From Bacteroidaceae bacterium (GTDB lineage: Bacteria; Bacteroidota; Bacteroidia; Bacteroidales; Bacteroidaceae): a DNA stretch of 63,036 nucleotides. Shown here one piece after another: positions 1-63,036 of this stretch. The position numbers were made by a program, and so were the translations under genes. Location: positions 1-63,036 of the forward strand of contig JAFXZY010000038.1 in NCBI GenBank assembly GCA_017541025.1, read 5' to 3'. Every line of letters begins with the position of its first letter. The stretch's first letter is position 1. The notes beneath the pieces are model-generated. The model was not told the DNA's origin, did no database searches, and saw only the letters and a program-made list of their open reading frames with translations.

Positions 1-1616
1 AGAGGAAATGTCTCAGGGGCAACGGCCTTCGTCGTGGTAATGACTACGCCCCTCTTCAGGTCGATCTTGGCATCTGCCGCGTGAGGATAGTCCTCAGGCA
101 GTCCGGTCTCTTCGTTGAAGATGTAGCCGCCGAGGCTTTCCTCTGCCGATGCGTATGTTTCATCGCGCTTCCAGTTGATGGGATTGATGCTGATGGCGCC
201 TGGCAGTACAACGATGTTGTTCGTGTTGCCGGCTGCCTCGGTGTTGTACGATATGATTACGCCGGTGTCGTCGGCCCCCTCAGCAAACTTCAGGTGAGGG
301 TTGGCCTTGAGATAGTCCTCAGTGATGGAAAAGCCAATCACGTAGGCAGCAATCATGCGCTTGAGATACTCAGGGTGCGCCTTCATGTACTCTGCAAGTA
401 CAAAACTCTGCATGATGGAGCCCTGCGAGTGTCCTGCAAGGATGAAGGGGCGTCCGCCATTGAGGTGTTCAAAATAGTAGTCGAGGGCAGCAAACACATC
501 CGTCTTTGGAACAGAGTTGAAGGCTTCTTCACGATCTTCCATAGACATCTTGGCCAGTGCGGCCATGTTGCACTGCCTGTAGAAAGGAGCGTAGACATTG
601 GCCACATCCTCAAAGGCTGTTGCCTGCACAAGAGAGGTTCGCATGGCCGGCAGGCGCATGGCCGGCTCGTCGATGGCGGCATGTATGGGTGCGCCCTCGG
701 TGTCGTCGACATACTCGGTCGGATAGACATAAAACACATCAACGTCCTTTGTTGCTTCGGACAGGTACATCCAGTTGTCCTCATTGCTGTAGTCGACAGC
801 CTCCGGCTGTACCCTCGTCATCTGGAATGAAGCGGTGTAAGTCGAGCCGTCCTCGCGCACACGCAGCGCCGTAGCCTTCACCACATCATCCTTGATGCTT
901 TCAATTTCCCACCACTCACGCAGTTCCTCACTGTCTTTTGTGTCCTGCCAGCGGGTGCAGAGCAGCGTGCCATCGACGAAGTAGCCTGCCAGGTAGTGGG
1001 GAGCTTCCACCCACTTGTCGCCCACCTTGTCGTAGAAAGCATAAGTGCCGGCGGCCATGCATTCCCAACGGTGTACCTCATCGTTAGTTGGGTCACCCAA
1101 ATCTCTGGTCACCTTGCCTTCCCATAGGCCCAGGAAGGCGGTCTCATAGTCCTTTGTCACGCGTTCCCAGCGCTCCTCCCCATAAGCCTCATGATAAACC
1201 TCTTTGCCATCAACAAGGACTGTCCAGTCGGAACTCAGCACCATATCCTCATCTGTAATGGAGGAAACGGTAACATTCAGCACATGTGAGGTATGGTCAT
1301 CTTCCTTCGCAGTGAGTGTCATTTTGTTTCCGTTGATCTTGACGTCGGCTTCCACCTCGTCGTTCCACGATTTGCTATAGAAATCTGAAAGACTACCGAA
1401 TGCTTTCGTTGGTGAATCGAATGTGACAACAGTCTTCAAGTTGGTTGGACACGGCTTGCCGTCCAGTTCGGCAGTCATCCATTTGCCGACAATTTTCTCA
1501 GCAAGGTTGATGTCAGGTTGTGGGACGGGGGTGTCTTCGTTCGACGAGCACGCCATGAACACGCTTGTGCCGCAAAGAAGGATGGCGGCAAGCATCCACT
1601 GTTTCAGATTTCTCAT
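1..1616 (-). CDS. DUF3089 alpha/beta-hydrolase-like surface lipoprotein (3' end outside window)
   Basis: Minus-strand reading frame open from an ATG at 1616 to the window edge (538 codons seen). The N-terminus is a lipoprotein signal peptide ending in F-M-A-C, followed by S-S-N-E-D, which matches the Bacteroidota surface-export signal. Residues about 40-240 look like a lipocalin-type beta domain (G-K-W-M start). The rest resembles DUF3089: a V-F-Y-V-Y-P-T-E segment and a serine-hydrolase elbow, G-H-S-Q-G-S. A surface esterase or lipase role is inferred; the substrate is unknown. A -7 box (TATATTTG) lies at 1673-1680. Family assignment is fairly sure, function is not. Confidence 0.8.
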   Translation of the reverse strand, partial: MRNLKQWMLAAILLCGTSVFMACSSNEDTPVPQPDINLAEKIVGKWMTAELDGKPCPTNLKTVVTFDSPTKAFGSLSDFYSKSWNDEVEADVKINGNKMTLTAKEDDHTSHVLNVTVSSITDEDMVLSSDWTVLVDGKEVYHEAYGEERWERVTKDYETAFLGLWEGKVTRDLGDPTNDEVHRWECMAAGTYAFYDKVGDKWVEAPHYLAGYFVDGTLLCTRWQDTKDSEELREWWEIESIKDDVVKATALRVREDGSTYTASFQMTRVQPEAVDYSNEDNWMYLSEATKDVDVFYVYPTEYVDDTEGAPIHAAIDEPAMRLPAMRTSLVQATAFEDVANVYAPFYRQCNMAALAKMSMEDREEAFNSVPKTDVFAALDYYFEHLNGGRPFILAGHSQGSIMQSFVLAEYMKAHPEYLKRMIAAYVIGFSITEDYLKANPHLKFAEGADDTGVIISYNTEAAGNTNNIVVLPGAISINPINWKRDETYASAEESLGGYIFNEETGLPEDYPHAADAKIDLKRGVVITTTKAVAPETFP

Positions 1617-1672
1617 GATTACTATATTTATTTGTTACACAATATTAGTTTCGGGATAAAACGTCGATTGTG

Positions 1673-1680
1673 CAAATATA
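1673..1680 (-). promoter_or_regulatory. -7 box TATATTTG for the DUF3089 lipoprotein
   Basis: Matches the Bacteroidota consensus TAnnTTTG and lies about 57 bases before the ATG at 1616. The -33 region is weak (TTGT). Confidence 0.55.
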
Positions 1681-1686
1681 GTTTAT

Positions 1687-1715
1687 GCCCTTTGAAATAA
1701 CAACAATCAAAGGGC
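1687..1715. promoter_or_regulatory. Perfect 8-bp inverted repeat GCCCTTTG-N13-CAAAGGGC
   Basis: The arms are at 1687-1694 and 1708-1715. The repeat covers the -33 region of the lipoprotein promoter and lies downstream of the araC-type gene stop. It could be an operator or a weak terminator; no U-tract follows on the minus strand. Confidence 0.4.
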
Positions 1716-1751
1716 AATAACGAGCAAGTTTTTACTATTCTGAAACGATTT

Positions 1752-2840
1752 TTACTTTTCTGAAAGTCGCATCCACTCCGTCGCGGTCATTCCTATGACA
1801 TGCTTGAAGGCTGCACTGAATGTGCTATAACTGCGGAAACCGCTCTCGTAGGCCAGTTGCTGGGCGGTTACAGGCTGATGATTTACGACTGCCTCGTGGT
1901 AGAGATTGATGAAGTGTTGGATGCGCAGACCGTTGATGTAGGCATTGTATGTGATACCCTGCAAGGCAAAGTGCTTACTGAGGTAGGAACGGTTGATGCC
2001 AATCTTTTTGGCGAGTTGAGAGATAGAAATGTCGTATTGAAGATAAAGTTGCGGTTCTTCGCAATGCTGCTTCAGTAATGACCCGATTTTGTTGCGGATG
2101 GATAAAGAAAGGTCATCAACAGCAATGGATTTATCCGACAGGGTTGGGATACTCAGGTCGCTTAACGTCTCTACTCGCCACAGGAGATAACAGATAAGTA
2201 CGATGTTGAAGACTTCCGTAGCATATTCGTATATCAGTTCACCTGAATCAAGCGAATAGATAGCGTAAACCAGAAAAAAGATGGCCATCACCACGAAGCC
2301 CTGCCTAATCTCCTTATGCTCCAGGTCGGCATAATTGTCACGCAGCCAGCGTCCGTATTGCCTGATTGCGCATACCATATATATGATAACGCCCAACCAC
2401 ATCAGCAGGAAATAGACAAATAGCATCGGCAGGAGGTCTTCGCTATGACTGGCAATGCACCACGCCGCTCCTACAGCAAGTGGTGCTGCCATCACGAAGG
2501 CAGGCCACAACGGGCGCTTGCGGTCTTGCAACATAGCGAGCAATACGACTATCGTCAGCGGAATAACCGTCATGCTGTCGAACAATGCGGCTATACGATA
2601 GCCCTGCGCCATATCACTGCTTGAGGAGAGAAAATACGTCGGCAGATACCACAAATGGCACAAAGCAATGGCTGCAAAGAAGGCTGCAGTCCACTGGCGC
2701 AAGCGTACTGGCGATGTAATATCTGGGGCAAAGGCATTCCCTCGACGGAACAGCAGATAGCAGCAGGCTATCATAGACATCGCTGCCACTACCGCATAAA
2801 ACATCAAATAGAGAGTTTGTTCACTAATCTGCTCGTACAT
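1752..2840 (-). CDS. AraC-family regulator with N-terminal multi-pass membrane domain
   Basis: The N-terminal two thirds hold about six or seven hydrophobic segments; the last 100 residues are an AraC-type double helix-turn-helix (I-S-Q-L-A-K-K-I-G-I-N-R-S-Y-L-S-K then L-A-Y-E-S-G-F-R-S-Y-S-T-F-S). It is probably a membrane-anchored transcription factor sensing an envelope or external signal. The start at 2840 is chosen over the ATG at 2888 because the -7 box TATTTTTG at 2859-2866 would fall inside the longer version. The DUF3089 lipoprotein follows in the same direction but has its own promoter, so it is a plausible target. Confidence 0.85.
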   Translation of the reverse strand: MYEQISEQTLYLMFYAVVAAMSMIACCYLLFRRGNAFAPDITSPVRLRQWTAAFFAAIALCHLWYLPTYFLSSSSDMAQGYRIAALFDSMTVIPLTIVVLLAMLQDRKRPLWPAFVMAAPLAVGAAWCIASHSEDLLPMLFVYFLLMWLGVIIYMVCAIRQYGRWLRDNYADLEHKEIRQGFVVMAIFFLVYAIYSLDSGELIYEYATEVFNIVLICYLLWRVETLSDLSIPTLSDKSIAVDDLSLSIRNKIGSLLKQHCEEPQLYLQYDISISQLAKKIGINRSYLSKHFALQGITYNAYINGLRIQHFINLYHEAVVNHQPVTAQQLAYESGFRSYSTFSAAFKHVIGMTATEWMRLSEK

Positions 2841-2858
2841 AATCTGAAATTTTTGCTG

Positions 2859-2948
2859 CAAAAATACTAAAAGTCGAGTGTAGAACAAAAGAAATTTATT
2901 TTTTTATGCCGAGACGGAGTAAGTTCGCCATCTTTGATGGCAAAATTA
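2859..2948 (-). promoter_or_regulatory. Promoter-bearing ~85-bp repeat (diverged copy) upstream of the araC-type gene
   Basis: On the minus strand: TTTTG, 19 bases, then TATTTTTG (2859-2866). Upstream lie an AT-rich imperfect palindrome and a segment related to CGAGCGAGAGTAAGTTCG; a second TAnnTTTG (TAATTTTG) lies at 2941-2948. It is the same arrangement as at 8917-9008, 60855-61032 and 62693-62785. Confidence 0.6.
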
Positions 2949-2985
2949 CAACTTTTCACCCAATCTCACAAGAAAAAAAGAAATG

Positions 2986-3555
2986 GCTATAGGTTATCGG
3001 TTATAGGTTATCGGTTATTGAACTCTAAAGCCTAAAGTTTAGAGTTGAGAGTTTAGAGTTTAGAGGTGACTCTTGCCCCTTGGGCGACTGGGGCAGGCTT
3101 CTGGGGGTTGCCATAATTTTACTCGCCGATATTTCTAAACACTACCCGGCAGTCAGGGCCTTTTTAACCCCGATTTTTTGAATCGGACTTACATCGGAGG
3201 TACATCGGAGGTACATCGGAGGTACTCCGGAGATAGTAATCCCCTTTTTTCGTCAGGGAGGCTGGGCGATTAGCTACCGATGTAATAAAGTTGAAAATTG
3301 AAAGTTGAAAATAATACGCTAACCGCTAACCGATTAATCATGAATCGTTAACCCTGAACCATTAACCCTATCTCTTTGTTTGAGACCCGCCACACCTCTC
3401 ACGAGGGATGGAAGGTATTATCTATCAGCATGAAACTTACTTCTCAAACTCTGATTTGCCTGACAAGATTTCCTCTAAACGACTTATCAAGAGGGACTTG
3501 CCATAGTACAATTCACAAATGGTATTACATAGTCTATTGGCATGGTAAAAAAAAA
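2986..3555. repeat. Repeat-filled intergenic region without a recognisable gene
   Basis: Positions 2986-3066 and 3288-3370 are degenerate arrays with 7-nt periodicity (GGTTATC/GGTTATA, GTTTAGA, GAAAGTT/GAAAATT types). Three tandem copies of the 11-mer ACATCGGAGGT occupy 3191-3223. The remainder (3371-3555) shows no coding region with a signal or start on either strand. Confidence 0.6.
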
Positions 3556-6500
3556 CTATTCTATTTTTCCCCACAGCAATGTGCCGTCAGCAGCCTGGCC
3601 TTCTGCCTCTATGCTAAGGTGAGTGGTGCGGCTGTTATTAAAAAAGGTAATGGTAGCCTCGCCGTTTTCGTCTAACTTCAGGTCAGGATTCCAGTAAAGG
3701 GTGCGACGGTAGTCCTTCGGCTCGGGTGGAGTCTGTTTTGAATAGTCGGGACTATAGAATTCGGCAGGAGAAGCAAAGCCTGGCAGAATATATCTGCGGT
3801 CGCGATAGATAGGACGCCTGTTCCACTCATAAATGGGATATACAGCCACACGGGTTTCGGGTCGGTTCGCACCTGCATAGCGCTGACTGCCTTCGTGGCG
3901 AGGCTGATAGTCGGTATATACCACAAAGCGGTCAATCAGAAATCTGGGGTCTTCATTTACACGCTCGTCACCAAAATACTCACGTCTTTCGCCTGGGGAG
4001 AAATCAAAGCCTTTTGCCACAGATGTCAGGTATTTGGGATGATAAAGAGAATCTGTTGGGATATCGATATATTGGGGCAATGAGCGTCTGGTGGGGCTAA
4101 GTCCATATTGAAGTTGGATTCGGCTGTCTTCTCCCATTGGTGGCTCAGGCAAACCGTAGTTGTTCATGTAAACACGAACCATTGCCCTGGAAATATTCAC
4201 ATAATTGAACAAGGGCACTCCGGCATCCTCTATTGTGTTCCAAGCCTCGTAAGCATCTACCGAAAAGGCCGGATAAGCATCATTGAACCGTTTTAGGCGG
4301 TTCCTGCGTTTTGCAGTTACTTCCAGTTCTTGCATTGTCTTTACCGTATCATCCAACAGTTCCAGAGGTATTCCGTTCTCTGAAGCCTTATTGTTCTGCG
4401 GCATGTGGGACTGATAGAATCCGTATGGTTTCACAAAGCGCGGATATGGCCATGTGACGTATGCCCTGTAGTCTGCCTCGTCTAAATCCAGTTTTCTCAT
4501 AAGTTTGGGAGAAATATCTTCCATTAGGGCCATCTGTACCCATTGATACTTTTTCTTTTTGTTGTTCAGTCTTTTCTCGTCAGCCACGGAAAGGAAGAAT
4601 ACGCTGTTGTCATAATATTTGGGACACAAGAATTTAAACATTCCGTCCTTCAGCTGATATTCGCCCGCTACAACCTGATTGCTGCCGTCTGCATCAGCAA
4701 GCTCAGCATGTACAATCAGGTTCCCGCTTGCGTTCTTTTGCGAAAGCGCTAACAACGGCTTGTAATCGACACTCTTGACCTCCTGGTTTGCTTTTTTCAA
4801 TAAAGCAGGCTCTTCCTTATTATTCGAAAACGGTTTCGTTATGGATCCTGGCTCTTCTTTCTTGAAAAATACCGAGTCAGGTATATAACCAAGCATTCCG
4901 TCATCTGTTGACGGCAAAGACTTTCTGTAAGGATTGACACGCACGTAGCCTTTGATAATAGGCTGCCTTTCTTCCGGCTGTGTCAGGTCCCAGGTTTTCT
5001 TAACAGCCATGTGTCGCCAGACGAAACGTCGCCATCCCTGCGTCATCATCAGCAAATCCAGTGCCTGACGGTGTTCCTCGTCGTCTTTCTCGAAGAACCA
5101 GCCCGGATTGGGGATAAAGCCCTTCACTTCTGAACTGAGCAGCATCTCGGTCATGATGTTTCCGTTATCGAACAAGGCATCAGCCTGACTCTCATCCCGA
5201 ACAGCTACGGAAAGCAAAGCCCCTTTCATACCTCCACTTGCCGGGGAGGCTTTAAGACTCAGGTTAATCGGTTGATAGGGAAGGTTCTTGTTTTGCAGAC
5301 CTGAAACGGCAAGCGTAGGCTTCGCCAGATCTGGTTTCGTGACAAAGAAGAGGCGGTCGGCAAACACTCTTCCTTGCGTATCAAAGACGGTTGCCTGATG
5401 GACGCCTGGTTTCAACCCGCCTATTTTCATACACAGTCCCTCAGAGAGGACTTTATAATCTTCCAGCATACCCTCACACATGACTGTCAGCGCCAGGCTG
5501 TCAGGATCCAGACCTGCAAGGTTCATGGTGATAATGGCGCTGTCGCCTTCCTGACTTATCTGCACGGCAACACCTTCCTCTTCTGGCTTGGGCAATTTGG
5601 CAGTAACCGTCTTTCCTGTGGAACTCGTGAATGTCACTTCCCGCTCCATCCCTTTTTCAGGAACAACAGTGAATACGCCTCTTCCCCTGTTGACAGTCTT
5701 CACCGAGTCGTTCCCGAATACCAGCGTGCCTACCAACTGTTCTCCGTCTGACATGGCTGCTTCAAAGGCCACACGGTTCTCTACGCCGGCAACCAGGTTC
5801 CCGCCTTCAGGGAAGAGTGTGAGCAGGGGCTTACGCTCCTTCTCGTCCATATCCGTCTTGAAGGTACGGCGCAGTACACGAAGGGTCATCTCGCGCGTAT
5901 AGTCACCGGGAACGGCAGGTTTATCGTAAACAGGGAATACACGGCTGTAAAGCTTTTCATAGTCACGATAGTATTCCTCTTCCGATTCCTTGTCCACGAA
6001 CATAAAGTTATTTACATAAGAATGGTCGTGCTCGAAAATGCCCCAGTTCAACTGCCAGCGGGTATAGGCCCTCAGTTCGTAGAACCCGCTGTACTGAATC
6101 TGATGGTTCAGGGCAAAGAAGCCGTTGCCCCGTCCTTCCTTCATCTCTATAAGTTTGCGCTCCACCAGATAGCCGTCGTTATTCAGCAGTTCCACATACA
6201 GCACGCCGCTGATGTCCGATGGCTTGCCGGAAGCCGTTTCCTTCAGATAGGCCGTGAACCAGATGGTGTCGCCCTGAAAATAGCAGGTGTTGTCCATGTG
6301 AACATAAACCTTCTCCTGCGGAATGGCTTTGCCAAAAGCGTCAAGGCGTTCTATCAGCGGTTGGAAAGCCTTCGGGTAGGCAGGTTTTTTCTTCTTATGC
6401 AGACTGCTGTCGATGCTAATCCCAAAGGCAACCGCTTCCTCCTTCTCTGTTCGTTTCACAATATCATATTTAGCCCAAAGAGTAGAATCGTATCCTGCAT

Positions 6501-7557
6501 CTCTTAATGCAGATACCATATTTATATCGCTTGATTGCATCTTCTCCGCAATCTCTTTATCCGGCCCGATTGCAAACAGCAAAGCACGATAGCGTGATAC
6601 TTCTGTTCCACCCTGAATGGCCACATGCGACACAGATGCTGCTCCCTGACTGTAGTCATATTCCAAATGGAATTTTATGGTTGTATCAAAGCGGATAAAC
6701 CATCCGTAGCCCACACGAAAATTATTGCAGGAACCGTCAAAGCGGAGTAGCCTGTAAGTGTCAGCATCCACGTATGCAGTACCGGTAATATTACGACTGT
6801 GTTTTTTTTCCTCCGAGATATTTTCCTTCAGGGAAAATTCTATACGGTAGAGGTTTTTCCCGTCTTCACCCTGTATTTGCTGTATGTGTGTTTCATAATA
6901 TTTGCGTAATGTAGAAAAGCTTTCCAATGGCTTTAAAACATCATACCAGAATCTGCTATTGTAGGTCATAGGTGCTACCTCCAATAGTTTATGTATGTTC
7001 GAAAAGCTGAAGTTCAGGGCGTTTTCATTATCCTCGGTATCTTGATTCTGAAGACCGCTTATCATCATGGCGGAACGGATGTTCACCACAGAACGAGCCA
7101 TCATGAATGCTTCAGCTATATAGGTACCTTCGTCCTTCTCTGTCAAAGTACGGAAAAAGTATTTTCTTGCCATTTTTCCCTGTTTCTTATAATCCTGTTT
7201 AAGGTTAGCAATTACCAGTTTCAGCATGTCTTCATTGCGTAAAGCTTGTATGGTAACTTCTCCCAGGATGGTAGTGTAAGGCTTAAGTCTGATAACGGGA
7301 GGTAATTCATTTGCCTTAAACGATATCTTTTCATAACCAATACAACTGAACTTCAAAATATCATTAGCATCTGCTGTCAATTTAAATTCCCCGTTGTTGT
7401 TGCTCAGCGTTCCTTTCCCCTCGCTCACATAGATACTTACGTATGGCAAAGCCTCACCGGTCTTGGCATCCACCACACGGCCCTGTACCATCAGTTCCTG
7501 TGCCCAAATAGATACAGAAAGCAATACGAATGATAAGAAAAGCTGTATTCTACGCAT
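3556..7557 (-). CDS. Large secreted protein with carboxypeptidase-like regulatory domain and macroglobulin-like region
   Basis: About 1333 residues. A signal peptide (M-R-R-I-Q-L-F-L-S-F-V-L-L...W-A-Q) is followed by a CarboxypepD_reg-like beta sandwich (V-V-D-A-K-T-G-E-A-L-P-Y-V-S-I), a long middle part, and from about residue 415 a segment like the MG2 domain of alpha-2-macroglobulins (K-V-Y-V-H-M-D-N...G-D-T-I-W-F). Such proteins in Bacteroidota are periplasmic or outer-membrane associated and of unknown function; no TonB plug or barrel is evident. The start at 7557 is chosen because the -7 box TATATTTG (7577-7584) lies between it and the longer ATG at 7599. Confidence 0.8.
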   Translation of the reverse strand: MRRIQLFLSFVLLSVSIWAQELMVQGRVVDAKTGEALPYVSIYVSEGKGTLSNNNGEFKLTADANDILKFSCIGYEKISFKANELPPVIRLKPYTTILGEVTIQALRNEDMLKLVIANLKQDYKKQGKMARKYFFRTLTEKDEGTYIAEAFMMARSVVNIRSAMMISGLQNQDTEDNENALNFSFSNIHKLLEVAPMTYNSRFWYDVLKPLESFSTLRKYYETHIQQIQGEDGKNLYRIEFSLKENISEEKKHSRNITGTAYVDADTYRLLRFDGSCNNFRVGYGWFIRFDTTIKFHLEYDYSQGAASVSHVAIQGGTEVSRYRALLFAIGPDKEIAEKMQSSDINMVSALRDAGYDSTLWAKYDIVKRTEKEEAVAFGISIDSSLHKKKKPAYPKAFQPLIERLDAFGKAIPQEKVYVHMDNTCYFQGDTIWFTAYLKETASGKPSDISGVLYVELLNNDGYLVERKLIEMKEGRGNGFFALNHQIQYSGFYELRAYTRWQLNWGIFEHDHSYVNNFMFVDKESEEEYYRDYEKLYSRVFPVYDKPAVPGDYTREMTLRVLRRTFKTDMDEKERKPLLTLFPEGGNLVAGVENRVAFEAAMSDGEQLVGTLVFGNDSVKTVNRGRGVFTVVPEKGMEREVTFTSSTGKTVTAKLPKPEEEGVAVQISQEGDSAIITMNLAGLDPDSLALTVMCEGMLEDYKVLSEGLCMKIGGLKPGVHQATVFDTQGRVFADRLFFVTKPDLAKPTLAVSGLQNKNLPYQPINLSLKASPASGGMKGALLSVAVRDESQADALFDNGNIMTEMLLSSEVKGFIPNPGWFFEKDDEEHRQALDLLMMTQGWRRFVWRHMAVKKTWDLTQPEERQPIIKGYVRVNPYRKSLPSTDDGMLGYIPDSVFFKKEEPGSITKPFSNNKEEPALLKKANQEVKSVDYKPLLALSQKNASGNLIVHAELADADGSNQVVAGEYQLKDGMFKFLCPKYYDNSVFFLSVADEKRLNNKKKKYQWVQMALMEDISPKLMRKLDLDEADYRAYVTWPYPRFVKPYGFYQSHMPQNNKASENGIPLELLDDTVKTMQELEVTAKRRNRLKRFNDAYPAFSVDAYEAWNTIEDAGVPLFNYVNISRAMVRVYMNNYGLPEPPMGEDSRIQLQYGLSPTRRSLPQYIDIPTDSLYHPKYLTSVAKGFDFSPGERREYFGDERVNEDPRFLIDRFVVYTDYQPRHEGSQRYAGANRPETRVAVYPIYEWNRRPIYRDRRYILPGFASPAEFYSPDYSKQTPPEPKDYRRTLYWNPDLKLDENGEATITFFNNSRTTHLSIEAEGQAADGTLLWGKIE

Positions 7558-7576
7558 ATTTTCAAGGTTGCTGATG

Positions 7577-7584
7577 CAAATATA
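7577..7584 (-). promoter_or_regulatory. -7 box TATATTTG for the large secreted protein
   Basis: Consensus TAnnTTTG, 20 bases before the ATG at 7557. It decides the start codon. Confidence 0.6.
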
Positions 7585-7701
7585 TGAAAAACTTTTCATC
7601 TATCTCATACACCTCTCCAATATTATAACGCACAACTCGCCATTTTGTAACAAGAAAATCGAGAAATTTTGAAGAAAACTCAAATATGGCGAAAATGAGA
7701 C

Positions 7702-7715
7702 TCAAACAAGTTTGA
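7702..7715. promoter_or_regulatory. Palindrome TCAAAC-AA-GTTTGA
   Basis: A perfect 6+6 inverted repeat in the divergent gap between the large secreted protein and the toxin-antitoxin pair. It is an operator candidate by position only. Confidence 0.3.
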
Positions 7716-7823
7716 CTTTCCACATGGGTTCAGTTTTTTTATTTCTTCATGATAATTAAAAAACGCAAATACCATTATATTTATACTTCCGAAATAACTT
7801 CCTCTATTTTCGCTGCTTTAAAA

Positions 7824-7854
7824 TTTGTTTGTTCACAAATTGTTCGTAAATTTG
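7824..7854 (+). promoter_or_regulatory. Toxin-antitoxin promoter with overlapping palindrome
   Basis: TTTG (7824-7827), exactly 19 bases, TAAATTTG (7847-7854), followed by the antitoxin ATG at 7881. The CAAATT...AATTTG symmetry across 7836-7854 overlaps the -7 box. That would suit autoregulation by the antitoxin, which is an inference. Confidence 0.65.
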
Positions 7855-7880
7855 CAGCCAAGAACAAAAAGATTACGATT

Positions 7881-8144
7881 ATGACGCAGATATTAGTAAC
7901 ATTGAACGAGGATGCGACAACGCTGCATGTACGCAAGGCCATTGAATTGCTTCGCGGTGTGGTATCGACTACTGTGTTCAGAACCAAGGATGAGTCCAAC
8001 AAAAAGACGCTCTGCCAGCAGGCATACGTGAAGGAGTCGCTCGAAAGAGCGTTTGACGAGATGAAGCGGGCTCGTCGTGAAGGTCGTAAACTACAGAGTG
8101 CTGACGATTTCATTAAGGAACTGGAAGCAGAAGAAGCCGTATGA
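7881..8144 (+). CDS. Antitoxin of a type II toxin-antitoxin pair
   Basis: 87 residues starting at the ATG at 7881. The upstream extension to 7749 is rejected because the -7 box at 7847-7854 lies within it. The N-terminal half (I-L-V-T-L-N-E-D-A-T-T...R-K-A-I-E-L-L-R-G-V-V) looks like a small DNA-binding or dimerisation domain. The C-terminal half is charged and helical and ends E-L-E-A-E-E-A-V, typical of a toxin-wrapping tail. The stop overlaps the toxin start by ATGA, indicating translational coupling. The pairing with a RelE-like toxin is the main evidence. Confidence 0.75.
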   Translation: MTQILVTLNEDATTLHVRKAIELLRGVVSTTVFRTKDESNKKTLCQQAYVKESLERAFDEMKRARREGRKLQSADDFIKELEAEEAV

Positions 8145-8482
8145 AAGTTGAAATTGTATTAGGCGATGAGTTCAAGCGCCAGTTCAAACGACTTGCTAAG
8201 AAGTATCCATCGTTGAAGAATGACTTTATCACCTTTAAGAAGGAGCTGGCAGACAAACCTTTTCAAGGATCTGATTTGGGTAGTGGTACCCGTAAAGTGC
8301 GGATGGCCATTGCTTCGAAGGGGAATGGCAAAAGCGGGGGGGCTCGTGTTATCACATTCAATGTCATTCTGCATGAAGATGACTCTATTGAGATAACATT
8401 GCTTACGATTTATGACAAAGGTGAAATCTCCAGCGTCACGGATAAGTATATAAAATGGCTCGTCTCGCTTATCAATGGATAA
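8141..8482 (+). CDS. RelE/YafQ-like mRNA interferase toxin
   Basis: 113 residues of the RelE/ParE fold: an N-terminal K-R-Q-F-K-R-L-A-K-K-Y-P-S-L-K helix typical of the superfamily, central R-K-V-R-M-A-I, then strands R-V-I-T-F-N-V and I-T-L-L-T-I-Y-D-K-G-E. Members cut mRNA, usually at the ribosome. A glycine/lysine-rich insertion (K-G-N-G-K-S-G-G-A) separates two strands and appears to be a loop. It is translated from the antitoxin stop with a 4-nt overlap. The exact subfamily is uncertain; RelE over ParE is favoured because of the YafQ-like ending. Confidence 0.75.
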   Translation: MKVEIVLGDEFKRQFKRLAKKYPSLKNDFITFKKELADKPFQGSDLGSGTRKVRMAIASKGNGKSGGARVITFNVILHEDDSIEITLLTIYDKGEISSVTDKYIKWLVSLING

Positions 8483-8490
8483 AGTGATTA

Positions 8491-8535
8491 CCTCACCCCC
8501 ATACACCGTCCCTCTCCCCCTCACCGGCGAGAGGG
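8491..8535. repeat. GC-rich palindromic element, intergenic copy
   Basis: CCTCACCCC-type lead followed by the stem CCCTCTC (8510-8516) / GAGAGGG (8529-8535) and a T-rich stretch. It could act as a terminator for the toxin operon. It belongs to the same sub-family as the copies at 14433-14470 and 25480-25530. Confidence 0.6.
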
Positions 8536-8539
8536 ATGT

Positions 8540-8870
8540 TTCGTTTTAGCGACAAGGTGTCAGATATTTGCCTGGCAGGATTTCTTCTAAGCGGTTCTAT
8601 TCACTACAAATAACAATTGATGCGACTTAGTATTTTGGCGTACGTACTTCCAGAAATTTTATGCGGGAGCCCTCAATGGATGATCGTTCGTTGAGAGAAG
8701 CTTTAATAGGTAGTATTAAACTGACCATAAAGGACTGCGTAAATTGCGTTTTTTAACCGCAACCTTGAACTTTGTTATAACTTACTTCCGTTGACTTTGT
8801 CGACCTCAAACGCGACTCGGCCAAATGAAAGTAGACTTTCTATGGCCCTCGCTGATCTTTCGGTTCGGAA
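8540..8870. other. Intergenic stretch with decayed promoter-repeat remnants
   Basis: No gene is seen. From about 8755 the sequence (AACTTTGTTATAACTTACTTCCG, split by substitutions) resembles worn copies of the promoter-bearing repeat that follows. Confidence 0.4.
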
Positions 8871-9008
8871 AAGAAAAGAAAAACGGCTTTTCTTTTGCTT
8901 TTCTCTCGCTTATTCGTAACTCTGAACTTCGTTCTAACTTACTTTCGCTCGGAAAAGAAAAGAAAAACGGCTTTTCTTTTGCTTTTCTCTCGCTTATTCG
9001 TAACTTTG
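8871..9008 (+). promoter_or_regulatory. Tandem promoter-bearing repeat upstream of the mannosidase operon
   Basis: Two copies about 84 bp apart. Copy 2 holds TTTTG (8977-8981), 19 bases, TAACTTTG (9001-9008), then the GH92 ATG at 9062. Copy 1 has a weaker TAACTCTG at 8917-8924. Between the blocks GCTCG and CTCGCTTATTCG lies an AT-rich palindromic segment whose sequence differs from the copies at 60855-61032 while the flanks are conserved. Confidence 0.7.
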
Positions 9009-9061
9009 TGCCAACTTTGTGCCAAATATTATTAATTTCAATAGAAAAAATACAAAATTCA

Positions 9062-11221
9062 ATGAAAAGTAAACTTTTATTTGTCGGTCTGCTCCTAAGT
9101 ATGACAGCAATGGCTGACAATCTTGCAAAGTACGTTGATCCCCGTATCGGTACAGGCGACCACGGTCATGTGTTTGTTGGTGCAAACGTTCCCTTCGGCA
9201 TGGTAAATGCCGGACCTACTCAAATAGAGCAGGGTTGGGACTGGTGCTCCGGATATCACGAGAGCGGCAAGCAGATTATCGGCTTTGCCCAGATGCACCT
9301 TAGCGGTACGGGCTGTGGCGACCTCGGCGACATCTCCCTGATGCCAGCTTATGGCGATCTTGAACTCTCCCGTAAAGGCTTGGCCAGCGACTACCGTCAC
9401 GAGACCGAAGTAATGATTCCCGGTTACTATCGCGTTCTGTTGGATCGCTTCAGCATTATGGCCGAGGTAACGGCAACAGAACGTGTAGCTCTCTATCGCT
9501 TCACTTACCCCAAGGGCAGCAACAATGCCCGTATTATCATCGACCTTGATAATACCGTTGGTGACGACACACGCGAGGCAAGAGCTATTCAGATTGACGA
9601 CTATACCCTGATGGGATATCGCCGTAGCGCCGGATGGGCTTCAGACCAGCGCGTATTCTTCTGCATCCGTTTCAGCCATCCTATGCATTACTGGCTTTCC
9701 GAGGGTGTGAATGCCAAGTACGGTCAGGCAACCTTCGAGGTTGGTCCTGGCGACCAGATTCTGGCTAAGGTGGCGATCTCTCCCACCAGCGAGGCAAACG
9801 CTCTTATCAATATGAATGCCGAGATGCCCGGCTTCAACTTCAATGCCATTGCAGATGCTGCAAGTCAGGCTTGGGATAAGGAACTGAGCCGCATCAAGGC
9901 AACCTTCCGCACAGAACGCGAGCGTACCATCTTCTATACAGCCATGTATCACTATATGGTAGCTCCTCAGATTTGGAACGACGTAACTGGCGACTATATG
10001 GGTTGCGACCTGAAGGTTCATCGCGGTGCCGACTTTACCAACCTTACAACATGGAGCCTTTGGGATACCTATCGTGCTGCACATCCGCTGGCAACTCTTA
10101 TCATGCCCGACCGTATGCGCGACTATGCCCACACCATGATGAATATGTATTACGAGTGGGGTGAGCTGCCCGTATGGCATTTGGTAAGCAACGATACCTA
10201 TTGTATGGTAGGCGAACCCGGCGTTCCCGTTCTGGCAGATATCATCCTGAAGGGTGAGTGCAAAGATATCGATGCCGAGAAGATGTACGAGGCTATCAAG
10301 GCCAGTATGCTGCCCACCGAGTTTGCCAAAAACCGTCGTGTTCCCCTGCGAGGTAAGGACTATCTGGCTGAGTTGGGTTACCTGCCCTATGACGGTCGCG
10401 AAGGCGAGGTTGTAGGTAAGAGCATGGAGTACTATATTGCTGCCTGGGCTGCTGCTCAGGTTGCCGGCAAGTTGGGCCACAAGGAAGACAGCGTTCGTTT
10501 TTACAACATCAGTCAGGGTTACAGAAAGCTGTGGGATGCACGTGTTAAGTGCATGCGTGCTTTGGATATGAAGGGCGAATTCCGTCCTCTGCCAGAGAAT
10601 TTCAACCCCAACCGTCAGACCCGCGACTATACAGAGGGTAACCCCTGGCAATATACCTTCCTGGTTCCCCACGACGTAAAGGGTCTTGCCAGCCTGATGG
10701 GTGGCGACAAAGCGTTAGATGCTCATCTGGATGCTCTTTTGGCTGCTGACAGCGACCTGGGCGAAGGCGCCGCTCCTGATATCTCTGGTTTGGTTGGTCA
10801 GTATGCTCACGGAAATGAGCCCAGCCACCACGTATTGTATATGTATAACTATGTAGGCCAGCCCCGCAAGACTCAGAAGTGGGTTCGCTATGTGATGGAC
10901 GAGCTTTATACCGACCAGCCTGCCGGTCTTTGCGGCAACGAGGACGTTGGTCAGATGTCTGCATGGTACATCCTCTCTGCACTGGGTCTTTATCAGGTTG
11001 AGCCCTGCGGCGGTGTTTACCAGCTGGGTTCTCCCATCGTAGAGGAAGCCGTTATTCCCGTTGGCGAGGGCAAGACCTTCACCATCCGTACACATGGCGG
11101 CAGCAAGGAAGCCGTCTATGTTAAGAAGTATGTGCTGAACGGCAAGCAGCTGAAGGGTACAACCATCACGCACGACCAGATTATGGCTGGCGGCACACTG
11201 GATGTTTATATGACGAAATAA
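9062..11221 (+). CDS. GH92 alpha-mannosidase, exported
   Basis: 719 residues. A signal peptide (M-K-S-K-L-L-F-V-G-L-L...M-A-D) is followed by the GH92 opening (Y-V-D-P-R-I-G-T-G, G-A-N-V-P-F-G-M-V, H-L-S-G-T-G-C) and C-terminal features (W-S-L-W-D-T-Y-R, G-L-C-G-N-E-D-V-G-Q-M-S-A-W-Y). GH92 enzymes are calcium-dependent inverting exo-alpha-mannosidases, mostly alpha-1,2, that trim N-glycans or yeast mannan in the periplasm or at the cell surface. The start at 9062 is chosen because the repeat-borne promoter lies upstream; the longer frame to 8825 only reads through the repeats. First gene of an operon with GH125 and a transglutaminase-like lipoprotein. Confidence 0.93.
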   Translation: MKSKLLFVGLLLSMTAMADNLAKYVDPRIGTGDHGHVFVGANVPFGMVNAGPTQIEQGWDWCSGYHESGKQIIGFAQMHLSGTGCGDLGDISLMPAYGDLELSRKGLASDYRHETEVMIPGYYRVLLDRFSIMAEVTATERVALYRFTYPKGSNNARIIIDLDNTVGDDTREARAIQIDDYTLMGYRRSAGWASDQRVFFCIRFSHPMHYWLSEGVNAKYGQATFEVGPGDQILAKVAISPTSEANALINMNAEMPGFNFNAIADAASQAWDKELSRIKATFRTERERTIFYTAMYHYMVAPQIWNDVTGDYMGCDLKVHRGADFTNLTTWSLWDTYRAAHPLATLIMPDRMRDYAHTMMNMYYEWGELPVWHLVSNDTYCMVGEPGVPVLADIILKGECKDIDAEKMYEAIKASMLPTEFAKNRRVPLRGKDYLAELGYLPYDGREGEVVGKSMEYYIAAWAAAQVAGKLGHKEDSVRFYNISQGYRKLWDARVKCMRALDMKGEFRPLPENFNPNRQTRDYTEGNPWQYTFLVPHDVKGLASLMGGDKALDAHLDALLAADSDLGEGAAPDISGLVGQYAHGNEPSHHVLYMYNYVGQPRKTQKWVRYVMDELYTDQPAGLCGNEDVGQMSAWYILSALGLYQVEPCGGVYQLGSPIVEEAVIPVGEGKTFTIRTHGGSKEAVYVKKYVLNGKQLKGTTITHDQIMAGGTLDVYMTK

Positions 11222-11222
11222 G

Positions 11223-11274
11223 AAGGCCCCTCTCCAACCCCTAACCCCTCCTCCCCCAAATGGGAGGTGGGGGA
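11223..11274. repeat. GC-rich palindromic element between GH92 and GH125
   Basis: GCCCCTCTCC...CCTCCTCCCCCAAATGGGAGG, an inexact copy lying directly after the GH92 stop. The stem CTCCC/GGGAG is visible. Confidence 0.6.
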
Positions 11275-11307
11275 ATACAAGAATCCAAACAAAATAACCA
11301 TATTAAG

Positions 11308-12783
11308 ATGAAACCAATTATTAAGTTCTCCCCCTTTGGGGGAGTTAGAGAGGGGCTACTCTTTTTAGCCCTTTTGATAGGCGCGCCAATGTCTACTTTC
11401 AGCGCCAATTATTACGAGGCTCCAGAAAAAGCCAAGAAGCAGGAAGTGGCTGTACAGTCAACCATCAAGGACCTGCGTCCTGCTCCCGAGAAGCGTCTCT
11501 TCCGCAGCGAGGCTGTTGAGAAGCAGATTCTCGACCTCAAATCGAAGCTTACAGCCATCGACCCCAAACTCTACTGGATGTTTGTAAACTGCTTCCCCAA
11601 CACTTTGGACACAACCGTTTGGTACAGCAAGGAGAGCGGCGACGATGACACCTTCGTAATTACCGGTGACATCGAAGCCATGTGGCTGCGCGACAGTGCT
11701 GCACAGGTATGGCCCTATCTGCGTTATGTAAATCAGGACGAGCCGCTGCGTCACCTCATTCGTGGCGTTATCCGTCGTCAGTTGGCCTGCATCCTCATCG
11801 ACCCATACGCCAATGCCTTCAATATCAAGGCTATAGAAAACGGACATTGGATGTCTGACAATACAAAGATGAAGAAGGAACTGCACGAGCGCAAGTACGA
11901 GATTGACTCGCTCTGCTATCCCTTGCGCCTTGCCTATGCCTACTGGCAGCAGACAGGCGACACCAGTATCTTCGACGAGAAGTGGCTACAGGCCATCCGC
12001 GAGATTCTGCACGTCTTCCAGGACCAGCAGAACTGGAACGGTCCCATCACCAACTATCGTTTCACCCGCAAGACTGAGGCTTTGCACGATACACGCTCCA
12101 ACAGAGGCTACGGTCATCCCGGTAAACCTTGCGGACTGATTGCCAGTGCCTTCCGTCCCTCTGACGACAGTACCATCTTCCCCTATCTGGTTCCCAGCAA
12201 CTTCTTTGCCGTAAGTGTATTGCGCAAGGCTGCTATCATCCTGAACGATGTGAATAAGGAATACGGACTGGCAAGCGACTGCCGCCGTATGGCAACTCAG
12301 GTGGAAGAGGCTCTGGAGAAATACGCTGTTGTGGAGCATCCCAAGTATGGCAAGATTTATGCCTTCGAGGTTGACGGCTATGGTTCTGCTCTTCTGATGG
12401 ACGACTCCAATGCGCCCAGCCTGCTCTGCTTGCCTTATCTGACCGATGTATCAATCGACGACCCCATCTACCAGAATACCCGTAAGTTTGTCTGGAGTGA
12501 GGACAATCCTTACTTCTTCAAGGGTAAGGCCGGTGAAGGTATCGGCGGTCCTCACTGCGGTCTGAACAAGCCTTGGCCTATGAGTCTGGTCATGAAAGCC
12601 TTCACTACCAACGACCGCGCCGAGAAGGAATGGTGCGTTCAGCAGATTCTGAAGACCGACGGCGACACAGGTTTCATGCATGAGTCTTTCAACAAGGACG
12701 ATGCCAAGGACTTCACCCGTTCTTGGTTCGCATGGGCCAACACGCTGTTTGGCGAACTTATTGTTGATATGTACGCTCAGTAA
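11308..12783 (+). CDS. GH125 exo-alpha-1,6-mannosidase, exported
   Basis: 491 residues. The family hallmarks are clear: E-A-M-W-L-R-D-S-A-A-Q-V-W-P-Y, Y-E-I-D-S-L-C-Y-P-L-R-L-A-Y, and the late H-E-S-F-N region. GH125 enzymes are metal-independent inverting exo-alpha-1,6-mannosidases, a natural partner of GH92 in removing the branches and core of high-mannose glycans. The start at 11308 follows a purine-rich leader. The signal peptide is unusual: its second to fourth turns (F-S-P-F-G-G-V-R-E-G-L) are encoded by a GC-rich palindromic repeat, so the leader was remodelled by insertion. The stop overlaps the next gene (TAATG). Confidence 0.92.
   Translation: MKPIIKFSPFGGVREGLLFLALLIGAPMSTFSANYYEAPEKAKKQEVAVQSTIKDLRPAPEKRLFRSEAVEKQILDLKSKLTAIDPKLYWMFVNCFPNTLDTTVWYSKESGDDDTFVITGDIEAMWLRDSAAQVWPYLRYVNQDEPLRHLIRGVIRRQLACILIDPYANAFNIKAIENGHWMSDNTKMKKELHERKYEIDSLCYPLRLAYAYWQQTGDTSIFDEKWLQAIREILHVFQDQQNWNGPITNYRFTRKTEALHDTRSNRGYGHPGKPCGLIASAFRPSDDSTIFPYLVPSNFFAVSVLRKAAIILNDVNKEYGLASDCRRMATQVEEALEKYAVVEHPKYGKIYAFEVDGYGSALLMDDSNAPSLLCLPYLTDVSIDDPIYQNTRKFVWSEDNPYFFKGKAGEGIGGPHCGLNKPWPMSLVMKAFTTNDRAEKEWCVQQILKTDGDTGFMHESFNKDDAKDFTRSWFAWANTLFGELIVDMYAQ
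11325..11357 (+). repeat. GC-rich palindromic element inside the GH125 signal peptide
   Basis: CTCCCCCTTTGGGGGAG followed by TTAGAGAGGGGCT. It is read in frame as S-P-F-G-G-V-R-E-G-L. Nearly the same unit occurs in the non-coding gap at 22198-22230. Confidence 0.75.
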
Positions 12784-15305
12784 TGATATTTATGAGAAAT
12801 CAGAAACATACCTTTTGGGGAGCCTTATCATTAGGGCTCCTCATGGTTTTTACGGTAGGGTGCAACAATCAGTCGGAACAGCAGGTGCAGGAGGCTATGG
12901 ACTTTCTGTATGCCAGTATGCCGTTGCCAGATAGCGTTGATTATCCCCGTGAATTCTGGGAGGCAAACGTCAGGGCCACTTTAAAGGCCCGTCAGGAGAT
13001 GCCTTGGGGCGAGAAGGTTCCCGAGCGCGAGTGGAAGCATTTTGTACTCCCCCTGCGTGTCAATAACGAGAATCTGGACTCTGCCCGAATCGTTCTCTAC
13101 GAAACCCTGAAGAACCGTGTAAAGGACAAGAACATGTACGATGCCGTTCTGGAGGTCAACCATTGGTGTCACGAATTTGTCACATACGCTCCCTCCGACG
13201 GCCGTACAAAATCTCCCCTTGTTACCATGCGTTCCGCTACGGGTCGTTGCGGCGAGGAAAGCACGTTTACCGTTGCGGCGCTTCGTGCAGTCGGCATTCC
13301 TGCCCGTCAGGTCTATACCCCACGCTGGGCGCATACCGATGACAACCACGCTTGGGTAGAGGCTTGGGTAAACGGGCGCTGGTACTTCATGGGAGCCTGT
13401 GAACCGCTTCCCGTACTGAATATGGGTTGGTTCAACGAGCCCGCTTCCCGAGGAATGCTGATGCACACCAAGGTCTTTGGCAATTACGACGGCCCAGAGG
13501 AAGTAGTAAGCCGTAACAATTGCTACACCGAGATTAACGTCACCAGCAACTATGCCGACACAGATACCGTCAACGTTAAGGTGGTTGATGCACAAGGTGC
13601 TCCGCTACAGGATGCAAAGGTCGATTTCCGCTTGTATAACTATGCCGAGTTCTATACGCTGGTTTCCAAGCAGTCTGATGCCGATGGCCAGACTTGGTTG
13701 GGATGCGGCAAGGGTGACCTTGTGATATGGGCAAGCAAAGACGGAATGTTCGGTTTCGAGAAAGCCAGTGTTGGGCAGCAGGATACAGTAACCGTGGTGG
13801 TGGATAAGGACGATAGTTTTACGGGATCGTTCGACCTCGACCTCGTTCCGCCTCCTTCCAAAGAATACATACCCGACCTCTCTGAGAGCCAGATACGGAC
13901 AAACAAGCAACGTCTGCAGCGGGAAGACAGCCTGCGAAATGCTTATATGGAACAGACTTTCAGCAAAGAGGAAGACCTGAAGGAGGCCCGTCAGAACTGG
14001 CAGATAATAAAGGAATTCCAGTCTCACCATCTCGGCAAGGAAGTTATCGCCACCTTACGGAAAAAAGACCTTTGCGATGTTTCCCTTGAGGTGCTGACCG
14101 ATGCGGCCGATAACACGCCAGAATCCAACTCTCCCCTTTGGAAGCAGTATGTGCTGGCACCGCGTATCAGCAACGAGATGCTTACTCCTTACCGCAAAGT
14201 GCTGAGTCCCGTCTTTAAGGGTATGGAAGCTGCAGCAATTGCCCAATGGGTGACAGACAGCATCAGCATAGACAATACACGTAATCCACAGAACCTCTGC
14301 ATGAGTCCCGAGGGTGTTTACCGCCATCGTACAACAGATGCCCACAGCCGCGATATCTTCTTTGTGGCTGCCTGCCGTAGTGCCGGTGTACCAGCCCGTA
14401 TCGATGAGGTGACAGGTAAGGTGCAGATTGTGGCCTCACCCCAGCCCTCTCCCGTGGGAGAGGGAGAGCCAGAAGTCAAGGGGCAAGAGGATTGGGTGGA
14501 TGTCACCTTTGGTCAGGCCGTTCAGGAAACAGCGCCTCAGGGAACACTCAGCCTTGCCTATTCCGATTTTTCCATCAAGGAGAATCCTTCTTATTATTCG
14601 CAATTCAGTCTTTCAAGACTGCAAAACGGAACCCTCTCCTTGCAGGAGTTCCCTGAGGAAGCTACCTGGAAAGATACTTTCGCCAATGGTGTACAGATGG
14701 ATGCCGGACAGTATCTGTTGGTTTCAGGTACCCGTATGGCCGACGGTAGCGTACTGGCACATCTGGAGTTCTTTGGTCTGAAGGCTAATACAGCACAGAA
14801 GCAAGTTCTCAAATTGCGCGACAATGCCGACGAATTGCGTGTGATAGGCAACTTCAACTGTGAAAACTATTTTACCAACTACAAGGGCATACACAAGACC
14901 TTGTTGGAGAGTACGGGCAGAGGTTATTATGTGGTAGCGCTGATTCGCGACAATCACGAGCCCAGCACACATATTCTGCATGAATGCGAGGATGCCAATA
15001 TCTACCTCTCTCAGTGGCCGCACCTCTTTGTCATGCTGTTCCCCACACAGGAAGAGTTCCAGTCGTTCCGCTCACATCGCAAGGATTTCGACGAGTTACC
15101 AGACAACTTCATTTTCGGTGTTGCCGATCCAGAGACCATCGAGGCCATGCACATTCAGGAACTCACACACGGCAGTCAGGAGTTGCCTATCCTCATGATG
15201 GCCGACACCTTCAACCGCGTGGTTTGGTTCCAGCAGGGGTATACTATAGGAATTGCAGATCAGATTATGAGTGTCATCCGACAGCTGACAATACATGAGA
15301 AATAG
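12783..15305 (+). CDS. Transglutaminase-like lipoprotein with a degenerate second domain
   Basis: 840 residues. The lipoprotein signal ends V-G-C (Cys27). The first transglutaminase-like domain has Cys156 in G-R-C-G-E-E-S and His189 in D-N-H-A-W-V-E, as in cysteine-protease-like transglutaminase folds. A carboxypeptidase-like beta sandwich follows (A-Q-G-A-P-L-Q-D-A-K-V-D-F). From about residue 420 the layout repeats (L-A-P-R-I-S-N-E-M-L, A-A-C-R-S-A-G-V-P-A-R), but the Cys motif is A-H-S-R-D-I and the His motif is missing, where a palindromic repeat encodes S-P-Q-P-S-P-V-G-E-G-E. It is co-translated with GH125 (TAATG; an alternative ATG lies at 12792). A role in processing glycoprotein peptide is inferred. 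It overlaps cutC tail to tail by 32 bases. Confidence 0.85.
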   Translation: MIFMRNQKHTFWGALSLGLLMVFTVGCNNQSEQQVQEAMDFLYASMPLPDSVDYPREFWEANVRATLKARQEMPWGEKVPEREWKHFVLPLRVNNENLDSARIVLYETLKNRVKDKNMYDAVLEVNHWCHEFVTYAPSDGRTKSPLVTMRSATGRCGEESTFTVAALRAVGIPARQVYTPRWAHTDDNHAWVEAWVNGRWYFMGACEPLPVLNMGWFNEPASRGMLMHTKVFGNYDGPEEVVSRNNCYTEINVTSNYADTDTVNVKVVDAQGAPLQDAKVDFRLYNYAEFYTLVSKQSDADGQTWLGCGKGDLVIWASKDGMFGFEKASVGQQDTVTVVVDKDDSFTGSFDLDLVPPPSKEYIPDLSESQIRTNKQRLQREDSLRNAYMEQTFSKEEDLKEARQNWQIIKEFQSHHLGKEVIATLRKKDLCDVSLEVLTDAADNTPESNSPLWKQYVLAPRISNEMLTPYRKVLSPVFKGMEAAAIAQWVTDSISIDNTRNPQNLCMSPEGVYRHRTTDAHSRDIFFVAACRSAGVPARIDEVTGKVQIVASPQPSPVGEGEPEVKGQEDWVDVTFGQAVQETAPQGTLSLAYSDFSIKENPSYYSQFSLSRLQNGTLSLQEFPEEATWKDTFANGVQMDAGQYLLVSGTRMADGSVLAHLEFFGLKANTAQKQVLKLRDNADELRVIGNFNCENYFTNYKGIHKTLLESTGRGYYVVALIRDNHEPSTHILHECEDANIYLSQWPHLFVMLFPTQEEFQSFRSHRKDFDELPDNFIFGVADPETIEAMHIQELTHGSQELPILMMADTFNRVVWFQQGYTIGIADQIMSVIRQLTIHEK
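14433..14470 (+). repeat. GC-rich palindromic element inside the transglutaminase gene
   Basis: CCTCACCCCAGCCCTCTCCC followed by GTGGGAGAGGGAGAGCC; stem CCCTCTCCC/GGGAGAGGG. It is read in frame as part of an 11-residue Pro/Gly/Glu insertion at about residue 550. Confidence 0.75.
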
Positions 15306-15987
15306 TCTCGTGCACCATTACGGCATCGGTATGACCGTTCTTTCTAAGGGAGCCATGGATTTCTGTGGCTCCCGTTTCTTTTATGATACGGGCAGCATTC
15401 TGGGGTGTCACACCTGCTCCTGGCATAATGCGGAAGTCGCTTCCCCTAACGCCACAACCTTCCCGTGGTTCGAAGGTTTTGGCCTCAGCCACCAGTTCTC
15501 TCAGCAAACCGATTCCTTCTTCGGCCTTGGGAGCTAAGCCACTGGTTAGCAGACGGTCGCAACCCAGGGAATAGATTTCCAGCAACGATTCCTTAGGATT
15601 CCTGCACACATCAAAGGCACGATGGAATGTAATGTGCATCCTGTCGCCTGCCGCTTCTACCATACGGTGACAAGCCTGCAAGTCTATGTCGCCATTGGGT
15701 GTTAGCGCACCTATCACCACACCTTGGGCACCCAACCTACGGGCCACCTGTATGTCGTAAATCATACAGTCCACCTCATCCTCGGAATACACAAAGTTGC
15801 CGCCACGGGGTCGGATAAGCACATGCGTGGTAATGCCGCTGTTCACAGCCAACTCTATCATGCCGGCCGATGGGGTAAGACCGTCCACATCAAGCGCCTG
15901 ACACAACTCCACCCTATGCGCACCACCAGCTATTGCAGCACGCAGACTGGGCAGGTCGGCACAACAAACTTCTAACTTAAATTCCAT
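15274..15987 (-). CDS. cutC: CutC family protein
   Basis: 237 residues starting M-E-F-K-L-E-V-C-C-A-D, a TIM barrel of the CutC family (G-A-H-R-V-E-L-C, L-T-P-S-A-G, H-V-L-I-R-P-R-G-G-N-F-V-Y, H-I-T-F-H-R-A-F-D, G-A-G-V-T-P-Q-N-A). CutC was linked to copper tolerance, but its biochemical role is unsettled. Start 15987 is preferred over 16011: the -7 box TAAATTTG at 16009-16016 excludes the longer form. The gene ends inside the 3' end of the convergent transglutaminase gene. Confidence 0.92.
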   Translation of the reverse strand: MEFKLEVCCADLPSLRAAIAGGAHRVELCQALDVDGLTPSAGMIELAVNSGITTHVLIRPRGGNFVYSEDEVDCMIYDIQVARRLGAQGVVIGALTPNGDIDLQACHRMVEAAGDRMHITFHRAFDVCRNPKESLLEIYSLGCDRLLTSGLAPKAEEGIGLLRELVAEAKTFEPREGCGVRGSDFRIMPGAGVTPQNAARIIKETGATEIHGSLRKNGHTDAVMVHETISHVLSAVG

Positions 15988-16008
15988 GCTTTTTTTCTTT
16001 TTAGACTG

Positions 16009-16054
16009 CAAATTTATCCCTTATTCTTCATTCTTCATTTTTTTTGTAATTTTG
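16009..16054. promoter_or_regulatory. Divergent -7 boxes for cutC (-) and queA (+)
   Basis: TAAATTTG on the minus strand at 16009-16016 and TAATTTTG on the plus strand at 16047-16054. A short 7-nt array (TTCTTCA units) lies between them. Confidence 0.55.
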
Positions 16055-16070
16055 CACAAAATTTCAAGAA

Positions 16071-17348
16071 ATGGATACTAAAGAGATACAGATAAAGGAT
16101 TACAACTATCCACTGCCCGATGAGCGGATAGCCAAATTTCCCCTTCCTGAACGCGACAGCAGCAAGTTGCTGGTGTACAAGAGCGGAGAAGTAACGGACG
16201 ACGTTTTCCGCTCCTTGCCCAACTATCTGCCGCAGGGTGCCCTTATGGTTTTTAATAATACCAAGGTGATTCGTGCCCGCCTTCACTTCCGCAAGAACAC
16301 AGCACTCCCCCAAAGGGGGAGCGGGGAGGGGGCTTTAATAGAAATCTTCCTTCTCGAACCAGCTTTTCCTATCGAGTATCAGGAGAATTTCATCGCTACC
16401 TCGGAATGTTCCTGGTATTGTCTGGTGGGCAACTCCAAGAAATGGAAAGAAGGCTTGCTCTTTGGCGAATTTCAGATAGGCGGCACATCCTATACTATAT
16501 CTGCCGAGCGTGTGGCTCCTCATGGCACCAGCTTCGAGATTCATTTCCGCTGGGAAGGCAACTTTGCTTTCTCCGAGGTGTTGGAGTCGCTGGGCGAACT
16601 TCCCATCCCACCCTATCTGAACCGTAAGACCGAGGAGAGCGACCTTAGCACCTATCAGACCGTCTATTCCAAAATCAAAGGCTCCGTGGCTGCTCCAACG
16701 GCAGGACTCCATTTCACGGAACGTGTACTGGCCGACCTGGATGCGCACGGTATAGAGCGCGAGGAGTTGACCCTACACGTGGGTGCCGGCACCTTCAAGC
16801 CCGTCAAGAGCGAGGAGATTGGCGACCATGAGATGCATACCGAGCATATTGCCGTCCGCCTGCAAACCATCGAGAAGCTGATTCAGCACAAGGGAAAGGC
16901 CATTGCCGTAGGAACGACTAGCGTCCGCACGCTGGAGAGTCTGTATTATATGGGTATTATCGCCCGACAGTTAATGGACGAAGGAAAAGATACCGGTGAC
17001 GGTGAAGAATTACACGTCCATCAGTGGATGCCCTATGAGGGAATTCAAGATTCAAGATTCAAAATTCAAAATTCAATCACTTCGAACGAGGCGTTAACTT
17101 CACTTCAGGCTTACATGCAGAAACACCACCTCGATGTCTTGCATAGCAGTACGCAGATAATCATTGCTCCAGGTTATCAGTTCCACATCGTGCAGATGAT
17201 GGTAACCAACTTCCACCAGCCGCAGAGTACTTTACTCCTTTTGGTAAGCGCCTTTGTGCATGGCGACTGGCGCAAGATTTACGATTACGCTTTAGCTAAC
17301 CAGTTCCGTTTCCTTAGTTACGGCGACAGTTCACTTCTTATCCCATGA
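16071..17348 (+). CDS. queA: S-adenosylmethionine:tRNA ribosyltransferase-isomerase
   Basis: Builds epoxyqueuosine at the tRNA wobble position by transferring the ribosyl part of SAM to preQ1. Family motifs are intact: V-F-N-N-T-K-V-I-R-A-R-L near the start, A-A-P-T-A-G-L-H-F, L-H-V-G-A-G-T-F-K-P-V, V-G-T-T-S-V-R-T-L-E-S, Y-Q-F. At 425 residues it is about 70 longer than the E. coli enzyme. Two additions come from repeats: A-L-P-Q-R-G-S-G-E-G-A at 16303-16333, in the loop after R-A-R-L-H-F-R-K-N-T, and a 7-nt array at 17041-17080 reading I-Q-D-S-R-F-K-I-Q-N-S. Both fall between conserved blocks, so activity may be kept. It overlaps the nudix gene by ATGA. Confidence 0.93.
   Translation: MDTKEIQIKDYNYPLPDERIAKFPLPERDSSKLLVYKSGEVTDDVFRSLPNYLPQGALMVFNNTKVIRARLHFRKNTALPQRGSGEGALIEIFLLEPAFPIEYQENFIATSECSWYCLVGNSKKWKEGLLFGEFQIGGTSYTISAERVAPHGTSFEIHFRWEGNFAFSEVLESLGELPIPPYLNRKTEESDLSTYQTVYSKIKGSVAAPTAGLHFTERVLADLDAHGIEREELTLHVGAGTFKPVKSEEIGDHEMHTEHIAVRLQTIEKLIQHKGKAIAVGTTSVRTLESLYYMGIIARQLMDEGKDTGDGEELHVHQWMPYEGIQDSRFKIQNSITSNEALTSLQAYMQKHHLDVLHSSTQIIIAPGYQFHIVQMMVTNFHQPQSTLLLLVSAFVHGDWRKIYDYALANQFRFLSYGDSSLLIP
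16303..16333 (+). repeat. 31-bp GC-rich palindromic unit inside queA
   Basis: CACTCCCCCAAAGGGGGAG followed by CGGGGAGGGGGC. It is base-for-base identical to the unit at 26233-26263 and to the reverse complement of 26172-26202. It encodes A-L-P-Q-R-G-S-G-E-G-A. Confidence 0.85.
17041..17080 (+). repeat. 7-nt array inside queA
   Basis: Five units of ATTCAAG/ATTCAAA read in frame in the C-terminal half of queA. Confidence 0.65.
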
Positions 17349-17863
17349 TAGCAGAAGGAAAAGATAACAGTCAGGAGTTGTTTCCCGTTGTGGATGAAGA
17401 AGGCAACATCCTTTCAGCAGCCACTCGTGGCGAATGTCATAGCGGCAGCATGTTGTTACACCCCGTTGTGCATCTTCATATTTTTAATTCCGAAGGTGAG
17501 TTGTACCTTCAGAAGCGTCCTGCATGGAAAGATATTCAGCCCGACAAGTGGGACACAGCCGTTGGCGGACACGTGGATTTGGGCGAGAATATTCAGGAAG
17601 CACTCCATCGTGAGGTTCAGGAGGAATTGGGCATTACCGATTACCAGCCGCAAGCCCTACCCCACTACGTTTTTCAGTCCGACCGCGAGCGGGAGCTGGT
17701 CTTTCCTTTCCGCACCATTTATGATGGAAATATAACGCCCAGTAAAGAGACAGATGGTGGTCGCTTCTGGTCTATCCCAGAGATAGAAGCCTCAATAGGC
17801 AAAGGCATCTTCACTCCCAACTTCGAGAGCGAATACCAAAGAGTAATAAAAAGTGAAGAATGA
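17345..17863 (+). CDS. Nudix hydrolase (YfcD / isopentenyl-diphosphate-isomerase-like)
   Basis: 172 residues with a perfect Nudix box: G, H-V-D-L-G, E, N-I-Q-E-A-L-H, R-E-V-Q-E-E-L-G-I. The flanks (D-E-E-G-N, L-Y-L-Q-K-R-P-A-W-K-D-I-Q-P-D-K-W-D-T-A-V-G-G-H) match the YfcD/IDI-like group, which hydrolyses nucleoside-diphosphate-linked compounds of unknown identity. The ATG lies in the queA stop (ATGA), so the two are probably translated together. The last codons and the stop (K-S-E-E-stop) are supplied by a 7-nt array at 17849-17892. Confidence 0.9.
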   Translation: MIAEGKDNSQELFPVVDEEGNILSAATRGECHSGSMLLHPVVHLHIFNSEGELYLQKRPAWKDIQPDKWDTAVGGHVDLGENIQEALHREVQEELGITDYQPQALPHYVFQSDRERELVFPFRTIYDGNITPSKETDGGRFWSIPEIEASIGKGIFTPNFESEYQRVIKSEE

Positions 17864-18068
17864 AGAATGAAGAGTGAAGAATGAAGAGTGAAAGTTACAG
17901 TTCCCGTCGATTTTGTCGACGGGAACTATAACATAATAAACCGTAAACCGTAAATAGTAAACGGTAAACCATAAACCGTAAACTCTAAACTCTAAACTGA
18001 AAAACCTCTTGAACGGTTAGCGTTAACGTTATCGTTATTAATTGTCAATTATCAATTGTCAATTCAAT
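17849..18068. repeat. Three consecutive 7-nt arrays with a 12-bp hairpin, between nudix and xth
   Basis: 17849-17892 has TGAAGAA/TGAAGAG units, 17935-18000 has AACCGTA/AACTCTA units, and 18018-18068 has GTTAACG- and ATTGTCA-type units. A perfect 12-bp stem with a 5-nt loop lies at 17899-17927 (AGTTCCCGTCGA / TCGACGGGAACT). It has no U-tract, so terminator function is uncertain. Both flanking genes end within the arrays. Confidence 0.7.
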
Positions 18069-18800
18069 AGGACAGTGGTCTGACCCTAAGATTCCCGTGT
18101 AAATCTTAGCATCGGTAACCTTGGGGAAGAGGCGGTTGCTGACCAGCCAATAATCAATGCGCCACCCCGTGTTCTTGGCACGGGCCTGGAAGCGATAGCT
18201 CCACCACGAATACACATCCTTCACATCAGGGTTCAGCGTGCGCCACGTATCGGTAAAGCCAGCAGCAAGCAGTTGTGTAAACTTCTCGCGCTCCTCATCC
18301 GTAAAGCCGGCATTCATGTGATTGGTCTTGGGATTCTTCAGATCTATCTCCTGATGTGCCACATTCATATCTCCACATACAATGACGGGCTTTTTGGCAT
18401 CCAAAGAGAGCAGATAGGCACGGAAATCATCTTCCCATTTCATACGATAGTCAAGTCGTTTCAGGCCGTCCTGACTATTGGGCGTATAGACGCAAACCAG
18501 GTAGAAATCCTGCATCTCTAACGTTATCACGCGCCCTTCCTGGTCGTGCTCCCCGATGCCAATGCCATAGGTTACTCTTATGGGTTGATGCTTAGTAAAA
18601 ACGGCTGTGCCGGAATAGCCTTTCTTCTCGGCATAGTTCCAGTATGACTGATACCCGGGAAACTGAAGATCCAATTGCCCCTCCTGCATCTTCGTCTCCT
18701 GCAGACAGAAGAAGTCGGCATCCAACTCCTCAAACACTTCCTTAAAGTTCTTTCCCACTACGGCTCTCAGACCGTTCACATTCCAACTAATAAATTTCAT
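18045..18800 (-). CDS. xth: Exodeoxyribonuclease III (AP endonuclease)
   Basis: 251 residues of the EEP nuclease fold: W-N-V-N-G-L-R-A at the N-terminus, L-Q-E-T-K with the metal-binding Glu, Y-T-P-N-S-Q, G-D-M-N-V-A-H, and the C-terminal G-S-D-H-C-P-I. It repairs abasic sites and removes blocked 3' ends. It has its own promoter (-7 TATTTTTG at 18814-18821), divergent from the next gene. The last four codons and the TGA fall in a 7-nt array (ATTGACA/ATTGATA). Confidence 0.94.
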   Translation of the reverse strand: MKFISWNVNGLRAVVGKNFKEVFEELDADFFCLQETKMQEGQLDLQFPGYQSYWNYAEKKGYSGTAVFTKHQPIRVTYGIGIGEHDQEGRVITLEMQDFYLVCVYTPNSQDGLKRLDYRMKWEDDFRAYLLSLDAKKPVIVCGDMNVAHQEIDLKNPKTNHMNAGFTDEEREKFTQLLAAGFTDTWRTLNPDVKDVYSWWSYRFQARAKNTGWRIDYWLVSNRLFPKVTDAKIYTGILGSDHCPIELTIDN

Positions 18801-18813
18801 ACTCTTTTTTTTG

Positions 18814-18851
18814 CAAAAATATGGTTATTTCGGCAAATATCACTACTTTTG
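18814..18851. promoter_or_regulatory. Divergent -7 boxes for xth (-) and the small secreted protein (+)
   Basis: TATTTTTG on the minus strand at 18814-18821; TACTTTTG on the plus strand at 18844-18851. Confidence 0.55.
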
Positions 18852-18883
18852 CCCCAAAATAATTCAAATCAATCCATAAAAAA

Positions 18884-19498
18884 TTGAAAATGTCAATGTT
18901 CAAACGTTCGATGTTCAATGTTCAATGTTCAATGATAATCCCCCTCCTGCTCTTGTTTGTCAGCCTGGGCGCTCAAGCTCAGACCAATATGGTTGGGCGT
19001 GTTTATCATAACGCCAACATCATGGCTGGTAAGATGAAGGAACTTACAAAAGATATTGATAAGAAGTTTGACGAGATGAAAGCCGATGCCATCAAGAAGG
19101 CCGAAGAAAAGAAAAAACGCAAACTCACCGCTAAGGAATTAGCCGAAGTGGAAGAGAAGGTTAAGGAAGGCCAGAAGATGATGAAGGCTATTGAAAATGG
19201 TATGAAGACCGCCATCACCATCACCTTTAAGGATGCTAAGACAGCTATCATGAAGATGGATATGAAGTTAGACGATGCCGCCATGAAGGCAGCAGGCGTT
19301 AGCTGGGCCAAGCGCAAGATGTTACAGGCCGCTTGTGCTGTTGCACCATCAGACAAATCCAAATATACCGTCAAGGGCGATATGATAATCTTGGACGACG
19401 GTACAGATAAGGATACCCTTACCCTAAGCGAAGACGGGAAGTACCTCTCCGGCAAGATGGACGAGGACACACCCTTCAAGCTCACCCGAACCAAGTAA
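18884..19498 (+). CDS. Secreted hypothetical protein with charged helical segment
   Basis: 204 residues, family not recognised. A signal peptide (I-I-P-L-L-L-L-F-V-S-L-G-A-Q-A-Q) is preceded by a leader (M-F-N-V-Q-C-S-M) encoded by a 7-nt array of GTTCAAT units at 18898-18935. A Lys/Glu-rich helix of about 70 residues (D-I-D-K-K-F-D-E-M-K to K-E-G-Q-K-M-M-K) is followed by a small beta domain ending D-T-L-T-L-S-E-D-G-K-Y-L-S-G, which suggests a lipocalin-like scaffold. Starts at 18884, 18890 or 18893 are all possible. An intrinsic terminator follows. Confidence 0.7.
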   Translation: MKMSMFKRSMFNVQCSMIIPLLLLFVSLGAQAQTNMVGRVYHNANIMAGKMKELTKDIDKKFDEMKADAIKKAEEKKKRKLTAKELAEVEEKVKEGQKMMKAIENGMKTAITITFKDAKTAIMKMDMKLDDAAMKAAGVSWAKRKMLQAACAVAPSDKSKYTVKGDMIILDDGTDKDTLTLSEDGKYLSGKMDEDTPFKLTRTK

Positions 19499-19523
19499 AC
19501 CATAACGTTAACGATAACGATAA

Positions 19524-19560
19524 GAAAAGCCCCCACGTTCACACGCAGGGGCTTTCTTTT
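19524..19560 (+). terminator. Intrinsic terminator after the small secreted protein
   Basis: Stem AAAGCCCC (19526-19533) / GGGGCTTT (19548-19555) followed by CTTTT. Confidence 0.75.
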
Positions 19561-19665
19561 GGATCCAATTTTAACCTTAAATTAACTAAAAACCACTTGT
19601 TTTATGTTTGTTTTGTTTTTGTTTTCTACAGCATACACACGAAACGTGAAATCGTTCATTCTTTT

Positions 19666-21159
19666 TTATTCCTTCAGCAATTCTTCTATCGTTGTATTTT
19701 TTCGCTGCTTACCATTCTTGTCAAAGAGTTCTATGTGTGGAATGGAAGAGCACTGGAACTTCTCCTGCATATAGCCCCATTCGCTTTTGGTGATGAAGAT
19801 GTGTTCACCCTTGATGTTGTTGGGCTCAAGGAAATGGCGACACATCCTTTCCGAATCGTCAGTAATGTAAAGATACTTAACGGGCTTGTCCTTGTTGGCT
19901 TCCACTTCGTCACGCATATTTAGCATCTTGTCACGACAAGGACCGCAACGCATTTCCCAGAAATCCACAAGGAGCACATTACCCTTGTATGGTTCAATAA
20001 TACGCTGGAAAATGGAATCAGCCTTTGTTTTCGGTTCCTCTCCTACAGCTTTCACCTCGTTATCCAAAATGTGCTTATGGTATGCCAGCACAGCTTGACG
20101 GGCTACGTGAGGATGGGTGACGAAGGGAAGTTTCCTTGCCACCATTTCTTCTACGACGTTAGGCTGAGCTGCCAAGTATTTATATATTGCACTCAGGAAA
20201 CGGACCATACAGACCTGAATGGTGAAATCTGTGTGACTTAGCCCCAGTTTTTCGTGCAGCATATCCAATGCCGCTTTTTCCTCCATATTCATAAATTTAA
20301 GCCCCAAAAGGTAGGTCTCTGTCTGATTGAAGAATGCCCAATCAGTAGAAATCATCAGCAGTGGATTGTCCATCAAGTATTGCTCACGTGGGGCCACAAA
20401 GTTGAAAAACTTTTGCCAAAAATCCTCTTCTTTTAATAATTTCCATGCGTCATCAGTTTCTATACAATCACAGATGTTGCTCATGTATTCAGCAACGATG
20501 TGCGTACGTATAATGTCTGATGCCATAGGTGAACAACCCTCCAGTTCTGGCAAACCAGCATTCATCTTTCGCACCATATCATCCAGGCAAGCCACTTGTT
20601 TGTCTTTCCACGCCAAGGTAGAATCAGGAGTCAGTTCCACTTGTTCTGCATACTCACTTCGTTTTATATATTCTTCAGAAAAATTGCAGTATTTCCGAAA
20701 CATTTTATGTGCCAATTTGCTTACTTCTCCACTCAATCCCGTTCCGTCAACTATCACACCGTCATCTGACCTCAGTTTTGTGAAGTCAACTGTTAATTCT
20801 ACGGTGTCGCCAGGACAAGCATATATATCCTCTAAAGGTACAACTAACACAAACATAGGGAAAGGTACATACAGGTTGAGCATGAAGGTGCCGTCTTCCT
20901 TAACATCAAACAGCTCTGGCCTTTCTGTGTCCACCATGTAATTACGCATAAGGGCATATATTTGACCGTCGTACTGCTTGAAGTTCGCAGAGTCTCCCGC
21001 TACAATGCGCCCCTTTATCAGTACGTCACCACCATGCAGCGGAAGCGTGTTCATATCTGCGCTGGGATAATTGGTCAATAGGGGAATCTCAACTTTCTTT
21101 TTTGCTTGCGCTACTCCTGCCACAAGTGCCAGCAAAGCGATGATAAGTGTCTTTTTCAT
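19666..21159 (-). CDS. TlpA-like thioredoxin-domain protein, exported
   Basis: 497 residues. Signal peptide M-K-K-T-L-I-I-A-L-L-A-L-V-A-G-V-A-Q-A; N-terminal beta-rich region about 20-130; long helical middle; C-terminal thioredoxin fold with V-D-F-W-E-M-R-C-G-P-C at about residue 400 and a cis-Pro region S-S-I-P-H-I. The general layout resembles Bacteroidota TlpA/redoxin proteins that reduce disulfides in the periplasm. Start 21159 is chosen since the -7 box TACCTTTG (21205-21212) overlaps the longer start. Two TGTC-N8-GACA-like sites lie about 90 bp upstream of that box. Confidence 0.85.
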   Translation of the reverse strand: MKKTLIIALLALVAGVAQAKKKVEIPLLTNYPSADMNTLPLHGGDVLIKGRIVAGDSANFKQYDGQIYALMRNYMVDTERPELFDVKEDGTFMLNLYVPFPMFVLVVPLEDIYACPGDTVELTVDFTKLRSDDGVIVDGTGLSGEVSKLAHKMFRKYCNFSEEYIKRSEYAEQVELTPDSTLAWKDKQVACLDDMVRKMNAGLPELEGCSPMASDIIRTHIVAEYMSNICDCIETDDAWKLLKEEDFWQKFFNFVAPREQYLMDNPLLMISTDWAFFNQTETYLLGLKFMNMEEKAALDMLHEKLGLSHTDFTIQVCMVRFLSAIYKYLAAQPNVVEEMVARKLPFVTHPHVARQAVLAYHKHILDNEVKAVGEEPKTKADSIFQRIIEPYKGNVLLVDFWEMRCGPCRDKMLNMRDEVEANKDKPVKYLYITDDSERMCRHFLEPNNIKGEHIFITKSEWGYMQEKFQCSSIPHIELFDKNGKQRKNTTIEELLKE

Positions 21160-21204
21160 TTTTGTTTCGTTATTGTTAACGTTGATTTTTTTCAAATTAC
21201 TGGT

Positions 21205-21212
21205 CAAAGGTA
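21205..21212 (-). promoter_or_regulatory. -7 box TACCTTTG for the TlpA-like gene
   Basis: Consensus TAnnTTTG. It excludes the ATG at 21207 as the start. Confidence 0.55.
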
Positions 21213-21282
21213 GTAAGACTTGGGAATGCAGCCAAAAGCATTTTACTTTTTTAACTTTCCTTTCAAGTTATTAGGAAAATAG

Positions 21283-21318
21283 TATTCATTTCCGGACACA
21301 ACTGTCCATTTCCGGACA
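21283..21318. promoter_or_regulatory. Palindrome TGTCCATTTCCGGACA plus a direct near-copy
   Basis: TGTC (21303-21306), 8 bases, GACA (21315-21318). A diverged copy (TATTCATTTCCGGACA) ends at 21298, so the GACA halves are exactly 20 bp apart. The motif is related to the two sites at 24800-24839 beside the two-component system. Confidence 0.5.
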
Positions 21319-21341
21319 CTATTTCCTGCCCTTCCCTTATT

Positions 21342-21400
21342 TACTAAAGTCTAAAGCCTAAAGTCTGTTATCGTTGACGTTATCGTTAACGTTATCGTAC
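21342..21400. repeat. Degenerate AAGTCTA and GTTATC/GTTAAC array
   Basis: AGTCTAA/AGCCTAA units (7 nt) flank a 6-nt GTTATC/GTTAAC block immediately after the ABC ATPase stop. Confidence 0.5.
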
Positions 21401-21405
21401 AAAGT

Positions 21406-22080
21406 CTAAAGCTCTGTCTGTTCCACCACTTGACCGTCAAAGAGGTTGATGATGCGGTCGGCATAGCTGGCATTGTGCTGCGAGTGGGTGACCATGACGA
21501 TGGTTGTGCCCTTCTCGTGGAGCTGAAGCAGAAGGTCCATCACCTCCTTGCTGTTTTTGGAATCCAGATTGCCCGTCGGCTCATCGGCCAGGATAATCTT
21601 GGGATTGGAAACTACGGCCCGTGCCACAGCCACACGCTGCTGCTGACCGCCTGAGAGCTGGCAGGGAAAATGCCTGCGGCGGTGCGACATAGCCATGCGG
21701 TCCAGCATCTCCGCAACCCGCTTCTTGCGCTCCTTGGCAGGAACGCCCATATAGAGCAGCGGAAGTTCGACGTTCTCATAGACATCGAGGTCGTCGATGA
21801 GGTTAAAGCTCTGGAACACAAAGCCGATGGTACCTCGGCGGATGTTCGTCCGTTCGCGCTCCGGCAGCTGGCTCACATCCTTGCCGTTCAGCATGTAGGT
21901 TCCCTCGGTAGGTGTGTCCAGCAATCCCATTATATTTAATAAGGTAGTCTTGCCGCAACCCGACGGGCCCATGATGGCAACAAATTCGCCTTCTTTTACT
22001 TCCAGGCTCACTTCGCGCAAAGCCCAGGTGTCAATCTCTTCCGTACGGAATACTTTTTTGATGTTTGATAATGTAATCAT
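21406..22080 (-). CDS. ABC transporter ATPase, MacB/LolD type
   Basis: 224 residues starting M-I-T-L-S-N-I (the earlier ATG at 22095 adds only V-N-I-S). Walker A G-P-S-G-C-G-K-T-T, Q-loop F-V-F-Q-S-F-N-L-I, signature L-S-G-G-Q-Q-Q-R, Walker B I-I-L-A-D-E-P-T-G-N-L-D, H-loop V-T-H-S. The subgroup energises FtsX/MacB-like permeases that drive lipoproteins, peptides or macrolides outward by mechanotransmission. It lies downstream of its permease, separated by 154 bp of repeats. Confidence 0.9.
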   Translation of the reverse strand: MITLSNIKKVFRTEEIDTWALREVSLEVKEGEFVAIMGPSGCGKTTLLNIMGLLDTPTEGTYMLNGKDVSQLPERERTNIRRGTIGFVFQSFNLIDDLDVYENVELPLLYMGVPAKERKKRVAEMLDRMAMSHRRRHFPCQLSGGQQQRVAVARAVVSNPKIILADEPTGNLDSKNSKEVMDLLLQLHEKGTTIVMVTHSQHNASYADRIINLFDGQVVEQTEL

Positions 22081-22084
22081 AGAT

Positions 22085-22197
22085 ATATTTACCATTTAAT
22101 CATTTACCATTTACCATTTGATAGTTTACCATTTAATCATTTACCATTTACCATTTGATAGTTTACCATTTAATCATTTACCATTTACCATTTAATA
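22085..22197. repeat. Longest 7-nt array (TTACCAT/TTAATCA/TTGATAG)
   Basis: About 110 bp of degenerate heptamers between the permease and ATPase genes, containing larger near-duplicates of about 50 bp. Confidence 0.7.
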
Positions 22198-22230
22198 GTT
22201 CTCCCCCTAGAGGGGGAGTTAGAGAGGGTC
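22198..22230 (+). repeat. GC-rich palindromic element after the ABC permease
   Basis: CTCCCCCTAGAGGGGGAG followed by TTAGAGAGGGTC. It nearly matches the copy in the GH125 signal peptide. It abuts the permease stop. Confidence 0.7.
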
Positions 22231-22234
22231 TTTT

Positions 22235-24694
22235 TTACTCCTTCTTAATTATTTTTGCCGGATCTAATTTCGACACTCTGTATATCTTGTACCCTACGGT
22301 CAGCAGGGTAACGAGGGCTATGAAAAGAATGCTAAATAGGCTGGGAATAAGCAACTCCATCGTGTTCTCGAAGTTGATGTATTGCTTTTCGAACATCGCG
22401 AATTCGAGACCGAGACAGAAGGGCAGCAAGATGATACTGCTGACAACAAGCCACCAAATGTATGGACTGCCGAAAAGCCACATAATCTGCCCCACGCTGG
22501 CACCATGTGCCTTACGGATGGCAACCTCCTTCTGCCGGCCCCGTGTGTCCAAGGAGACAGAGGAGTAGAGCGTCAGCACCATACAAAGCAGAGCAACAAT
22601 CATCATTACATTTGAGATGTGTCCCATCATTCCTCCCATACGAGATTCCTTGTAGCAAACCTCATACAGATTCTCTATAGGTGCTTTTGCCAACGTGAAC
22701 TGGCCTTCCTTCTGATAGAGGTTCGTCAGTTCCTTTACTGCAGCTTTGTACTGATTGGGTCTTGCCATAAAGATAATGCTGTGCTTGAGCGTCATGTATT
22801 CTCCCTGACTATACTCTAAGCCTATGCCAGCACGATGCGATAATGATTCCTTATTCGAGAAGTAGGATGTATCGCACACATAAACATATCTTGGAGTATC
22901 GTCGTATTGGGTGAAGGAAGCAAGCTTTCTGCCATCCACAAACCCCACACGTTCTGCCTGTTTACCTTTTTCTATATTATGGTAAACGGGAGCCCCTTGC
23001 TGCTTCACGCCAAACTTCTTTCTGAGTTCTGCTGCGCGTTCCTTTGGGGCATAGACGGGAATGGTACCTACGGTCCAGAATTCTAAATCTGTGGCAGTGG
23101 GACTAACTTTAATATCCAACATCCCAAACAGGCGGTCGTCTGTCAGTAACACCTGATACACGCAGATAGGGTTCCCATCTCTATCCTTTCCCCTTTCCCT
23201 TTCATATACTGGAACAGAGGGTTCTTTACCGTCTGTCAGCACTTCTTGGAGGAATCCTGCAGCCGTATGGGCACTTTCGCTCACATATTGTAACTGTGGT
23301 ATGCTGTCCAGGAAAGCAGGTTTCCATTCATTATAGTCTGTTATGATGCCATTCTGGATCTTTTCTGCGTTGAGACGGTAATCGGGGTCATAAGTCTCAG
23401 TAAAATACATTCCTGCAAATATGATGAAGAATAAAAACTGGCAGATGACCATCTGCGAAACGATGAGCAGGCCTCGACCACAAGTGGACGTCTTATGGCT
23501 CTTACCCACCACCTGACTCAGCGGTTTGGTTATCACGCTACGTACAGAAAGGGCAGCTATGACAACTGTAACCAAAAAGACAGCCAGACAGAGCCATAAC
23601 TCGGTGGTATAAGTCTGTGGCATATTAAAGGAGTAGGGTCTGTCGAATGCCATTTCTAAGACGGGAATGGCATACTCTGCCAACAGCGCTGTCAGACCCA
23701 GCGTGAGCAGCGTGACAAAGAAGAAGACAATAGCCACTTCCCACATCATCAGGCCGAAAAGCTGTTCCCGATGTGCTCCCATACATTGGCGCAGCCCCAT
23801 CTCACGCTGACGCAGACGGAATAGCTGAATCTGCGTTTTCAGGAAGCCAAACAAACCTATTAGCAATATGCTGCTGCAAAGAATGAATGTAAAAATAACC
23901 AATAATCTTGTCTGTCGAGATGCGTACCCATCCGCTAAAACTTTTATGTTGTATTCCGGCAACGTTTTTTGCAGATCCTTTTTCAAGTCGTCAGCCGTTT
24001 TTCCTTTAGCAAGGATGAGATTAAAACTGCTTAGCATATGGGTTTCGCAAAAATCATCGCCCTTAAATTCTTGCAGGAAAGGGGTGGCAACCAGCATCAG
24101 ATAGTCCTCTGTGAGCATCCAGTCGCCAGTATCCACTACATCTTTAATGACATTGTTAGTGACATATCTTCCGACAAAAAATCCATTGCTCACAGTAAAC
24201 CCAATGGGATTCACGTCCTTGCCGAAGGTGCGCTCCAACATGCCTTTAGTCATAATGATGTCTCCAGGTTTCAGTACAGGGATGGGCTTGCCTGTAATGG
24301 CAGACCTCAGACCCAGGTAGTTGAGATGTTCTGGACATATCAATTTTCCATTGATTTTTACGAGATGCTTTATACCCTCACGATCTGTTAATTTGCCATC
24401 AAACTTAAATTTGCCTTCGTTGATGTCTATAAAATCAATGCTGGACAAATGGCTGTCGCCAATACGCTTCATGTCTGAAATAGAAAGGAAGGCTATACTG
24501 TCGTTTTTCGTATTGAATATTACTTCCACACGACGAGGGTCGGCTCCATACCTCCTTTGAGATTCCATCTTTCGCTGTGTATAAATAAAGGCGGTGCTAA
24601 AGAACACCATTCCCACTGCCAGGCAGAGCACCGCTATGATGTTCTGCACCTTGTACTTCATGAGATTGCGCCATGCAATCCGGATGTTGTGCAT
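22235..24694 (-). CDS. ABC transporter permease, FtsX/MacB family, two-domain
   Basis: 819 residues starting M-H-N-I-R-I-A-W-R-N. The layout is TM1 at about 22-42, a long periplasmic domain, three TMs at about 270-400, then a second TM/periplasmic/three-TM half ending Y-R-V-S-K-L-D-P-A-K-I-I-K. This is the duplicated MacB_PCD-FtsX architecture of Bacteroidota exporters. The start is 24694 because the extension to 24745 (N-Y-K-L-R-I-M-N-Y-E-L-K) is translated 7-nt array and overlaps the -7 box TACCTTTG at 24743-24750. It is paired with the ATPase and divergent from the two-component system, which probably controls it. Confidence 0.9.
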   Translation of the reverse strand: MHNIRIAWRNLMKYKVQNIIAVLCLAVGMVFFSTAFIYTQRKMESQRRYGADPRRVEVIFNTKNDSIAFLSISDMKRIGDSHLSSIDFIDINEGKFKFDGKLTDREGIKHLVKINGKLICPEHLNYLGLRSAITGKPIPVLKPGDIIMTKGMLERTFGKDVNPIGFTVSNGFFVGRYVTNNVIKDVVDTGDWMLTEDYLMLVATPFLQEFKGDDFCETHMLSSFNLILAKGKTADDLKKDLQKTLPEYNIKVLADGYASRQTRLLVIFTFILCSSILLIGLFGFLKTQIQLFRLRQREMGLRQCMGAHREQLFGLMMWEVAIVFFFVTLLTLGLTALLAEYAIPVLEMAFDRPYSFNMPQTYTTELWLCLAVFLVTVVIAALSVRSVITKPLSQVVGKSHKTSTCGRGLLIVSQMVICQFLFFIIFAGMYFTETYDPDYRLNAEKIQNGIITDYNEWKPAFLDSIPQLQYVSESAHTAAGFLQEVLTDGKEPSVPVYERERGKDRDGNPICVYQVLLTDDRLFGMLDIKVSPTATDLEFWTVGTIPVYAPKERAAELRKKFGVKQQGAPVYHNIEKGKQAERVGFVDGRKLASFTQYDDTPRYVYVCDTSYFSNKESLSHRAGIGLEYSQGEYMTLKHSIIFMARPNQYKAAVKELTNLYQKEGQFTLAKAPIENLYEVCYKESRMGGMMGHISNVMMIVALLCMVLTLYSSVSLDTRGRQKEVAIRKAHGASVGQIMWLFGSPYIWWLVVSSIILLPFCLGLEFAMFEKQYINFENTMELLIPSLFSILFIALVTLLTVGYKIYRVSKLDPAKIIKKE

Positions 24695-24698
24695 TTTT

Positions 24699-24795
24699 AA
24701 TTCATAATTCATAATTCGTAATTTATAATTGGTTTTCTGCTGCAAAGGTAAGGCAATTCATAGTTCATAGTTTATAGTTTATAGTTCATAGTTGC
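24699..24795. repeat. 7-nt arrays in the permease leader, with -7 box
   Basis: TTCATAA-type units at 24699-24733 (5' leader) and TTCATAG/TTTATAG units at 24757-24795. The minus-strand -7 box TACCTTTG lies at 24743-24750 between them. Confidence 0.65.
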
Positions 24796-24799
24796 CGTT

Positions 24800-24839
24800 T
24801 GTCCAAACATTAGACACACTTGTGTCCAATTCTTTGACA
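24800..24839. promoter_or_regulatory. Two TGTC-N9-GACA palindromes between permease and response regulator
   Basis: TGTC (24800-24803)...GACA (24813-24816) and TGTC (24823-24826)...GACA (24836-24839), centres 23 bp apart, in the divergent gap. They are inferred binding sites for the adjacent Fis-type response regulator. Confidence 0.6.
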
Positions 24840-24909
24840 CTTCCGGGTAAATACACGCAAAAGCGGTAGCAAATTCTTCATTCTTCACTCTTCATTCTTC
24901 ATTTCTTTG

Positions 24910-24917
24910 TATCTTTG
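24910..24917 (+). promoter_or_regulatory. -7 box TATCTTTG for the two-component operon
   Basis: TAnnTTTG consensus about 49 bases before the GTG start. 7-nt arrays flank it (24872-24903 and 24928-24960). Confidence 0.55.
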
Positions 24918-24965
24918 CACTCAAATAAATGGTAAATAGGTAAATGATTAAATGGTAAATGTAAG

Positions 24966-25535
24966 GTGAAATACGGAACGATACTTGTCATAGACGACAA
25001 TGCTGCCATCCTCACAGCTGTGAAGATTTGCCTGACTGGTGTGTTTGAACGCGTAGTTACCCTGACCTCCCCCGATAAGGCCCTTGTAACCATCGCTCAG
25101 GAGAATCCTGCTGCCATCCTGCTGGATATGAACTTCAGCCTGGGCGTGAACTCAGGCCAGGAGGGTATGATGTGGCTCTCCGCCATCCATCGCAAGTATC
25201 CGGATATTCCCATCGTTCTCATCACAGCCTACGCCGATGTTAAATTAGCGGTACGAGCGTTAAAGAATGGCGCTGCCGACTTTGTAACCAAGCCGTGGGA
25301 CAACGACGAGCTGATCCGCGTGCTGAAAGATGCCATCGACAAGGCAGGCGAGGTTATACCCTTAGACCAGTTGGAAACGGAACATGTGCGCAAGGTGCTG
25401 AACAAGTGCGATGGCAACATGAAAAAGGCTGCAGACCTCTTGGGCATCAGCAGGCAGACATTATATAATAAGGTAAAAGCCTCACCCCTGACCCCTCTCC
25501 GGGGAGAGGGGAAACTTAGGGGAGAGGGGGAATAA
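24966..25535 (+). CDS. Response regulator: receiver fused directly to Fis-type helix-turn-helix
   Basis: 189 residues. Receiver with acidic pair D10-D11, phosphoacceptor D54, T-A-Y switch at about 88, and K109. Residues about 136-171 are an NtrC-type Fis HTH (V-L-N-K-C-D-G-N-M-K-K-A-A-D-L-L-G-I-S-R-Q-T-L-Y-N-K). The AAA+ ATPase of NtrC is absent, so sigma-54 activation is not expected; the layout is that of RegA/ActR-like regulators. The initiator is GTG at 24966: the ATG at 24952 meets a stop after five codons. The tail S-P-L-T-P-L-R-G-E-G-K-L-R-G-E-G-E is encoded by a palindromic repeat. The kinase follows after 6 bases. Confidence 0.88.
   Translation: MKYGTILVIDDNAAILTAVKICLTGVFERVVTLTSPDKALVTIAQENPAAILLDMNFSLGVNSGQEGMMWLSAIHRKYPDIPIVLITAYADVKLAVRALKNGAADFVTKPWDNDELIRVLKDAIDKAGEVIPLDQLETEHVRKVLNKCDGNMKKAADLLGISRQTLYNKVKASPLTPLRGEGKLRGEGE
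25480..25530 (+). repeat. GC-rich palindromic element forming the response-regulator tail
   Basis: CCTCACCCCTGACCCCTCTCC, then GGGGAGAGGGG and a second GGGGAGAGGGGG. It is read in frame up to the TAA at 25533-25535. Confidence 0.75.
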
Positions 25536-25541
25536 CTGACT

Positions 25542-26471
25542 ATGATACCCATTATCATTATAACAGTCGTTTTGGCCGGCGTTGCGCTGATTTTGTTCTA
25601 TTGGTATCGCCATCAATGCCTGCTTCGCGAGCGGGCGCAGATTATGCGCGATGCCATCAGACACAGGGATTTCTCGTTCCGACTACCTACACGGGGGCTG
25701 TTCTTCGGCGAAAAAGCTCTGCAGGAAGCACTCAACGACATGGGGCAAGAGATACAGAAACTGGTAGCGCATAGTGAAGTAGAATCGTGGCAGAAACTGA
25801 CACGAGTGCTGACGCACGAAATTATGAACGCCACCGCTCCTATTCAGAGTATCAGTCAGGCATACCTGAAGCGCTCTGACATCAAGGACTCTCCTTACAA
25901 AGAAGGCATACGTGCCATTAACGATACCAGCGCGGGATTAGCTGCCTTTGTGGAGAGCTATCGCAAACTCACACAGTTGCAGGAACCTGTGATAGCTGAT
26001 GTAAATATGTTATCGTTCTGCAAACAGATAGCTACGCTTTACCCCCAACTACAATGGAACATTGACATTCCCGCCGATTTTGTCCTGCAGGCCGACGAAA
26101 ACCTTCTGCGCCAGGTTTTCATCAACCTGACAAAGAATGCCATAGAAGCTGAGGCCAAAGCAATCAGCCTTGCCCCCTCCCCGCTCCCCCTTTGGGGGAG
26201 TGCTTTGAAGCGGCGAGGCAATGGGATTGCGACACTCCCCCAAAGGGGGAGCGGGGAGGGGGCCGGGCTTCTCTTCTCCAACGACGGACATGTTATCCCC
26301 CTTGATGTGGCACAGGAGATATTCATCCCCTTCTTTACCACCAAGCAGACGGGGACAGGCATCGGTCTGTCCCTCTCCCGCCAGATTCTGATGAAGCAAG
26401 GCATGAATCTCAGCCTCGCCGAGTCTCCCCTGCGAGGCTATAACGTCACCTTTGTTATTGAGTGTAAATGA
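25542..26471 (+). CDS. Membrane sensor histidine kinase with repeat insertion in its ATPase domain
   Basis: 309 residues. TM segment about 3-22, no large sensor domain. H-box with His92 (L-T-H-E-I-M-N-A-T-A-P-I), N-box L-T-K-N-A-I-E-A near 200, F-box F-F-T-T-K, G2 box G-T-G-I-G-L-S. Residues about 211-241 come from two palindromic repeats in inverted orientation, placed between the N-box helix and the segment S-N-D-G that stands where the usual D-x-G-x-G (G1) box is expected. Here G1 is F-S-N-D-G-H-V-I, an atypical form already common in this kinase group or altered by the insertion. The cognate regulator is upstream. Confidence 0.86.
   Translation: MIPIIIITVVLAGVALILFYWYRHQCLLRERAQIMRDAIRHRDFSFRLPTRGLFFGEKALQEALNDMGQEIQKLVAHSEVESWQKLTRVLTHEIMNATAPIQSISQAYLKRSDIKDSPYKEGIRAINDTSAGLAAFVESYRKLTQLQEPVIADVNMLSFCKQIATLYPQLQWNIDIPADFVLQADENLLRQVFINLTKNAIEAEAKAISLAPSPLPLWGSALKRRGNGIATLPQRGSGEGAGLLFSNDGHVIPLDVAQEIFIPFFTTKQTGTGIGLSLSRQILMKQGMNLSLAESPLRGYNVTFVIECK
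26172..26263. repeat. Inverted pair of identical 31-bp GC-rich palindromes inside the kinase gene
   Basis: 26172-26202 is the exact reverse complement of 26233-26263, separated by 30 bp. Each unit is itself palindromic (CTCCCCCAAAGGGGGAG core). Both are read in frame (P-S-P-L-P-L-W-G-S-A-L and L-P-Q-R-G-S-G-E-G-A). Confidence 0.88.
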
Positions 26472-26541
26472 TTTCTAATGTCTGCTAAGTAGTCATTTTT
26501 TCTTTATACTTCAGCAAGACAAGCGTCCACTTTTTTATGTT

Positions 26542-27383
26542 CTAACGGCTTTTCTGGAGATAAAAAACTTCAACTTGTTTTGAGTCTGAGTCATCTTCAT
26601 TCCCCAAAACAATCTCTATCTTATTACCGCTGGAATTAATGGTGGCACAATATTTTCTTTGGACCTTCTTTTTTTCTTATATCCTCCTGATATTGTTTGA
26701 GCCTCTCCTTAATTTCCTTGATGTATTCCTCAACCTCCTTCTCCTTACCAAACTTTGCCTTGACATGACTTTGGTCAACATCAATTTCCGGGGCACCATT
26801 CATATTCATACACAATGTATCTCCACGCAATTCCCATGTGCCGGTGAAATGATAAGTGAGATCCAGGCGACCCACGAACATTTGATAAGAAAAATGGTCT
26901 ATGTAGGTTTGCTTATACGTATGGTCTTCCAAAAACTCGTAGCAGGTGTATGTTGACTCTGTATTATGCATAATCCATTTACCCATAAGCTCACTCTCCT
27001 TTACATTTCGTCCCGTACGTTCGCAATTCTCTACATATTCCTCCAATTCCTCATCTGTAATACCAATGGTGAATTTGCAAAGGTCGCTGTAGCTTTGGAT
27101 TGACTCTGCCATCTCTTCGAACGTATCTTGCCATTTCTATTCCATTCTTCTCCTCCTTACCAAATTCTTTTAGGAGTTCTACGGTGTTATCCATATCATG
27201 AATAACCATCATGGCTGTCTGTCAGCCAAGAGCCTTCTTCTCTCTCAGGTCGATGTAGTGTGCCGTTCCAAAGGTCAGGACAATGGATAGTGTAGCTCCA
27301 ATAAAAGTCATAAACAACTACTTCATCATAGAATTCCTGACGAAGTGCTGGTACATTTTGGGCATTCTGATTTTTACGTTCAT
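26542..27383 (-). pseudogene. Decayed gene for a membrane-anchored hypothetical protein
   Basis: Joining frames gives one protein. It starts M-N-V-K-I-R at 27383; a TAG is codon 22 (27318-27320); a TM segment follows (F-M-T-F-I-G-A-T-L-S-I-V-L-T-F-G); a TGA is codon 54 (27222-27224) inside A-L-G-stop-Q-T-A-M-M-V-I-H-D; then there is an extra base in an AAA run (27134-27136). Removing that base yields G-I-E-W-Q-D-T-F-E-E-M-A-E-S, which enters the intact stretch 26636-27112. An extra A in an A7 run (26669-26675) moves the end from I-L-C-H-H-stop to a good tail (V-E-V-F-Y-L-Q-K-S-R) stopping at 26542. The middle holds a lipocalin-like segment (G-K-W-I-M-H, F-T-G-T-W-E-L). Homopolymer errors could explain the shifts but not the two stops. 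Confidence 0.75.
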
Positions 27384-27430
27384 TGTTCCTGTTGTGTTAA
27401 GTATTTTAAAAGTGCAATTTAGTGAGCGGG

Positions 27431-27466
27431 AAAAAAGCCCCTACGCTGCAAAACGTGGGGGCTTGG
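27431..27466 (-). terminator. Intrinsic terminator of asnS
   Basis: On the minus strand AAGCCCCCACG, loop, CGTAGGGGCTT, then a T6 tract (27431-27436), about 10 bases after the asnS stop. Confidence 0.85.
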
Positions 27467-27474
27467 ATTAGCTA

Positions 27475-28944
27475 TTAAAATTCTGCGTTCTTGGGAGTAC
27501 GTGGGAAGGGGATGACATCGCGGATGTTCTGCATACCGGTTACGAAGAGTATCAGACGTTCGAAACCGAGGCCAAAGCCTGCATGGGGGCAGCTTCCGTA
27601 CTTGCGGGTATCGAGATACCACCACAAGTGGGTCATATCCATCTTACGACGCTCTATCTCGGCCATCAGCTTATCATAGCTTGCCTCACGGACAGAACCG
27701 CCTATAATCTCGCCAATAGAGGGGAAAAGCACATCGGTGCCCTGCATAGTAGGACCAGGTGCTACGCAACCTTTGTAACCTACAGATCCGCCTTCAGGCG
27801 TTGCTGGGTTCTGCTTCATATAGAATGACTTGATAGCTGTGGGATAGTCGGTCATGATGACGGGCTTCTTAAAGTGTTCCTCTACCAGGTAGCGCTCGTG
27901 CTCAGATGCTAAGTCGTCGCCCCAGTTGCAGGGGAACTCAAACTTCTTGCCGTTCTTGATGGCTTCCTGCAGGATGTTGATACCCTCGGTGTAGGGCAGA
28001 CGAACAAAGTTGTCTTTCAGTACACCCTCGAGACGAGGAATCAAATCCTGATTTGGGGTAATGAACTTATTGTTGTTGATAAATTCCAGGTCATCCTTGC
28101 ACTTCTCTAATGCCCAGCGCACGCAGTATTTGATGAAGTCTTCTTCCAAGTCCATCAACTCTTCCTGATCAAGAAAAGCAACCTCAGGCTCTATCATCCA
28201 GAACTCTGCCAAATGGCGTGGAGTATTGCTGTTTTCGGCACGGAAGGTGGGACCGAAGGTGTAAATGGCACCCAGGGCTGTAGCACCTAACTCGCCTTCC
28301 AACTGACCGCTTACGGTAAGAGAGGTCTGTTCGCCAAAGAAATCATCGTCGTAGATAATCTTTCCCTGCTCGTCCTTCTTCAGGTCGTAAAGGTTCTTGG
28401 TGGTTACCTGGAACATATTTCCGGCACCCTCGCAGTCGGAAGCTGTGATAAGGGGCGTGTGGAAATAGAAGTATCCGTGCTCATGGAAATAAGTATGGAT
28501 GGCCATTGCCATATTGTGGCGGATACGCAGGATGGCACCAAAGAGGTTGGTGCGGGGGCGCAGATGGGCCACGGTGCGAAGATATTCCATAGAAGCACCT
28601 TTCTTCTGCAGAGGATAGGTGTTATCGCAATCGCCAAAAATCTCTATGGCTGTTGCCTGGATTTCGCTGGCCTGACCGGCTGCGGGGCTTTCAACCAACT
28701 TGCCTTCGACACTGATGCAGGCGCCTGTGGTGATACGCTTTATGGTCTCCTCGGCAAAGTTGGCCTCTTCGCCTACAATCTGTACGCTTTTGACGGTGCT
28801 ACCATCGTTCAGGGCAATAAAGAAAATACCCTTGGAACCACGTTTTGAGCGCACCCAACCTTTAACGCAAATGGAAGCCCCCTCCTCGCTCCCCCCTTGG
28901 GGAAGTGCCATGTTGAGGACATCTAAAACTTTTGTTCGTTTCAT
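27475..28944 (-). CDS. asnS: Asparaginyl-tRNA synthetase
   Basis: 489 residues. OB-fold anticodon domain ([12 protein letters not shown]) then a class II core: [12 protein letters not shown] motif 1/2 region, [21 protein letters not shown], motif 3 G-F-G-L-G-F-E-R-L. The family is usually near 466 residues. Between the start [12 protein letters not shown] and the OB fold sits [11 protein letters not shown], encoded by a diverged GC-rich palindrome (28877-28908). It has its own terminator; the 5' side faces repeats. Confidence 0.95.
28877..28908 (-). repeat. GC-rich palindromic element inside asnS
   Basis: Minus-strand GCACTTCCCCAAGGGGGGAG followed by CGAGGAGGGGGC, a diverged copy of the 31-bp unit. 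It is read in the same frame as in queA ([11 protein letters not shown]). Confidence 0.8.
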
Positions 28945-29100
28945 AACCTATTATTATGAATTATGAATTGAGAATTATGAATTTAATCAAACGGTTAGCG
29001 ATTAGCGAAAATTCTCAATTCTCAATTCTCAATTCTCAATTATCAATTATCAATTATCAATTTTTCAAACGCTCCCCCTAAAGGGGAGACGGAGGGGGTC
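28945..29100. repeat. 7-nt arrays plus GC-rich palindrome between asnS and rluB
   Basis: ATTATGA units at 28953-28990, TTCTCAA/TTATCAA units at 29010-29062, then the palindrome CTCCCCCTAAAGGGGAG with its GGAGGGGG tail (29071-29100) ending at the rluB stop. TTCAAACGCTCCC occurs at 29064-29076 and again at 29104-29116. Confidence 0.7.
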
Positions 29101-30369
29101 TCATTCAAACGCTCCCATGCGCAGCATGTTCACTTCCTGCTCTGTGAGGAAGCGCCAGTCGCCACGACGAACGTTCTTCTTGGTAAGACCGGCAAATAAT
29201 ACGCGATCCAACTTGATTACCTTATATCCCAGACTTTCGAAGATACGGCGTACGATGCGGTTTCGTCCGCTGTGTATCTCAATGCCTATCTGCTTGCGGT
29301 CAGTCTCGCTGGCATACTCAATAGCATCAGCATGAATCTCACCATCCTCCAACTGAATGCCCTCGGCAATCATGCGCATGTCGGCAGCGGTAACATTTTT
29401 ATTAAGGTACACATGATAAACTTTCTTCTTCAAATACTGAGGATGGGTAAGCTTGCTGGCCAACTCGCCATCGTTGGTAAGCAGAAGCACACCCGTTGTA
29501 TTGCGGTCAAGACGGCCAACGGGATAGATGCGCTCGCGACAAGCACCCTTTACAAGATCCATAACGGTCTTGCGGTTCTGCGGGTCATCGCTGGTAGTAA
29601 CATAATCCTTGGGTTTGTTCAGGAGAATATAAACCTTCTTCTCTATGCTCACCAACTGATCGTGGAACAACACAGAATCTGAACGCTTAACCTTGGTACC
29701 CAACTCGGTTACAACTTGACCGTTCACCTTTACTACACCAGCCTCGATGAAGGTATCAGCCTCTCGACGACTGCATACGCCGGCGTTGGCCAGGAATTTA
29801 TTCAGACGGATTGGTTCATCGGGATCTATGTGAGTCTCCTTGTACTCAATCTGCTTTTTCATGCTGTACTTAGCATTCGGATTATAACCGCCTGTGCGGG
29901 GACGCATACCGGGTCTTCCACCTTTAGGAGCATAGCCTGAACCAGCGCCACGATTATAACCGCCTGTACGGGGACGAGGCTGATAACCGCCTTCGCCACC
30001 TGCATTATAGCGGGGACGGGGCTGGTAGCCTCCCTCGCGGGGCTGACGGGGCTGATAGCCGCCTTCACCGCCTGCATTGTAACGGGGGCGGGGCTGGTAA
30101 CCTCCCTCGCGTGGCTGACGGGGCTGGTAGCCGCCTTCACCGCCTGCATTATAGCGGGGACGGGGCTGATAAGGACGACTGGTCTGCCCCTCGGAATTAC
30201 TACTGAATGCAGGACGACTTATACGTGGTCGCAAAGTACGGCCCTGACTGCTATATCTAGGGGTACGATTGTTATCACTTCCATACTGCTGAGGGCGGTA
30301 ACCGTCACGGCCTTCACTCCCACTCTTCTCGGAGAACTTTTCTCTCCAGCTTTCATCTTCTGTAATCAT
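29101..30369 (-). CDS. rluB: 23S rRNA pseudouridine synthase (RluB/RsuA family) with long repetitive disordered N-terminus
   Basis: 422 residues. An S4 RNA-binding domain at about 186-235 (I-R-L-N-K-F-L-A-N-A-G-V-C-S-R-R) is followed by the synthase core with the catalytic Asp288 in V-G-R-L-D-R-N-T-T-G-V-L-L-L-T-N-D-G. It converts a uridine in large-subunit rRNA to pseudouridine. Residues 1-170 are low-complexity, rich in Gly, Arg, Tyr, Pro and Gln. They include nearly three 24-residue repeats (Y-Q-P-R-P-R-Y-N-A-G-G-E-G-G-Y-Q-P-R, residues 67-134), resembling RGG-type RNA-binding tails. purB lies 39 bases upstream in the same direction. Confidence 0.9.
   Translation of the reverse strand: MITEDESWREKFSEKSGSEGRDGYRPQQYGSDNNRTPRYSSQGRTLRPRISRPAFSSNSEGQTSRPYQPRPRYNAGGEGGYQPRQPREGGYQPRPRYNAGGEGGYQPRQPREGGYQPRPRYNAGGEGGYQPRPRTGGYNRGAGSGYAPKGGRPGMRPRTGGYNPNAKYSMKKQIEYKETHIDPDEPIRLNKFLANAGVCSRREADTFIEAGVVKVNGQVVTELGTKVKRSDSVLFHDQLVSIEKKVYILLNKPKDYVTTSDDPQNRKTVMDLVKGACRERIYPVGRLDRNTTGVLLLTNDGELASKLTHPQYLKKKVYHVYLNKNVTAADMRMIAEGIQLEDGEIHADAIEYASETDRKQIGIEIHSGRNRIVRRIFESLGYKVIKLDRVLFAGLTKKNVRRGDWRFLTEQEVNMLRMGAFE
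29968..30171 (-). repeat. 72-bp in-frame tandem repeats in rluB
   Basis: About 2.8 copies of a 72-bp (24-codon) unit with high identity encoding the Tyr/Gln/Pro/Arg/Gly-rich segment. Confidence 0.85.
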
Positions 30370-30408
30370 AAATCTTTTTCCTTTTAAAAGTGTTTTGATA
30401 AATAATGA

Positions 30409-31755
30409 TTATATTCCTATATAAGTGTGAGGAGTTATGGCACGCAACTCTTCCTTCACAGATTCGCTTACGTTGAGCTCCTCGATAAAATTCTTGATTG
30501 TAGCCTCATCAATGCCCTTTCCGGTTCGGGTAAGAGCCTTGAGAGCCTCGTAGGGATGAGGATAAGCCTCGCGACGGAGAATGGTCTGAATAGCCTCGGC
30601 ACAAACAGCCCAGCAATTATCCAAATCGCGGTTGATAGCCTCTTGATTCAATACCAACTTGCGCAATCCCTTAAGAGTGCTGCTGATGCTGATGAGCATG
30701 TGACCCATGGGAACACCGATATTGCGAAGAACGGTGCTATCCGTGAGGTCGCGCTGCAAACGGCTTACAGGCAGCTTCTGACTCAGGTGCAGCAAAATGG
30801 CATTGGCAATGCCCAGATTACCCTCTGAGTTCTCGAAGTCGATGGGATTCACCTTATGCGGCATGGCACTGGAACCTACCTCTCCGGCCTTAATCTTCTG
30901 GCGGAAATACTCCATAGAAACATACTGCCAGAAATCTCGGTCGAGGTCGATAATAATGGTATTGATACGCTTCATAGCATCGAAGATAGCGCCCAGACAG
31001 TCGTAATTACTGATCTGGGTGGTATATTCCTCGCGCTCCAAGCCTAATTTCTCTGCGACGAACTTTGCTCCAAACTGACGCCAATCGTACTGTGGATAAG
31101 CCACATGGTGGGCATTGAAGTTACCCGTAGCGCCACCAAACTTGGCGGTCAGGGGAGTCTGGCGCAACATTTCGAACTGGCGTTGCAGACGATATACAAA
31201 CACCATTACCTCCTTACCCAAGCGTGTGGGGCTGGCGGGCTGTCCATGTGTCTTGGCCAGCATGGGAACATCCTTCCATTCCTCGGCATAAGCAGACAAC
31301 TGGTCAATCAGTTCCTGCAATAGAGGATAGTAAACCTGCTCCAACGATTCCTTTACGCTCAGGGGAACACTGGTGTTATTAATATCCTGTGAGGTAAGTC
31401 CAAAGTGGATGAACTCCTTATAAGGCTCCAACCCGCCAATGGCATCGAACTGTTCCTTAATGAAGTATTCAACTGCCTTGACATCGTGGTTGGTAACCTT
31501 CTCTATATCTTTTACACGCTGTGCGTCCTTCTCAGTAAAGTCCATATAAATCTTCCTCAGTACCACAAACAGGTTCTGAGGGAATGAAGCCAACTGAGGC
31601 AGGGGTAACTCACAAAGTGTAATGAAATACTCTATTTCAACCCTTACGCGATAACGGATAAGAGCGAACTCTGAAAAATAACCAGCTAAGGTTTCTGTTT
31701 TTCCTCTATAGCGACCATCAACAGGGGATATGGCCGTCAGCAAATCTAGTTCCAT
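30409..31755 (-). CDS. purB: Adenylosuccinate lyase
   Basis: 448 residues with the fumarase-superfamily signature G-S-S-A-M-P-H-K-V-N-P-I-D-F-E-N. It also has the N-terminal P-V-D-G-R-Y, H-D-V-K-A-V-E-Y, T-S-Q-D-I-N-N-T and K-T-H-G-Q-P-A-S-P-T active-site segments. It acts twice in purine synthesis, releasing fumarate to give AICAR and AMP. The length and sequence type match the E. coli-like PurB class. It probably shares a transcript with rluB downstream. Confidence 0.95.
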   Translation of the reverse strand: MELDLLTAISPVDGRYRGKTETLAGYFSEFALIRYRVRVEIEYFITLCELPLPQLASFPQNLFVVLRKIYMDFTEKDAQRVKDIEKVTNHDVKAVEYFIKEQFDAIGGLEPYKEFIHFGLTSQDINNTSVPLSVKESLEQVYYPLLQELIDQLSAYAEEWKDVPMLAKTHGQPASPTRLGKEVMVFVYRLQRQFEMLRQTPLTAKFGGATGNFNAHHVAYPQYDWRQFGAKFVAEKLGLEREEYTTQISNYDCLGAIFDAMKRINTIIIDLDRDFWQYVSMEYFRQKIKAGEVGSSAMPHKVNPIDFENSEGNLGIANAILLHLSQKLPVSRLQRDLTDSTVLRNIGVPMGHMLISISSTLKGLRKLVLNQEAINRDLDNCWAVCAEAIQTILRREAYPHPYEALKALTRTGKGIDEATIKNFIEELNVSESVKEELRAITPHTYIGI

Positions 31756-31808
31756 AGCTAAACAACTAATACGTGCTTCAAAATCTGTTTTCTACTGTGC
31801 AAAAGTGG

Positions 31809-31883
31809 TGGGCGTTGACGGATTCGAACCGCCGACCCTCTGCTTGTAAGGCAGATGCTCTGAACCAGCTGAGCTAAACGCCC
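31809..31883 (-). tRNA. tRNA-Thr (anticodon TGT)
   Basis: 75 nt on the minus strand. Acceptor stem GGGCGTT/AACGCCC with discriminator A, D-arm AGCTCAGCTGG, anticodon loop CTTGTAA giving TGT, T-loop TTCGAAT. No encoded CCA. Identical to the second copy. Confidence 0.95.
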
Positions 31884-31914
31884 AATTCTGAAGGGGACTT
31901 GCGGGAAATGTTTG

Positions 31915-31989
31915 TGGGCGTTGACGGATTCGAACCGCCGACCCTCTGCTTGTAAGGCAGATGCTCTGAACCAGCTGAGCTAAACGCCC
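31915..31989 (-). tRNA. tRNA-Thr (anticodon TGT), second copy
   Basis: 75 nt, same sequence as the copy at 31809-31883 and 31 bases upstream of it. A -7 box TAACTTTG at 32020-32027 would start a transcript just upstream of this copy. Confidence 0.95.
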
Positions 31990-32019
31990 AATCACATGTC
32001 CCCTTCAAGAAATGCGGAG

Positions 32020-32027
32020 CAAAGTTA
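32020..32027 (-). promoter_or_regulatory. -7 box TAACTTTG for the tRNA pair
   Basis: TAnnTTTG consensus about 31 bases before the mature 5' end of the first tRNA. Confidence 0.5.
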
Positions 32028-32068
32028 GTACTTTTCTTCGGACTACCAAAACATTTTCAAAATTATTT

Positions 32069-33169
32069 TTATTTAGATGCGAATCTGCGTGATTGCTCCT
32101 CAATGAGCGCGATATCCTGGAAATAGTTTATCTTCATGGCGCGACGAACCTCGTCCATTGTCTGGCAGGCTGCCTCACGAGCAACTTCGCATCCTTTCTT
32201 CAGGATTTCATATACCTGAGGAATATCTTTCTCGAACACAGCACGGCGCTGACGAATAGGCTCCAAGGTTTCCTGAAGGACATTCATCAGAAGCTTCTTA
32301 CACTTCATATCGCCCAAACCACCACGTGTGTAATGGTCCTTCATCTCTTGAAGGGTCTGGTAATCTGTAGTCATAGCAGCTACCATCTCGTCTGTTGCAA
32401 AGGCATCCAGATATGTAAAGACGGTATTGCCCTCAAGATGTCCGGGATCGTTTACCTGAAGATGGGTGGGGTCGGTGTACATACTCTTTACCTTCCTGTT
32501 CACCTCATCGGCAGAATCAGAAAGATAGATGCAGTTGCCAAGGCTCTTGCTCATCTTGGCTTTTCCGTCGGTTCCGGGCAGACGCAGGCAAGCTGCATTA
32601 TCTGGCAGAAGGATGTTGGGCTCTATCAACGTGTCACCATAAATATTGTTGAACTTGCGTACTATCTCACGACATTGCTCAAGCATAGGTTCCTGATCCT
32701 CTCCTGCAGGTACGGTTGTGGCCTTAAACATCGTTATGTCGGCAGCCTGAGAGATAGGATAAGTGAAGAATCCTACGGGAATGCTTTCGCCATTGAAACC
32801 ACGCATCTGCACCTCGGTCTTTACGGTGGGGTTGCGCTGCAAACGGCTCACGCTTACCATATCCATAAAGTAGAAGGATAACTCGCAGAGCTCAGGAATC
32901 TGACTCTGAATAAACAGGGTACTCTTGGCTGGGTCAAGTCCGGCTGCCAGATAATCGAGTGCCACCTCGATGACGTTCTGACGAACCTTCTCTGGGTTTT
33001 CGATATTGTCGGTCAGCGCCTGTGCATCGGCTTCGAAGATAAAAATCTTGTCGTATAAGCCTGAATTCTGCAGTTCCACTCTACGGCGGAGTGAGCCTAC
33101 ATAGTGGCCGATGTGAAGTTTTCCGGTTGGGCGGTCGCCCGTAAGAATAATCTTTTCTTTTGGTTCCAT
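32069..33169 (-). CDS. trpS: Tryptophanyl-tRNA synthetase
   Basis: 366 residues, class I synthetase: H-I-G-H within [17 protein letters not shown], and K-M-S-K-S-L-G-N. It charges tRNA-Trp. It lies 35 bases after mutL in the same direction, so it may belong to the long minus-strand operon, and upstream of the tRNA-Thr pair. Confidence 0.96.
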
Positions 33170-33204
33170 TGTATTTATCTGTGTTTAATCAATTGTCTTA
33201 TTCA

Positions 33205-35037
33205 TCAGCGTCCGAACATTTTCTCTATCTGAGTATGTTCCAGGATGGACACAATAACTTTTCCCGTTGGGGTGAGGTTGGGATTCTGACACTGGAAGAG
33301 TTCGGCAAGCAGCGATTCCATCTCCTGATTGCTCAGCACCTGCCCCGTTATGACAGATGCGTTACGAGCCATTACCAAGGCTATACGATGCTGTAACTCA
33401 TTATCCGCGCCTGTCTCTTTTTCCTTAACGGCCTCAACCATTTGGGTAAGCACCAGTACGGGATTGGTTCCTTCCAAATCAGCAGGTACACCATTAACAG
33501 AGAAACTGCCGCCACCAAGCGATTCGATGTCGAATCCAAGCGATTGTAACTCGTCTGTCATATCTTGGAACAGAAAGGCATCCGAGGGAGCCAACTGCAA
33601 TATTTCCGGGAAAAGAAGACCTTGCGAGGAAGCCTTCTGTCCCTCAATCTGCTTCAGGAACTTCTCATACAGGATGCGTACATGAGCCCGATGCTGATCA
33701 ACCATCATCAGTCCTGTCTGTACAGGTGTAAGAATATACTGACCGCGATACTGGAAATGGCTGCTGCTCATTTCCATCTGGTTCTGGACTTCATCTGCGA
33801 AGAGGTTCTCTTTGTTGGCAGGCAAATCCTCGATGTGATAATCTTGGGCAGGCTCCGGTTTCTTGATATTTGCATAAAGCTGTTCCCAATCCACGGGTGT
33901 CTGCTTCTGTCTTTTTCCCTCATCGGAACGGAAGGGATTATAATTGCTGTTGACCTGAACACGTGGGGCATGAACCTCAGTACTGCTATTGAAATCGAAC
34001 GTGGGAATGTCCGGCCGGCCTTCCACATCAAAATCTATAGTTGGAACGGCGTTGAACTTACCCAGCGAGTCCTTGATAGCCGCAACAAGAATCTGCCAGA
34101 TGGCAGAATCGTTCTCGAACTTTATCTCCGTCTTGGTGGGGTGTATATTAACATCTATATTGGATGGGGCTACCTCGAAGTAAAGGAAGTAGGGAATCTG
34201 TTCGCCTTCGGGAATAAGATGGGCAAAAGCCTCCACCACCGCCTTATGGAAATAAGGATGGCGCATGTAGCGACCGTTCACGAAGAAATACTGATTGGTA
34301 TTCTTCTTACGTGAAGCCTCGGGCTTTCCCACAAAACCCGTAATGCGAGCCAAGGTGGTATCAACGTCAACCGACAAAAGCTGTTCGTTCAGCTTCTTCC
34401 CAAACACGTTTACTATACGCTGCCTGAGATTGCTGGCAGGAAGCTTTGTTATTAACGTTCCATTGTGGGAAAGGGAGAAACTGACGGTGGGATTCACCAA
34501 TACAATACGTTCAAACTCCTGAATAATATTGTTGAGTTCCGTCTGGTTGGATTTCAGGAACTTACGTCGGGCCGGTACATTAAAGAAAAGGTTACGGACA
34601 TCGATATTGGCACCAACCGGACAAGAACAGACCTCCTGACCGGTTATACGGGAGCCCTCGATAGTGAGGTCTGTACCCAATTCACTCTCAACAGTTCTGG
34701 TTAGCAGATGTACCTGTGCAACGGCTGCGATGGAAGGTAGGGCTTCGCCCCTGAATCCCATCGTATGCAGAGAGAAGAGATCTTCTGCCCTCTGGATTTT
34801 AGATGTCGCATGACGCTCGAATGCCATACGGGCATCCTGTTCACTCATTCCTTTTCCGTCGTCAATTACCTGAATGGATGTCCTTCCTGCATCCACAACA
34901 AGCACATCTACCGTTGATGCACCTGCATCAACAGCATTCTCCATCAGTTCCTTGATAACAGAAGAAGGGCGTTGAACAACCTCGCCTGCAGCAATCTGAT
35001 TGGCTACCGAATCCGGAAGAAGATGAATGATGTCCAT
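33205..35037 (-). CDS. mutL: DNA mismatch repair protein MutL
   Basis: 610 residues. The N-terminal GHKL ATPase has E-N-A-V-D-A-G-A, D-D-G-K-G-M and G-F-R-G-E-A-L. The C-terminal dimerisation domain carries D-Q-H-R-A-H-V-R-I-L-Y-E where endonuclease-active MutLs have D-Q-H-A-x-x-E-x4-E: the Ala is Arg and the first Glu is Val. This suggests a nicking-deficient or differently organised metal site. It bridges MutS recognition to strand removal. The start lies 4 bases after the small membrane protein gene. Confidence 0.95.
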   Translation of the reverse strand: MDIIHLLPDSVANQIAAGEVVQRPSSVIKELMENAVDAGASTVDVLVVDAGRTSIQVIDDGKGMSEQDARMAFERHATSKIQRAEDLFSLHTMGFRGEALPSIAAVAQVHLLTRTVESELGTDLTIEGSRITGQEVCSCPVGANIDVRNLFFNVPARRKFLKSNQTELNNIIQEFERIVLVNPTVSFSLSHNGTLITKLPASNLRQRIVNVFGKKLNEQLLSVDVDTTLARITGFVGKPEASRKKNTNQYFFVNGRYMRHPYFHKAVVEAFAHLIPEGEQIPYFLYFEVAPSNIDVNIHPTKTEIKFENDSAIWQILVAAIKDSLGKFNAVPTIDFDVEGRPDIPTFDFNSSTEVHAPRVQVNSNYNPFRSDEGKRQKQTPVDWEQLYANIKKPEPAQDYHIEDLPANKENLFADEVQNQMEMSSSHFQYRGQYILTPVQTGLMMVDQHRAHVRILYEKFLKQIEGQKASSQGLLFPEILQLAPSDAFLFQDMTDELQSLGFDIESLGGGSFSVNGVPADLEGTNPVLVLTQMVEAVKEKETGADNELQHRIALVMARNASVITGQVLSNQEMESLLAELFQCQNPNLTPTGKVIVSILEHTQIEKMFGR

Positions 35038-35041
35038 AGCT

Positions 35042-35335
35042 TTATCTGGTACCTGTCATTATAAATCTCCAAATAATCAGCAAGACTACAATAAGGATGG
35101 CAGCCAAAGGCCACCCTATCTTAGCGCCATTCTCCTTATAGCGTTGCGCACGGGGGGTGAAGTTGATGAAGGTACCCTTGAACTTGTCCGTATGGTAAGT
35201 ATTGTCTTCGGGCAAGGCTTCACCATTCTCACGCTTTGCCTGCTCTACCAACTTCTGCAACTTTTCCTTACGCTCGTCGGTATAAATGCTCACTCGTCTG
35301 AACTTGCGAGGCTGTCTGGTGCTGAACATTCCCAT
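35042..35335 (-). CDS. Small single-pass membrane protein, unknown function
   Basis: 97 residues: a basic N-terminus (R-Q-P-R-K-F-R-R-V-S-I-Y-T-D-E-R-K-E-K-L), a Lys/Glu-rich helix, then a C-terminal TM segment (I-G-W-P-L-A-A-I-L-I-V-V-L-L-I-I-W). Not recognised as a named family. It is tightly packed between the OstA-like gene (12 bases) and mutL (4 bases), so it is co-transcribed with both. Confidence 0.8.
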   Translation of the reverse strand: MGMFSTRQPRKFRRVSIYTDERKEKLQKLVEQAKRENGEALPEDNTYHTDKFKGTFINFTPRAQRYKENGAKIGWPLAAILIVVLLIIWRFIMTGTR

Positions 35336-35347
35336 AACCTTATTATA

Positions 35348-37012
35348 TTAGTCTTGTTTGATATCTGATAGTTTCTGTTTGGGTGCTACACGCTGCACAC
35401 TCTTTTTAAGTTCACTTCCTGATTTCTTCCCCCGCCAAATGAATACATCCATTTTGTCAACGGGTCGGACATAATCGAACCAGGCGAAATTAGCAAGATA
35501 CAATTCCTCTGGCGGGATAAGCGGCACAGGATACATAGTGCCCGTAGCAGCAGGCATCCATACATAATTAACCCTTCGGTTCTCGATAAACAGCTTTAAC
35601 AGAGTGGTTTCAGTGTGGTTCATCTCCACCATGACGCTGTCTTCGTTGAAGGGGTAATAGTTGAAATAAACATTTCCCATCGTTGTAGAAAGGTACATCT
35701 CTCCTTCCTTGAAATAGAAGTGCATTTCTTTACCAGCCACCTGATTATAATGGATGCTGTCAATCTTTTCCACAGAGAGTGCCTGACGCAAAACCTGCAC
35801 ACTGTCCAAAGTGCTGTCGTTAAAGAAAGCCCTTATCTCTTCGCCCAGCATCTGTTGTCCTTCCTGCCACAGAATGGGATCGTAATACATCACCAGACAA
35901 GAGTCTTGTGAATTGTAAACCATAGAATCGCAGACAGCCTGCATATCTTCACGGAAAGCCCGCACTTTCCTGTATGCATGCAGAACTCTGTACATGCTGT
36001 CAGTATCAATATTATAGGTGAAAACCTTAAAGGTATCTGCATGGGCAAACAATGTGTCCTTCTGAGAGAAGTCAATCACCAAGGCACTGTCATATGCCTC
36101 GCAATAGCCTATACTGTCTACATAATAACAGTAATTGCCGGTAAGCATATTCTTGTTCTCCTCATCGGTATAGATAAAGTTACCGAAGGCCTCACCAATT
36201 TTTGTCTCTCCGTTCCATACCACGCTGTCACCAACCAGACGCTTTCCCTCGTTTACCAGAATACTTCTGTCAAGCATAAAAGACTCGTCGGTCTGGGTAT
36301 TGTAATAGCCCAGTTCGGAATAGATGTGGCTTTCTCCGTTCTCTATGTTGGAAGGACCAACCACATGCGCAATGGCTGTATTGGTATTATAATATAAGGT
36401 ATCAGAGAGTAAAACTGTCTTGGGAGGTTCGGGAGGTTCGGGATTAACCAGCCTGACATTATAGTTAAAGACGGCCTGATGGGTTGACGGCTGGTATTGT
36501 CCCCAGTCGCTTGTCAACTCATTTCCCTGGTCCAAAAGGCGGCCTCCTTCGAAAAAATATCCAAGATCATATATACGGTCATAATCAAGGCTATCAGTGT
36601 ACAGAATGGTTTTCTGATGCCTCAGAACCACATCATAACGGGCTCGTGCCAGACGATCGATACCATTATAGTATAACACCATGCTGGTTAGGGTTAACGT
36701 ATCGCCCTGTTCCATACGTACGTTTCCGAATGCATCAAAGGAATTAGTGGATTCGTAAAAAAGAGCACTGTCGCAATACATAAGTGTGCCCTCATGATCA
36801 AACTTGACGTTTCCTACCAGAAACTGTGCTGTCTGATGAATGCGATTGTCGTAATACAATCTGTCAGCATGTAACAAATGAACACGACTATCCTTGTTTG
36901 ACGTTTTTGCTTTGTTGTTTCTATCGTTATTCCGAACGGGAGTAACAGCAAACAAGAGACAAACGCCAAATAAGATAAGTGTACATATTACAGACAGACG
37001 ATGATTCATCAC
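35348..37012 (-). CDS. OstA/LptA-like lipopolysaccharide transport protein
   Basis: 554 residues. An N-terminal signal or anchor (V-I-C-T-L-I-L-F-G-V-C-L-L-F-A-V) precedes repeated short beta blocks of the OstA fold: H-A-D-R-L-Y-Y-D, F-L-V-G-N-V-K-F-D-H-E-G-T-L-M-Y-C-D-S-A, A-F-G-N-V-R-M-E-Q-G-D-T. In Gram-negatives such domains form the periplasmic bridge that carries LPS to the outer membrane. The Bacteroidota versions are much longer than E. coli LptA. It overlaps the SurA-like gene by 4 bases. Start 37009 (M-N-H-R-L) is equally possible. Confidence 0.85.
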   Translation of the reverse strand: MMNHRLSVICTLILFGVCLLFAVTPVRNNDRNNKAKTSNKDSRVHLLHADRLYYDNRIHQTAQFLVGNVKFDHEGTLMYCDSALFYESTNSFDAFGNVRMEQGDTLTLTSMVLYYNGIDRLARARYDVVLRHQKTILYTDSLDYDRIYDLGYFFEGGRLLDQGNELTSDWGQYQPSTHQAVFNYNVRLVNPEPPEPPKTVLLSDTLYYNTNTAIAHVVGPSNIENGESHIYSELGYYNTQTDESFMLDRSILVNEGKRLVGDSVVWNGETKIGEAFGNFIYTDEENKNMLTGNYCYYVDSIGYCEAYDSALVIDFSQKDTLFAHADTFKVFTYNIDTDSMYRVLHAYRKVRAFREDMQAVCDSMVYNSQDSCLVMYYDPILWQEGQQMLGEEIRAFFNDSTLDSVQVLRQALSVEKIDSIHYNQVAGKEMHFYFKEGEMYLSTTMGNVYFNYYPFNEDSVMVEMNHTETTLLKLFIENRRVNYVWMPAATGTMYPVPLIPPEELYLANFAWFDYVRPVDKMDVFIWRGKKSGSELKKSVQRVAPKQKLSDIKQD

Positions 37013-38394
37013 TTAATCCAGCCGGGGTATTGGAACTCACAGTCACGCCATTCAGGGTTAATCCTGATGTACGTTGTGCGTTGTTTTTCCTTTATCCAAT
37101 CAAGAATAACCTTTTGTTTCTTCTCTGATTCAACCGCAGCTTTCAAGGTCTGAAAATCCTCAGCCATATTTGCCCTGTGCGAATTGATGCGATTCTTCAG
37201 TTTGGCAATAGCACAAACCGTTTTACCCTTACTGTTTACCATTGTGAAGGGCTTAGAAATCTCGCCTACTTCCATAGTACTTATCACACGGGCCAATTCG
37301 GGAGAAAGGGAAGAAAGCTCTCCCATCTCAAATCTTGTGGTAGTTTCACGTTCACCCGTCAATTCATTCGCTCTGGTGTTAGACAGAATGCCATGATTGT
37401 TACGTGTATCCTTATCATCGGAGACAACACTTACAGCTTCATCAAACGTAACTATCTCTCTCCGAATGTGGCTTGCGATGGAATCCAGATGAGCCATTGC
37501 CGTATCTATGTCTTCCTGCTGAATTTCAGGACGTTTGAGGATATGACGGCATTTAATCTTGTCGCCACGCTTGTCAATCAGCTGGATAATGTGAAAACCG
37601 AACTCGCTCTGTGCAATCTTGCTAACTTTAGTAGGGTCTGTCAGACTAAATGCAACGTTAGCAAATCCAGGATCCAATTCACCACGTCCCATGTAAGGCA
37701 TTTCGCCTCCCTGACGGGCAGATGCCGTGTCATCGGAATACAAACGTGCCAGAGTTGAGAAAGACGTAGTTCCGGAATTAATACGCTCAGTATATTCACG
37801 CAGCGTACTCTTTACACGCTCTAACTCTTCGGGGTGAACACGCGGTTGCTGCACCAGAATCTGAACCTCCACCTGAGTAGGAATCAAGGGCAAACTATCT
37901 TCAGACAAATCCTTGTAATAGCGACGAACCTCTGCGGGAGTAGCCTTAACATCTTCTGTCAGCTTCTCTCGCATCCTGCGCATGATTAATTCGTTCTTGA
38001 ATTGGTCGAAAAACTCCTCACGAATCTGAGTCATTGTCATTTGCATGTATTCTTCCAGTTTCTCCTTAGAGCCGGCCAGCAATATCTTCTCGTTAATTTC
38101 CTGCTCTACGTACGAATTAACATCAGCATCTGCCACTTCAACGCTATCTATAACCGCCTGATGAATAAATAGCTTCTGAATGGCCAACTGCTCAGGAATC
38201 ACACAATAAGGATTACCTGAAAGGGAGCTTCCAAACTGTAATCGGTTTTTCTCTATTTCCGATTTCAGAATAGCATCGTCGCCGACCACCCATACCACTT
38301 CGTCTATCACATTGTTCAGCGTATTCTGACCAAATGACAGAACGCTATAGATAGACAAGCATATCAGGTATATATATCTGCCGTAAACCTTCAT
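37009..38394 (-). CDS. SurA-like periplasmic peptidyl-prolyl isomerase
   Basis: 461 residues. Signal peptide (L-I-C-L-S-I-Y-S-V-L-S-F-G-Q); a SurA N-domain with V-V-W-V-V-G-D-D-A-I-L-K-S-E-I; parvulin domain 1 around 170-285 (Q-V-E-V-Q-I-L-V...G-G-E-M-P-Y-M-G...F-G-F-H-I-I-Q-L) and a more worn second one after K-C-R-H-I-L-K. It is a chaperone/isomerase for outer-membrane proteins. It is followed 8 bases after the sister isomerase gene and overlaps OstA, a typical outer-membrane biogenesis operon. Confidence 0.9.
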   Translation of the reverse strand: MKVYGRYIYLICLSIYSVLSFGQNTLNNVIDEVVWVVGDDAILKSEIEKNRLQFGSSLSGNPYCVIPEQLAIQKLFIHQAVIDSVEVADADVNSYVEQEINEKILLAGSKEKLEEYMQMTMTQIREEFFDQFKNELIMRRMREKLTEDVKATPAEVRRYYKDLSEDSLPLIPTQVEVQILVQQPRVHPEELERVKSTLREYTERINSGTTSFSTLARLYSDDTASARQGGEMPYMGRGELDPGFANVAFSLTDPTKVSKIAQSEFGFHIIQLIDKRGDKIKCRHILKRPEIQQEDIDTAMAHLDSIASHIRREIVTFDEAVSVVSDDKDTRNNHGILSNTRANELTGERETTTRFEMGELSSLSPELARVISTMEVGEISKPFTMVNSKGKTVCAIAKLKNRINSHRANMAEDFQTLKAAVESEKKQKVILDWIKEKQRTTYIRINPEWRDCEFQYPGWIK

Positions 38395-38402
38395 ATAAAA
38401 GA

Positions 38403-39827
38403 TTAATGATTATTAACTGTTTTCAGGACGTCCTCATGAATCTCAAAAGGATAACGCTTACGTAAGGCTGCCACATACTCGTCCTCACGCATACGCTGGT
38501 AGTCTGTAACCACCTGATTACTGATATCCGTCCATTTTTCCGGGCCCTTCTTCAATACTTTTCCTGCAACGGCTGCATAAGGGAAGTCTTTCAGCGGATT
38601 CAATTTGGCACTCTTGTCTTTCAAGGCCAGCACATCAACATTGGCATTATCTCCCTTCTGGAAAAGACGGCGTTCCATACGGACCATTACGCTATCCTTA
38701 TTGAATTGTTCGCGAATCGTAGCTGTCCACTTCTCCTCGGGAACACCTTTCAGACATTTCTTGACAGCCTTGACATCAGCCTCATTCTTGCAATAATATA
38801 CCAAGCCGCGGAAATGAGGTTCCTTCCAGGCATATTTCTTCTTGTTTGCCTTGAAATAAGAAGCTATGCCCGTAGTATCCTTGCTGGCTGGTTCCCACAC
38901 ATTTCTGCTGCACTCCTCAAAGAGCAACAAACCGTCATGATACTCCTGAACCAGATATTTCAACTCATTGTCCTGAGCACAGAGACGCTCTGTTTCTTCA
39001 TCAAGAATTTCCTCTACGGTCTTCTGTGGCGAGGACTGCTGAGCCATAGAATCCAACACCTGCGCAGCAAGTTGGTTCTCCAATCCCTGACTTTCCAGGT
39101 AACGACGGATGTTTTCCTTCAGCTCATCGTAACTCTCCAAAGGCTTCTTATCCATCAGTTTAATAATATGGTAACCTACGGTAGAAAGGAAAGGCTCTGA
39201 AACCTGTCCTACTTCCAGACTGTAAGCAACATCCTCGAACTCCTTCAGCGTCTGGTTAGGACCAATCCATGGGAGCAGACCGCCACGGGCAGCTGAACCT
39301 GGGTCCTGAGACACTTTCTTGGCTAACTCTGCAAAGTCAGCTCCATTCTTCAGTTCCTGAGCAACAGAATCTATACGAGCCTTAGCTGCAGCCTGAGCAT
39401 CCTCTGTTGCAGCCTGCGGAACACGTAAAAAGATATGTGAAGGTTGCAGAAGTTCCTTTCCCTGCAAACTGGCCAACATCTGATCATAATACTTCTTGCA
39501 CTCTTCTTCCATAGCATTCTGGGGAATCAGCAAGGGACGGATTTGCTGGTCGCGATATTGGCGGAACTCCTTCTGATAACTTGAAAGCGTATCAAGATGA
39601 TTATCCAAGGCTGCCTGAACCTTCAGCTTGTAATTGACAAAAAGTTGCGCGTATTCCTCAACGTTCTTTTTATCTAATACACCTTCAGAATTATTTTTAT
39701 TGTAATTGTATTCGAACTCACTTCTGGTAACCGGCTGGCCGTTTACATGCATTACTATAGGATCATCCTGAGCATGAGCCAAAGATATACACAAAAAACT
39801 GAAAAGCAGGAATGTTTTACGCTTCAT
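38403..39827 (-). CDS. Second periplasmic parvulin-type peptidyl-prolyl isomerase
   Basis: 474 residues. Signal peptide (F-L-L-F-S-F-L-C-I-S-L-A-H-A-Q). Early segment V-N-G-Q-P-V-T-R-S-E-F-E-Y-N-Y-N as in Bacteroidota PpiC/SurA proteins. Parvulin domain about 125-230 (P-S-H-I-F-L-R-V...A-R-G-G-L-L-P-W-I-G...V-G-Y-H-I-I-K-L-M-D). C-terminal half without a clear second parvulin motif. It folds outer-membrane proteins together with the neighbouring SurA-like protein. Confidence 0.9.
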   Translation of the reverse strand: MKRKTFLLFSFLCISLAHAQDDPIVMHVNGQPVTRSEFEYNYNKNNSEGVLDKKNVEEYAQLFVNYKLKVQAALDNHLDTLSSYQKEFRQYRDQQIRPLLIPQNAMEEECKKYYDQMLASLQGKELLQPSHIFLRVPQAATEDAQAAAKARIDSVAQELKNGADFAELAKKVSQDPGSAARGGLLPWIGPNQTLKEFEDVAYSLEVGQVSEPFLSTVGYHIIKLMDKKPLESYDELKENIRRYLESQGLENQLAAQVLDSMAQQSSPQKTVEEILDEETERLCAQDNELKYLVQEYHDGLLLFEECSRNVWEPASKDTTGIASYFKANKKKYAWKEPHFRGLVYYCKNEADVKAVKKCLKGVPEEKWTATIREQFNKDSVMVRMERRLFQKGDNANVDVLALKDKSAKLNPLKDFPYAAVAGKVLKKGPEKWTDISNQVVTDYQRMREDEYVAALRKRYPFEIHEDVLKTVNNH

Positions 39828-39856
39828 CTCAATTATGAATTGTGAATTATGAATTA

Positions 39857-41338
<1,482 letters not shown>

Positions 41339-41411
41339 TCATATAGAATTTATTGCGTGCAAAAGTACAAAAAAAAACTGATTATTCCGACACAAAAAAT
41401 GCCAAATTTTC

Positions 41412-43583
41412 TTAATTAGCCATTTCCGAGAGGAACTTGATGCGAACAAGTCGGATTTCGGTCTCTGTATAGTCTTCTCCCAAAGCATCCAGAGCTTCAT
41501 CCAAATCATCCGATTCAGACTCTTCCATAAAGTAGTCATAGATGTCCTGCATATCGTCTTCGTCCATTACATCATCAATATAATAGTCGATATTCAGCTT
41601 TGTTCCACTATACACAATGGTTTCTATTTCATCCAGCAACTCTTCAAGGGTAAGCCCCTTTGATTTGGCAATATCCTCAAAAGCCAATTTCCTGTCTATG
41701 CCTTCAATGATACTTACCTTGTTCTTGCTTTTGTTTGCCAGCGTTCTGACACGCAAATCCTCCAGACGTTCTATCTCGTTTTCCTCGCAATACTTTGCTA
41801 TCAGTTCACAGAACTCCTTACCATAACGGGCAGCTTTTCCGTCGCCAACACCTCTTATGTTCTTCAGTTCCTCTAACGAGATTGGGTATGTAGTAGCCAT
41901 ATCTTCCAACGAAGGGTCTTGGAAGATTACGTATGGAGGTACGCCCTTCTTCTCAGCGATACTCTTACGCAAGGATTTCAGCAGAGAGAAAAGTGTTTCG
42001 TCCAAGACAGCGGACTCACCTATCATGGGTTCCTCGTATTCGTCGAACTCGTTATCCTTGGATATCCAGAACTCAACGGGTTTGCGCATAAAGCGCCTTC
42101 CTTCTTCTGTAATCTTCAGCAGACCGTAGTTCTCTACCTCTTTCTCTATGTAACCCGAAATCATCCCCTGACGTATGACTGCACTCCAGAAACTTGCTTC
42201 ATGTTCATCTCCACAGCCGAAGCAATCCAGATCTTCATGCCTATGTGATACCACTTCCTCTGTTTCCCTGCCAATCAGAACATCTATAACATGGTTCACC
42301 TTGAAGTTCTCCTTTATGGCCTCTATAACCTGCAGTGCCAGAACAAGATCCTTTGAAGCTTCTTGCTTTTCCTTGGGGAATCTGCAGTTGTCACAGTTTC
42401 CGCAGTTATCAGGTTCATATTCTTCTCCGAAGTAGTGAAGCAGGAATTTTCTTCTACAAATAGTTGTCTCAGCATAGGCAGAAGTCTCCTGCAATAGCTG
42501 CCGGCCAATATCCTGTTCTGCAACGGGCTTGCCCTCCATAAACTTCTCCAACTTTCGCAAGTCCTTGGGGGAATAGAATGTCAGGCAATAGCCTTCTCCT
42601 CCGTCACGCCCTGCACGTCCTGTTTCCTGATAATAGCCTTCCAGGCTCTTGGGAATATCATAGTGAATCACAAAACGAACGTCTGGCTTGTCAATTCCCA
42701 TACCAAAAGCAATGGTTGCTACAATAACATCCAGGCGTTCCATCAGGAAATCATCCTGTGTTTCGCTTCTTACAGAGGAGTCCATGCCTGCATGATAGGC
42801 ACGGGCATTTATCTGGTTGGCACGCAAGACCTCTGCCAGTTCCTCCACTTTCTTACGGCTTAAGCAGTAAATAATACCGCTTTTGCCTTTATGTTGCATA
42901 ATGAAACGGATGATATCCTTGTCCACATCCTTCGTCTTCGGTCTTACTTCGTAATATAAATTGGGACGGTTGAATGAACTCTTGAACTCTGTAGCATCCA
43001 ACATTCCCAGGTTCTTCTTGATATCGCCGCGAACCTTGTCGGTTGCCGTTGCTGTCAGCGCTATGATTGGAGCATTACCTATCTGATTTACAATAGGACG
43101 GATTCGCCTGTATTCCGGACGGAAATCATGTCCCCATTCCGATATACAATGAGCTTCATCCACGGCATAGAACGATATCTTAACACTTGTCAGGAAACTC
43201 ACATTATCTTCTTTTGTAAGTGATTCCGGAGCTACATACAGCAACTTGGTACGACCCGCCTTAACATCGCGCTTGACAATGTCTATCTGAGTCTTTGTCA
43301 GTGATGAATTCAGGAAATGTGCTATACCGTCATCCTCACTTACCTGACGGATAGCATCCACCTGGTTTTTCATCAAAGCGATAAGGGGAGAAATTACGAT
43401 TGCCGTTCCTTCCATCAGCAAAGCCGGCAACTGATAGCAAAGAGACTTACCTCCTCCAGTAGGCATCAACACAAAAGTATCATGCCCTGCAAGAACGTTA
43501 CAGATAATAGCTTCCTGGTCTCCCTTGAAACAGTCAAAACCAAAGTAATGTTTCAGTTGTTCTATCAGATTATAGTTCTCCAT
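41412..43583 (-). CDS. recQ: ATP-dependent DNA helicase RecQ
   Basis: 723 residues. Superfamily 2 helicase motifs: I with T-G-G-G-K-S-L-C-Y-Q-L-P-A-L, II D-E-A-H-C-I-S-E-W-G-H-D-F-R, VI Q-E-T-G-R-A-G-R-D-G. Then the zinc cysteines C-R-R-K...C-G-N-C-D-N-C, a winged helix, an HRDC domain near 540-620, and an acidic C-terminal extension (D-D-V-M-D-E-D-D-M-Q-D-I...). It unwinds recombination and fork intermediates. A promoter -7 box TATCTTTG lies at 43607-43614. Confidence 0.95.
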   Translation of the reverse strand: MENYNLIEQLKHYFGFDCFKGDQEAIICNVLAGHDTFVLMPTGGGKSLCYQLPALLMEGTAIVISPLIALMKNQVDAIRQVSEDDGIAHFLNSSLTKTQIDIVKRDVKAGRTKLLYVAPESLTKEDNVSFLTSVKISFYAVDEAHCISEWGHDFRPEYRRIRPIVNQIGNAPIIALTATATDKVRGDIKKNLGMLDATEFKSSFNRPNLYYEVRPKTKDVDKDIIRFIMQHKGKSGIIYCLSRKKVEELAEVLRANQINARAYHAGMDSSVRSETQDDFLMERLDVIVATIAFGMGIDKPDVRFVIHYDIPKSLEGYYQETGRAGRDGGEGYCLTFYSPKDLRKLEKFMEGKPVAEQDIGRQLLQETSAYAETTICRRKFLLHYFGEEYEPDNCGNCDNCRFPKEKQEASKDLVLALQVIEAIKENFKVNHVIDVLIGRETEEVVSHRHEDLDCFGCGDEHEASFWSAVIRQGMISGYIEKEVENYGLLKITEEGRRFMRKPVEFWISKDNEFDEYEEPMIGESAVLDETLFSLLKSLRKSIAEKKGVPPYVIFQDPSLEDMATTYPISLEELKNIRGVGDGKAARYGKEFCELIAKYCEENEIERLEDLRVRTLANKSKNKVSIIEGIDRKLAFEDIAKSKGLTLEELLDEIETIVYSGTKLNIDYYIDDVMDEDDMQDIYDYFMEESESDDLDEALDALGEDYTETEIRLVRIKFLSEMAN

Positions 43584-43673
43584 ACATTCATTCCTGAAAT
43601 TCCTTACAAAGATATAATGTTTTTTCTATACGACACAAGTTTTTGGGCAATTATTTTTATGTTCGCTGCAAAA

Positions 43674-43706
43674 AAAATGGAAGGAACTTTGCTTTCCCTC
43701 CATTTT
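43674..43706 (-). terminator. Intrinsic terminator of the tig-clpP-clpX operon
   Basis: Minus-strand stem AAAATGGAGGGAA / TTCCTTCCATTTT (one G-U pair) with a T-rich tail, about 17 bases past the clpX stop. Confidence 0.85.
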
Positions 43707-43723
43707 TCCTGTTATTCTTTATC

Positions 43724-44950
43724 TTATGCTATAAGACGATGCGATTTTTCAATCTGCTTGCGAGCATATTCTTCTGTTACGACAAACTTTTTCACCCTTC
43801 CGGAAGGAGCATCATACTGAGCATCTATCATAACAGCCTCCATGATGCTGCGCAGACCTCTGGCACCCAGTTTGTATTCCACAGCCTTATCAACCATATA
43901 TTCCAAAGCCTCTGGTTCGAATGTCAGTTTAATGCCGTCCATCTCGAAAAGCTTTATTTGCTGTTTAACCAGGGAATTCTTAGGCTCGGTGAGAATGTTA
44001 CGCAGAGCTGTCCTGTCAAGTGGATTCAAATAGGTAAGCACAGGAAGGCGGCCAATTATCTCGGGAATCAAACCAAAACTCTTCAAATCCTGCGGTACAA
44101 TGTACTTCATCAGATTCTTGGAATCTATCTTCTGCTTATTCTGTACGCTATTGTAACCCACTACATGTGTATTCAGACGTTGGGCAATCTTTTTCTCGAT
44201 ACCGTCAAAGGCACCGCCGCAGATGAACAGGATGTTTCTGGTGTCCACCTCTATGTAATCCTGATCTGGATGCTTTCTGCCACCCTTGGGGGGAACATTC
44301 ACCTTGGCACCTTCCAGCAATTTCAGCAAGCCCTGCTGTACACCTTCACCGCTCACATCACGCGTGATACTTGGGTTATCTGACTTACGGGCAATCTTGT
44401 CTATCTCATCTATAAATACAATGCCGCGCTCTGCAGCCCTCACATCGTAATCAGCTACCTGAAGCAGTCGGCTCAGGATGCTTTCCACATCCTCGCCTAC
44501 ATATCCGGCCTCGGTAAATACCGTAGCATCAACAATGGTAAAGGGAACCTTAAGAAGATTAGCGATGGTTCTTGCCAGCAGAGTCTTTCCCGTACCGGTC
44601 GAACCCACCATAATAACATTGCTCTTCTCAATCTCTACACCATCATCTTCCTTTTTCTGTCCCAATCTCTTATAATGGTTGTAAACAGAAACGGACAGAT
44701 AACGCTTGGCATCCTCCTGCCCTATCACATACTGGTCAAGATATTCTTTAATCTGCTTGGGCTTGGGAACATCATTCAGGCCGAAATCGTTAGAAGAACG
44801 GGAAGCTTTCACACCCATATTCTCCTGCACAATATTATATGCCTGCATGGCACAATCGCTACATATATAGCCATTGATTCCCGACAGCAACAAGGGCACT
44901 TCGCTTTCTGAACGCCCACAGAACGAGCACTTATCTTGTTTATGTGCCAT
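43724..44950 (-). CDS. clpX: ATP-dependent Clp protease ATP-binding subunit ClpX
   Basis: 408 residues. N-terminal C4 zinc domain (C-S-F-C-G-R-S, C-S-D-C-A-M-Q); Walker A G-S-T-G-T-G-K-T, Walker [14 protein letters not shown], sensor and pore features, I-G-R-L-P-V. It unfolds tagged proteins and feeds them to ClpP. It lies 2 bases after clpP and ends the operon before a strong terminator. Confidence 0.97.
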
Positions 44951-44952
44951 AT

Positions 44953-45621
44953 TTACTGTTTCTTTATCAACACTTGATCTATCATACCATACTCCTGAGC
45001 TTCCTGGGCTGTCATCCAGTAATCACGGTCGCTGTCGGCCCATACCTTGTCAAAATCGGTATGCGAGTGATTGGCTATAATGGTATAAAGTTCTTTCTTC
45101 AACTTCTGAATCTCACGAGCAGTAATCTCAATATCGCTGGCCTGCCCCTGAGCACCGCCCATCGGCTGGTGAATCATCACGCGGCTATGAGTCAGCGCAC
45201 TACGCTTGCCCTCTGTTCCTGCCACCAGTAATACGGCAGCCATACTGGCAGCCATACCTGTACAGATGGTAGCCACATCGCTGCTGATGAACTGCATAGT
45301 GTCATATATACCCAATCCAGCATATACACTGCCGCCAGGACTGTTTATATAGATACTGATATCCTTGCCAGCATCTACACTATCCAGATACAGCAGCTGA
45401 GCCTGCAATGTGTTGGCTGTATAGTCGTCAATCTGAGTACCCAGGAAAATAATACGGTCCATCATCAGACGGCTGAACACATCCATCTGCGTAACATTCA
45501 GCTGGCGTTCCTCCAGAATATACGGGTTAAGGTATTGGTTCTGTGCACTAATCACATCGTCCAGAACCATACTGTTCATACCCAGATGGCGGGTAGCATA
45601 TTTTTTGAAGTCGTTGTCCAT
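44953..45621 (-). CDS. clpP: ATP-dependent Clp protease proteolytic subunit
   Basis: 222 residues. Catalytic Ser in [11 protein letters not shown], His in [17 protein letters not shown], Asp in a later helix ([15 protein letters not shown]). It assembles as the tetradecameric chamber. The start ATG overlaps the tig stop (TAATG), so it is translationally coupled. Confidence 0.97.
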
Positions 45622-47024
45622 TACTTCTTGCTCTTTGTTGTCTTAGCTGGTTTTGCTTCCTTGTTTTCTTTTTCAAAAAGTTTATTGAACTCATCCAGGG
45701 AAACAGCCTTCTCAGTCAACTTGACGGTTTCCTTGGCCTTAGCCACAATCTTGTTCTCTACGGTACGGGCTACCAGACCCTCTGCCTGCTGCTGATTCTT
45801 CAGCATCTCGTTGGCATAGTTTGTGAGAACGTCGTCAGGAAGATTGGTCATGCCGTACTGGGCAAACTGCATACGTGTGGCAGCCTTAGCGGTCTCCAGT
45901 ACGTCGGGCTGCTCAACCTTCAGCTCAAACTGGTCTGAAAGCTGCTCCTTGATAAGGTGCCAAGTCAGCTCGTCAAGGCTGGACTTGAAGTTTTCCTCGA
46001 TGTATGCGTCATCCTTATCGGCATTGTTCTGCTTCATGATGCGCTTGAGCATAGCCTCGGGATATTCCAGCTCACCGATTCTGCCAACCAGATAAGCGCG
46101 GAGATCCTGCAGGAATTTATAATCGCTGTCAGCAACGAAACTCTTCTTCATGTCCTCTGCAATGTGTGCACGGAACTCTTCTTCATTCTTAACAGCACCT
46201 ACACCCAGAACCTGATCGAAGAGTGCCTGATCAAGGGCAGCTGCCTCGAAGCGGGTGATTTCTGTTACCTGGAAACTGAAGTTCGACTTCACGTTGGCAG
46301 CCTCTTCCTTGCTAATCTTCAGCAAGCTTGCCAACTCAACATCGCTGTCGTTGTAAGCCTTAGCGGGGTTGAACACGATAACATCGTTCACCTTAGCCCC
46401 CTCGAACTTAGCTTTCTCGTCATCGTTCTTCATGTAGTTGGGGAGCATAACGGCATTCTCTACCTGAATACCACCTTCCAGGGTGTTACCCTTCTCGTCC
46501 AACTGAGCCAGCAGACCCTTTACCATATCGTTGCTCTGATAGCTGTCCACCTTCTGGTACTGACCGCCACGCTGGCAGTATGCCTGAACTTGCTGGTCCA
46601 CCATGGCATCATCAACGTTGATGGTATAGTAGTTCAGCTTATCCTTAGCTGAGAGTTTGGCATCAAACTCGGGTGCCAGTGCAATATCGAATGCAAAGGT
46701 AAACTCCTCCTGAGTAGCAAAGTCGATGGCAGGAGTCTTCTCTTCATTAGCCATAGGCTCACCCAGGATGTTAACCTTCTGTTCACGGATATACTTATAG
46801 AGTTCGTGACTTAGAATCTTATTTATCTCATCTGCAAGAATCTCTGTGCCGAAACGTCTCTTCAGCAGCCCCATGGGAACCTGACCGGGTCGGAAACCAG
46901 GCAGATTTGCTTTCTTACGGAATTCTTTCAGTGCTTTTTCTACTTTTTCTGCGTAATCTGATTTTTCAATCTTCATGGTGAGCAAAGCGCTCACTTTGTC
47001 TACGTTTTCGAATGAAATATTCAT
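45621..47024 (-). CDS. tig: Trigger factor
   Basis: 467 residues. Ribosome-binding N-domain with the G-F-R-P-G-Q-V-P loop, a weak FKBP-like middle (P-E-F-D-A-K...), and a long helical C-domain with a Lys-rich end (A-K-P-A-K-T-T-K-S-K-K). It is a co-translational chaperone. The -7 box TACCTTTG lies at 47068-47075. First gene of tig-clpP-clpX. Confidence 0.93.
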   Translation of the reverse strand: MNISFENVDKVSALLTMKIEKSDYAEKVEKALKEFRKKANLPGFRPGQVPMGLLKRRFGTEILADEINKILSHELYKYIREQKVNILGEPMANEEKTPAIDFATQEEFTFAFDIALAPEFDAKLSAKDKLNYYTINVDDAMVDQQVQAYCQRGGQYQKVDSYQSNDMVKGLLAQLDEKGNTLEGGIQVENAVMLPNYMKNDDEKAKFEGAKVNDVIVFNPAKAYNDSDVELASLLKISKEEAANVKSNFSFQVTEITRFEAAALDQALFDQVLGVGAVKNEEEFRAHIAEDMKKSFVADSDYKFLQDLRAYLVGRIGELEYPEAMLKRIMKQNNADKDDAYIEENFKSSLDELTWHLIKEQLSDQFELKVEQPDVLETAKAATRMQFAQYGMTNLPDDVLTNYANEMLKNQQQAEGLVARTVENKIVAKAKETVKLTEKAVSLDEFNKLFEKENKEAKPAKTTKSKK

Positions 47025-47151
47025 TGCTTATCCTTTAATATTATTATACCTCTTTTTCAAAATTGGCGGCAAAGGTATAACAAATAATTTATAATTCATA
47101 ATCTGAATTCACAATTATTTGTTAATATACCTTATTTATAAAATATAGCGG

Positions 47152-47940
47152 CTATTCTGTAACGTTTCGTTCCTTGTCAATAGCCTCAAAGTCTTTCATC
47201 CTAAGCACAAAGCTATTGGTCAGATACTTTTCTTTAACTATGGGGTTTGCTGCCAGCTCGTCCGGCTTGCCTTTGAACAGAATCTGCCCCTCAAAAAGCA
47301 TATAGGCACGGTCTGTGATACAGAGTGTTTCTTCTACATTGTGGTCGGTTATCAGCACACCTATGTTACGCTGCTTCAGTTTCCATACAATGTACTGAAT
47401 ATCTTCTACAGCAATGGGGTCAACGCCAGCAAAGGGTTCGTCCAACATGATAAACTTAGGGTCAATGGCCAGGCAGCGGGCAATCTCGGTACGTCGGCGC
47501 TCACCTCCCGAGAGCTGATCACCCAGGTTCTTACGCACTTTCTCCAGACGGAACTCGCTAATCAAACTCTCCAGCTTCTCTTTCTGGTAGCTTCGCGGAT
47601 TGTCTGTCATCTCCAGTACACTGGCTATATTGTCTTCCACACTCATCTTGCGGAACACACTGGCCTCCTGAGCCAGATAGCCGATTCCCAGTCGGGCACG
47701 CTTGTACACAGGCAACTTGGTTATTTCCTGTCCACCCAGATAAATATGTCCCTCATTGGGAATCACAAGGCCTGTAGTCATGTAGAACGATGTGGTCTTG
47801 CCTGCTCCATTGGGGCCCAACAAACCCACAATCTCACCTTGCTCAACGCGAAAGCTGACATTGTTCACCACCATGCGCTTGCCGTATATCTTAACAAGTC
47901 CCTCGCTTCTCAGTTCCAGTTTATCTGTTTCGTTGTCCAT
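47152..47940 (-). CDS. lptB: LPS export ABC transporter ATPase
   Basis: 262 residues. Walker [14 protein letters not shown], signature [16 protein letters not shown], Walker [15 protein letters not shown]-loop [10 protein letters not shown]. These are diagnostic of LptB, which powers extraction of LPS from the inner membrane by LptFG. A -7 box TACTTTTG (47959-47966) lies in the divergent gap shared with mlaE. Confidence 0.94.
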
Positions 47941-47958
47941 TCTCGTTTATTTTGACTG

Positions 47959-48068
47959 CAAAAGTACGAAAAAAAGGACTTTCTCCCCACTTTTACCCTT
48001 ATTTTTAACTTTTCGCTTTTCATTTTTCACTTTTCATTTTTCATTTTTAACTTTTCTTGGTACTTTTG
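47959..48068. promoter_or_regulatory. Divergent promoters of lptB and mlaE around a 7-nt array
   Basis: -7 TACTTTTG (-) at 47959-47966 and TACTTTTG (+) at 48061-48068. Between them, 48010-48052 is an array of CTTTTCA/TTTTTCA units. Confidence 0.6.
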
Positions 48069-48091
48069 TATCGCAAAAAGTTGAGTTATTC

Positions 48092-48835
48092 ATGTTTATA
48101 GTCAAATTTTTATCCGCTTTCGGAAGTTATCTCATGCTCATGGGGCGCACATTCAGCATCCCCGAACGATGGCGCATGTTCCTGAAGCAATACATAAAAG
48201 AACTTACCCAGTTGGGGGTAGACTCCATAGGCATTGTGTTGCTTATCTCCTTCTTCATCGGAGCCGTTATCTGTATTCAGATTAAGTTGAACATTGCCAG
48301 TCCTTGGATGCCCAATTTCACTACCGGATATACTACGCGTGAAATTATGGTGCTCGAGTTCTCCAGCAGTATCATGTGCCTGATTCTCTCCGGAAAGGTG
48401 GGCAGTAACATCGCCAGCGAGATTGGAACCATGCGCGTAACGCAACAGATTGATGCCCTCGAGATTATGGGCGTCAATTCGGCTTCGTTCCTGATTCTGC
48501 CTAAGATTATGGGCCTCATGACTATGATTCCCTGCCTCGTTGTCTTCAGTATGGCAGCCGGATTTGTGGGTGCCTACGCCAGCGCCTTGGTGGGCATTGT
48601 GTCCGTCGACGACCTTACCATAGGGCTCCAGCACGACTTCCGCCAATGGTTCATCTGGATGTCCATGATTAAGAGTTTTGTCTTTGCTTTCATCATTGCC
48701 AGCGTCAGTTCTTTCTACGGCTACACGGTAGAGGGAGGTTCCTTCGATGTGGGTAAGGCCAGTACCGATGCCGTGGTACGTAGCAGCATGCTCATCCTCT
48801 TTGCCGATATATTCCTAACACCCCTACTCTCATGA
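48092..48835 (+). CDS. mlaE: MlaE-family lipid transport permease
   Basis: 247 residues starting M-F-I-V-K-F-L-S-A. Five or six TM segments; family core V-D-S-I-G-I-V-L-L-I-S-F-F-I-G-A-V and E-I-G-T-M-R-V-T-Q-Q-I-D-A-L-E-I-M-G-V-N, the MlaE permease signature. It moves phospholipid between the membranes, maintaining outer-membrane asymmetry. The start at 48092 follows the -7 box at 48061-48068; upstream codons read through lptB and an array. It overlaps the ATPase gene by ATGA. Confidence 0.92.
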   Translation: MFIVKFLSAFGSYLMLMGRTFSIPERWRMFLKQYIKELTQLGVDSIGIVLLISFFIGAVICIQIKLNIASPWMPNFTTGYTTREIMVLEFSSSIMCLILSGKVGSNIASEIGTMRVTQQIDALEIMGVNSASFLILPKIMGLMTMIPCLVVFSMAAGFVGAYASALVGIVSVDDLTIGLQHDFRQWFIWMSMIKSFVFAFIIASVSSFYGYTVEGGSFDVGKASTDAVVRSSMLILFADIFLTPLLS

Positions 48836-49587
48836 TAGAAATAAAACACCTATATAAATCATTCGAGGACAGGGATGTCCTGATGGATATCAACGCAGTG
48901 TTCGAGGATGGCAAGACCAACCTCATCATTGGCCAAAGCGGTAGCGGCAAGACGGTTTTGGTAAAGAATATTGTGGGACTTTTTGAACCCGACAAGGGCG
49001 AGATTCTCTACGATGGTCGCGACTTTGTTAAGATGACCAAACGCGAGAAGGTGCTCATTCGCCGTGAGATGGGAATGATATTCCAGAGTGCGGCGTTGTT
49101 CGACTCCATGTCGGTTCTCGAGAACGTGATGTTCCCCCTTGACATGTTCTCCGACAAGAACGAGGCCGACCGCATCCGTCGTGCCAAATTCTGTCTGGAC
49201 CGTGTAAACTTGACGGATGCCGAGGAGAAGTTCCCAGGCGAGATAAGCGGTGGTATGCAGAAACGTGTGGCCATTGCACGCGCCATCGCCCTGAATCCCA
49301 AGTATCTTTTCTGCGACGAGCCTAACTCAGGCCTCGACCCCAAGACCAGCCTTGTTATTGACGACCTCATCCATAGCATTACCGAGGAGTACAAGATGAC
49401 CACCATCATCAACACACACGACATGAATTCTGTAATGGGTATTGGCGAGAACATTATTTATATATGTGAAGGCCGAAAGGAATGGCAGGGCAACAAAGAC
49501 CAGATTATGACCAGCACCAATGAACGCCTCAATTCCTTCATCTTCGCCAGCGACCTCTTCCGCAAGGTTAAGGAGGCCAACAGTTGA
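48832..49587 (+). CDS. mlaF: MlaF-type lipid transport ATPase
   Basis: 251 residues. Walker A G-Q-S-G-S-G-K-T-V-L-V-K, Q-loop M-I-F-Q-S-A-A-L-F-D-S-M (the A-L-F-D-S-L pattern of MlaF), signature I-S-G-G-M-Q-K-R-V-A-I-A-R-A, Walker B Y-L-F-C-D-E-P-N-S-G-L-D-P. It couples ATP use to the MlaE permease. An MlaD substrate-binding subunit is not encoded next to it. Confidence 0.93.
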   Translation: MIEIKHLYKSFEDRDVLMDINAVFEDGKTNLIIGQSGSGKTVLVKNIVGLFEPDKGEILYDGRDFVKMTKREKVLIRREMGMIFQSAALFDSMSVLENVMFPLDMFSDKNEADRIRRAKFCLDRVNLTDAEEKFPGEISGGMQKRVAIARAIALNPKYLFCDEPNSGLDPKTSLVIDDLIHSITEEYKMTTIINTHDMNSVMGIGENIIYICEGRKEWQGNKDQIMTSTNERLNSFIFASDLFRKVKEANS

Positions 49588-49620
49588 GATTATTCATTTT
49601 TCTAAACACACATAAAAACA

Positions 49621-50988
49621 ATGAAGAAAATTTTTATCTGCTGCCTACTGATACTCTCTGGCAGTTGTAGCGTTCTGGCACAAGAGAAAAAGATCGAGAA
49701 AATAAAGGAACACATTAACACTCATTTCAAGCCATATGGCTTTATCCGAAACTACTTCTCTGTAGATACGCGCGAGAATCTGGCAGGAACGGGTGACCTC
49801 TTCAATTATCTGCCCTTGGATAATGCCTGGAACCTCACAGAGGCGGAAGCTGCCGCTTCTCGTATTCAACGCGAGGATCTGAATGCACAGACCACCATGC
49901 GCTTCCTGTCCTTGACAACACGCGTGGGGTTGGATATCAAGGATTACCGCTGGGGAAAGACCCATTTCGGCGGTAAGATAGAGGCCGACTTCTATGCAGG
50001 TTTAACGGGCAGCACAGGAACGGCCCAACTGCGCCTAAGGCAAGCCTATATGACCCTTTCCTGGGACAGCCTGCGCCTGAATGGTGATGCCCTCGCACGC
50101 GTAAACCTGCAGTTAGGCCAGGCATGGCATCCTTTGGCTGCCGATATGCCCGATGTTATCTCCCTTAACTCAGGAGCACCCTTTAACCCTTTCAGCAGAA
50201 CCCCTCAGATAAAGTTAGATGCTGATCTGGGTAAGTATTTCACACTCACAGCCTCGGCCCTATGGCAAATGCAGTACACATCTGCCGGCCCCGAAGGAGC
50301 ATCAGCCAACTACCTGAAGTATGCCCACACTCCCGAAGGATATCTGGGGCTTTCCTACCACCCTAACACCAATCTATTGCTTAGAGCCGGAGTGGATATT
50401 CTGAGCATTTCGCCCAGGCATACCGGAACAGTACAGGACGATTTTGGGCGTGTGGTGACGGTAAAAGTGAGCGACCGCTTAACCACCTTCTCACCCTTTC
50501 TGTACCTGCAATATATGTACAAGGATTTCAGCCTGAAAGCCAAGACGGTATTTGCACAGGCAGGCGAACACGTGAACTTGAACGGGGGCTATGGCGTAAA
50601 GCGTATCAACGAAGACGGTTCTTGGGAATACACCCCCACCCGTAACTCTTCATCATGGTTGTCACTGACCTACGGCAAGCAGGTTAAGGGTATTCTGTTT
50701 GCCGGTTATGTACGCAACTTCGGTACCAAAGATGCCCTGGCCACCAATGCCGCAGGCGACATTTTCGGATTCTACTTCAGCAAGAACAGTTTCGCCACCA
50801 TGAACCGTCTGTGGCGCCTCTCCCCCACCGTTCTGGTCACATGGGGCAAATTCCAATTGGCTGCTGAATACGAGATAACGTCCGCACAATACGGGAAAGC
50901 CCAAAATCCTGACAACGGACTGGCAGAAACAGACCTCCATTGGGTAACCAACCATAAGGTGCAGATAATGACAAAATTCAACTTCTAA
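49621..50988 (+). CDS. Outer-membrane beta-barrel protein (porin-like)
   Basis: 455 residues. Signal peptide (I-F-I-C-C-L-L-I-L-S-G-S-C-S-V-L-A-Q), then alternating amphipathic strands (K-I-E-A-D-F-Y-A, A-Q-L-R-L-R-Q-A-Y-M-T-L-S-W, L-Y-L-Q-Y-M-Y-K-D-F-S-L-K-A-K) and a terminal aromatic strand ending K-V-Q-I-M-T-K-F-N-F. It resembles DcaP/OprO-type barrels of Bacteroidota; the substrate is unknown. It lies 33 bases after mlaF and 3 before the DUF5107 gene, so is probably co-transcribed. Confidence 0.82.
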   Translation: MKKIFICCLLILSGSCSVLAQEKKIEKIKEHINTHFKPYGFIRNYFSVDTRENLAGTGDLFNYLPLDNAWNLTEAEAAASRIQREDLNAQTTMRFLSLTTRVGLDIKDYRWGKTHFGGKIEADFYAGLTGSTGTAQLRLRQAYMTLSWDSLRLNGDALARVNLQLGQAWHPLAADMPDVISLNSGAPFNPFSRTPQIKLDADLGKYFTLTASALWQMQYTSAGPEGASANYLKYAHTPEGYLGLSYHPNTNLLLRAGVDILSISPRHTGTVQDDFGRVVTVKVSDRLTTFSPFLYLQYMYKDFSLKAKTVFAQAGEHVNLNGGYGVKRINEDGSWEYTPTRNSSSWLSLTYGKQVKGILFAGYVRNFGTKDALATNAAGDIFGFYFSKNSFATMNRLWRLSPTVLVTWGKFQLAAEYEITSAQYGKAQNPDNGLAETDLHWVTNHKVQIMTKFNF

Positions 50989-50991
50989 CAT

Positions 50992-53814
50992 ATGAAGAAA
51001 CAAATCCTGTGGGCTATTGTCGCAGCTACATGCCTGACTACTGGTGCCCAGACCGTTACTGTGAAAGATACAGTAATGACCACTTATCCTTTCGGTGACC
51101 CGAATCCCATCCCTCAGGTGAAACGTAACTGCTATCCTTATTGCAACTTCGAGCAGTTCGCCACTACACCTGCCCGGCAAACGTGGAAAATGGTGGTGCT
51201 GGAGAATCCTTACCTCAGGGTGAAAATCTTCCCTGAGATTGGCGGGAAAGTGTGGTCAGTGTTCGACAAAACCGCAGGAAAAGAGATGTTCTACGACAAT
51301 AATGCTGTTAAATTTCGCGATATTGCCATGAGAGGCCCTTGGACCAGTGGCGGCATTGAATTCAACTATGGTGTCATCGGTCATGCGCCCTCGTGTGCCC
51401 ACCCCGTGGATTGGCGAACGGAAAAGAAGGCTGACGGAAGTGTGAGCTGCTATATTGGCGTCCTGGAGATGACCAGCCACAGCCGTTGGTGTGTGGAGAT
51501 AAACCTGCCAAAGGATGCCGTGTGGTTGCGTACCACATCCACCTGGTATAACCTCACCGGCTGTTACCAGCCTTATTATTCGTGGACGAATTCCGGCGTA
51601 ACGTCAGCAGATGACCTCGTTTTGGTCTATCCAGGCTCACATGCCATCGGTCATGAAGGGGAGTTTCTTTCGTATCCTTTGGACAAAGAGGGACGCGATA
51701 TTTCCCGCTATGCCAATCAAGAGGGAATGCCCAGTATTTCGTACCATGTTGTGGGAACACGCAAGCCTTTCTTTGGAGCTTATTATGAGAAGAGCGACTG
51801 GGGAATGCTGCACTATGCCATGCGCGATGAAAAACTGGGGCGCAAATATTTCTCATGGTCGCGCAATGATGACGGACAGATATGGGTAGACTTGCTCACA
51901 GATTGTGGCGTACAGTATGTGGAGATGCAGGGCGGACGACTCTATAACCAGAATATGGAAAGAAGTTCTCTTGAATCCTCATTCCGTCAACCGCTCTTCG
52001 CGCCATTCGGTACTGATGAGTGGTCTGAGTACTGGATGCCATATAGCGGTATCGGCGTAGCGCAGGAGGTGTCGTTGGATGCTGTGACGGACGTGCAGGA
52101 GGACGAGAAGGGTATACATGTGGGCATCTATCCCCTTCAGGCAGCCAGTGGCACATTAACAATACTCGATGGCGAAGGAAAAACGCTCTACACGGCAAAG
52201 CATAATCTGCGGCCTGCTCAGGCTGTCAGGGTGAATGTGGAAGGCACGCCCGGCAAGGTACTGATGGAAGACAAAGTGCTCTGGAGAGCAGAAAAGGACA
52301 CTTCCGAACGTCCTCTAAACCGCAATCCGAAATTCGACGCTTCTACTGCGTCCGCCTGGCTGCTTATGGCGCGTGACTATATGGGACTTCGCCGGTATGA
52401 CAATGCAGAACAGGCGCTCGACAAAGCTTTGGAACTGGATGCCGCATACGTGGATGCCTTGGCCATGAAGGCACATCTGCTTCTCCTACGCATGCGTTAT
52501 GGGGAGGCGTGGGACTTTGCCTGCCAAGCCCTTACCATCGACCAATACAACCCAGAGGCAGGCTATGTGGCAGGCATGGCAGCCGTAGCACTTGGAAAGG
52601 ATGAGGAAGCCCTCGACTGCTTTGAAGTGGCTGCCATTTCCCATAGTGCGCTCCGGTCGGCATGCCACACGGAACTGGCACGACTGAACAGCTGTCTCGG
52701 CAATAGCAGATTGGCGGTGGAATATGCCCGGAAAGCACTTGTAAGTAATGCACATAATATCACGGCTCTGATGATTCTTTATAAGCAGACTGGGGAAGGA
52801 ATGGAACAGATTCTTGCCCTTGACCCCCTGAGTCACTTTGCCGCTGTCGAGAAAATGCTTGCAGGCACTCTTTCGGCTAAGGAATTTGCAGACTCCTTCA
52901 GCGAGGAAATTCCTTGGGAGGAGTATCTGGAGTTGGCTATTTTCTATCATAGTATCGGATTGGATAGCGATGCCGCTAACATCCTCGCGGCTCTGCCCAG
53001 CCAGAATGCCCTAACAGCATTGTGGATAGCCTGGTTGCGTAATGATACTGGCGCTATCGAGGCGGCTGAACAACAGACGCTGGACTTCGTGTTCCCCTTC
53101 CGTTCCGAGTCTGTGGCACCCCTCGAATGGGCATTGGCACACGGTGGACATTGGCAAAGCCGCTACCTGCTGGCATTGCTGAAAGACTACCTCGGTGACG
53201 GGAATGCGGCACGAGAACTAGTGACTCCCGACGATGCCACGTATGCACCTTATTATATATATAGGTATCAGGCGTTCTCTGGCGATGTCGCAGATGTACG
53301 TAAGGCAATTGACATTGACCCTGCGGCATGGCGGTATCGTCGTATGCTGGCGATGTCACTCATTGGCAATGGCAAGGCAGACGAAGCCATCGAGATGCTG
53401 CAGACGTATCGTCCCACCTGTCCGGACAACATGCAGATAGGCGATGCCCTGGTAGATGCCTACGTGGCAGCCGGGCGTTATGAAGAGGCCGAGACGTTGC
53501 TCTCTTCGCTTGTGATAATGCCATTCGAGGGTATGCGTGGAAGTCACGACAAGTACCGTGACATCAAGCTCCACCTCGCTGCATCCGCCATCGATTCAGG
53601 GGAGTACCGAAAGGCTTCCCGTCTCATCAAAGAAGCCCAGCAATGGCCTCGGAATCTGGGTGTCGGGAAACCAGCTGAAAGCTCCATCGACCATGATGTG
53701 GAAGACCAGCTGACAGCAGAAATCAAGCGCCGCCGCCACTCCAAGGGACCTTTCGAACCCATCTTTCCCAAGATGAAAAGTCTGATGTCCCATGATGTGC
53801 GTCTCTTTGATTAA
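50992..53814 (+). CDS. DUF5107 domain protein with tetratricopeptide repeats, exported
   Basis: 940 residues. Signal peptide (Q-I-L-W-A-I-V-A-A-T-C-L-T-T-G-A-Q). Residues about 20-330 form a mutarotase-like DUF5107 domain (N-P-Y-L-R-V-K-I-F-P-E-I-G-G-K-V-W-S-V-F-D-K, G-G-I-E-F-N-Y-G). TPR-like helices run from about 450 to the end (A-L-D-K-A-L-E-L-D-A-A-Y, A-G-Y-V-A-G-M-A-A-V-A-L-G-K-D-E-E-A). DUF5107 proteins often occur beside glycan-degrading genes, but no enzymatic activity can be read here. The next gene upstream is a barrel protein, 3 bases away. Confidence 0.88.
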   Translation: MKKQILWAIVAATCLTTGAQTVTVKDTVMTTYPFGDPNPIPQVKRNCYPYCNFEQFATTPARQTWKMVVLENPYLRVKIFPEIGGKVWSVFDKTAGKEMFYDNNAVKFRDIAMRGPWTSGGIEFNYGVIGHAPSCAHPVDWRTEKKADGSVSCYIGVLEMTSHSRWCVEINLPKDAVWLRTTSTWYNLTGCYQPYYSWTNSGVTSADDLVLVYPGSHAIGHEGEFLSYPLDKEGRDISRYANQEGMPSISYHVVGTRKPFFGAYYEKSDWGMLHYAMRDEKLGRKYFSWSRNDDGQIWVDLLTDCGVQYVEMQGGRLYNQNMERSSLESSFRQPLFAPFGTDEWSEYWMPYSGIGVAQEVSLDAVTDVQEDEKGIHVGIYPLQAASGTLTILDGEGKTLYTAKHNLRPAQAVRVNVEGTPGKVLMEDKVLWRAEKDTSERPLNRNPKFDASTASAWLLMARDYMGLRRYDNAEQALDKALELDAAYVDALAMKAHLLLLRMRYGEAWDFACQALTIDQYNPEAGYVAGMAAVALGKDEEALDCFEVAAISHSALRSACHTELARLNSCLGNSRLAVEYARKALVSNAHNITALMILYKQTGEGMEQILALDPLSHFAAVEKMLAGTLSAKEFADSFSEEIPWEEYLELAIFYHSIGLDSDAANILAALPSQNALTALWIAWLRNDTGAIEAAEQQTLDFVFPFRSESVAPLEWALAHGGHWQSRYLLALLKDYLGDGNAARELVTPDDATYAPYYIYRYQAFSGDVADVRKAIDIDPAAWRYRRMLAMSLIGNGKADEAIEMLQTYRPTCPDNMQIGDALVDAYVAAGRYEEAETLLSSLVIMPFEGMRGSHDKYRDIKLHLAASAIDSGEYRKASRLIKEAQQWPRNLGVGKPAESSIDHDVEDQLTAEIKRRRHSKGPFEPIFPKMKSLMSHDVRLFD

Positions 53815-53865
53815 AACCTAGAAGGCAAGAGCCGAACACAATATGCGATGGATTAAGTTCAGAGG

Positions 53866-54045
53866 TTAGTCGTTCTTTTGTTTTGTCAGAGCCAGAATCA
53901 ATGCTTCAAGCTGCTGATTATTCATGCCGTGGGAGAGCAAATAGTTGGAGAATGCTTTTGCGTAGTCAACATACGGCAATTGTGCTTCATCGGTAACACC
54001 TGCATAGTACTTAACTGATAATTTGACATGACTTAAAAGTTTTTG
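53866..54045 (-). pseudogene. Small gene remnant with intact promoter
   Basis: A minus-strand frame without a start codon encodes about 50 plausible residues (Y-A-G-V-T-D-E-A-Q-L-P-Y-V-D-Y-A-K-A-F...L-A-L-T-K-Q-K-N-D-stop at 53866). An ATG at about 54027 is in another frame (M-S-N-Y-Q-L-S), so a frameshift near 54010 would join them. The -7 box TATTTTTG (54067-54074) with CTTG 19 bases upstream suggests it was or is transcribed. Family not recognised. Confidence 0.45.
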
Positions 54046-54066
54046 TTACACTTCTTTAGTTTGCTG

Positions 54067-54199
54067 CAAAAATACAACATTTCTCGAAATATGCAAGTCT
54101 CCCAACATTTAAATCTTGTCTGAAAACCTTTCAATCTTGTCTAAAAATCAAAAAAAATGCCTGTGCTCTTGTTGTGCGGGCTTTTTTTTCCTATTTTTG
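54067..54199. promoter_or_regulatory. Regulatory region of the STAS operon: two promoters, 21-bp tandem repeats, bidirectional terminator
   Basis: -7 TATTTTTG (-) at 54067-54074; tandem 21-mers at 54108-54128 and 54129-54149 (TTTCAATCTTGTCT type); hairpin 54159-54181 with A-tract before and T8 after, usable on both strands; -7 TATTTTTG (+) at 54192-54199. The 21-mers recur at 57273-57313. Confidence 0.55.
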
Positions 54200-54268
54200 T
54201 CCCATGCTAATGCTGAAACAATAGCCATGAAACGAGTAAAAAGGTTAAAATGTTAATGATAAACGATT

Positions 54269-54571
54269 ATGAAAACAAAAATTGAAGAAATCGACGGCAA
54301 GTATATTGCCACGTTAGAAGGAGAAATGGATACTGCTGCCGCCATGGAGGTAGAGGAAGTCATGAAACCACTCTACCAGAACAAAGGCAAGGACGTAATC
54401 ATCGACTGCACCCATCTGGAGTATATCGCATCCAGCGGGCTTCGCATTCTCCTCTGTATCCTCAAGGATGCCAAGGCCAACGGTAGCCGTGTTGTATTGA
54501 GAAACGTCAACGAGGACATCAAGAATGTCTTTAGTCTGACAGGCTTTATTAACATCTTCGAGTTTGAATAA
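54269..54571 (+). CDS. STAS-domain protein (anti-sigma-factor antagonist-like)
   Basis: 100 residues, a single STAS domain as in SpoIIAA/RsbV: D-G-K-Y-I-A-T-L-E-G-E-M-D-T-A-A-A, V-I-I-D-C-T-H-L-E-Y-I-A-S-S-G-L-R-I-L-L with the Ser-Ser that is phosphorylated in the family, V-F-S-L-T-G-F. It would act in partner switching with a serine kinase and phosphatase, neither of which is adjacent. It lies 76 bases before a barrel protein gene and probably shares its transcript. The -7 box is at 54192-54199. Confidence 0.9.
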   Translation: MKTKIEEIDGKYIATLEGEMDTAAAMEVEEVMKPLYQNKGKDVIIDCTHLEYIASSGLRILLCILKDAKANGSRVVLRNVNEDIKNVFSLTGFINIFEFE

Positions 54572-54647
54572 TTAAGATGAAGGAATGAAAGATAATGATT
54601 CTTGTATCGTAAAAACGGCAAGAGTATTCCGATGTGAAGGCAGAAGC

Positions 54648-56009
54648 ATGGCGGCTATGAGGCGAGCCTTATTTGGCGTAGCCATCCTTATTCTTCATGC
54701 TTCATTCTTCACATCATCCTGCTGGGCACAATCAGATTCTACGAAGGCCAACAAGCTGTCTATGGATTTGCAATTTTTGGCTCACGGCGAGATTTGTGCC
54801 GGTGGTCTGCCCAAGCCGCCCATCACCAAGCCGGATGGTCCGGAAGCCGACTTATCGGCTTTCCTGTTAGGACGTACCCGCTTATCCCTGAACTACGAGC
54901 GCAACTGGCTGGAAGCAAAAATCACATTGCAGAACAATGCTGTCTGGGGTATGCGCAACAATATGTCGGTGGATTTATACGAAGGATGGGTGAAGATGAA
55001 ATCCAAGAACGGATTCTTCACTAAGATAGGACGTGTAGCACTGTCTTACGATGACGAGCGTATCATCGGACCCAACGATTTTGCCACAGCATCTCTGTCG
55101 CACGATGTGGGTATGGTGGGATACGAAGGACACGGACACCAGATTCATGGTATATTCGCATTCAACCAGAACAGTGAGAATGTATATGAGGGTACCTATT
55201 ATGATGATGGTTCGCAATACTACAAGACCATGCAAACCGTGTGGTATCACTACGATTTGCCCAAGTTCCCGCTGGGAGCCTCACTGCTCTTTATGAATAT
55301 GGGCATTCAGGCTGGCGAGGAAGGAGATACTCAAAATCCTCCATCCACCAAATACCAGCAGATGTGGGGTACTTACCTGAAGTATCACCCCAAATACCTC
55401 ACACTGGAGGCTTCGTACTATCGGCAAACGGGCAAAACGGTAAATGAAAAGAAACAATACAAGCCCATCAAGGCATGGATGGCCAGTTTGAAGGCAACCA
55501 TCACACCCACGGACCATTACGGATTCCAACTGGGATATGATTACCTGAGCGGCGATGACTTTGTGCCCGTCCCTTACGGCGGCACGGCGGGATTGCCCTT
55601 TCATGAGGTGCTGAAAGGCTTCTCGCCCCTCTACGGTTCACGCACCAAGTTCTACGGCATCCTGGACTTTTTCTACACCAGTGCCTACATCAACGGCTTC
55701 ACGCCCGGTCTGCAAAATGTCTATGTCGGTGCCTTTGGCAACCCTTTACCCAAGATGCGACTTTCCGTCGATTACCATTATCTGGCGGTGGCTACCAATC
55801 TTTCTGGACTCAGCAACACTTTGGGACACAACATAGATTTCAATGCCGAATACGCATTCTCTAAGGATGTCTCTCTTTCGGTAAACTATTCCATGATGGC
55901 GGGAACAGAAACCATGACCCGGCTGAAACAGGAAAATGGCAGTAAATATGCTCACTGGGCATGGTTCTCACTGCTTGTATCTCCCACCCTATTTACCACA
56001 AGATTCTAA
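54648..56009 (+). CDS. Outer-membrane beta-barrel protein (alginate-export/porin-like)
   Basis: About 453 residues from the ATG at 54648 (54657 also possible). Signal peptide A-I-L-I-L-H-A-S-F-F-T-S-S-C-W-A-Q, whose middle is encoded by a 7-nt array (ATTCTTC units, 54680-54712). The mature part is strand-rich (F-L-L-G-R-T-R-L-S-L-N-Y-E-R-N-W-L-E-A-K-I-T-L-Q-N split by turns) and ends W-F-S-L-L-V-S-P-T-L-F-T-T-R-F, an aromatic-terminated barrel. Unrelated in sequence to the barrel at 49621. The substrate is unknown. Confidence 0.82.
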   Translation: MAAMRRALFGVAILILHASFFTSSCWAQSDSTKANKLSMDLQFLAHGEICAGGLPKPPITKPDGPEADLSAFLLGRTRLSLNYERNWLEAKITLQNNAVWGMRNNMSVDLYEGWVKMKSKNGFFTKIGRVALSYDDERIIGPNDFATASLSHDVGMVGYEGHGHQIHGIFAFNQNSENVYEGTYYDDGSQYYKTMQTVWYHYDLPKFPLGASLLFMNMGIQAGEEGDTQNPPSTKYQQMWGTYLKYHPKYLTLEASYYRQTGKTVNEKKQYKPIKAWMASLKATITPTDHYGFQLGYDYLSGDDFVPVPYGGTAGLPFHEVLKGFSPLYGSRTKFYGILDFFYTSAYINGFTPGLQNVYVGAFGNPLPKMRLSVDYHYLAVATNLSGLSNTLGHNIDFNAEYAFSKDVSLSVNYSMMAGTETMTRLKQENGSKYAHWAWFSLLVSPTLFTTRF

Positions 56010-56055
56010 AGACAAAGATTCCATATTTTTTACAAAAAAACACTAACATAAAAAA

Positions 56056-57231
56056 ATGACATTTACGAAAATCACAAAACTACGGATACTTACCGCCATT
56101 CTGATTTGCGGTATTGTACTGACAGCGTGTTCTAACAACGATGATCCAGTAGCGCCGCCTACTGACGATGTGGAAGCACAGTTGCAGCAGATGACGCTGC
56201 GCGAAAAGGTGGGACAGATGTTCTTTATCCGCATGGAGTCACTCGACCCGTCTATTGAATGGACTACTTACGATGACTTGGCTAACATAAAGATTAAGGA
56301 AGTGACCGAGAATATGAAGGCCGTGAACGAGAATTATCCCGTAGGCGGCATCATCCTCTATGCATGGAATATCGATAACGAAACGCAGTTGGCCCGTATC
56401 ATTCCACAAGTACGCGCTCTGAACGGCAATCCGTTACTCTGTATCGACGAGGAAGGAGGTCGTGTGTCACGCATTGCCAACAATCCGAACTTCAATGTCA
56501 AAAAGTATGAGTCAATGGCTTCCATAGGCGCCACCGGCGACCCACGGAATGCTTACGAATGCGGTAACACCATCGGCACTTACCTGCAACGTTACGGCTT
56601 CGACATCGACTTCGCTCCTGTGGCCGACGTGAACACCAATCCTGAGAATGTCATCATTGGCCCCCGTGCCTTCAGCGATGATCCTGCTGTTGCTGCCCCC
56701 ATGGTTACCAGTTACCTGCAAGGCCTGAAGGATGCAGGTATCACGGGATGTATCAAACACTTCCCCGGTCATGGCGACACGAAAGCCGACACGCACTATG
56801 GATATGCTTCTACTCAGAAAACATGGGAGGAAATGTTGAATTGCGAGATGGTTACCTTCAAGGCAGGCATACAATGGGGTTGTAAGCTGATTATGACGGC
56901 TCACATCGGTGCACCTAAGGTTACCGGTTCCGATGTACCCAGTACCATGTCGCCCATTATCCTGCAAGACAAACTGCGCGGTGAACTGGGCTATCAGAAC
57001 ATTATCATCACCGACGGCATGGAAATGGGTGCCATCACTCAGCAGTACACCAGTGCCGAAGCCGCTGTGGGGAGCATAAAGGCAGGCGTGGATATTGTGC
57101 TTGGCCCTCGCTACTTCACCGAGGCTTTCGATGCCGTAATGGATGCAGTGAACAACGGAACACTTAGCGAGGAGCGCATCAACCAGAGTGTACGTCGAAT
57201 TCTGAGACTCAGAAAAGAGATGAAAAGATAA
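56056..57231 (+). CDS. GH3 beta-N-acetylhexosaminidase (NagZ-like) lipoprotein
   Basis: 391 residues. Lipobox L-T-A-C followed by S-N-N-D-D, an export signal for the surface. The GH3 barrel has L-R-E-K-V-G-Q-M-F, C-I-D-E-E-G-G-R-V-S-R, F-A-P-V-A-D-V-N, the NagZ acid/base loop K-H-F-P-G-H-G-D-T-K-A-D-T-H, and the nucleophile segment I-I-T-D-G-M-E-M-G. The family removes terminal GlcNAc; NagZ usually recycles peptidoglycan in the cytoplasm, so a surface-exported version more likely attacks external muropeptides or glycans. It is 46 bases after the barrel gene. Confidence 0.9.
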   Translation: MTFTKITKLRILTAILICGIVLTACSNNDDPVAPPTDDVEAQLQQMTLREKVGQMFFIRMESLDPSIEWTTYDDLANIKIKEVTENMKAVNENYPVGGIILYAWNIDNETQLARIIPQVRALNGNPLLCIDEEGGRVSRIANNPNFNVKKYESMASIGATGDPRNAYECGNTIGTYLQRYGFDIDFAPVADVNTNPENVIIGPRAFSDDPAVAAPMVTSYLQGLKDAGITGCIKHFPGHGDTKADTHYGYASTQKTWEEMLNCEMVTFKAGIQWGCKLIMTAHIGAPKVTGSDVPSTMSPIILQDKLRGELGYQNIIITDGMEMGAITQQYTSAEAAVGSIKAGVDIVLGPRYFTEAFDAVMDAVNNGTLSEERINQSVRRILRLRKEMKR

Positions 57232-57257
57232 CGGCATAAACGAAAAAGAGACTTTCA

Positions 57258-57316
57258 GTTTCGTCCGAAAACTTTCAATCTTGTCTGAAAACCTTTCAAT
57301 CTTGTCTGAAATCTGA
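57258..57316. repeat. 21-bp tandem repeats (second locus)
   Basis: TTTCAATCTTGTCTGAAAACC at 57273-57293 and a near-copy at 57294-57313, preceded by a partial unit. They match those at 54108-54149. Confidence 0.75.
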
Positions 57317-57322
57317 AAAAAG

Positions 57323-57356
57323 GAGGGTGTGTCAAAATAGGCACGCCCTCTTTATT
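57323..57356. terminator. Terminator between the convergent nagZ-like and putA genes
   Basis: Stem GAGGGTGTG (57323-57331) / CACGCCCTC (57342-57350) with TTTATT after it and an A-tract before it, so usable in both directions. Confidence 0.75.
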
Positions 57357-57376
57357 AATCACATAATATTAAATGC

Positions 57377-60300
57377 TCATTCCACCGCAGGCACCTCTAT
57401 CTGTGAGCCATAGCGATGGTACTCGTTGGAAATAGACTGCTCCTTGATGTAATGAATGAGCTCGATGCGACCGTCGTGAACAGGACGGGCTTGAGCGATG
57501 TACTTGTCGTAGTTGGCTGCTGCCTGGAACACAACGTCAGGCACCTCTGACGAGATGGTACGAATGCGCTCATAGTGCTTGATGCTTTCGCAGAAGGCTG
57601 CCAGATTCTCGTTTCTGGCTGTACATCCTTGGGCACGAGCTACATCAAGCAGAGAATTGCCGTCATCGGCAGAGACGGTAAGAGGCGTTCCAACGGTCTT
57701 GGCTGCAAGGCAAACCATCTCCAGTTGTTCCTTTGACTCGTCACCGATGAGGCGTAACGCCATACCTCCGGCCAAAGGCAGATAGCGGAATACATTCTGC
57801 TCGCCACGAATCGTGGGCTGGATATTGCGCGGATGACGGAACTCTTTCTCGTACCACTCGGCGTACGAAGTTCTGTAGTCGGTGCTGGTTCCGGTCTTGT
57901 CGGTAATTGTCATAAACTGAGCCACATAGTTGGGACCGCCTGCCTTCAAGCCAGGGCCAAAGGCGGAGAGTTTCATACCGCCGAAAGGCTGACGGTTGAC
58001 GATGGCTCCCGTAATGCCTCGGTTGATATAGAGATTACCTGCCAAGATATGGTTCTTCCAATAGCGCTGCTCCTGCTCGTCGAGCGACTGAAGACCGGAA
58101 GTAAGACCATAGTCGAGACCATTGACGAGTTCAACGGCTTGTTCGAGCGTATCGTAAGGTGCTACGGCCAGGAGAGGGGCAAAGAGTTCGGTGCGGAAGG
58201 TGAAAGAGTCAGGCTTTACATCCACCTTGATGGTAGGACGCAGGATATAATGCTTCTCATCAACGAACTCTGGCGCAATCAGCCAACGTTCACCCGGTTC
58301 GAGTTGGAAGGCTCGTTCAAGCTTCTCGTTCTTGTTGGTAATCATGGGGCCAACGATATTGCCGGCATCCCATACGCCACCCACCTTGAGTGAAGAAGCG
58401 CAGTCCTTGAGTTTCTCGAAGAACTCGGGATCGTTATAGACGGAACGTTCCACAAGCAGGAGGGAGCAGGCGGAACACTTCTGTCCGGCATTACCAAAAG
58501 CAGAACGGCAAGCGTTCATGATAGCATGATCACGGTCGCTCTTGGCAGAGATAATCATCACGTTCTTACCTCCCGTCTCAGCCGACAGCGGCTTACGGGG
58601 ATTGGCATGTGCGAGGGCTTGTGCTGTCTCGGTTCCACCCGTAAGAATGATGTGCTTGATGATGGATGAAGAGGTAAGCAGAGGCGTTGCCTCACGGTCG
58701 GCAATGATGACCTGAAGGGCTTGCTTGGGAACGCCAGCCTCCCAGAACGCTTTGGCAAAGAGCCAGGCAACCGGTGCCGCTACGGTAGCAGGCTTCAGTA
58801 TACAGGTGTTGCCGGAAGCTAAGGCTGCTACTACACCGCCACAAGGAATGGCACAGGGGAAGTTCCAGGGCGAGAGAACCAGTATGGTACCTTTACCACG
58901 CATCTCTATATCTGGCAGAGCAGCAAACTTCTTCATCGTAGTGGTATAGAAGCGGCAGTAGTCGATGGCCTCGGAAACCTCCACGTCAGCTTCCTCGATG
59001 GTCTTACCCGTGATGGCACACATACAACCGTTCAGGTCGCCACGCATCTCACCAAGGATATTGGCAGCGCGATACATTATCTGATGACGCTCTTCAACGG
59101 AAGTCTCACGCCAGCGTCCTGCATCGGCATCGGCAATATCCAGAATCTGCTGTACCTGTTCCTTGCCGGCACGTGACATCTCGCAGACAAGCACATCACC
59201 TGGCTGTGATCGGTCGTAGTACTGAACGCGATCCTCATTGAATACCAACTCGTCGCCAATCTGGGTCGGCAGTAAATCGCCAGACATGTTCTTCCATTTC
59301 GCAAATATCTTTTCTACCCATTGCTGGTTGCAGAAACGGTCGAAGTCGGTGTCGGGTTCGTTCAGCATCTCATCCCTCGGTTGCTGTCCTGCATAAGGTT
59401 GGTTGCGGTCCTGCGTTCGTGTAGGCGTATGGTTCAGGTTGTCCTTCATATTATATGCTGCAATGAACTGTTCCTGAAGCTCCTTCCACTCCTTCGTATC
59501 GGGTTTGAGCGAGAAGCTATGAGTAAGGAAGTTATCGGGGGCGGTATTCTCATCCATACGACGTACAAGGTAAGAGATAGCATTGAGGAAATGCTCCTTC
59601 TTCACAACGGGCGTATAGAGGATGACGTGGTTACCCAACTTCTTCTGCGCCCTCCAAACATGGTTCGCCATACCTTCGAGCATCTCAAAGCAGAAGCAGT
59701 CTTTCGGGGTCTGATACATCTCGCTGAGCAGATAAGCATAGGAAATGGTGAAGAGGTTATGCGAAGCCATACCAATGTGCAGCACGCGGGCGTTCTCGGG
59801 TTTCAGGCCACGCTCGATGATGTGCAGATAGTTGGCATCCACCTCCGTCTTGTTGGGGCGTACAGGGTTGGGCCATCCACGCAGGTCGCTGACAATATTC
59901 TCCATATCCAGGTTACAACCCTTAACGATACGCATCTTGATGGGGGAGCCTCCCTCAGCCACACGCTGGCGGGCAAACTCAAGAAGCTCTGTCTGGAAAC
60001 CTTCGGCATCGGGCAGATAAGCCTGTACTACGATACCAGCCTCGTAGTTCTTGAACTGTGGCAGGGAAAGAACATCCTTGAACAGCTTCATGGTCAGGTG
60101 AGCATCCTTGTACTCCTCCATATCGAGGTTGATGAACTTAGGCTTGGTCACACCATTCACATCAGTATAGGGATAATCGATAGCCGTCTTATAAAGTTCG
60201 GACATACGGCGAACCAGCTCAGGGAAGCACTCCTTATAGTTCAAGGCGTGCGTCTGGGCGTAGATACCGGATATCTTAACGGAAATATAGTTGATGTCAG

Positions 60301-60823
60301 GTTCCTTTAGGGCTTCCAGATAGGAGTGATAACGTTTGTCTGCCTCACCGTCACCAAGTACCACTTCACCCAGAAGGTTCACGTTCTGACCGATATCCTG
60401 CTGGAAACGTGTAGCAAGGTGTGTGGTCAGGCTGGGGCGTGCTGCATCTATGATAACACGACCCGTGTCACGACGCAAGCGCCACTTGATGATGGGAACA
60501 GCCGCCCAGTTGAAAAGCGGAAGATAGGCAAACTTCTGGTACATCCAGAAGAGGGCATGGTCGGAGGAGTCCAGGAACATGGGAATTCCGTATTGGTCGA
60601 TAAGTTCTTTCACGCGGATAGCTAACTTCTGGCGGTCGCGAATCTGACTGGTCTCATCGAGCATACGCACGATAAACTTCTTGTCGTTAGGAGTGGTCAC
60701 CATAGTGCCATACATGTGTTGTTCACTCTTTTCCAACTTGGTAAGGCCGGAATAACTCTCGTCGTAGAGTTTACGCATCCATGAGAAGACCTCCTCAATG
60801 GTAGGTATTTGCTGTTCTTTCAT
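57377..60823 (-). CDS. putA: Bifunctional proline dehydrogenase / 1-pyrroline-5-carboxylate dehydrogenase
   Basis: 1148 residues. Proline dehydrogenase barrel about 70-440 (F-I-V-R-M-L-D-E-T, Y-E-A-G-I-V-V-Q-A-Y-L, R-I-V-K-G-C-N-L-D-M-E, H-I-G-M-A-S-H-N). Aldehyde dehydrogenase domain about 520-1040 with catalytic Cys783 in G-N-A-G-Q-K-C-S-A and Glu749 in S-A-E-T-G-G-K-N. Together they oxidise proline to glutamate via P5C. No N-terminal DNA-binding domain, so it is not an autoregulator of the E. coli type. The promoter is supplied by the tandem 85-bp repeat upstream. Confidence 0.95.
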   Translation of the reverse strand: MKEQQIPTIEEVFSWMRKLYDESYSGLTKLEKSEQHMYGTMVTTPNDKKFIVRMLDETSQIRDRQKLAIRVKELIDQYGIPMFLDSSDHALFWMYQKFAYLPLFNWAAVPIIKWRLRRDTGRVIIDAARPSLTTHLATRFQQDIGQNVNLLGEVVLGDGEADKRYHSYLEALKEPDINYISVKISGIYAQTHALNYKECFPELVRRMSELYKTAIDYPYTDVNGVTKPKFINLDMEEYKDAHLTMKLFKDVLSLPQFKNYEAGIVVQAYLPDAEGFQTELLEFARQRVAEGGSPIKMRIVKGCNLDMENIVSDLRGWPNPVRPNKTEVDANYLHIIERGLKPENARVLHIGMASHNLFTISYAYLLSEMYQTPKDCFCFEMLEGMANHVWRAQKKLGNHVILYTPVVKKEHFLNAISYLVRRMDENTAPDNFLTHSFSLKPDTKEWKELQEQFIAAYNMKDNLNHTPTRTQDRNQPYAGQQPRDEMLNEPDTDFDRFCNQQWVEKIFAKWKNMSGDLLPTQIGDELVFNEDRVQYYDRSQPGDVLVCEMSRAGKEQVQQILDIADADAGRWRETSVEERHQIMYRAANILGEMRGDLNGCMCAITGKTIEEADVEVSEAIDYCRFYTTTMKKFAALPDIEMRGKGTILVLSPWNFPCAIPCGGVVAALASGNTCILKPATVAAPVAWLFAKAFWEAGVPKQALQVIIADREATPLLTSSSIIKHIILTGGTETAQALAHANPRKPLSAETGGKNVMIISAKSDRDHAIMNACRSAFGNAGQKCSACSLLLVERSVYNDPEFFEKLKDCASSLKVGGVWDAGNIVGPMITNKNEKLERAFQLEPGERWLIAPEFVDEKHYILRPTIKVDVKPDSFTFRTELFAPLLAVAPYDTLEQAVELVNGLDYGLTSGLQSLDEQEQRYWKNHILAGNLYINRGITGAIVNRQPFGGMKLSAFGPGLKAGGPNYVAQFMTITDKTGTSTDYRTSYAEWYEKEFRHPRNIQPTIRGEQNVFRYLPLAGGMALRLIGDESKEQLEMVCLAAKTVGTPLTVSADDGNSLLDVARAQGCTARNENLAAFCESIKHYERIRTISSEVPDVVFQAAANYDKYIAQARPVHDGRIELIHYIKEQSISNEYHRYGSQIEVPAVE

Positions 60824-60854
60824 AATAATAGTTGTTTTTCAGATTATGATGCTA

Positions 60855-61032
60855 CAAAGTTACGAATAAGCGAGAACAATACAAAATAAAAAGAATTTTA
60901 TTTTTATTGTCGAGCGAAAGTAAGTTCGAAACCAAGTTTCAAAGTTACGAATAAGCGAGAACAATACAAAATAAAAAGAATTTTATTTTTATTGTCGAGC
61001 GAGAGTATCTTCGAGACGAAGTTTCAAAAATA
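60855..61032 (-). promoter_or_regulatory. Tandem 85-bp promoter-bearing repeat upstream of putA
   Basis: -7 TAACTTTG at 60855-60862 with TTTTG at 60882-60886 (19 bases between); again at 60940-60947 with 60967-60971 (19 between); a third -7-like TATTTTTG at 61025-61032. The period is exactly 85. Each unit has CTCGCTTATTCG, an AT-rich palindrome (AATAAAA...TTTTATT) and CGAGCGA-GAGTA. Confidence 0.8.
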
Positions 61033-61081
61033 CATCTTTTATTTTTCATAGCCAAATAACAATGGGTGAAAAACGAAACAA

Positions 61082-61114
61082 AAAACCCTCTTCGGTAATC
61101 CGGAGAGGGGTTTT
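61082..61114. terminator. Intrinsic terminator near 61.1 kb
   Basis: Stem AAAACCCTCTTCGG / CCGGAGAGGGGTTTT with a T6 tail on the minus strand. It serves the minus-strand tail fragment and ATPase gene. Confidence 0.8.
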
Positions 61115-61169
61115 CGTATTAGTTTAGATTAAAACCATTCAAAGATGCCCATCACCTTGCGGTGAGAAG

Positions 61170-61340
61170 TTATTTTATCATCAGTTTCTTGCCATTATTG
61201 ACATATATTCCACGCTGGATGGGCTTGCCGTCGAGCTTGCGACCGTTCAGGTCGTACCATACATCAACCTCATTTTCTATTTTCCATTTTCCATTTTCAA
61301 TTGAGATAATTCCCGTGGTCTCGTCGTCACCAAAGTTCAT
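61170..61340 (-). pseudogene. Short C-terminal tail fragment (Prevotella-type secretion/anchoring tail)
   Basis: 56 residues from an ATG at 61340. It ends D-V-W-Y-D-L-N-G-R-K-L-D-G-K-P then Q-R-G-I-Y-V-N-N-G-K-K-L-M-I-K, a tail seen at the C-terminus of large secreted Prevotella/Bacteroides proteins (family recall). The preceding body is missing, so this is probably the residue of a deleted gene. Part of it (E-N-G-K-W-K-I-E-N) is a translated 7-nt array, ATTTTCC-type at 61266-61303. Confidence 0.6.
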
Positions 61341-61361
61341 CTTACATAATTAGACGTTGTC

Positions 61362-62618
61362 TTACGCATCCAATAAAATCTTATCCGAAAGGAACTCATA
61401 GATGCCCATCAGCACAATGCCTTGTTCATCCCTGCGTAGTTTCATGCGGTCACCAACAATTACGATCTTCTTGAATGAGTCACTAATCTGTTGTAGAGAA
61501 CGTTTCTCCTGCTGCATCTTCTCCTCATCTGGCAGTTTGTAGGCCGACTGTAGGTAATACCGACGAGAGCCAAGGTTGCATACAAAATCAACTTCGAGTG
61601 TAACCCGCTGCCATTCACCTTTCTCATTCTTGACCCTGAAATTAACATTGCCCACGTCAACAAGAAATCCTCGATGGCGCATCTCGTTGTAGATAACATT
61701 TTCCATCAGATGATTTTCTTCTGTCTGGCGGAAGGACAGTATGGCATTACGCAGTCCAAGGTCTTTGAAATAGTATTTCGGTGTAGTACCAATATATTTT
61801 CTCCCCTTGATGTCATATCGCTCAGATTTCTCTATCATAAAGGCATCTTCCAGATAGCCCAGATAGGTCTCAATCGTTTTATCTGTAATGTTGTTCAATC
61901 GCTTTACGGTCTTGAACGTATTGGCCAGATTTGTTGGATTGACAGGGCTGCCCACACTTGATGCCAGTATGCGCACCAGTTCCTCAAATTCAGCTTTGTT
62001 CTCTATATTGTGACGCTCATAAATGTCGCTCAGATATACTGTCCGGTAAAGGTTTCGTAAATAGGTCGCCTTCTTGTCGTCACCCTTAATTGAAAGAATC
62101 TTAGGCAGTCCACCGTATGTATAATAATCCTGCCATCCATCCACGATATCGCCCTCGTAGACCGTCATAAACTCCTTGAAAGTCAATGGCCATACATGGA
62201 TTTCGTCACCACGCCCACGAAACTCTGTTGCAATGTCACTTGAAAGGAAATGCGAGTTGGAACCTGTGACATATACATCTGCATTATCCTTCAATACCAA
62301 TGAGCCGAGCATATCCACGAAATCCTCCACCTTTTGCACTTCATCTATGATGATATAGTATTGATTATCATCCTTCATTTGAGCATCAACCCAGTCCAGC
62401 AGGTAATCAGGGTCATAGAAAGCCTTTTGCTTCCTGTCCTCCAGGTCTATAATCAGAATATGGTCTTTCCTGATACCCTCCTTCAGCAGATAATCCTTGA
62501 ACAGTGTCTTAAGCAGATATGACTTGCCCACACGCCTCAGACCGGTGATAATCTTTATCAGCCCATTGTCCTTGGAATCAATAAGCTGCTGCATATATTC
62601 ATCTCTTTCTATCTTCAT
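61362..62618 (-). CDS. AAA ATPase with DUF4143 domain
   Basis: 418 residues. AAA_14 N-terminal domain with Walker A G-L-R-R-V-G-K-S-Y-L-L, Walker B Y-Y-I-I-I-D-E-V-Q-K-V, sensor V-T-G-S-N-S-H-F-L-S, then R-G-R-G-D-E-I. The C-terminal DUF4143 part (Y-L-E-D-A-F-M-I-E-K, K-Y-Y-F-K-D-L-G-L-R-N-A, L-E-V-D-F-V-C) resembles an inactive or divergent nuclease fold. The family is common and multicopy in Bacteroidota; its function is not settled. The promoter is another copy of the 85-bp repeat. Confidence 0.92.
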   Translation of the reverse strand: MKIERDEYMQQLIDSKDNGLIKIITGLRRVGKSYLLKTLFKDYLLKEGIRKDHILIIDLEDRKQKAFYDPDYLLDWVDAQMKDDNQYYIIIDEVQKVEDFVDMLGSLVLKDNADVYVTGSNSHFLSSDIATEFRGRGDEIHVWPLTFKEFMTVYEGDIVDGWQDYYTYGGLPKILSIKGDDKKATYLRNLYRTVYLSDIYERHNIENKAEFEELVRILASSVGSPVNPTNLANTFKTVKRLNNITDKTIETYLGYLEDAFMIEKSERYDIKGRKYIGTTPKYYFKDLGLRNAILSFRQTEENHLMENVIYNEMRHRGFLVDVGNVNFRVKNEKGEWQRVTLEVDFVCNLGSRRYYLQSAYKLPDEEKMQQEKRSLQQISDSFKKIVIVGDRMKLRRDEQGIVLMGIYEFLSDKILLDA

Positions 62619-62692
62619 AATTTTCAGATACTTAAGCTCATTTTCGGATGTTTCTATTACGGATTTTTGGCAATTTTGCCACGAATCCGTTG

Positions 62693-62785
62693 CAAAAATA
62701 CGAATAAGTGAGCGGAATACAAAATAAAATCGCTTTTATTTTTATTCCTGAGCGAGAGTATCTTCGAGACGAAGTTTCAAAGATA
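62693..62785 (-). promoter_or_regulatory. 85-bp promoter-bearing repeat upstream of the AAA/DUF4143 gene
   Basis: -7 TATTTTTG at 62693-62700, 19 bases, TTTTG at 62720-62724; a second TATCTTTG at 62778-62785, 85 bp away. It shares CGAATAAG and GAGCGAGAGTATCTTCGAG with the putA copies. Confidence 0.75.
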
Positions 62786-62839
62786 CATCACAACAAAAAA
62801 GTTAAAGATTTAACACTTTTAACTTTATGAAAGCACAAA

Positions 62840-62963
62840 ATGGATGAGAAAGTGCAGATTTGGGGGGCGTTATTATCGCTTATGCGGATAGTTTTTAGAT
62901 GACGAGCCATTAATGCAACGGACTGTCGAGGCTTTCTTTAGGGATATACTGGATTTGATGTAA
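62840..62963 (+). pseudogene. Small ORF with an apparent one-base frameshift, next to a terminator
   Basis: Frame 1 reads M-D-E-K-V-Q-I-W-G-A-L-L-S-L-M-R-I-V-F-R and stops at 62900. One base shifted, from 62898, D-D-E-P-L-M-Q-R-T-V-E-A-F-F-R-D-I-L-D-L-M runs to the TAA at 62961. Removing one T from the T5 run (62892-62896) joins them into a 40-residue protein. It ends 4 bases before a strong hairpin. Either a broken small gene, a base error, or two unrelated pieces. Confidence 0.45.
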
Positions 62964-62966
62964 AAA

Positions 62967-63004
62967 TTCGGGGACGAAGCATACGAAAGTGCTCCGTCCC
63001 CGAA
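62967..63004 (+). terminator. Strong hairpin terminator
   Basis: TTCGGGGACG (62967-62976) / CGTCCCCGAA (62995-63004), with an inner AGCA/TGCT extension. The downstream tract is weak in T. Confidence 0.65.
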
Positions 63005-63036
63005 TGATATTGGGTGTAAGAATGTTTACTTAATCA

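Follow-up and report, generated by a model that had tools for sequence, protein, structure and literature searches.

Palindromes in the window

What are the short GC-rich palindromes that recur along this window (the whole 63,036-nucleotide stretch of DNA analysed), and how did they come to lie in frame within so many of its genes? The source is a draft genome of a rumen Bacteroidales bacterium related to Prevotella (95 contigs, 83.85% complete). A sequence-only reading of the window had described such palindromes in at least six genes as copies of one unit. Seven of the nine model matches in the window lie within genes, and all seven proved to be real and in frame, the frame being open through each; according to the models, however, they belong not to a single family but to two related ones, namely family A (CACTCCCCCAAAGGGGGAG-nn-GGAGGGGGC) and family B (GCCTCACCCC-nn-ACCCCTCTCC...GGAGAGGGG).

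Family A accounts for five of the in-gene copies. One lies at 11326..11357 (plus strand, 37.3 bits) and reads FSPFGGVREG in the GH125 gene (ORF 11260-12783, likely start 11308), where its residues have no counterpart in 7 of 7 aligned relatives. A second is inside queA (ORF 16071-17348) at 16303..16334 (plus, 49.1 bits; ALPQRGSGEGA). Two others form an inverted doublet in a kinase gene (ORF 25542-26471), with the left half at 26171..26202 (minus, 46.6 bits; APSPLPLWGS) and the right half at 26233..26264 (plus, 46.7 bits; TLPQRGSGEGA), and the fifth lies near the N-terminus of asnS (ORF 27475-28944, minus strand) at 28876..28907 (minus, 42.3 bits), where it reads as 11 residues. The two family B copies are at 14433..14466 (plus, 30.4 bits; ASPQPSPVGEGE), inside a transglutaminase-like protein (ORF 12783-15305), and at 25479..25513 (plus, 43.6 bits), in a response regulator gene (ORF 24966-25535). 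The copies in GH125 and the response regulator, previously described as internal, are indeed in frame but occupy a signal-peptide n-region and a C-terminal extension, respectively.

Outside recognised genes, family A has an intergenic copy at 29070..29101 (plus, 41.7 bits), abutting the stop of the minus-strand ORF 29101-30369, and another copy at 22200..22231 (plus, 36.5 bits), which is probably intergenic; the 137-aa ORF 22155-22568 that spans it has no Pfam match. Two further intergenic copies proposed earlier did not hold up: neither model gives a match up to E 1 at 8491, and only weak matches are found around 11223 (11243-11277, 13.6 bits, E 0.096; 11237-11251, 7.9 bits, E 0.4), so both are degenerate at best.

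Copy number and proposed origin

In the 3.28-Mb source genome there are 40 occurrences of the exact family A core, CTCCCCCNNNGGGGGAG, and none of its reversed control, which excludes the chance frequency that would have spoken against a mobile palindrome. At least 114 family A copies were found by covariance model in the source genome, together with at least about 88 copies of family B (89 model rows, one pair overlapping). Only 150 of 1,271 and 150 of 1,499 first-look candidates, respectively, were scored, and 150 per sister genome, and therefore all copy numbers are lower bounds biased toward good copies. A single unit is a GC-rich hairpin with an unpaired G- or C-rich arm, and its size (32-36 bp), palindromic form and high copy number agree with REPs in the broad sense.

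We consider it likely that these palindromes are REP/REPIN-like non-autonomous mobile elements, some of them organized as inverted doublets, which have spread through the genomes of the genus and whose in-frame insertions survive at tolerant sites. Coding insertions would persist if the frame is kept and the site is a tolerant loop, linker or terminus, survival thus presumably being set by purifying selection. The spread, the doublet structure, the in-frame location and the contrast between sites with and without an insert are seen in the data; that the elements move at all we infer from differences between species.

Doublet form and the search for a transposase

Neighbouring family A copies stand in (-,+) order in 18 of 21 pairs, i.e., as inverted doublets (p 9e-9 against 1/4). 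Sixteen such doublets with gaps of up to 73 bp span 79-137 bp, while 80 of the 114 copies are not in a close (-,+) doublet. Doublet members outscore the rest (median 43.0 vs 35.3 bits, p 0.049), and the kinase doublet, the one that was folded, forms a single hairpin (z -9.7), as REPINs do. A shuffle test for target-site duplication looked positive (12 of 51; 500 shuffles averaged 4.6 and never exceeded 12), and a local control removed most of the signal: flanking repeats of at least 4 bp were found at 1 of 12 doublets (0-2 in shifted controls) and 8 of 54 singles (2-8 in controls), and repeats of at least 5 bp at 6 of 54 singles (0-3 in controls).

The elements may move as single-stranded hairpins with a transposase supplied from elsewhere. 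A RAYT-like driver had been suggested before, and the doublet form, which matches that of REPINs, would fit a canonical host RAYT/TnpA_REP whose gene was not captured by the assembly. We searched PF01797 (Y1_Tnp) in 201 genomes of the family (source included) and 22 of the genus. No match was found in the source genome, although at 83.85% completeness this absence is not proof, nor in G005, G012 and G020, the three sister genomes richest in exact cores; thus, none of four genomes with at least five exact cores has a match. Members of the genus do carry Y1 transposases: 6 of the 22 genus genomes match (4 over the cut-off), and the family-wide search lists 12 same-genus genomes besides the source, of which 5 match, with 110 matchless genomes left off that list. 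However, four of the five strong RAYT loci of the genus are bordered on either side by palindromes of their own that differ from these, and under the same criteria none is seen around the fifth (L200, in G177). L200 contains one family A match of 24 bits at a distance of about 1.1 kb from the RAYT gene, and a RAYT locus of another genus (L210) contains one of 19.6 bits; against this, family A has no match in RAYT loci L285 and L286 and family B none in 23 RAYT loci, and a genome with a RAYT (G022) yielded no family A copy. A Y1 gene flanked by the same palindrome was thus not found in this 84%-complete genome, and none of the five strong loci has a convincing flank of either family. A canonical RAYT hidden in the unassembled part is a serious candidate, but we regard it as somewhat doubtful.

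Sister species and shared loops

The in-gene habit is shared by the two sister species sampled. Among the 20 best-scoring copies from each (not a random sample), 16 of 20 in G005 and 10 of 20 in G015 are interior to ORFs, and 13 of the 20 ORFs scanned with Pfam (from 29) have support on both sides and 7 do not. Five loops, in the kinase, the CarA-CarB linker, GltB, QueA and the transglutaminase-like protein, are occupied at almost identical codon positions by palindromes that differ between species. The kinase doublet falls within the HATPase_c domain (185-306); in this loop L351 and L338 have other doublet types, L348 has a single hairpin, and L328 and L331 have none. The QueA insert has no aligned residues in PDB chains 1yy3 and 1vky; 4 of 6 relatives have no insert in this loop, and the other two have different palindromes there. 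In the transglutaminase-like protein, three relatives (L339, L340 and L342) lack the palindrome and two (L344 and L345) have other doublets immediately following the shared GKV motif. The response regulators of 5 of 6 relatives end before the palindrome position, and in the sixth (L328) another palindrome starts there and provides the stop. We also considered whether a palindrome caused the CarA-CarB fusion; the fusion is found in six aligned relatives, three of which lack a GC-rich linker hairpin, and hence the palindrome is not its cause.

This recurrence at nearly the same codons might indicate that each site received one old palindrome whose type was later altered in individual species through gene conversion by other copies, so that the doublets would not be independent insertions. 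In line with this, the source kinase doublet has AGCCT and GGCT at its borders, and the family B type in L351 has similar ends. On the other hand, some relatives in the genus lack a palindrome at each of the five loops, and such loops are permissive; therefore, repeated insertion explains the differing types too, and we think conversion of an old palindrome rather unlikely.

Residence within protein-coding genes

Genome-wide, 74 of the 114 family A copies lie in ORFs of at least 150 aa, 40 of them in the interior of 36 ORFs, which departs from the mainly extragenic position of REPs; of the 21 start-side copies, some may be extragenic. Per base, family A is still several times rarer inside genes than outside in the source genome, a rough estimate that takes about 0.90 of the window as coding. 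Based on Pfam tables and alignments, 25 copies in 24 genes (including those for MutS2, AsnRS, QueA, CTP synthase and TopA) have Pfam domains or orthologues on both flanks, a few of these matches being weak: C89:6523 (kelch), C78:29980 (HisKA) and one flank of C70:3920 are below the cut-off or fail as single stretches. The hairpins add roughly six to thirty residues and, judging by the alignments, probably sit in surface loops.

The 25 confirmed copies use five of the six frames and the 40 interior copies all six. Usage is not quite even (p 0.012 and p 0.051, respectively), and selection on the peptide is therefore possible. Among the 38 copies above 44 bits, a stop occurs in 0, 0, 4, 1, 4 and 0 copies across the six frames; among all 114, in 10, 7, 21, 7, 29 and 5, so that not every frame is poor in stops. 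Since well-kept units seldom carry a stop, the palindromes may simply be read as extra residues, and the insert residues are presumably translated. In-gene copies were located via open frames, and frame-keeping is thus partly built into this count.

Mitochondrial bypass elements provide a precedent for hairpins that are skipped rather than translated, and the very stable folding of the present hairpins would suit bypass by the ribosome or removal from RNA. Bypassing would, however, require no open frame, and the frames through in-gene copies are open, with the reservation just given. We also looked separately for genes split by a copy: 40 of the 114 copies are outside ORFs of at least 150 aa and 17 have flanking same-strand frames, of which 20 frames were scanned with Pfam (5 without match) in addition to earlier scans. 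In the 10 of 17 pairs that were testable no split gene was found, the Pfam families on both sides belonging to different proteins, and the other 7 pairs did not have a Pfam family on each side. Skipping or removal is accordingly very improbable.

Host genes compared with relatives

Residues common to all orthologues at the same places would have argued against mobility; instead, inserts are missing in orthologues and a few are shared with one or two sisters. The AsnRS insert (net +6 residues in the window sequence) is missing in 24 of 24 aligned relatives, from 80 fetched loci, and those in Mfd and CysN are absent in 6 of 6 and 5 of 5 relatives. GlcNAc 2-epimerase shows one clean 36-nt insertion against 5 of 5 relatives. 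Inserts are common to the source and G020 in PyrG, to the source and G015 in GltB, and probably to the source, G005 and G020 in RelA. No second gene copy of AsnRS, PyrG, TopA, QueA or GltB was detected in the assembly. Orthologue comparisons are weak for MutS2 (0 relatives), Pol IV (1) and RsmF (1), and the loops of TopA, the inositol-phosphatase and the FAD-protein vary in length among relatives anyway.

The shared inserts in PyrG, GltB and RelA are what native ancestral loops, GC-rich by chance, would also produce. Such an origin is nevertheless refuted for AsnRS, QueA, GlcNAc 2-epimerase, Mfd and CysN by absence in the relatives compared (most of them for QueA), and it is exceedingly improbable overall, as the same DNA is found in unrelated genes as well as between genes and is read in several frames. 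Assembly chimaeras at a 32-bp repeat, conceivable in a draft of 95 contigs with fragmented sister genomes, are just as implausible, given that both flanks of confirmed copies match one orthologue or one domain order and that in-gene copies recur in other assemblies.

Relation to known systems

Intragenic REPs that keep the frame have been published before. As described by Di Nocera et al. (2013; PMC3733652), GTAG/CGTC REPs are 20-40 bp palindromes in which inverted dimers predominate; most are intergenic, some lie inside ORFs of known proteins, with dimers or groups coding 20-30 residues, and in one case different REPs occupy about the same recB site in two Xanthomonas species. GTAG families are reported there from Proteobacteria, Cyanobacteria, Chloroflexi and the PVC group, and CGTC families also from Bacteroidetes. 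The present elements resemble them in being short palindromes with inverted dimers, in-ORF copies and differing types at one site, but 74 of 114 copies are in ORFs of at least 150 aa and the heads differ, consensus A1 and A2 showing neither tetranucleotide. CCTC is an allowed CGTC variant in the same paper; both arms hold CCTC on one strand, but the stems lack the A/T first pairs given for those families.

The parallel drawn earlier with Rickettsia palindromic elements is apt, since a spreading palindrome is likewise read in frame as added peptides in unrelated protein genes and is missing in orthologues. According to a review (PMC10969869), those elements are about 150 bp long and nearly half of the first reported were inside ORFs; the units here are about 32 bp (doublets 79-137 bp), have their own consensus and occur in a rumen Bacteroidales, and are set apart by size rather than by letter comparison. 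REPINs, as presented by Bertels and Rainey (2011; PMC3116915), are likewise pairs of REPs in inverted orientation that fold as a single hairpin, but only 14 of 1,067 most-abundant 16-mers overlap genes in P. fluorescens SBW25, whereas most copies here are in ORFs and no RAYT was found. REPs in coding sequence are also described, in PMC6006769, for TnpA_REP subclass 2.4, where the host is the tnpA_REP transposase gene itself and not many unrelated genes. Among the matches listed in open-access PMC text, no paper describes elements like these across many Prevotella or Bacteroidales genes.

Implications

REPs are defined as extragenic, and here about two dozen recognised proteins are decorated by them in one genome. 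Tentatively, this may be a REPIN-like system without a resident RAYT, with coding sequence as its main habitat, in which several doublet families compete for the same protein loops, repeatedly invading them and displacing or converting one another there. We would not yet favour this broader picture over simpler ones, but if it is true, core enzymes would keep gaining loop residues from mobile DNA. In these bacteria, a short GC-rich insert in a protein can be mobile DNA and not a functional feature, and the comparison of orthologous loops that have an insert with those that lack one provides a natural experiment in which mobile DNA adds residues to working enzymes.

Palindrome families and copy number

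The genome of this Bacteroidaceae bacterium (3.28 Mb in 95 contigs, completeness 83.85%) contains two related families of short GC-rich palindromes, both present in the window, with the consensus sequences CACTCCCCCAAAGGGGGAG-nn-GGAGGGGGC (family A) and GCCTCACCCC-nn-ACCCCTCTCC...GGAGAGGGG (family B). The sequence-only reading, which reported in-frame palindromes in at least six window genes, described a real phenomenon and understated it. Searches with covariance models (E <=0.01) found at least 114 family A copies (model R1, best 150 of 1,271 candidates scored) and at least 89 rows, or about 88 copies, of family B (model R2, best 150 of 1,499 candidates scored). Frequency is above chance genome-wide, as the exact core CTCCCCCNNNGGGGGAG, a fixed family A string, occurs 40 times versus 0 for its reversed control. 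Within the window the models place seven family A and two family B copies, and two further copies proposed earlier, at 8491 and 11223, have no significant match. A tandem repeat of ATTTACCATTTAATC-like units with 37-bp spacing (22072-22211) lies directly ahead of the palindrome at 22200, and the direct repeat TTCAAACGCTCCC (29062-29120) borders the palindrome at 29070, overlapping part of the unit.

Among neighbouring pairs no more than 250 bp apart, 18 of 21 are in (-,+) order (p 9e-9), the arrangement of an inverted doublet, and 16 of these 18 have gaps of 14-73 bp. As single-stranded DNA, the doublet in the window kinase gene folds at -51.2 kcal/mol, compared with shuffles at -24.2 plus or minus 2.8. 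The palindromes show no conspicuous target-site duplication.

Copies inside genes

By examining the sequence surrounding all 114 family A copies, we found 81 wholly inside ORFs of at least 100 aa and 74 in ORFs of at least 150 aa. Of the latter, 40 are interior (36 ORFs). Another 21 lie 25 codons or fewer from the start and are the least certain class, as the true gene start may be further downstream; the remaining 13 lie 18 codons or fewer from the end. Pfam scans and orthologues back 25 copies in 24 genes, a few on weak domain matches, namely MutS2 (by Pfam scan), PKD/laminin protein, RsmF, QueA, CarA-CarB, kelch protein, GlcNAc 2-epimerase, ArsP permease, the window kinase (two copies), Mfd, two MFS transporters, AsnRS, Pol IV, S9 peptidase, TopA, a second kinase, GltB, FAD protein, CysN, inositol phosphatase, RelA/SpoT, PyrG, and carboxylesterase. 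Of 17 candidate cases, 10 could be judged, and in none of these was a gene split by an out-of-gene copy.

Comparison with orthologues showed that the AsnRS insert (own net gain 6 residues) is missing in all 24 aligned relatives (24 of 80 loci compared). Prevotella-like Bacteroidales, many of them from the rumen, supply the closest relatives of this AsnRS. The GH125 palindrome, which extends the signal peptide n-region, is absent from 7/7 relatives. In QueA, the insert corresponds to a gap position against PDB chains 1yy3 and 1vky, and the loop is short in 4/6 genus relatives and holds other palindromes in 2/6. In the window kinase, the doublet lies within the HATPase_c domain. The response regulator palindrome adds a C-terminal tail; five of six relatives stop short of it, and in the sixth (locus L328) another palindrome begins at the tail site and provides the stop. 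At the palindrome site of the transglutaminase-like protein, three relatives (L339, L340, L342) have a native loop and two (L344, L345) carry other doublets, which look like replacements because they lie within a stretch of the same 81-nt length.

With 110-residue query pieces, no second copy of AsnRS, PyrG, TopA, QueA or GltB was found in the assembly, which suggests that these palindrome-decorated proteins are probably functional; RelA/SpoT has a 50% paralogue.

GlcNAc 2-epimerase has a clean 36-nt insertion relative to 5/5 relatives. Net gains vary by gene (AsnRS +6, GlcNAc 2-epimerase +12, Mfd +13) and no fixed in-frame unit was seen, so frame-keeping looks like a filter. The 40 interior copies fall into the frames as 6, 14 and 5 in the gene's orientation and 3, 7 and 5 reversed (chi-square for evenness, p 0.051; p 0.012 for the 25 confirmed copies). 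Stops are present in 0, 0, 4, 1, 4 and 0 copies per six frames among the 38 copies above 44 bits, and in 10, 7, 21, 7, 29 and 5 among all 114.

AT-rich short repeats (e.g. TCAATTC and TGAAGAA units) fill spacers and also occur in frame within genes (window 17838-17908, 24693-24908 and 28940-29069; L165 ORF 351-3290; L191 ORF 1648-2949; L254), sometimes adjoining palindromes and encoding SQLSTLNSQL or IQDSSFMIHDS. Such repeats could represent another type of coding insert that is tolerated. Two 60-bp direct repeats of 98% identity (window 8865-9008) lie early in ORF 8825-11221, whose true start is possibly downstream. CTP synthase (L165:5285-6997, minus strand) seems to have a second insert (in APLNPSEGRNGFDSPLHLEGSGEA) at about residues 130-150 relative to PDB 9kao.

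Sister species and reused loops

The family A model matched 17/22 same-genus genomes (1 to 107 copies each, lower bounds) and 1/4 same-order genomes. In two related genomes, G005 and G015, 16 and 10 of the best 20 copies, respectively, are interior to ORFs of at least 150 aa. Pfam scans of 20 host ORFs from both, by our reading, place the copy within a domain in 9 (including two class I tRNA synthetases, a MetH activation domain, and threonine synthase) and between two domains in 4 more, with 7 lacking such support. Some inserts are common to sister genomes (PyrG with G020, GltB with G015, and probably RelA with both G005 and G020), and the TopA, inositol phosphatase and FAD protein loops differ in length among relatives in any case.

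Different palindrome families can occupy one loop, as observed in the kinase, the CarA-CarB linker, GltB, QueA and the transglutaminase-like protein. The kinase loop holds a family A doublet in the own genome, a B-type doublet in L351, a third type in L338, a single hairpin in L348, and none in L328 or L331. Palindromes are present in the CarA-CarB linker of the own genome, L253, L222 and L230, and absent from L252, L254 and L255. Independent insertion in permissive loops and in-place conversion are both compatible with this diversity.

Around this linker, one 979-aa ORF joins CarA to the first part of CarB (L165:351-3290, minus strand; L393), and a 1079-aa ORF with an MGS domain on own contig C66 is probably full CarB. 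Fused ORFs in sister genomes have 738-1,025 or 1,466-1,523 aa, some perhaps truncated by contig ends. Three related small ORFs with starts like NNNPLNIR...KWQGQ (L130:3889-4314, L131:1931-2326, L136:100-540) carry an identical family A variant at an identical codon, despite one protein's clear divergence from the other two.

Candidate mover

A RAYT-like mover, as suggested earlier, is unproven. PF01797 (Y1_Tnp), the transposase domain of RAYT/TnpA_REP, had no match in the own genome (83.85% complete) or in G005, G012 and G020, which are the four with at least five exact cores among 25 genus genomes searched. It is found elsewhere in 71/201 genomes of the taxonomic family and 6/22 of the genus set. 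At four genus RAYT loci (L199, L204, L285, L286), other palindromes flank the transposase gene on each side; family A had no match in L285, L286 or L204 and a weak one in L199 (15.9 bits), and family B matched none of 23 RAYT loci. At L200, a further genus RAYT locus, a 24-bit family A match about 1.1 kb from the gene is a lead only. It is possible that the mover is encoded in the missing 16% of the assembly, or was a mover of the past. The Y1 transposases of the four flanked loci share with TnpA subclass 1.2 (PMC6006769) a motif reading QKEHH or QVEHH. That subclass is reported to be generally without typical end structures; the four loci differ in having palindromes on both sides.

Comparison with known systems

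The parallel drawn earlier with Rickettsia palindromic elements, the classic case of palindromes in genes according to a review (PMC10969869), is a good analogy. For protein-decorating intragenic REPs, Di Nocera et al. (PMC3733652) report REP dimers encoding 20-30 residues and one case, recB, of differing REPs at about one site. REPINs are inverted doublets, and 14 of the 1,067 most abundant 16-mers in SBW25 overlap genes (PMC3116915); REPs within tnpA_REP genes are known (PMC6006769). Within the open-access PMC text searched, the host lineage, the high in-gene share, and the head sequences seem to be new, as does the reuse of one loop by different palindrome families in sister species.
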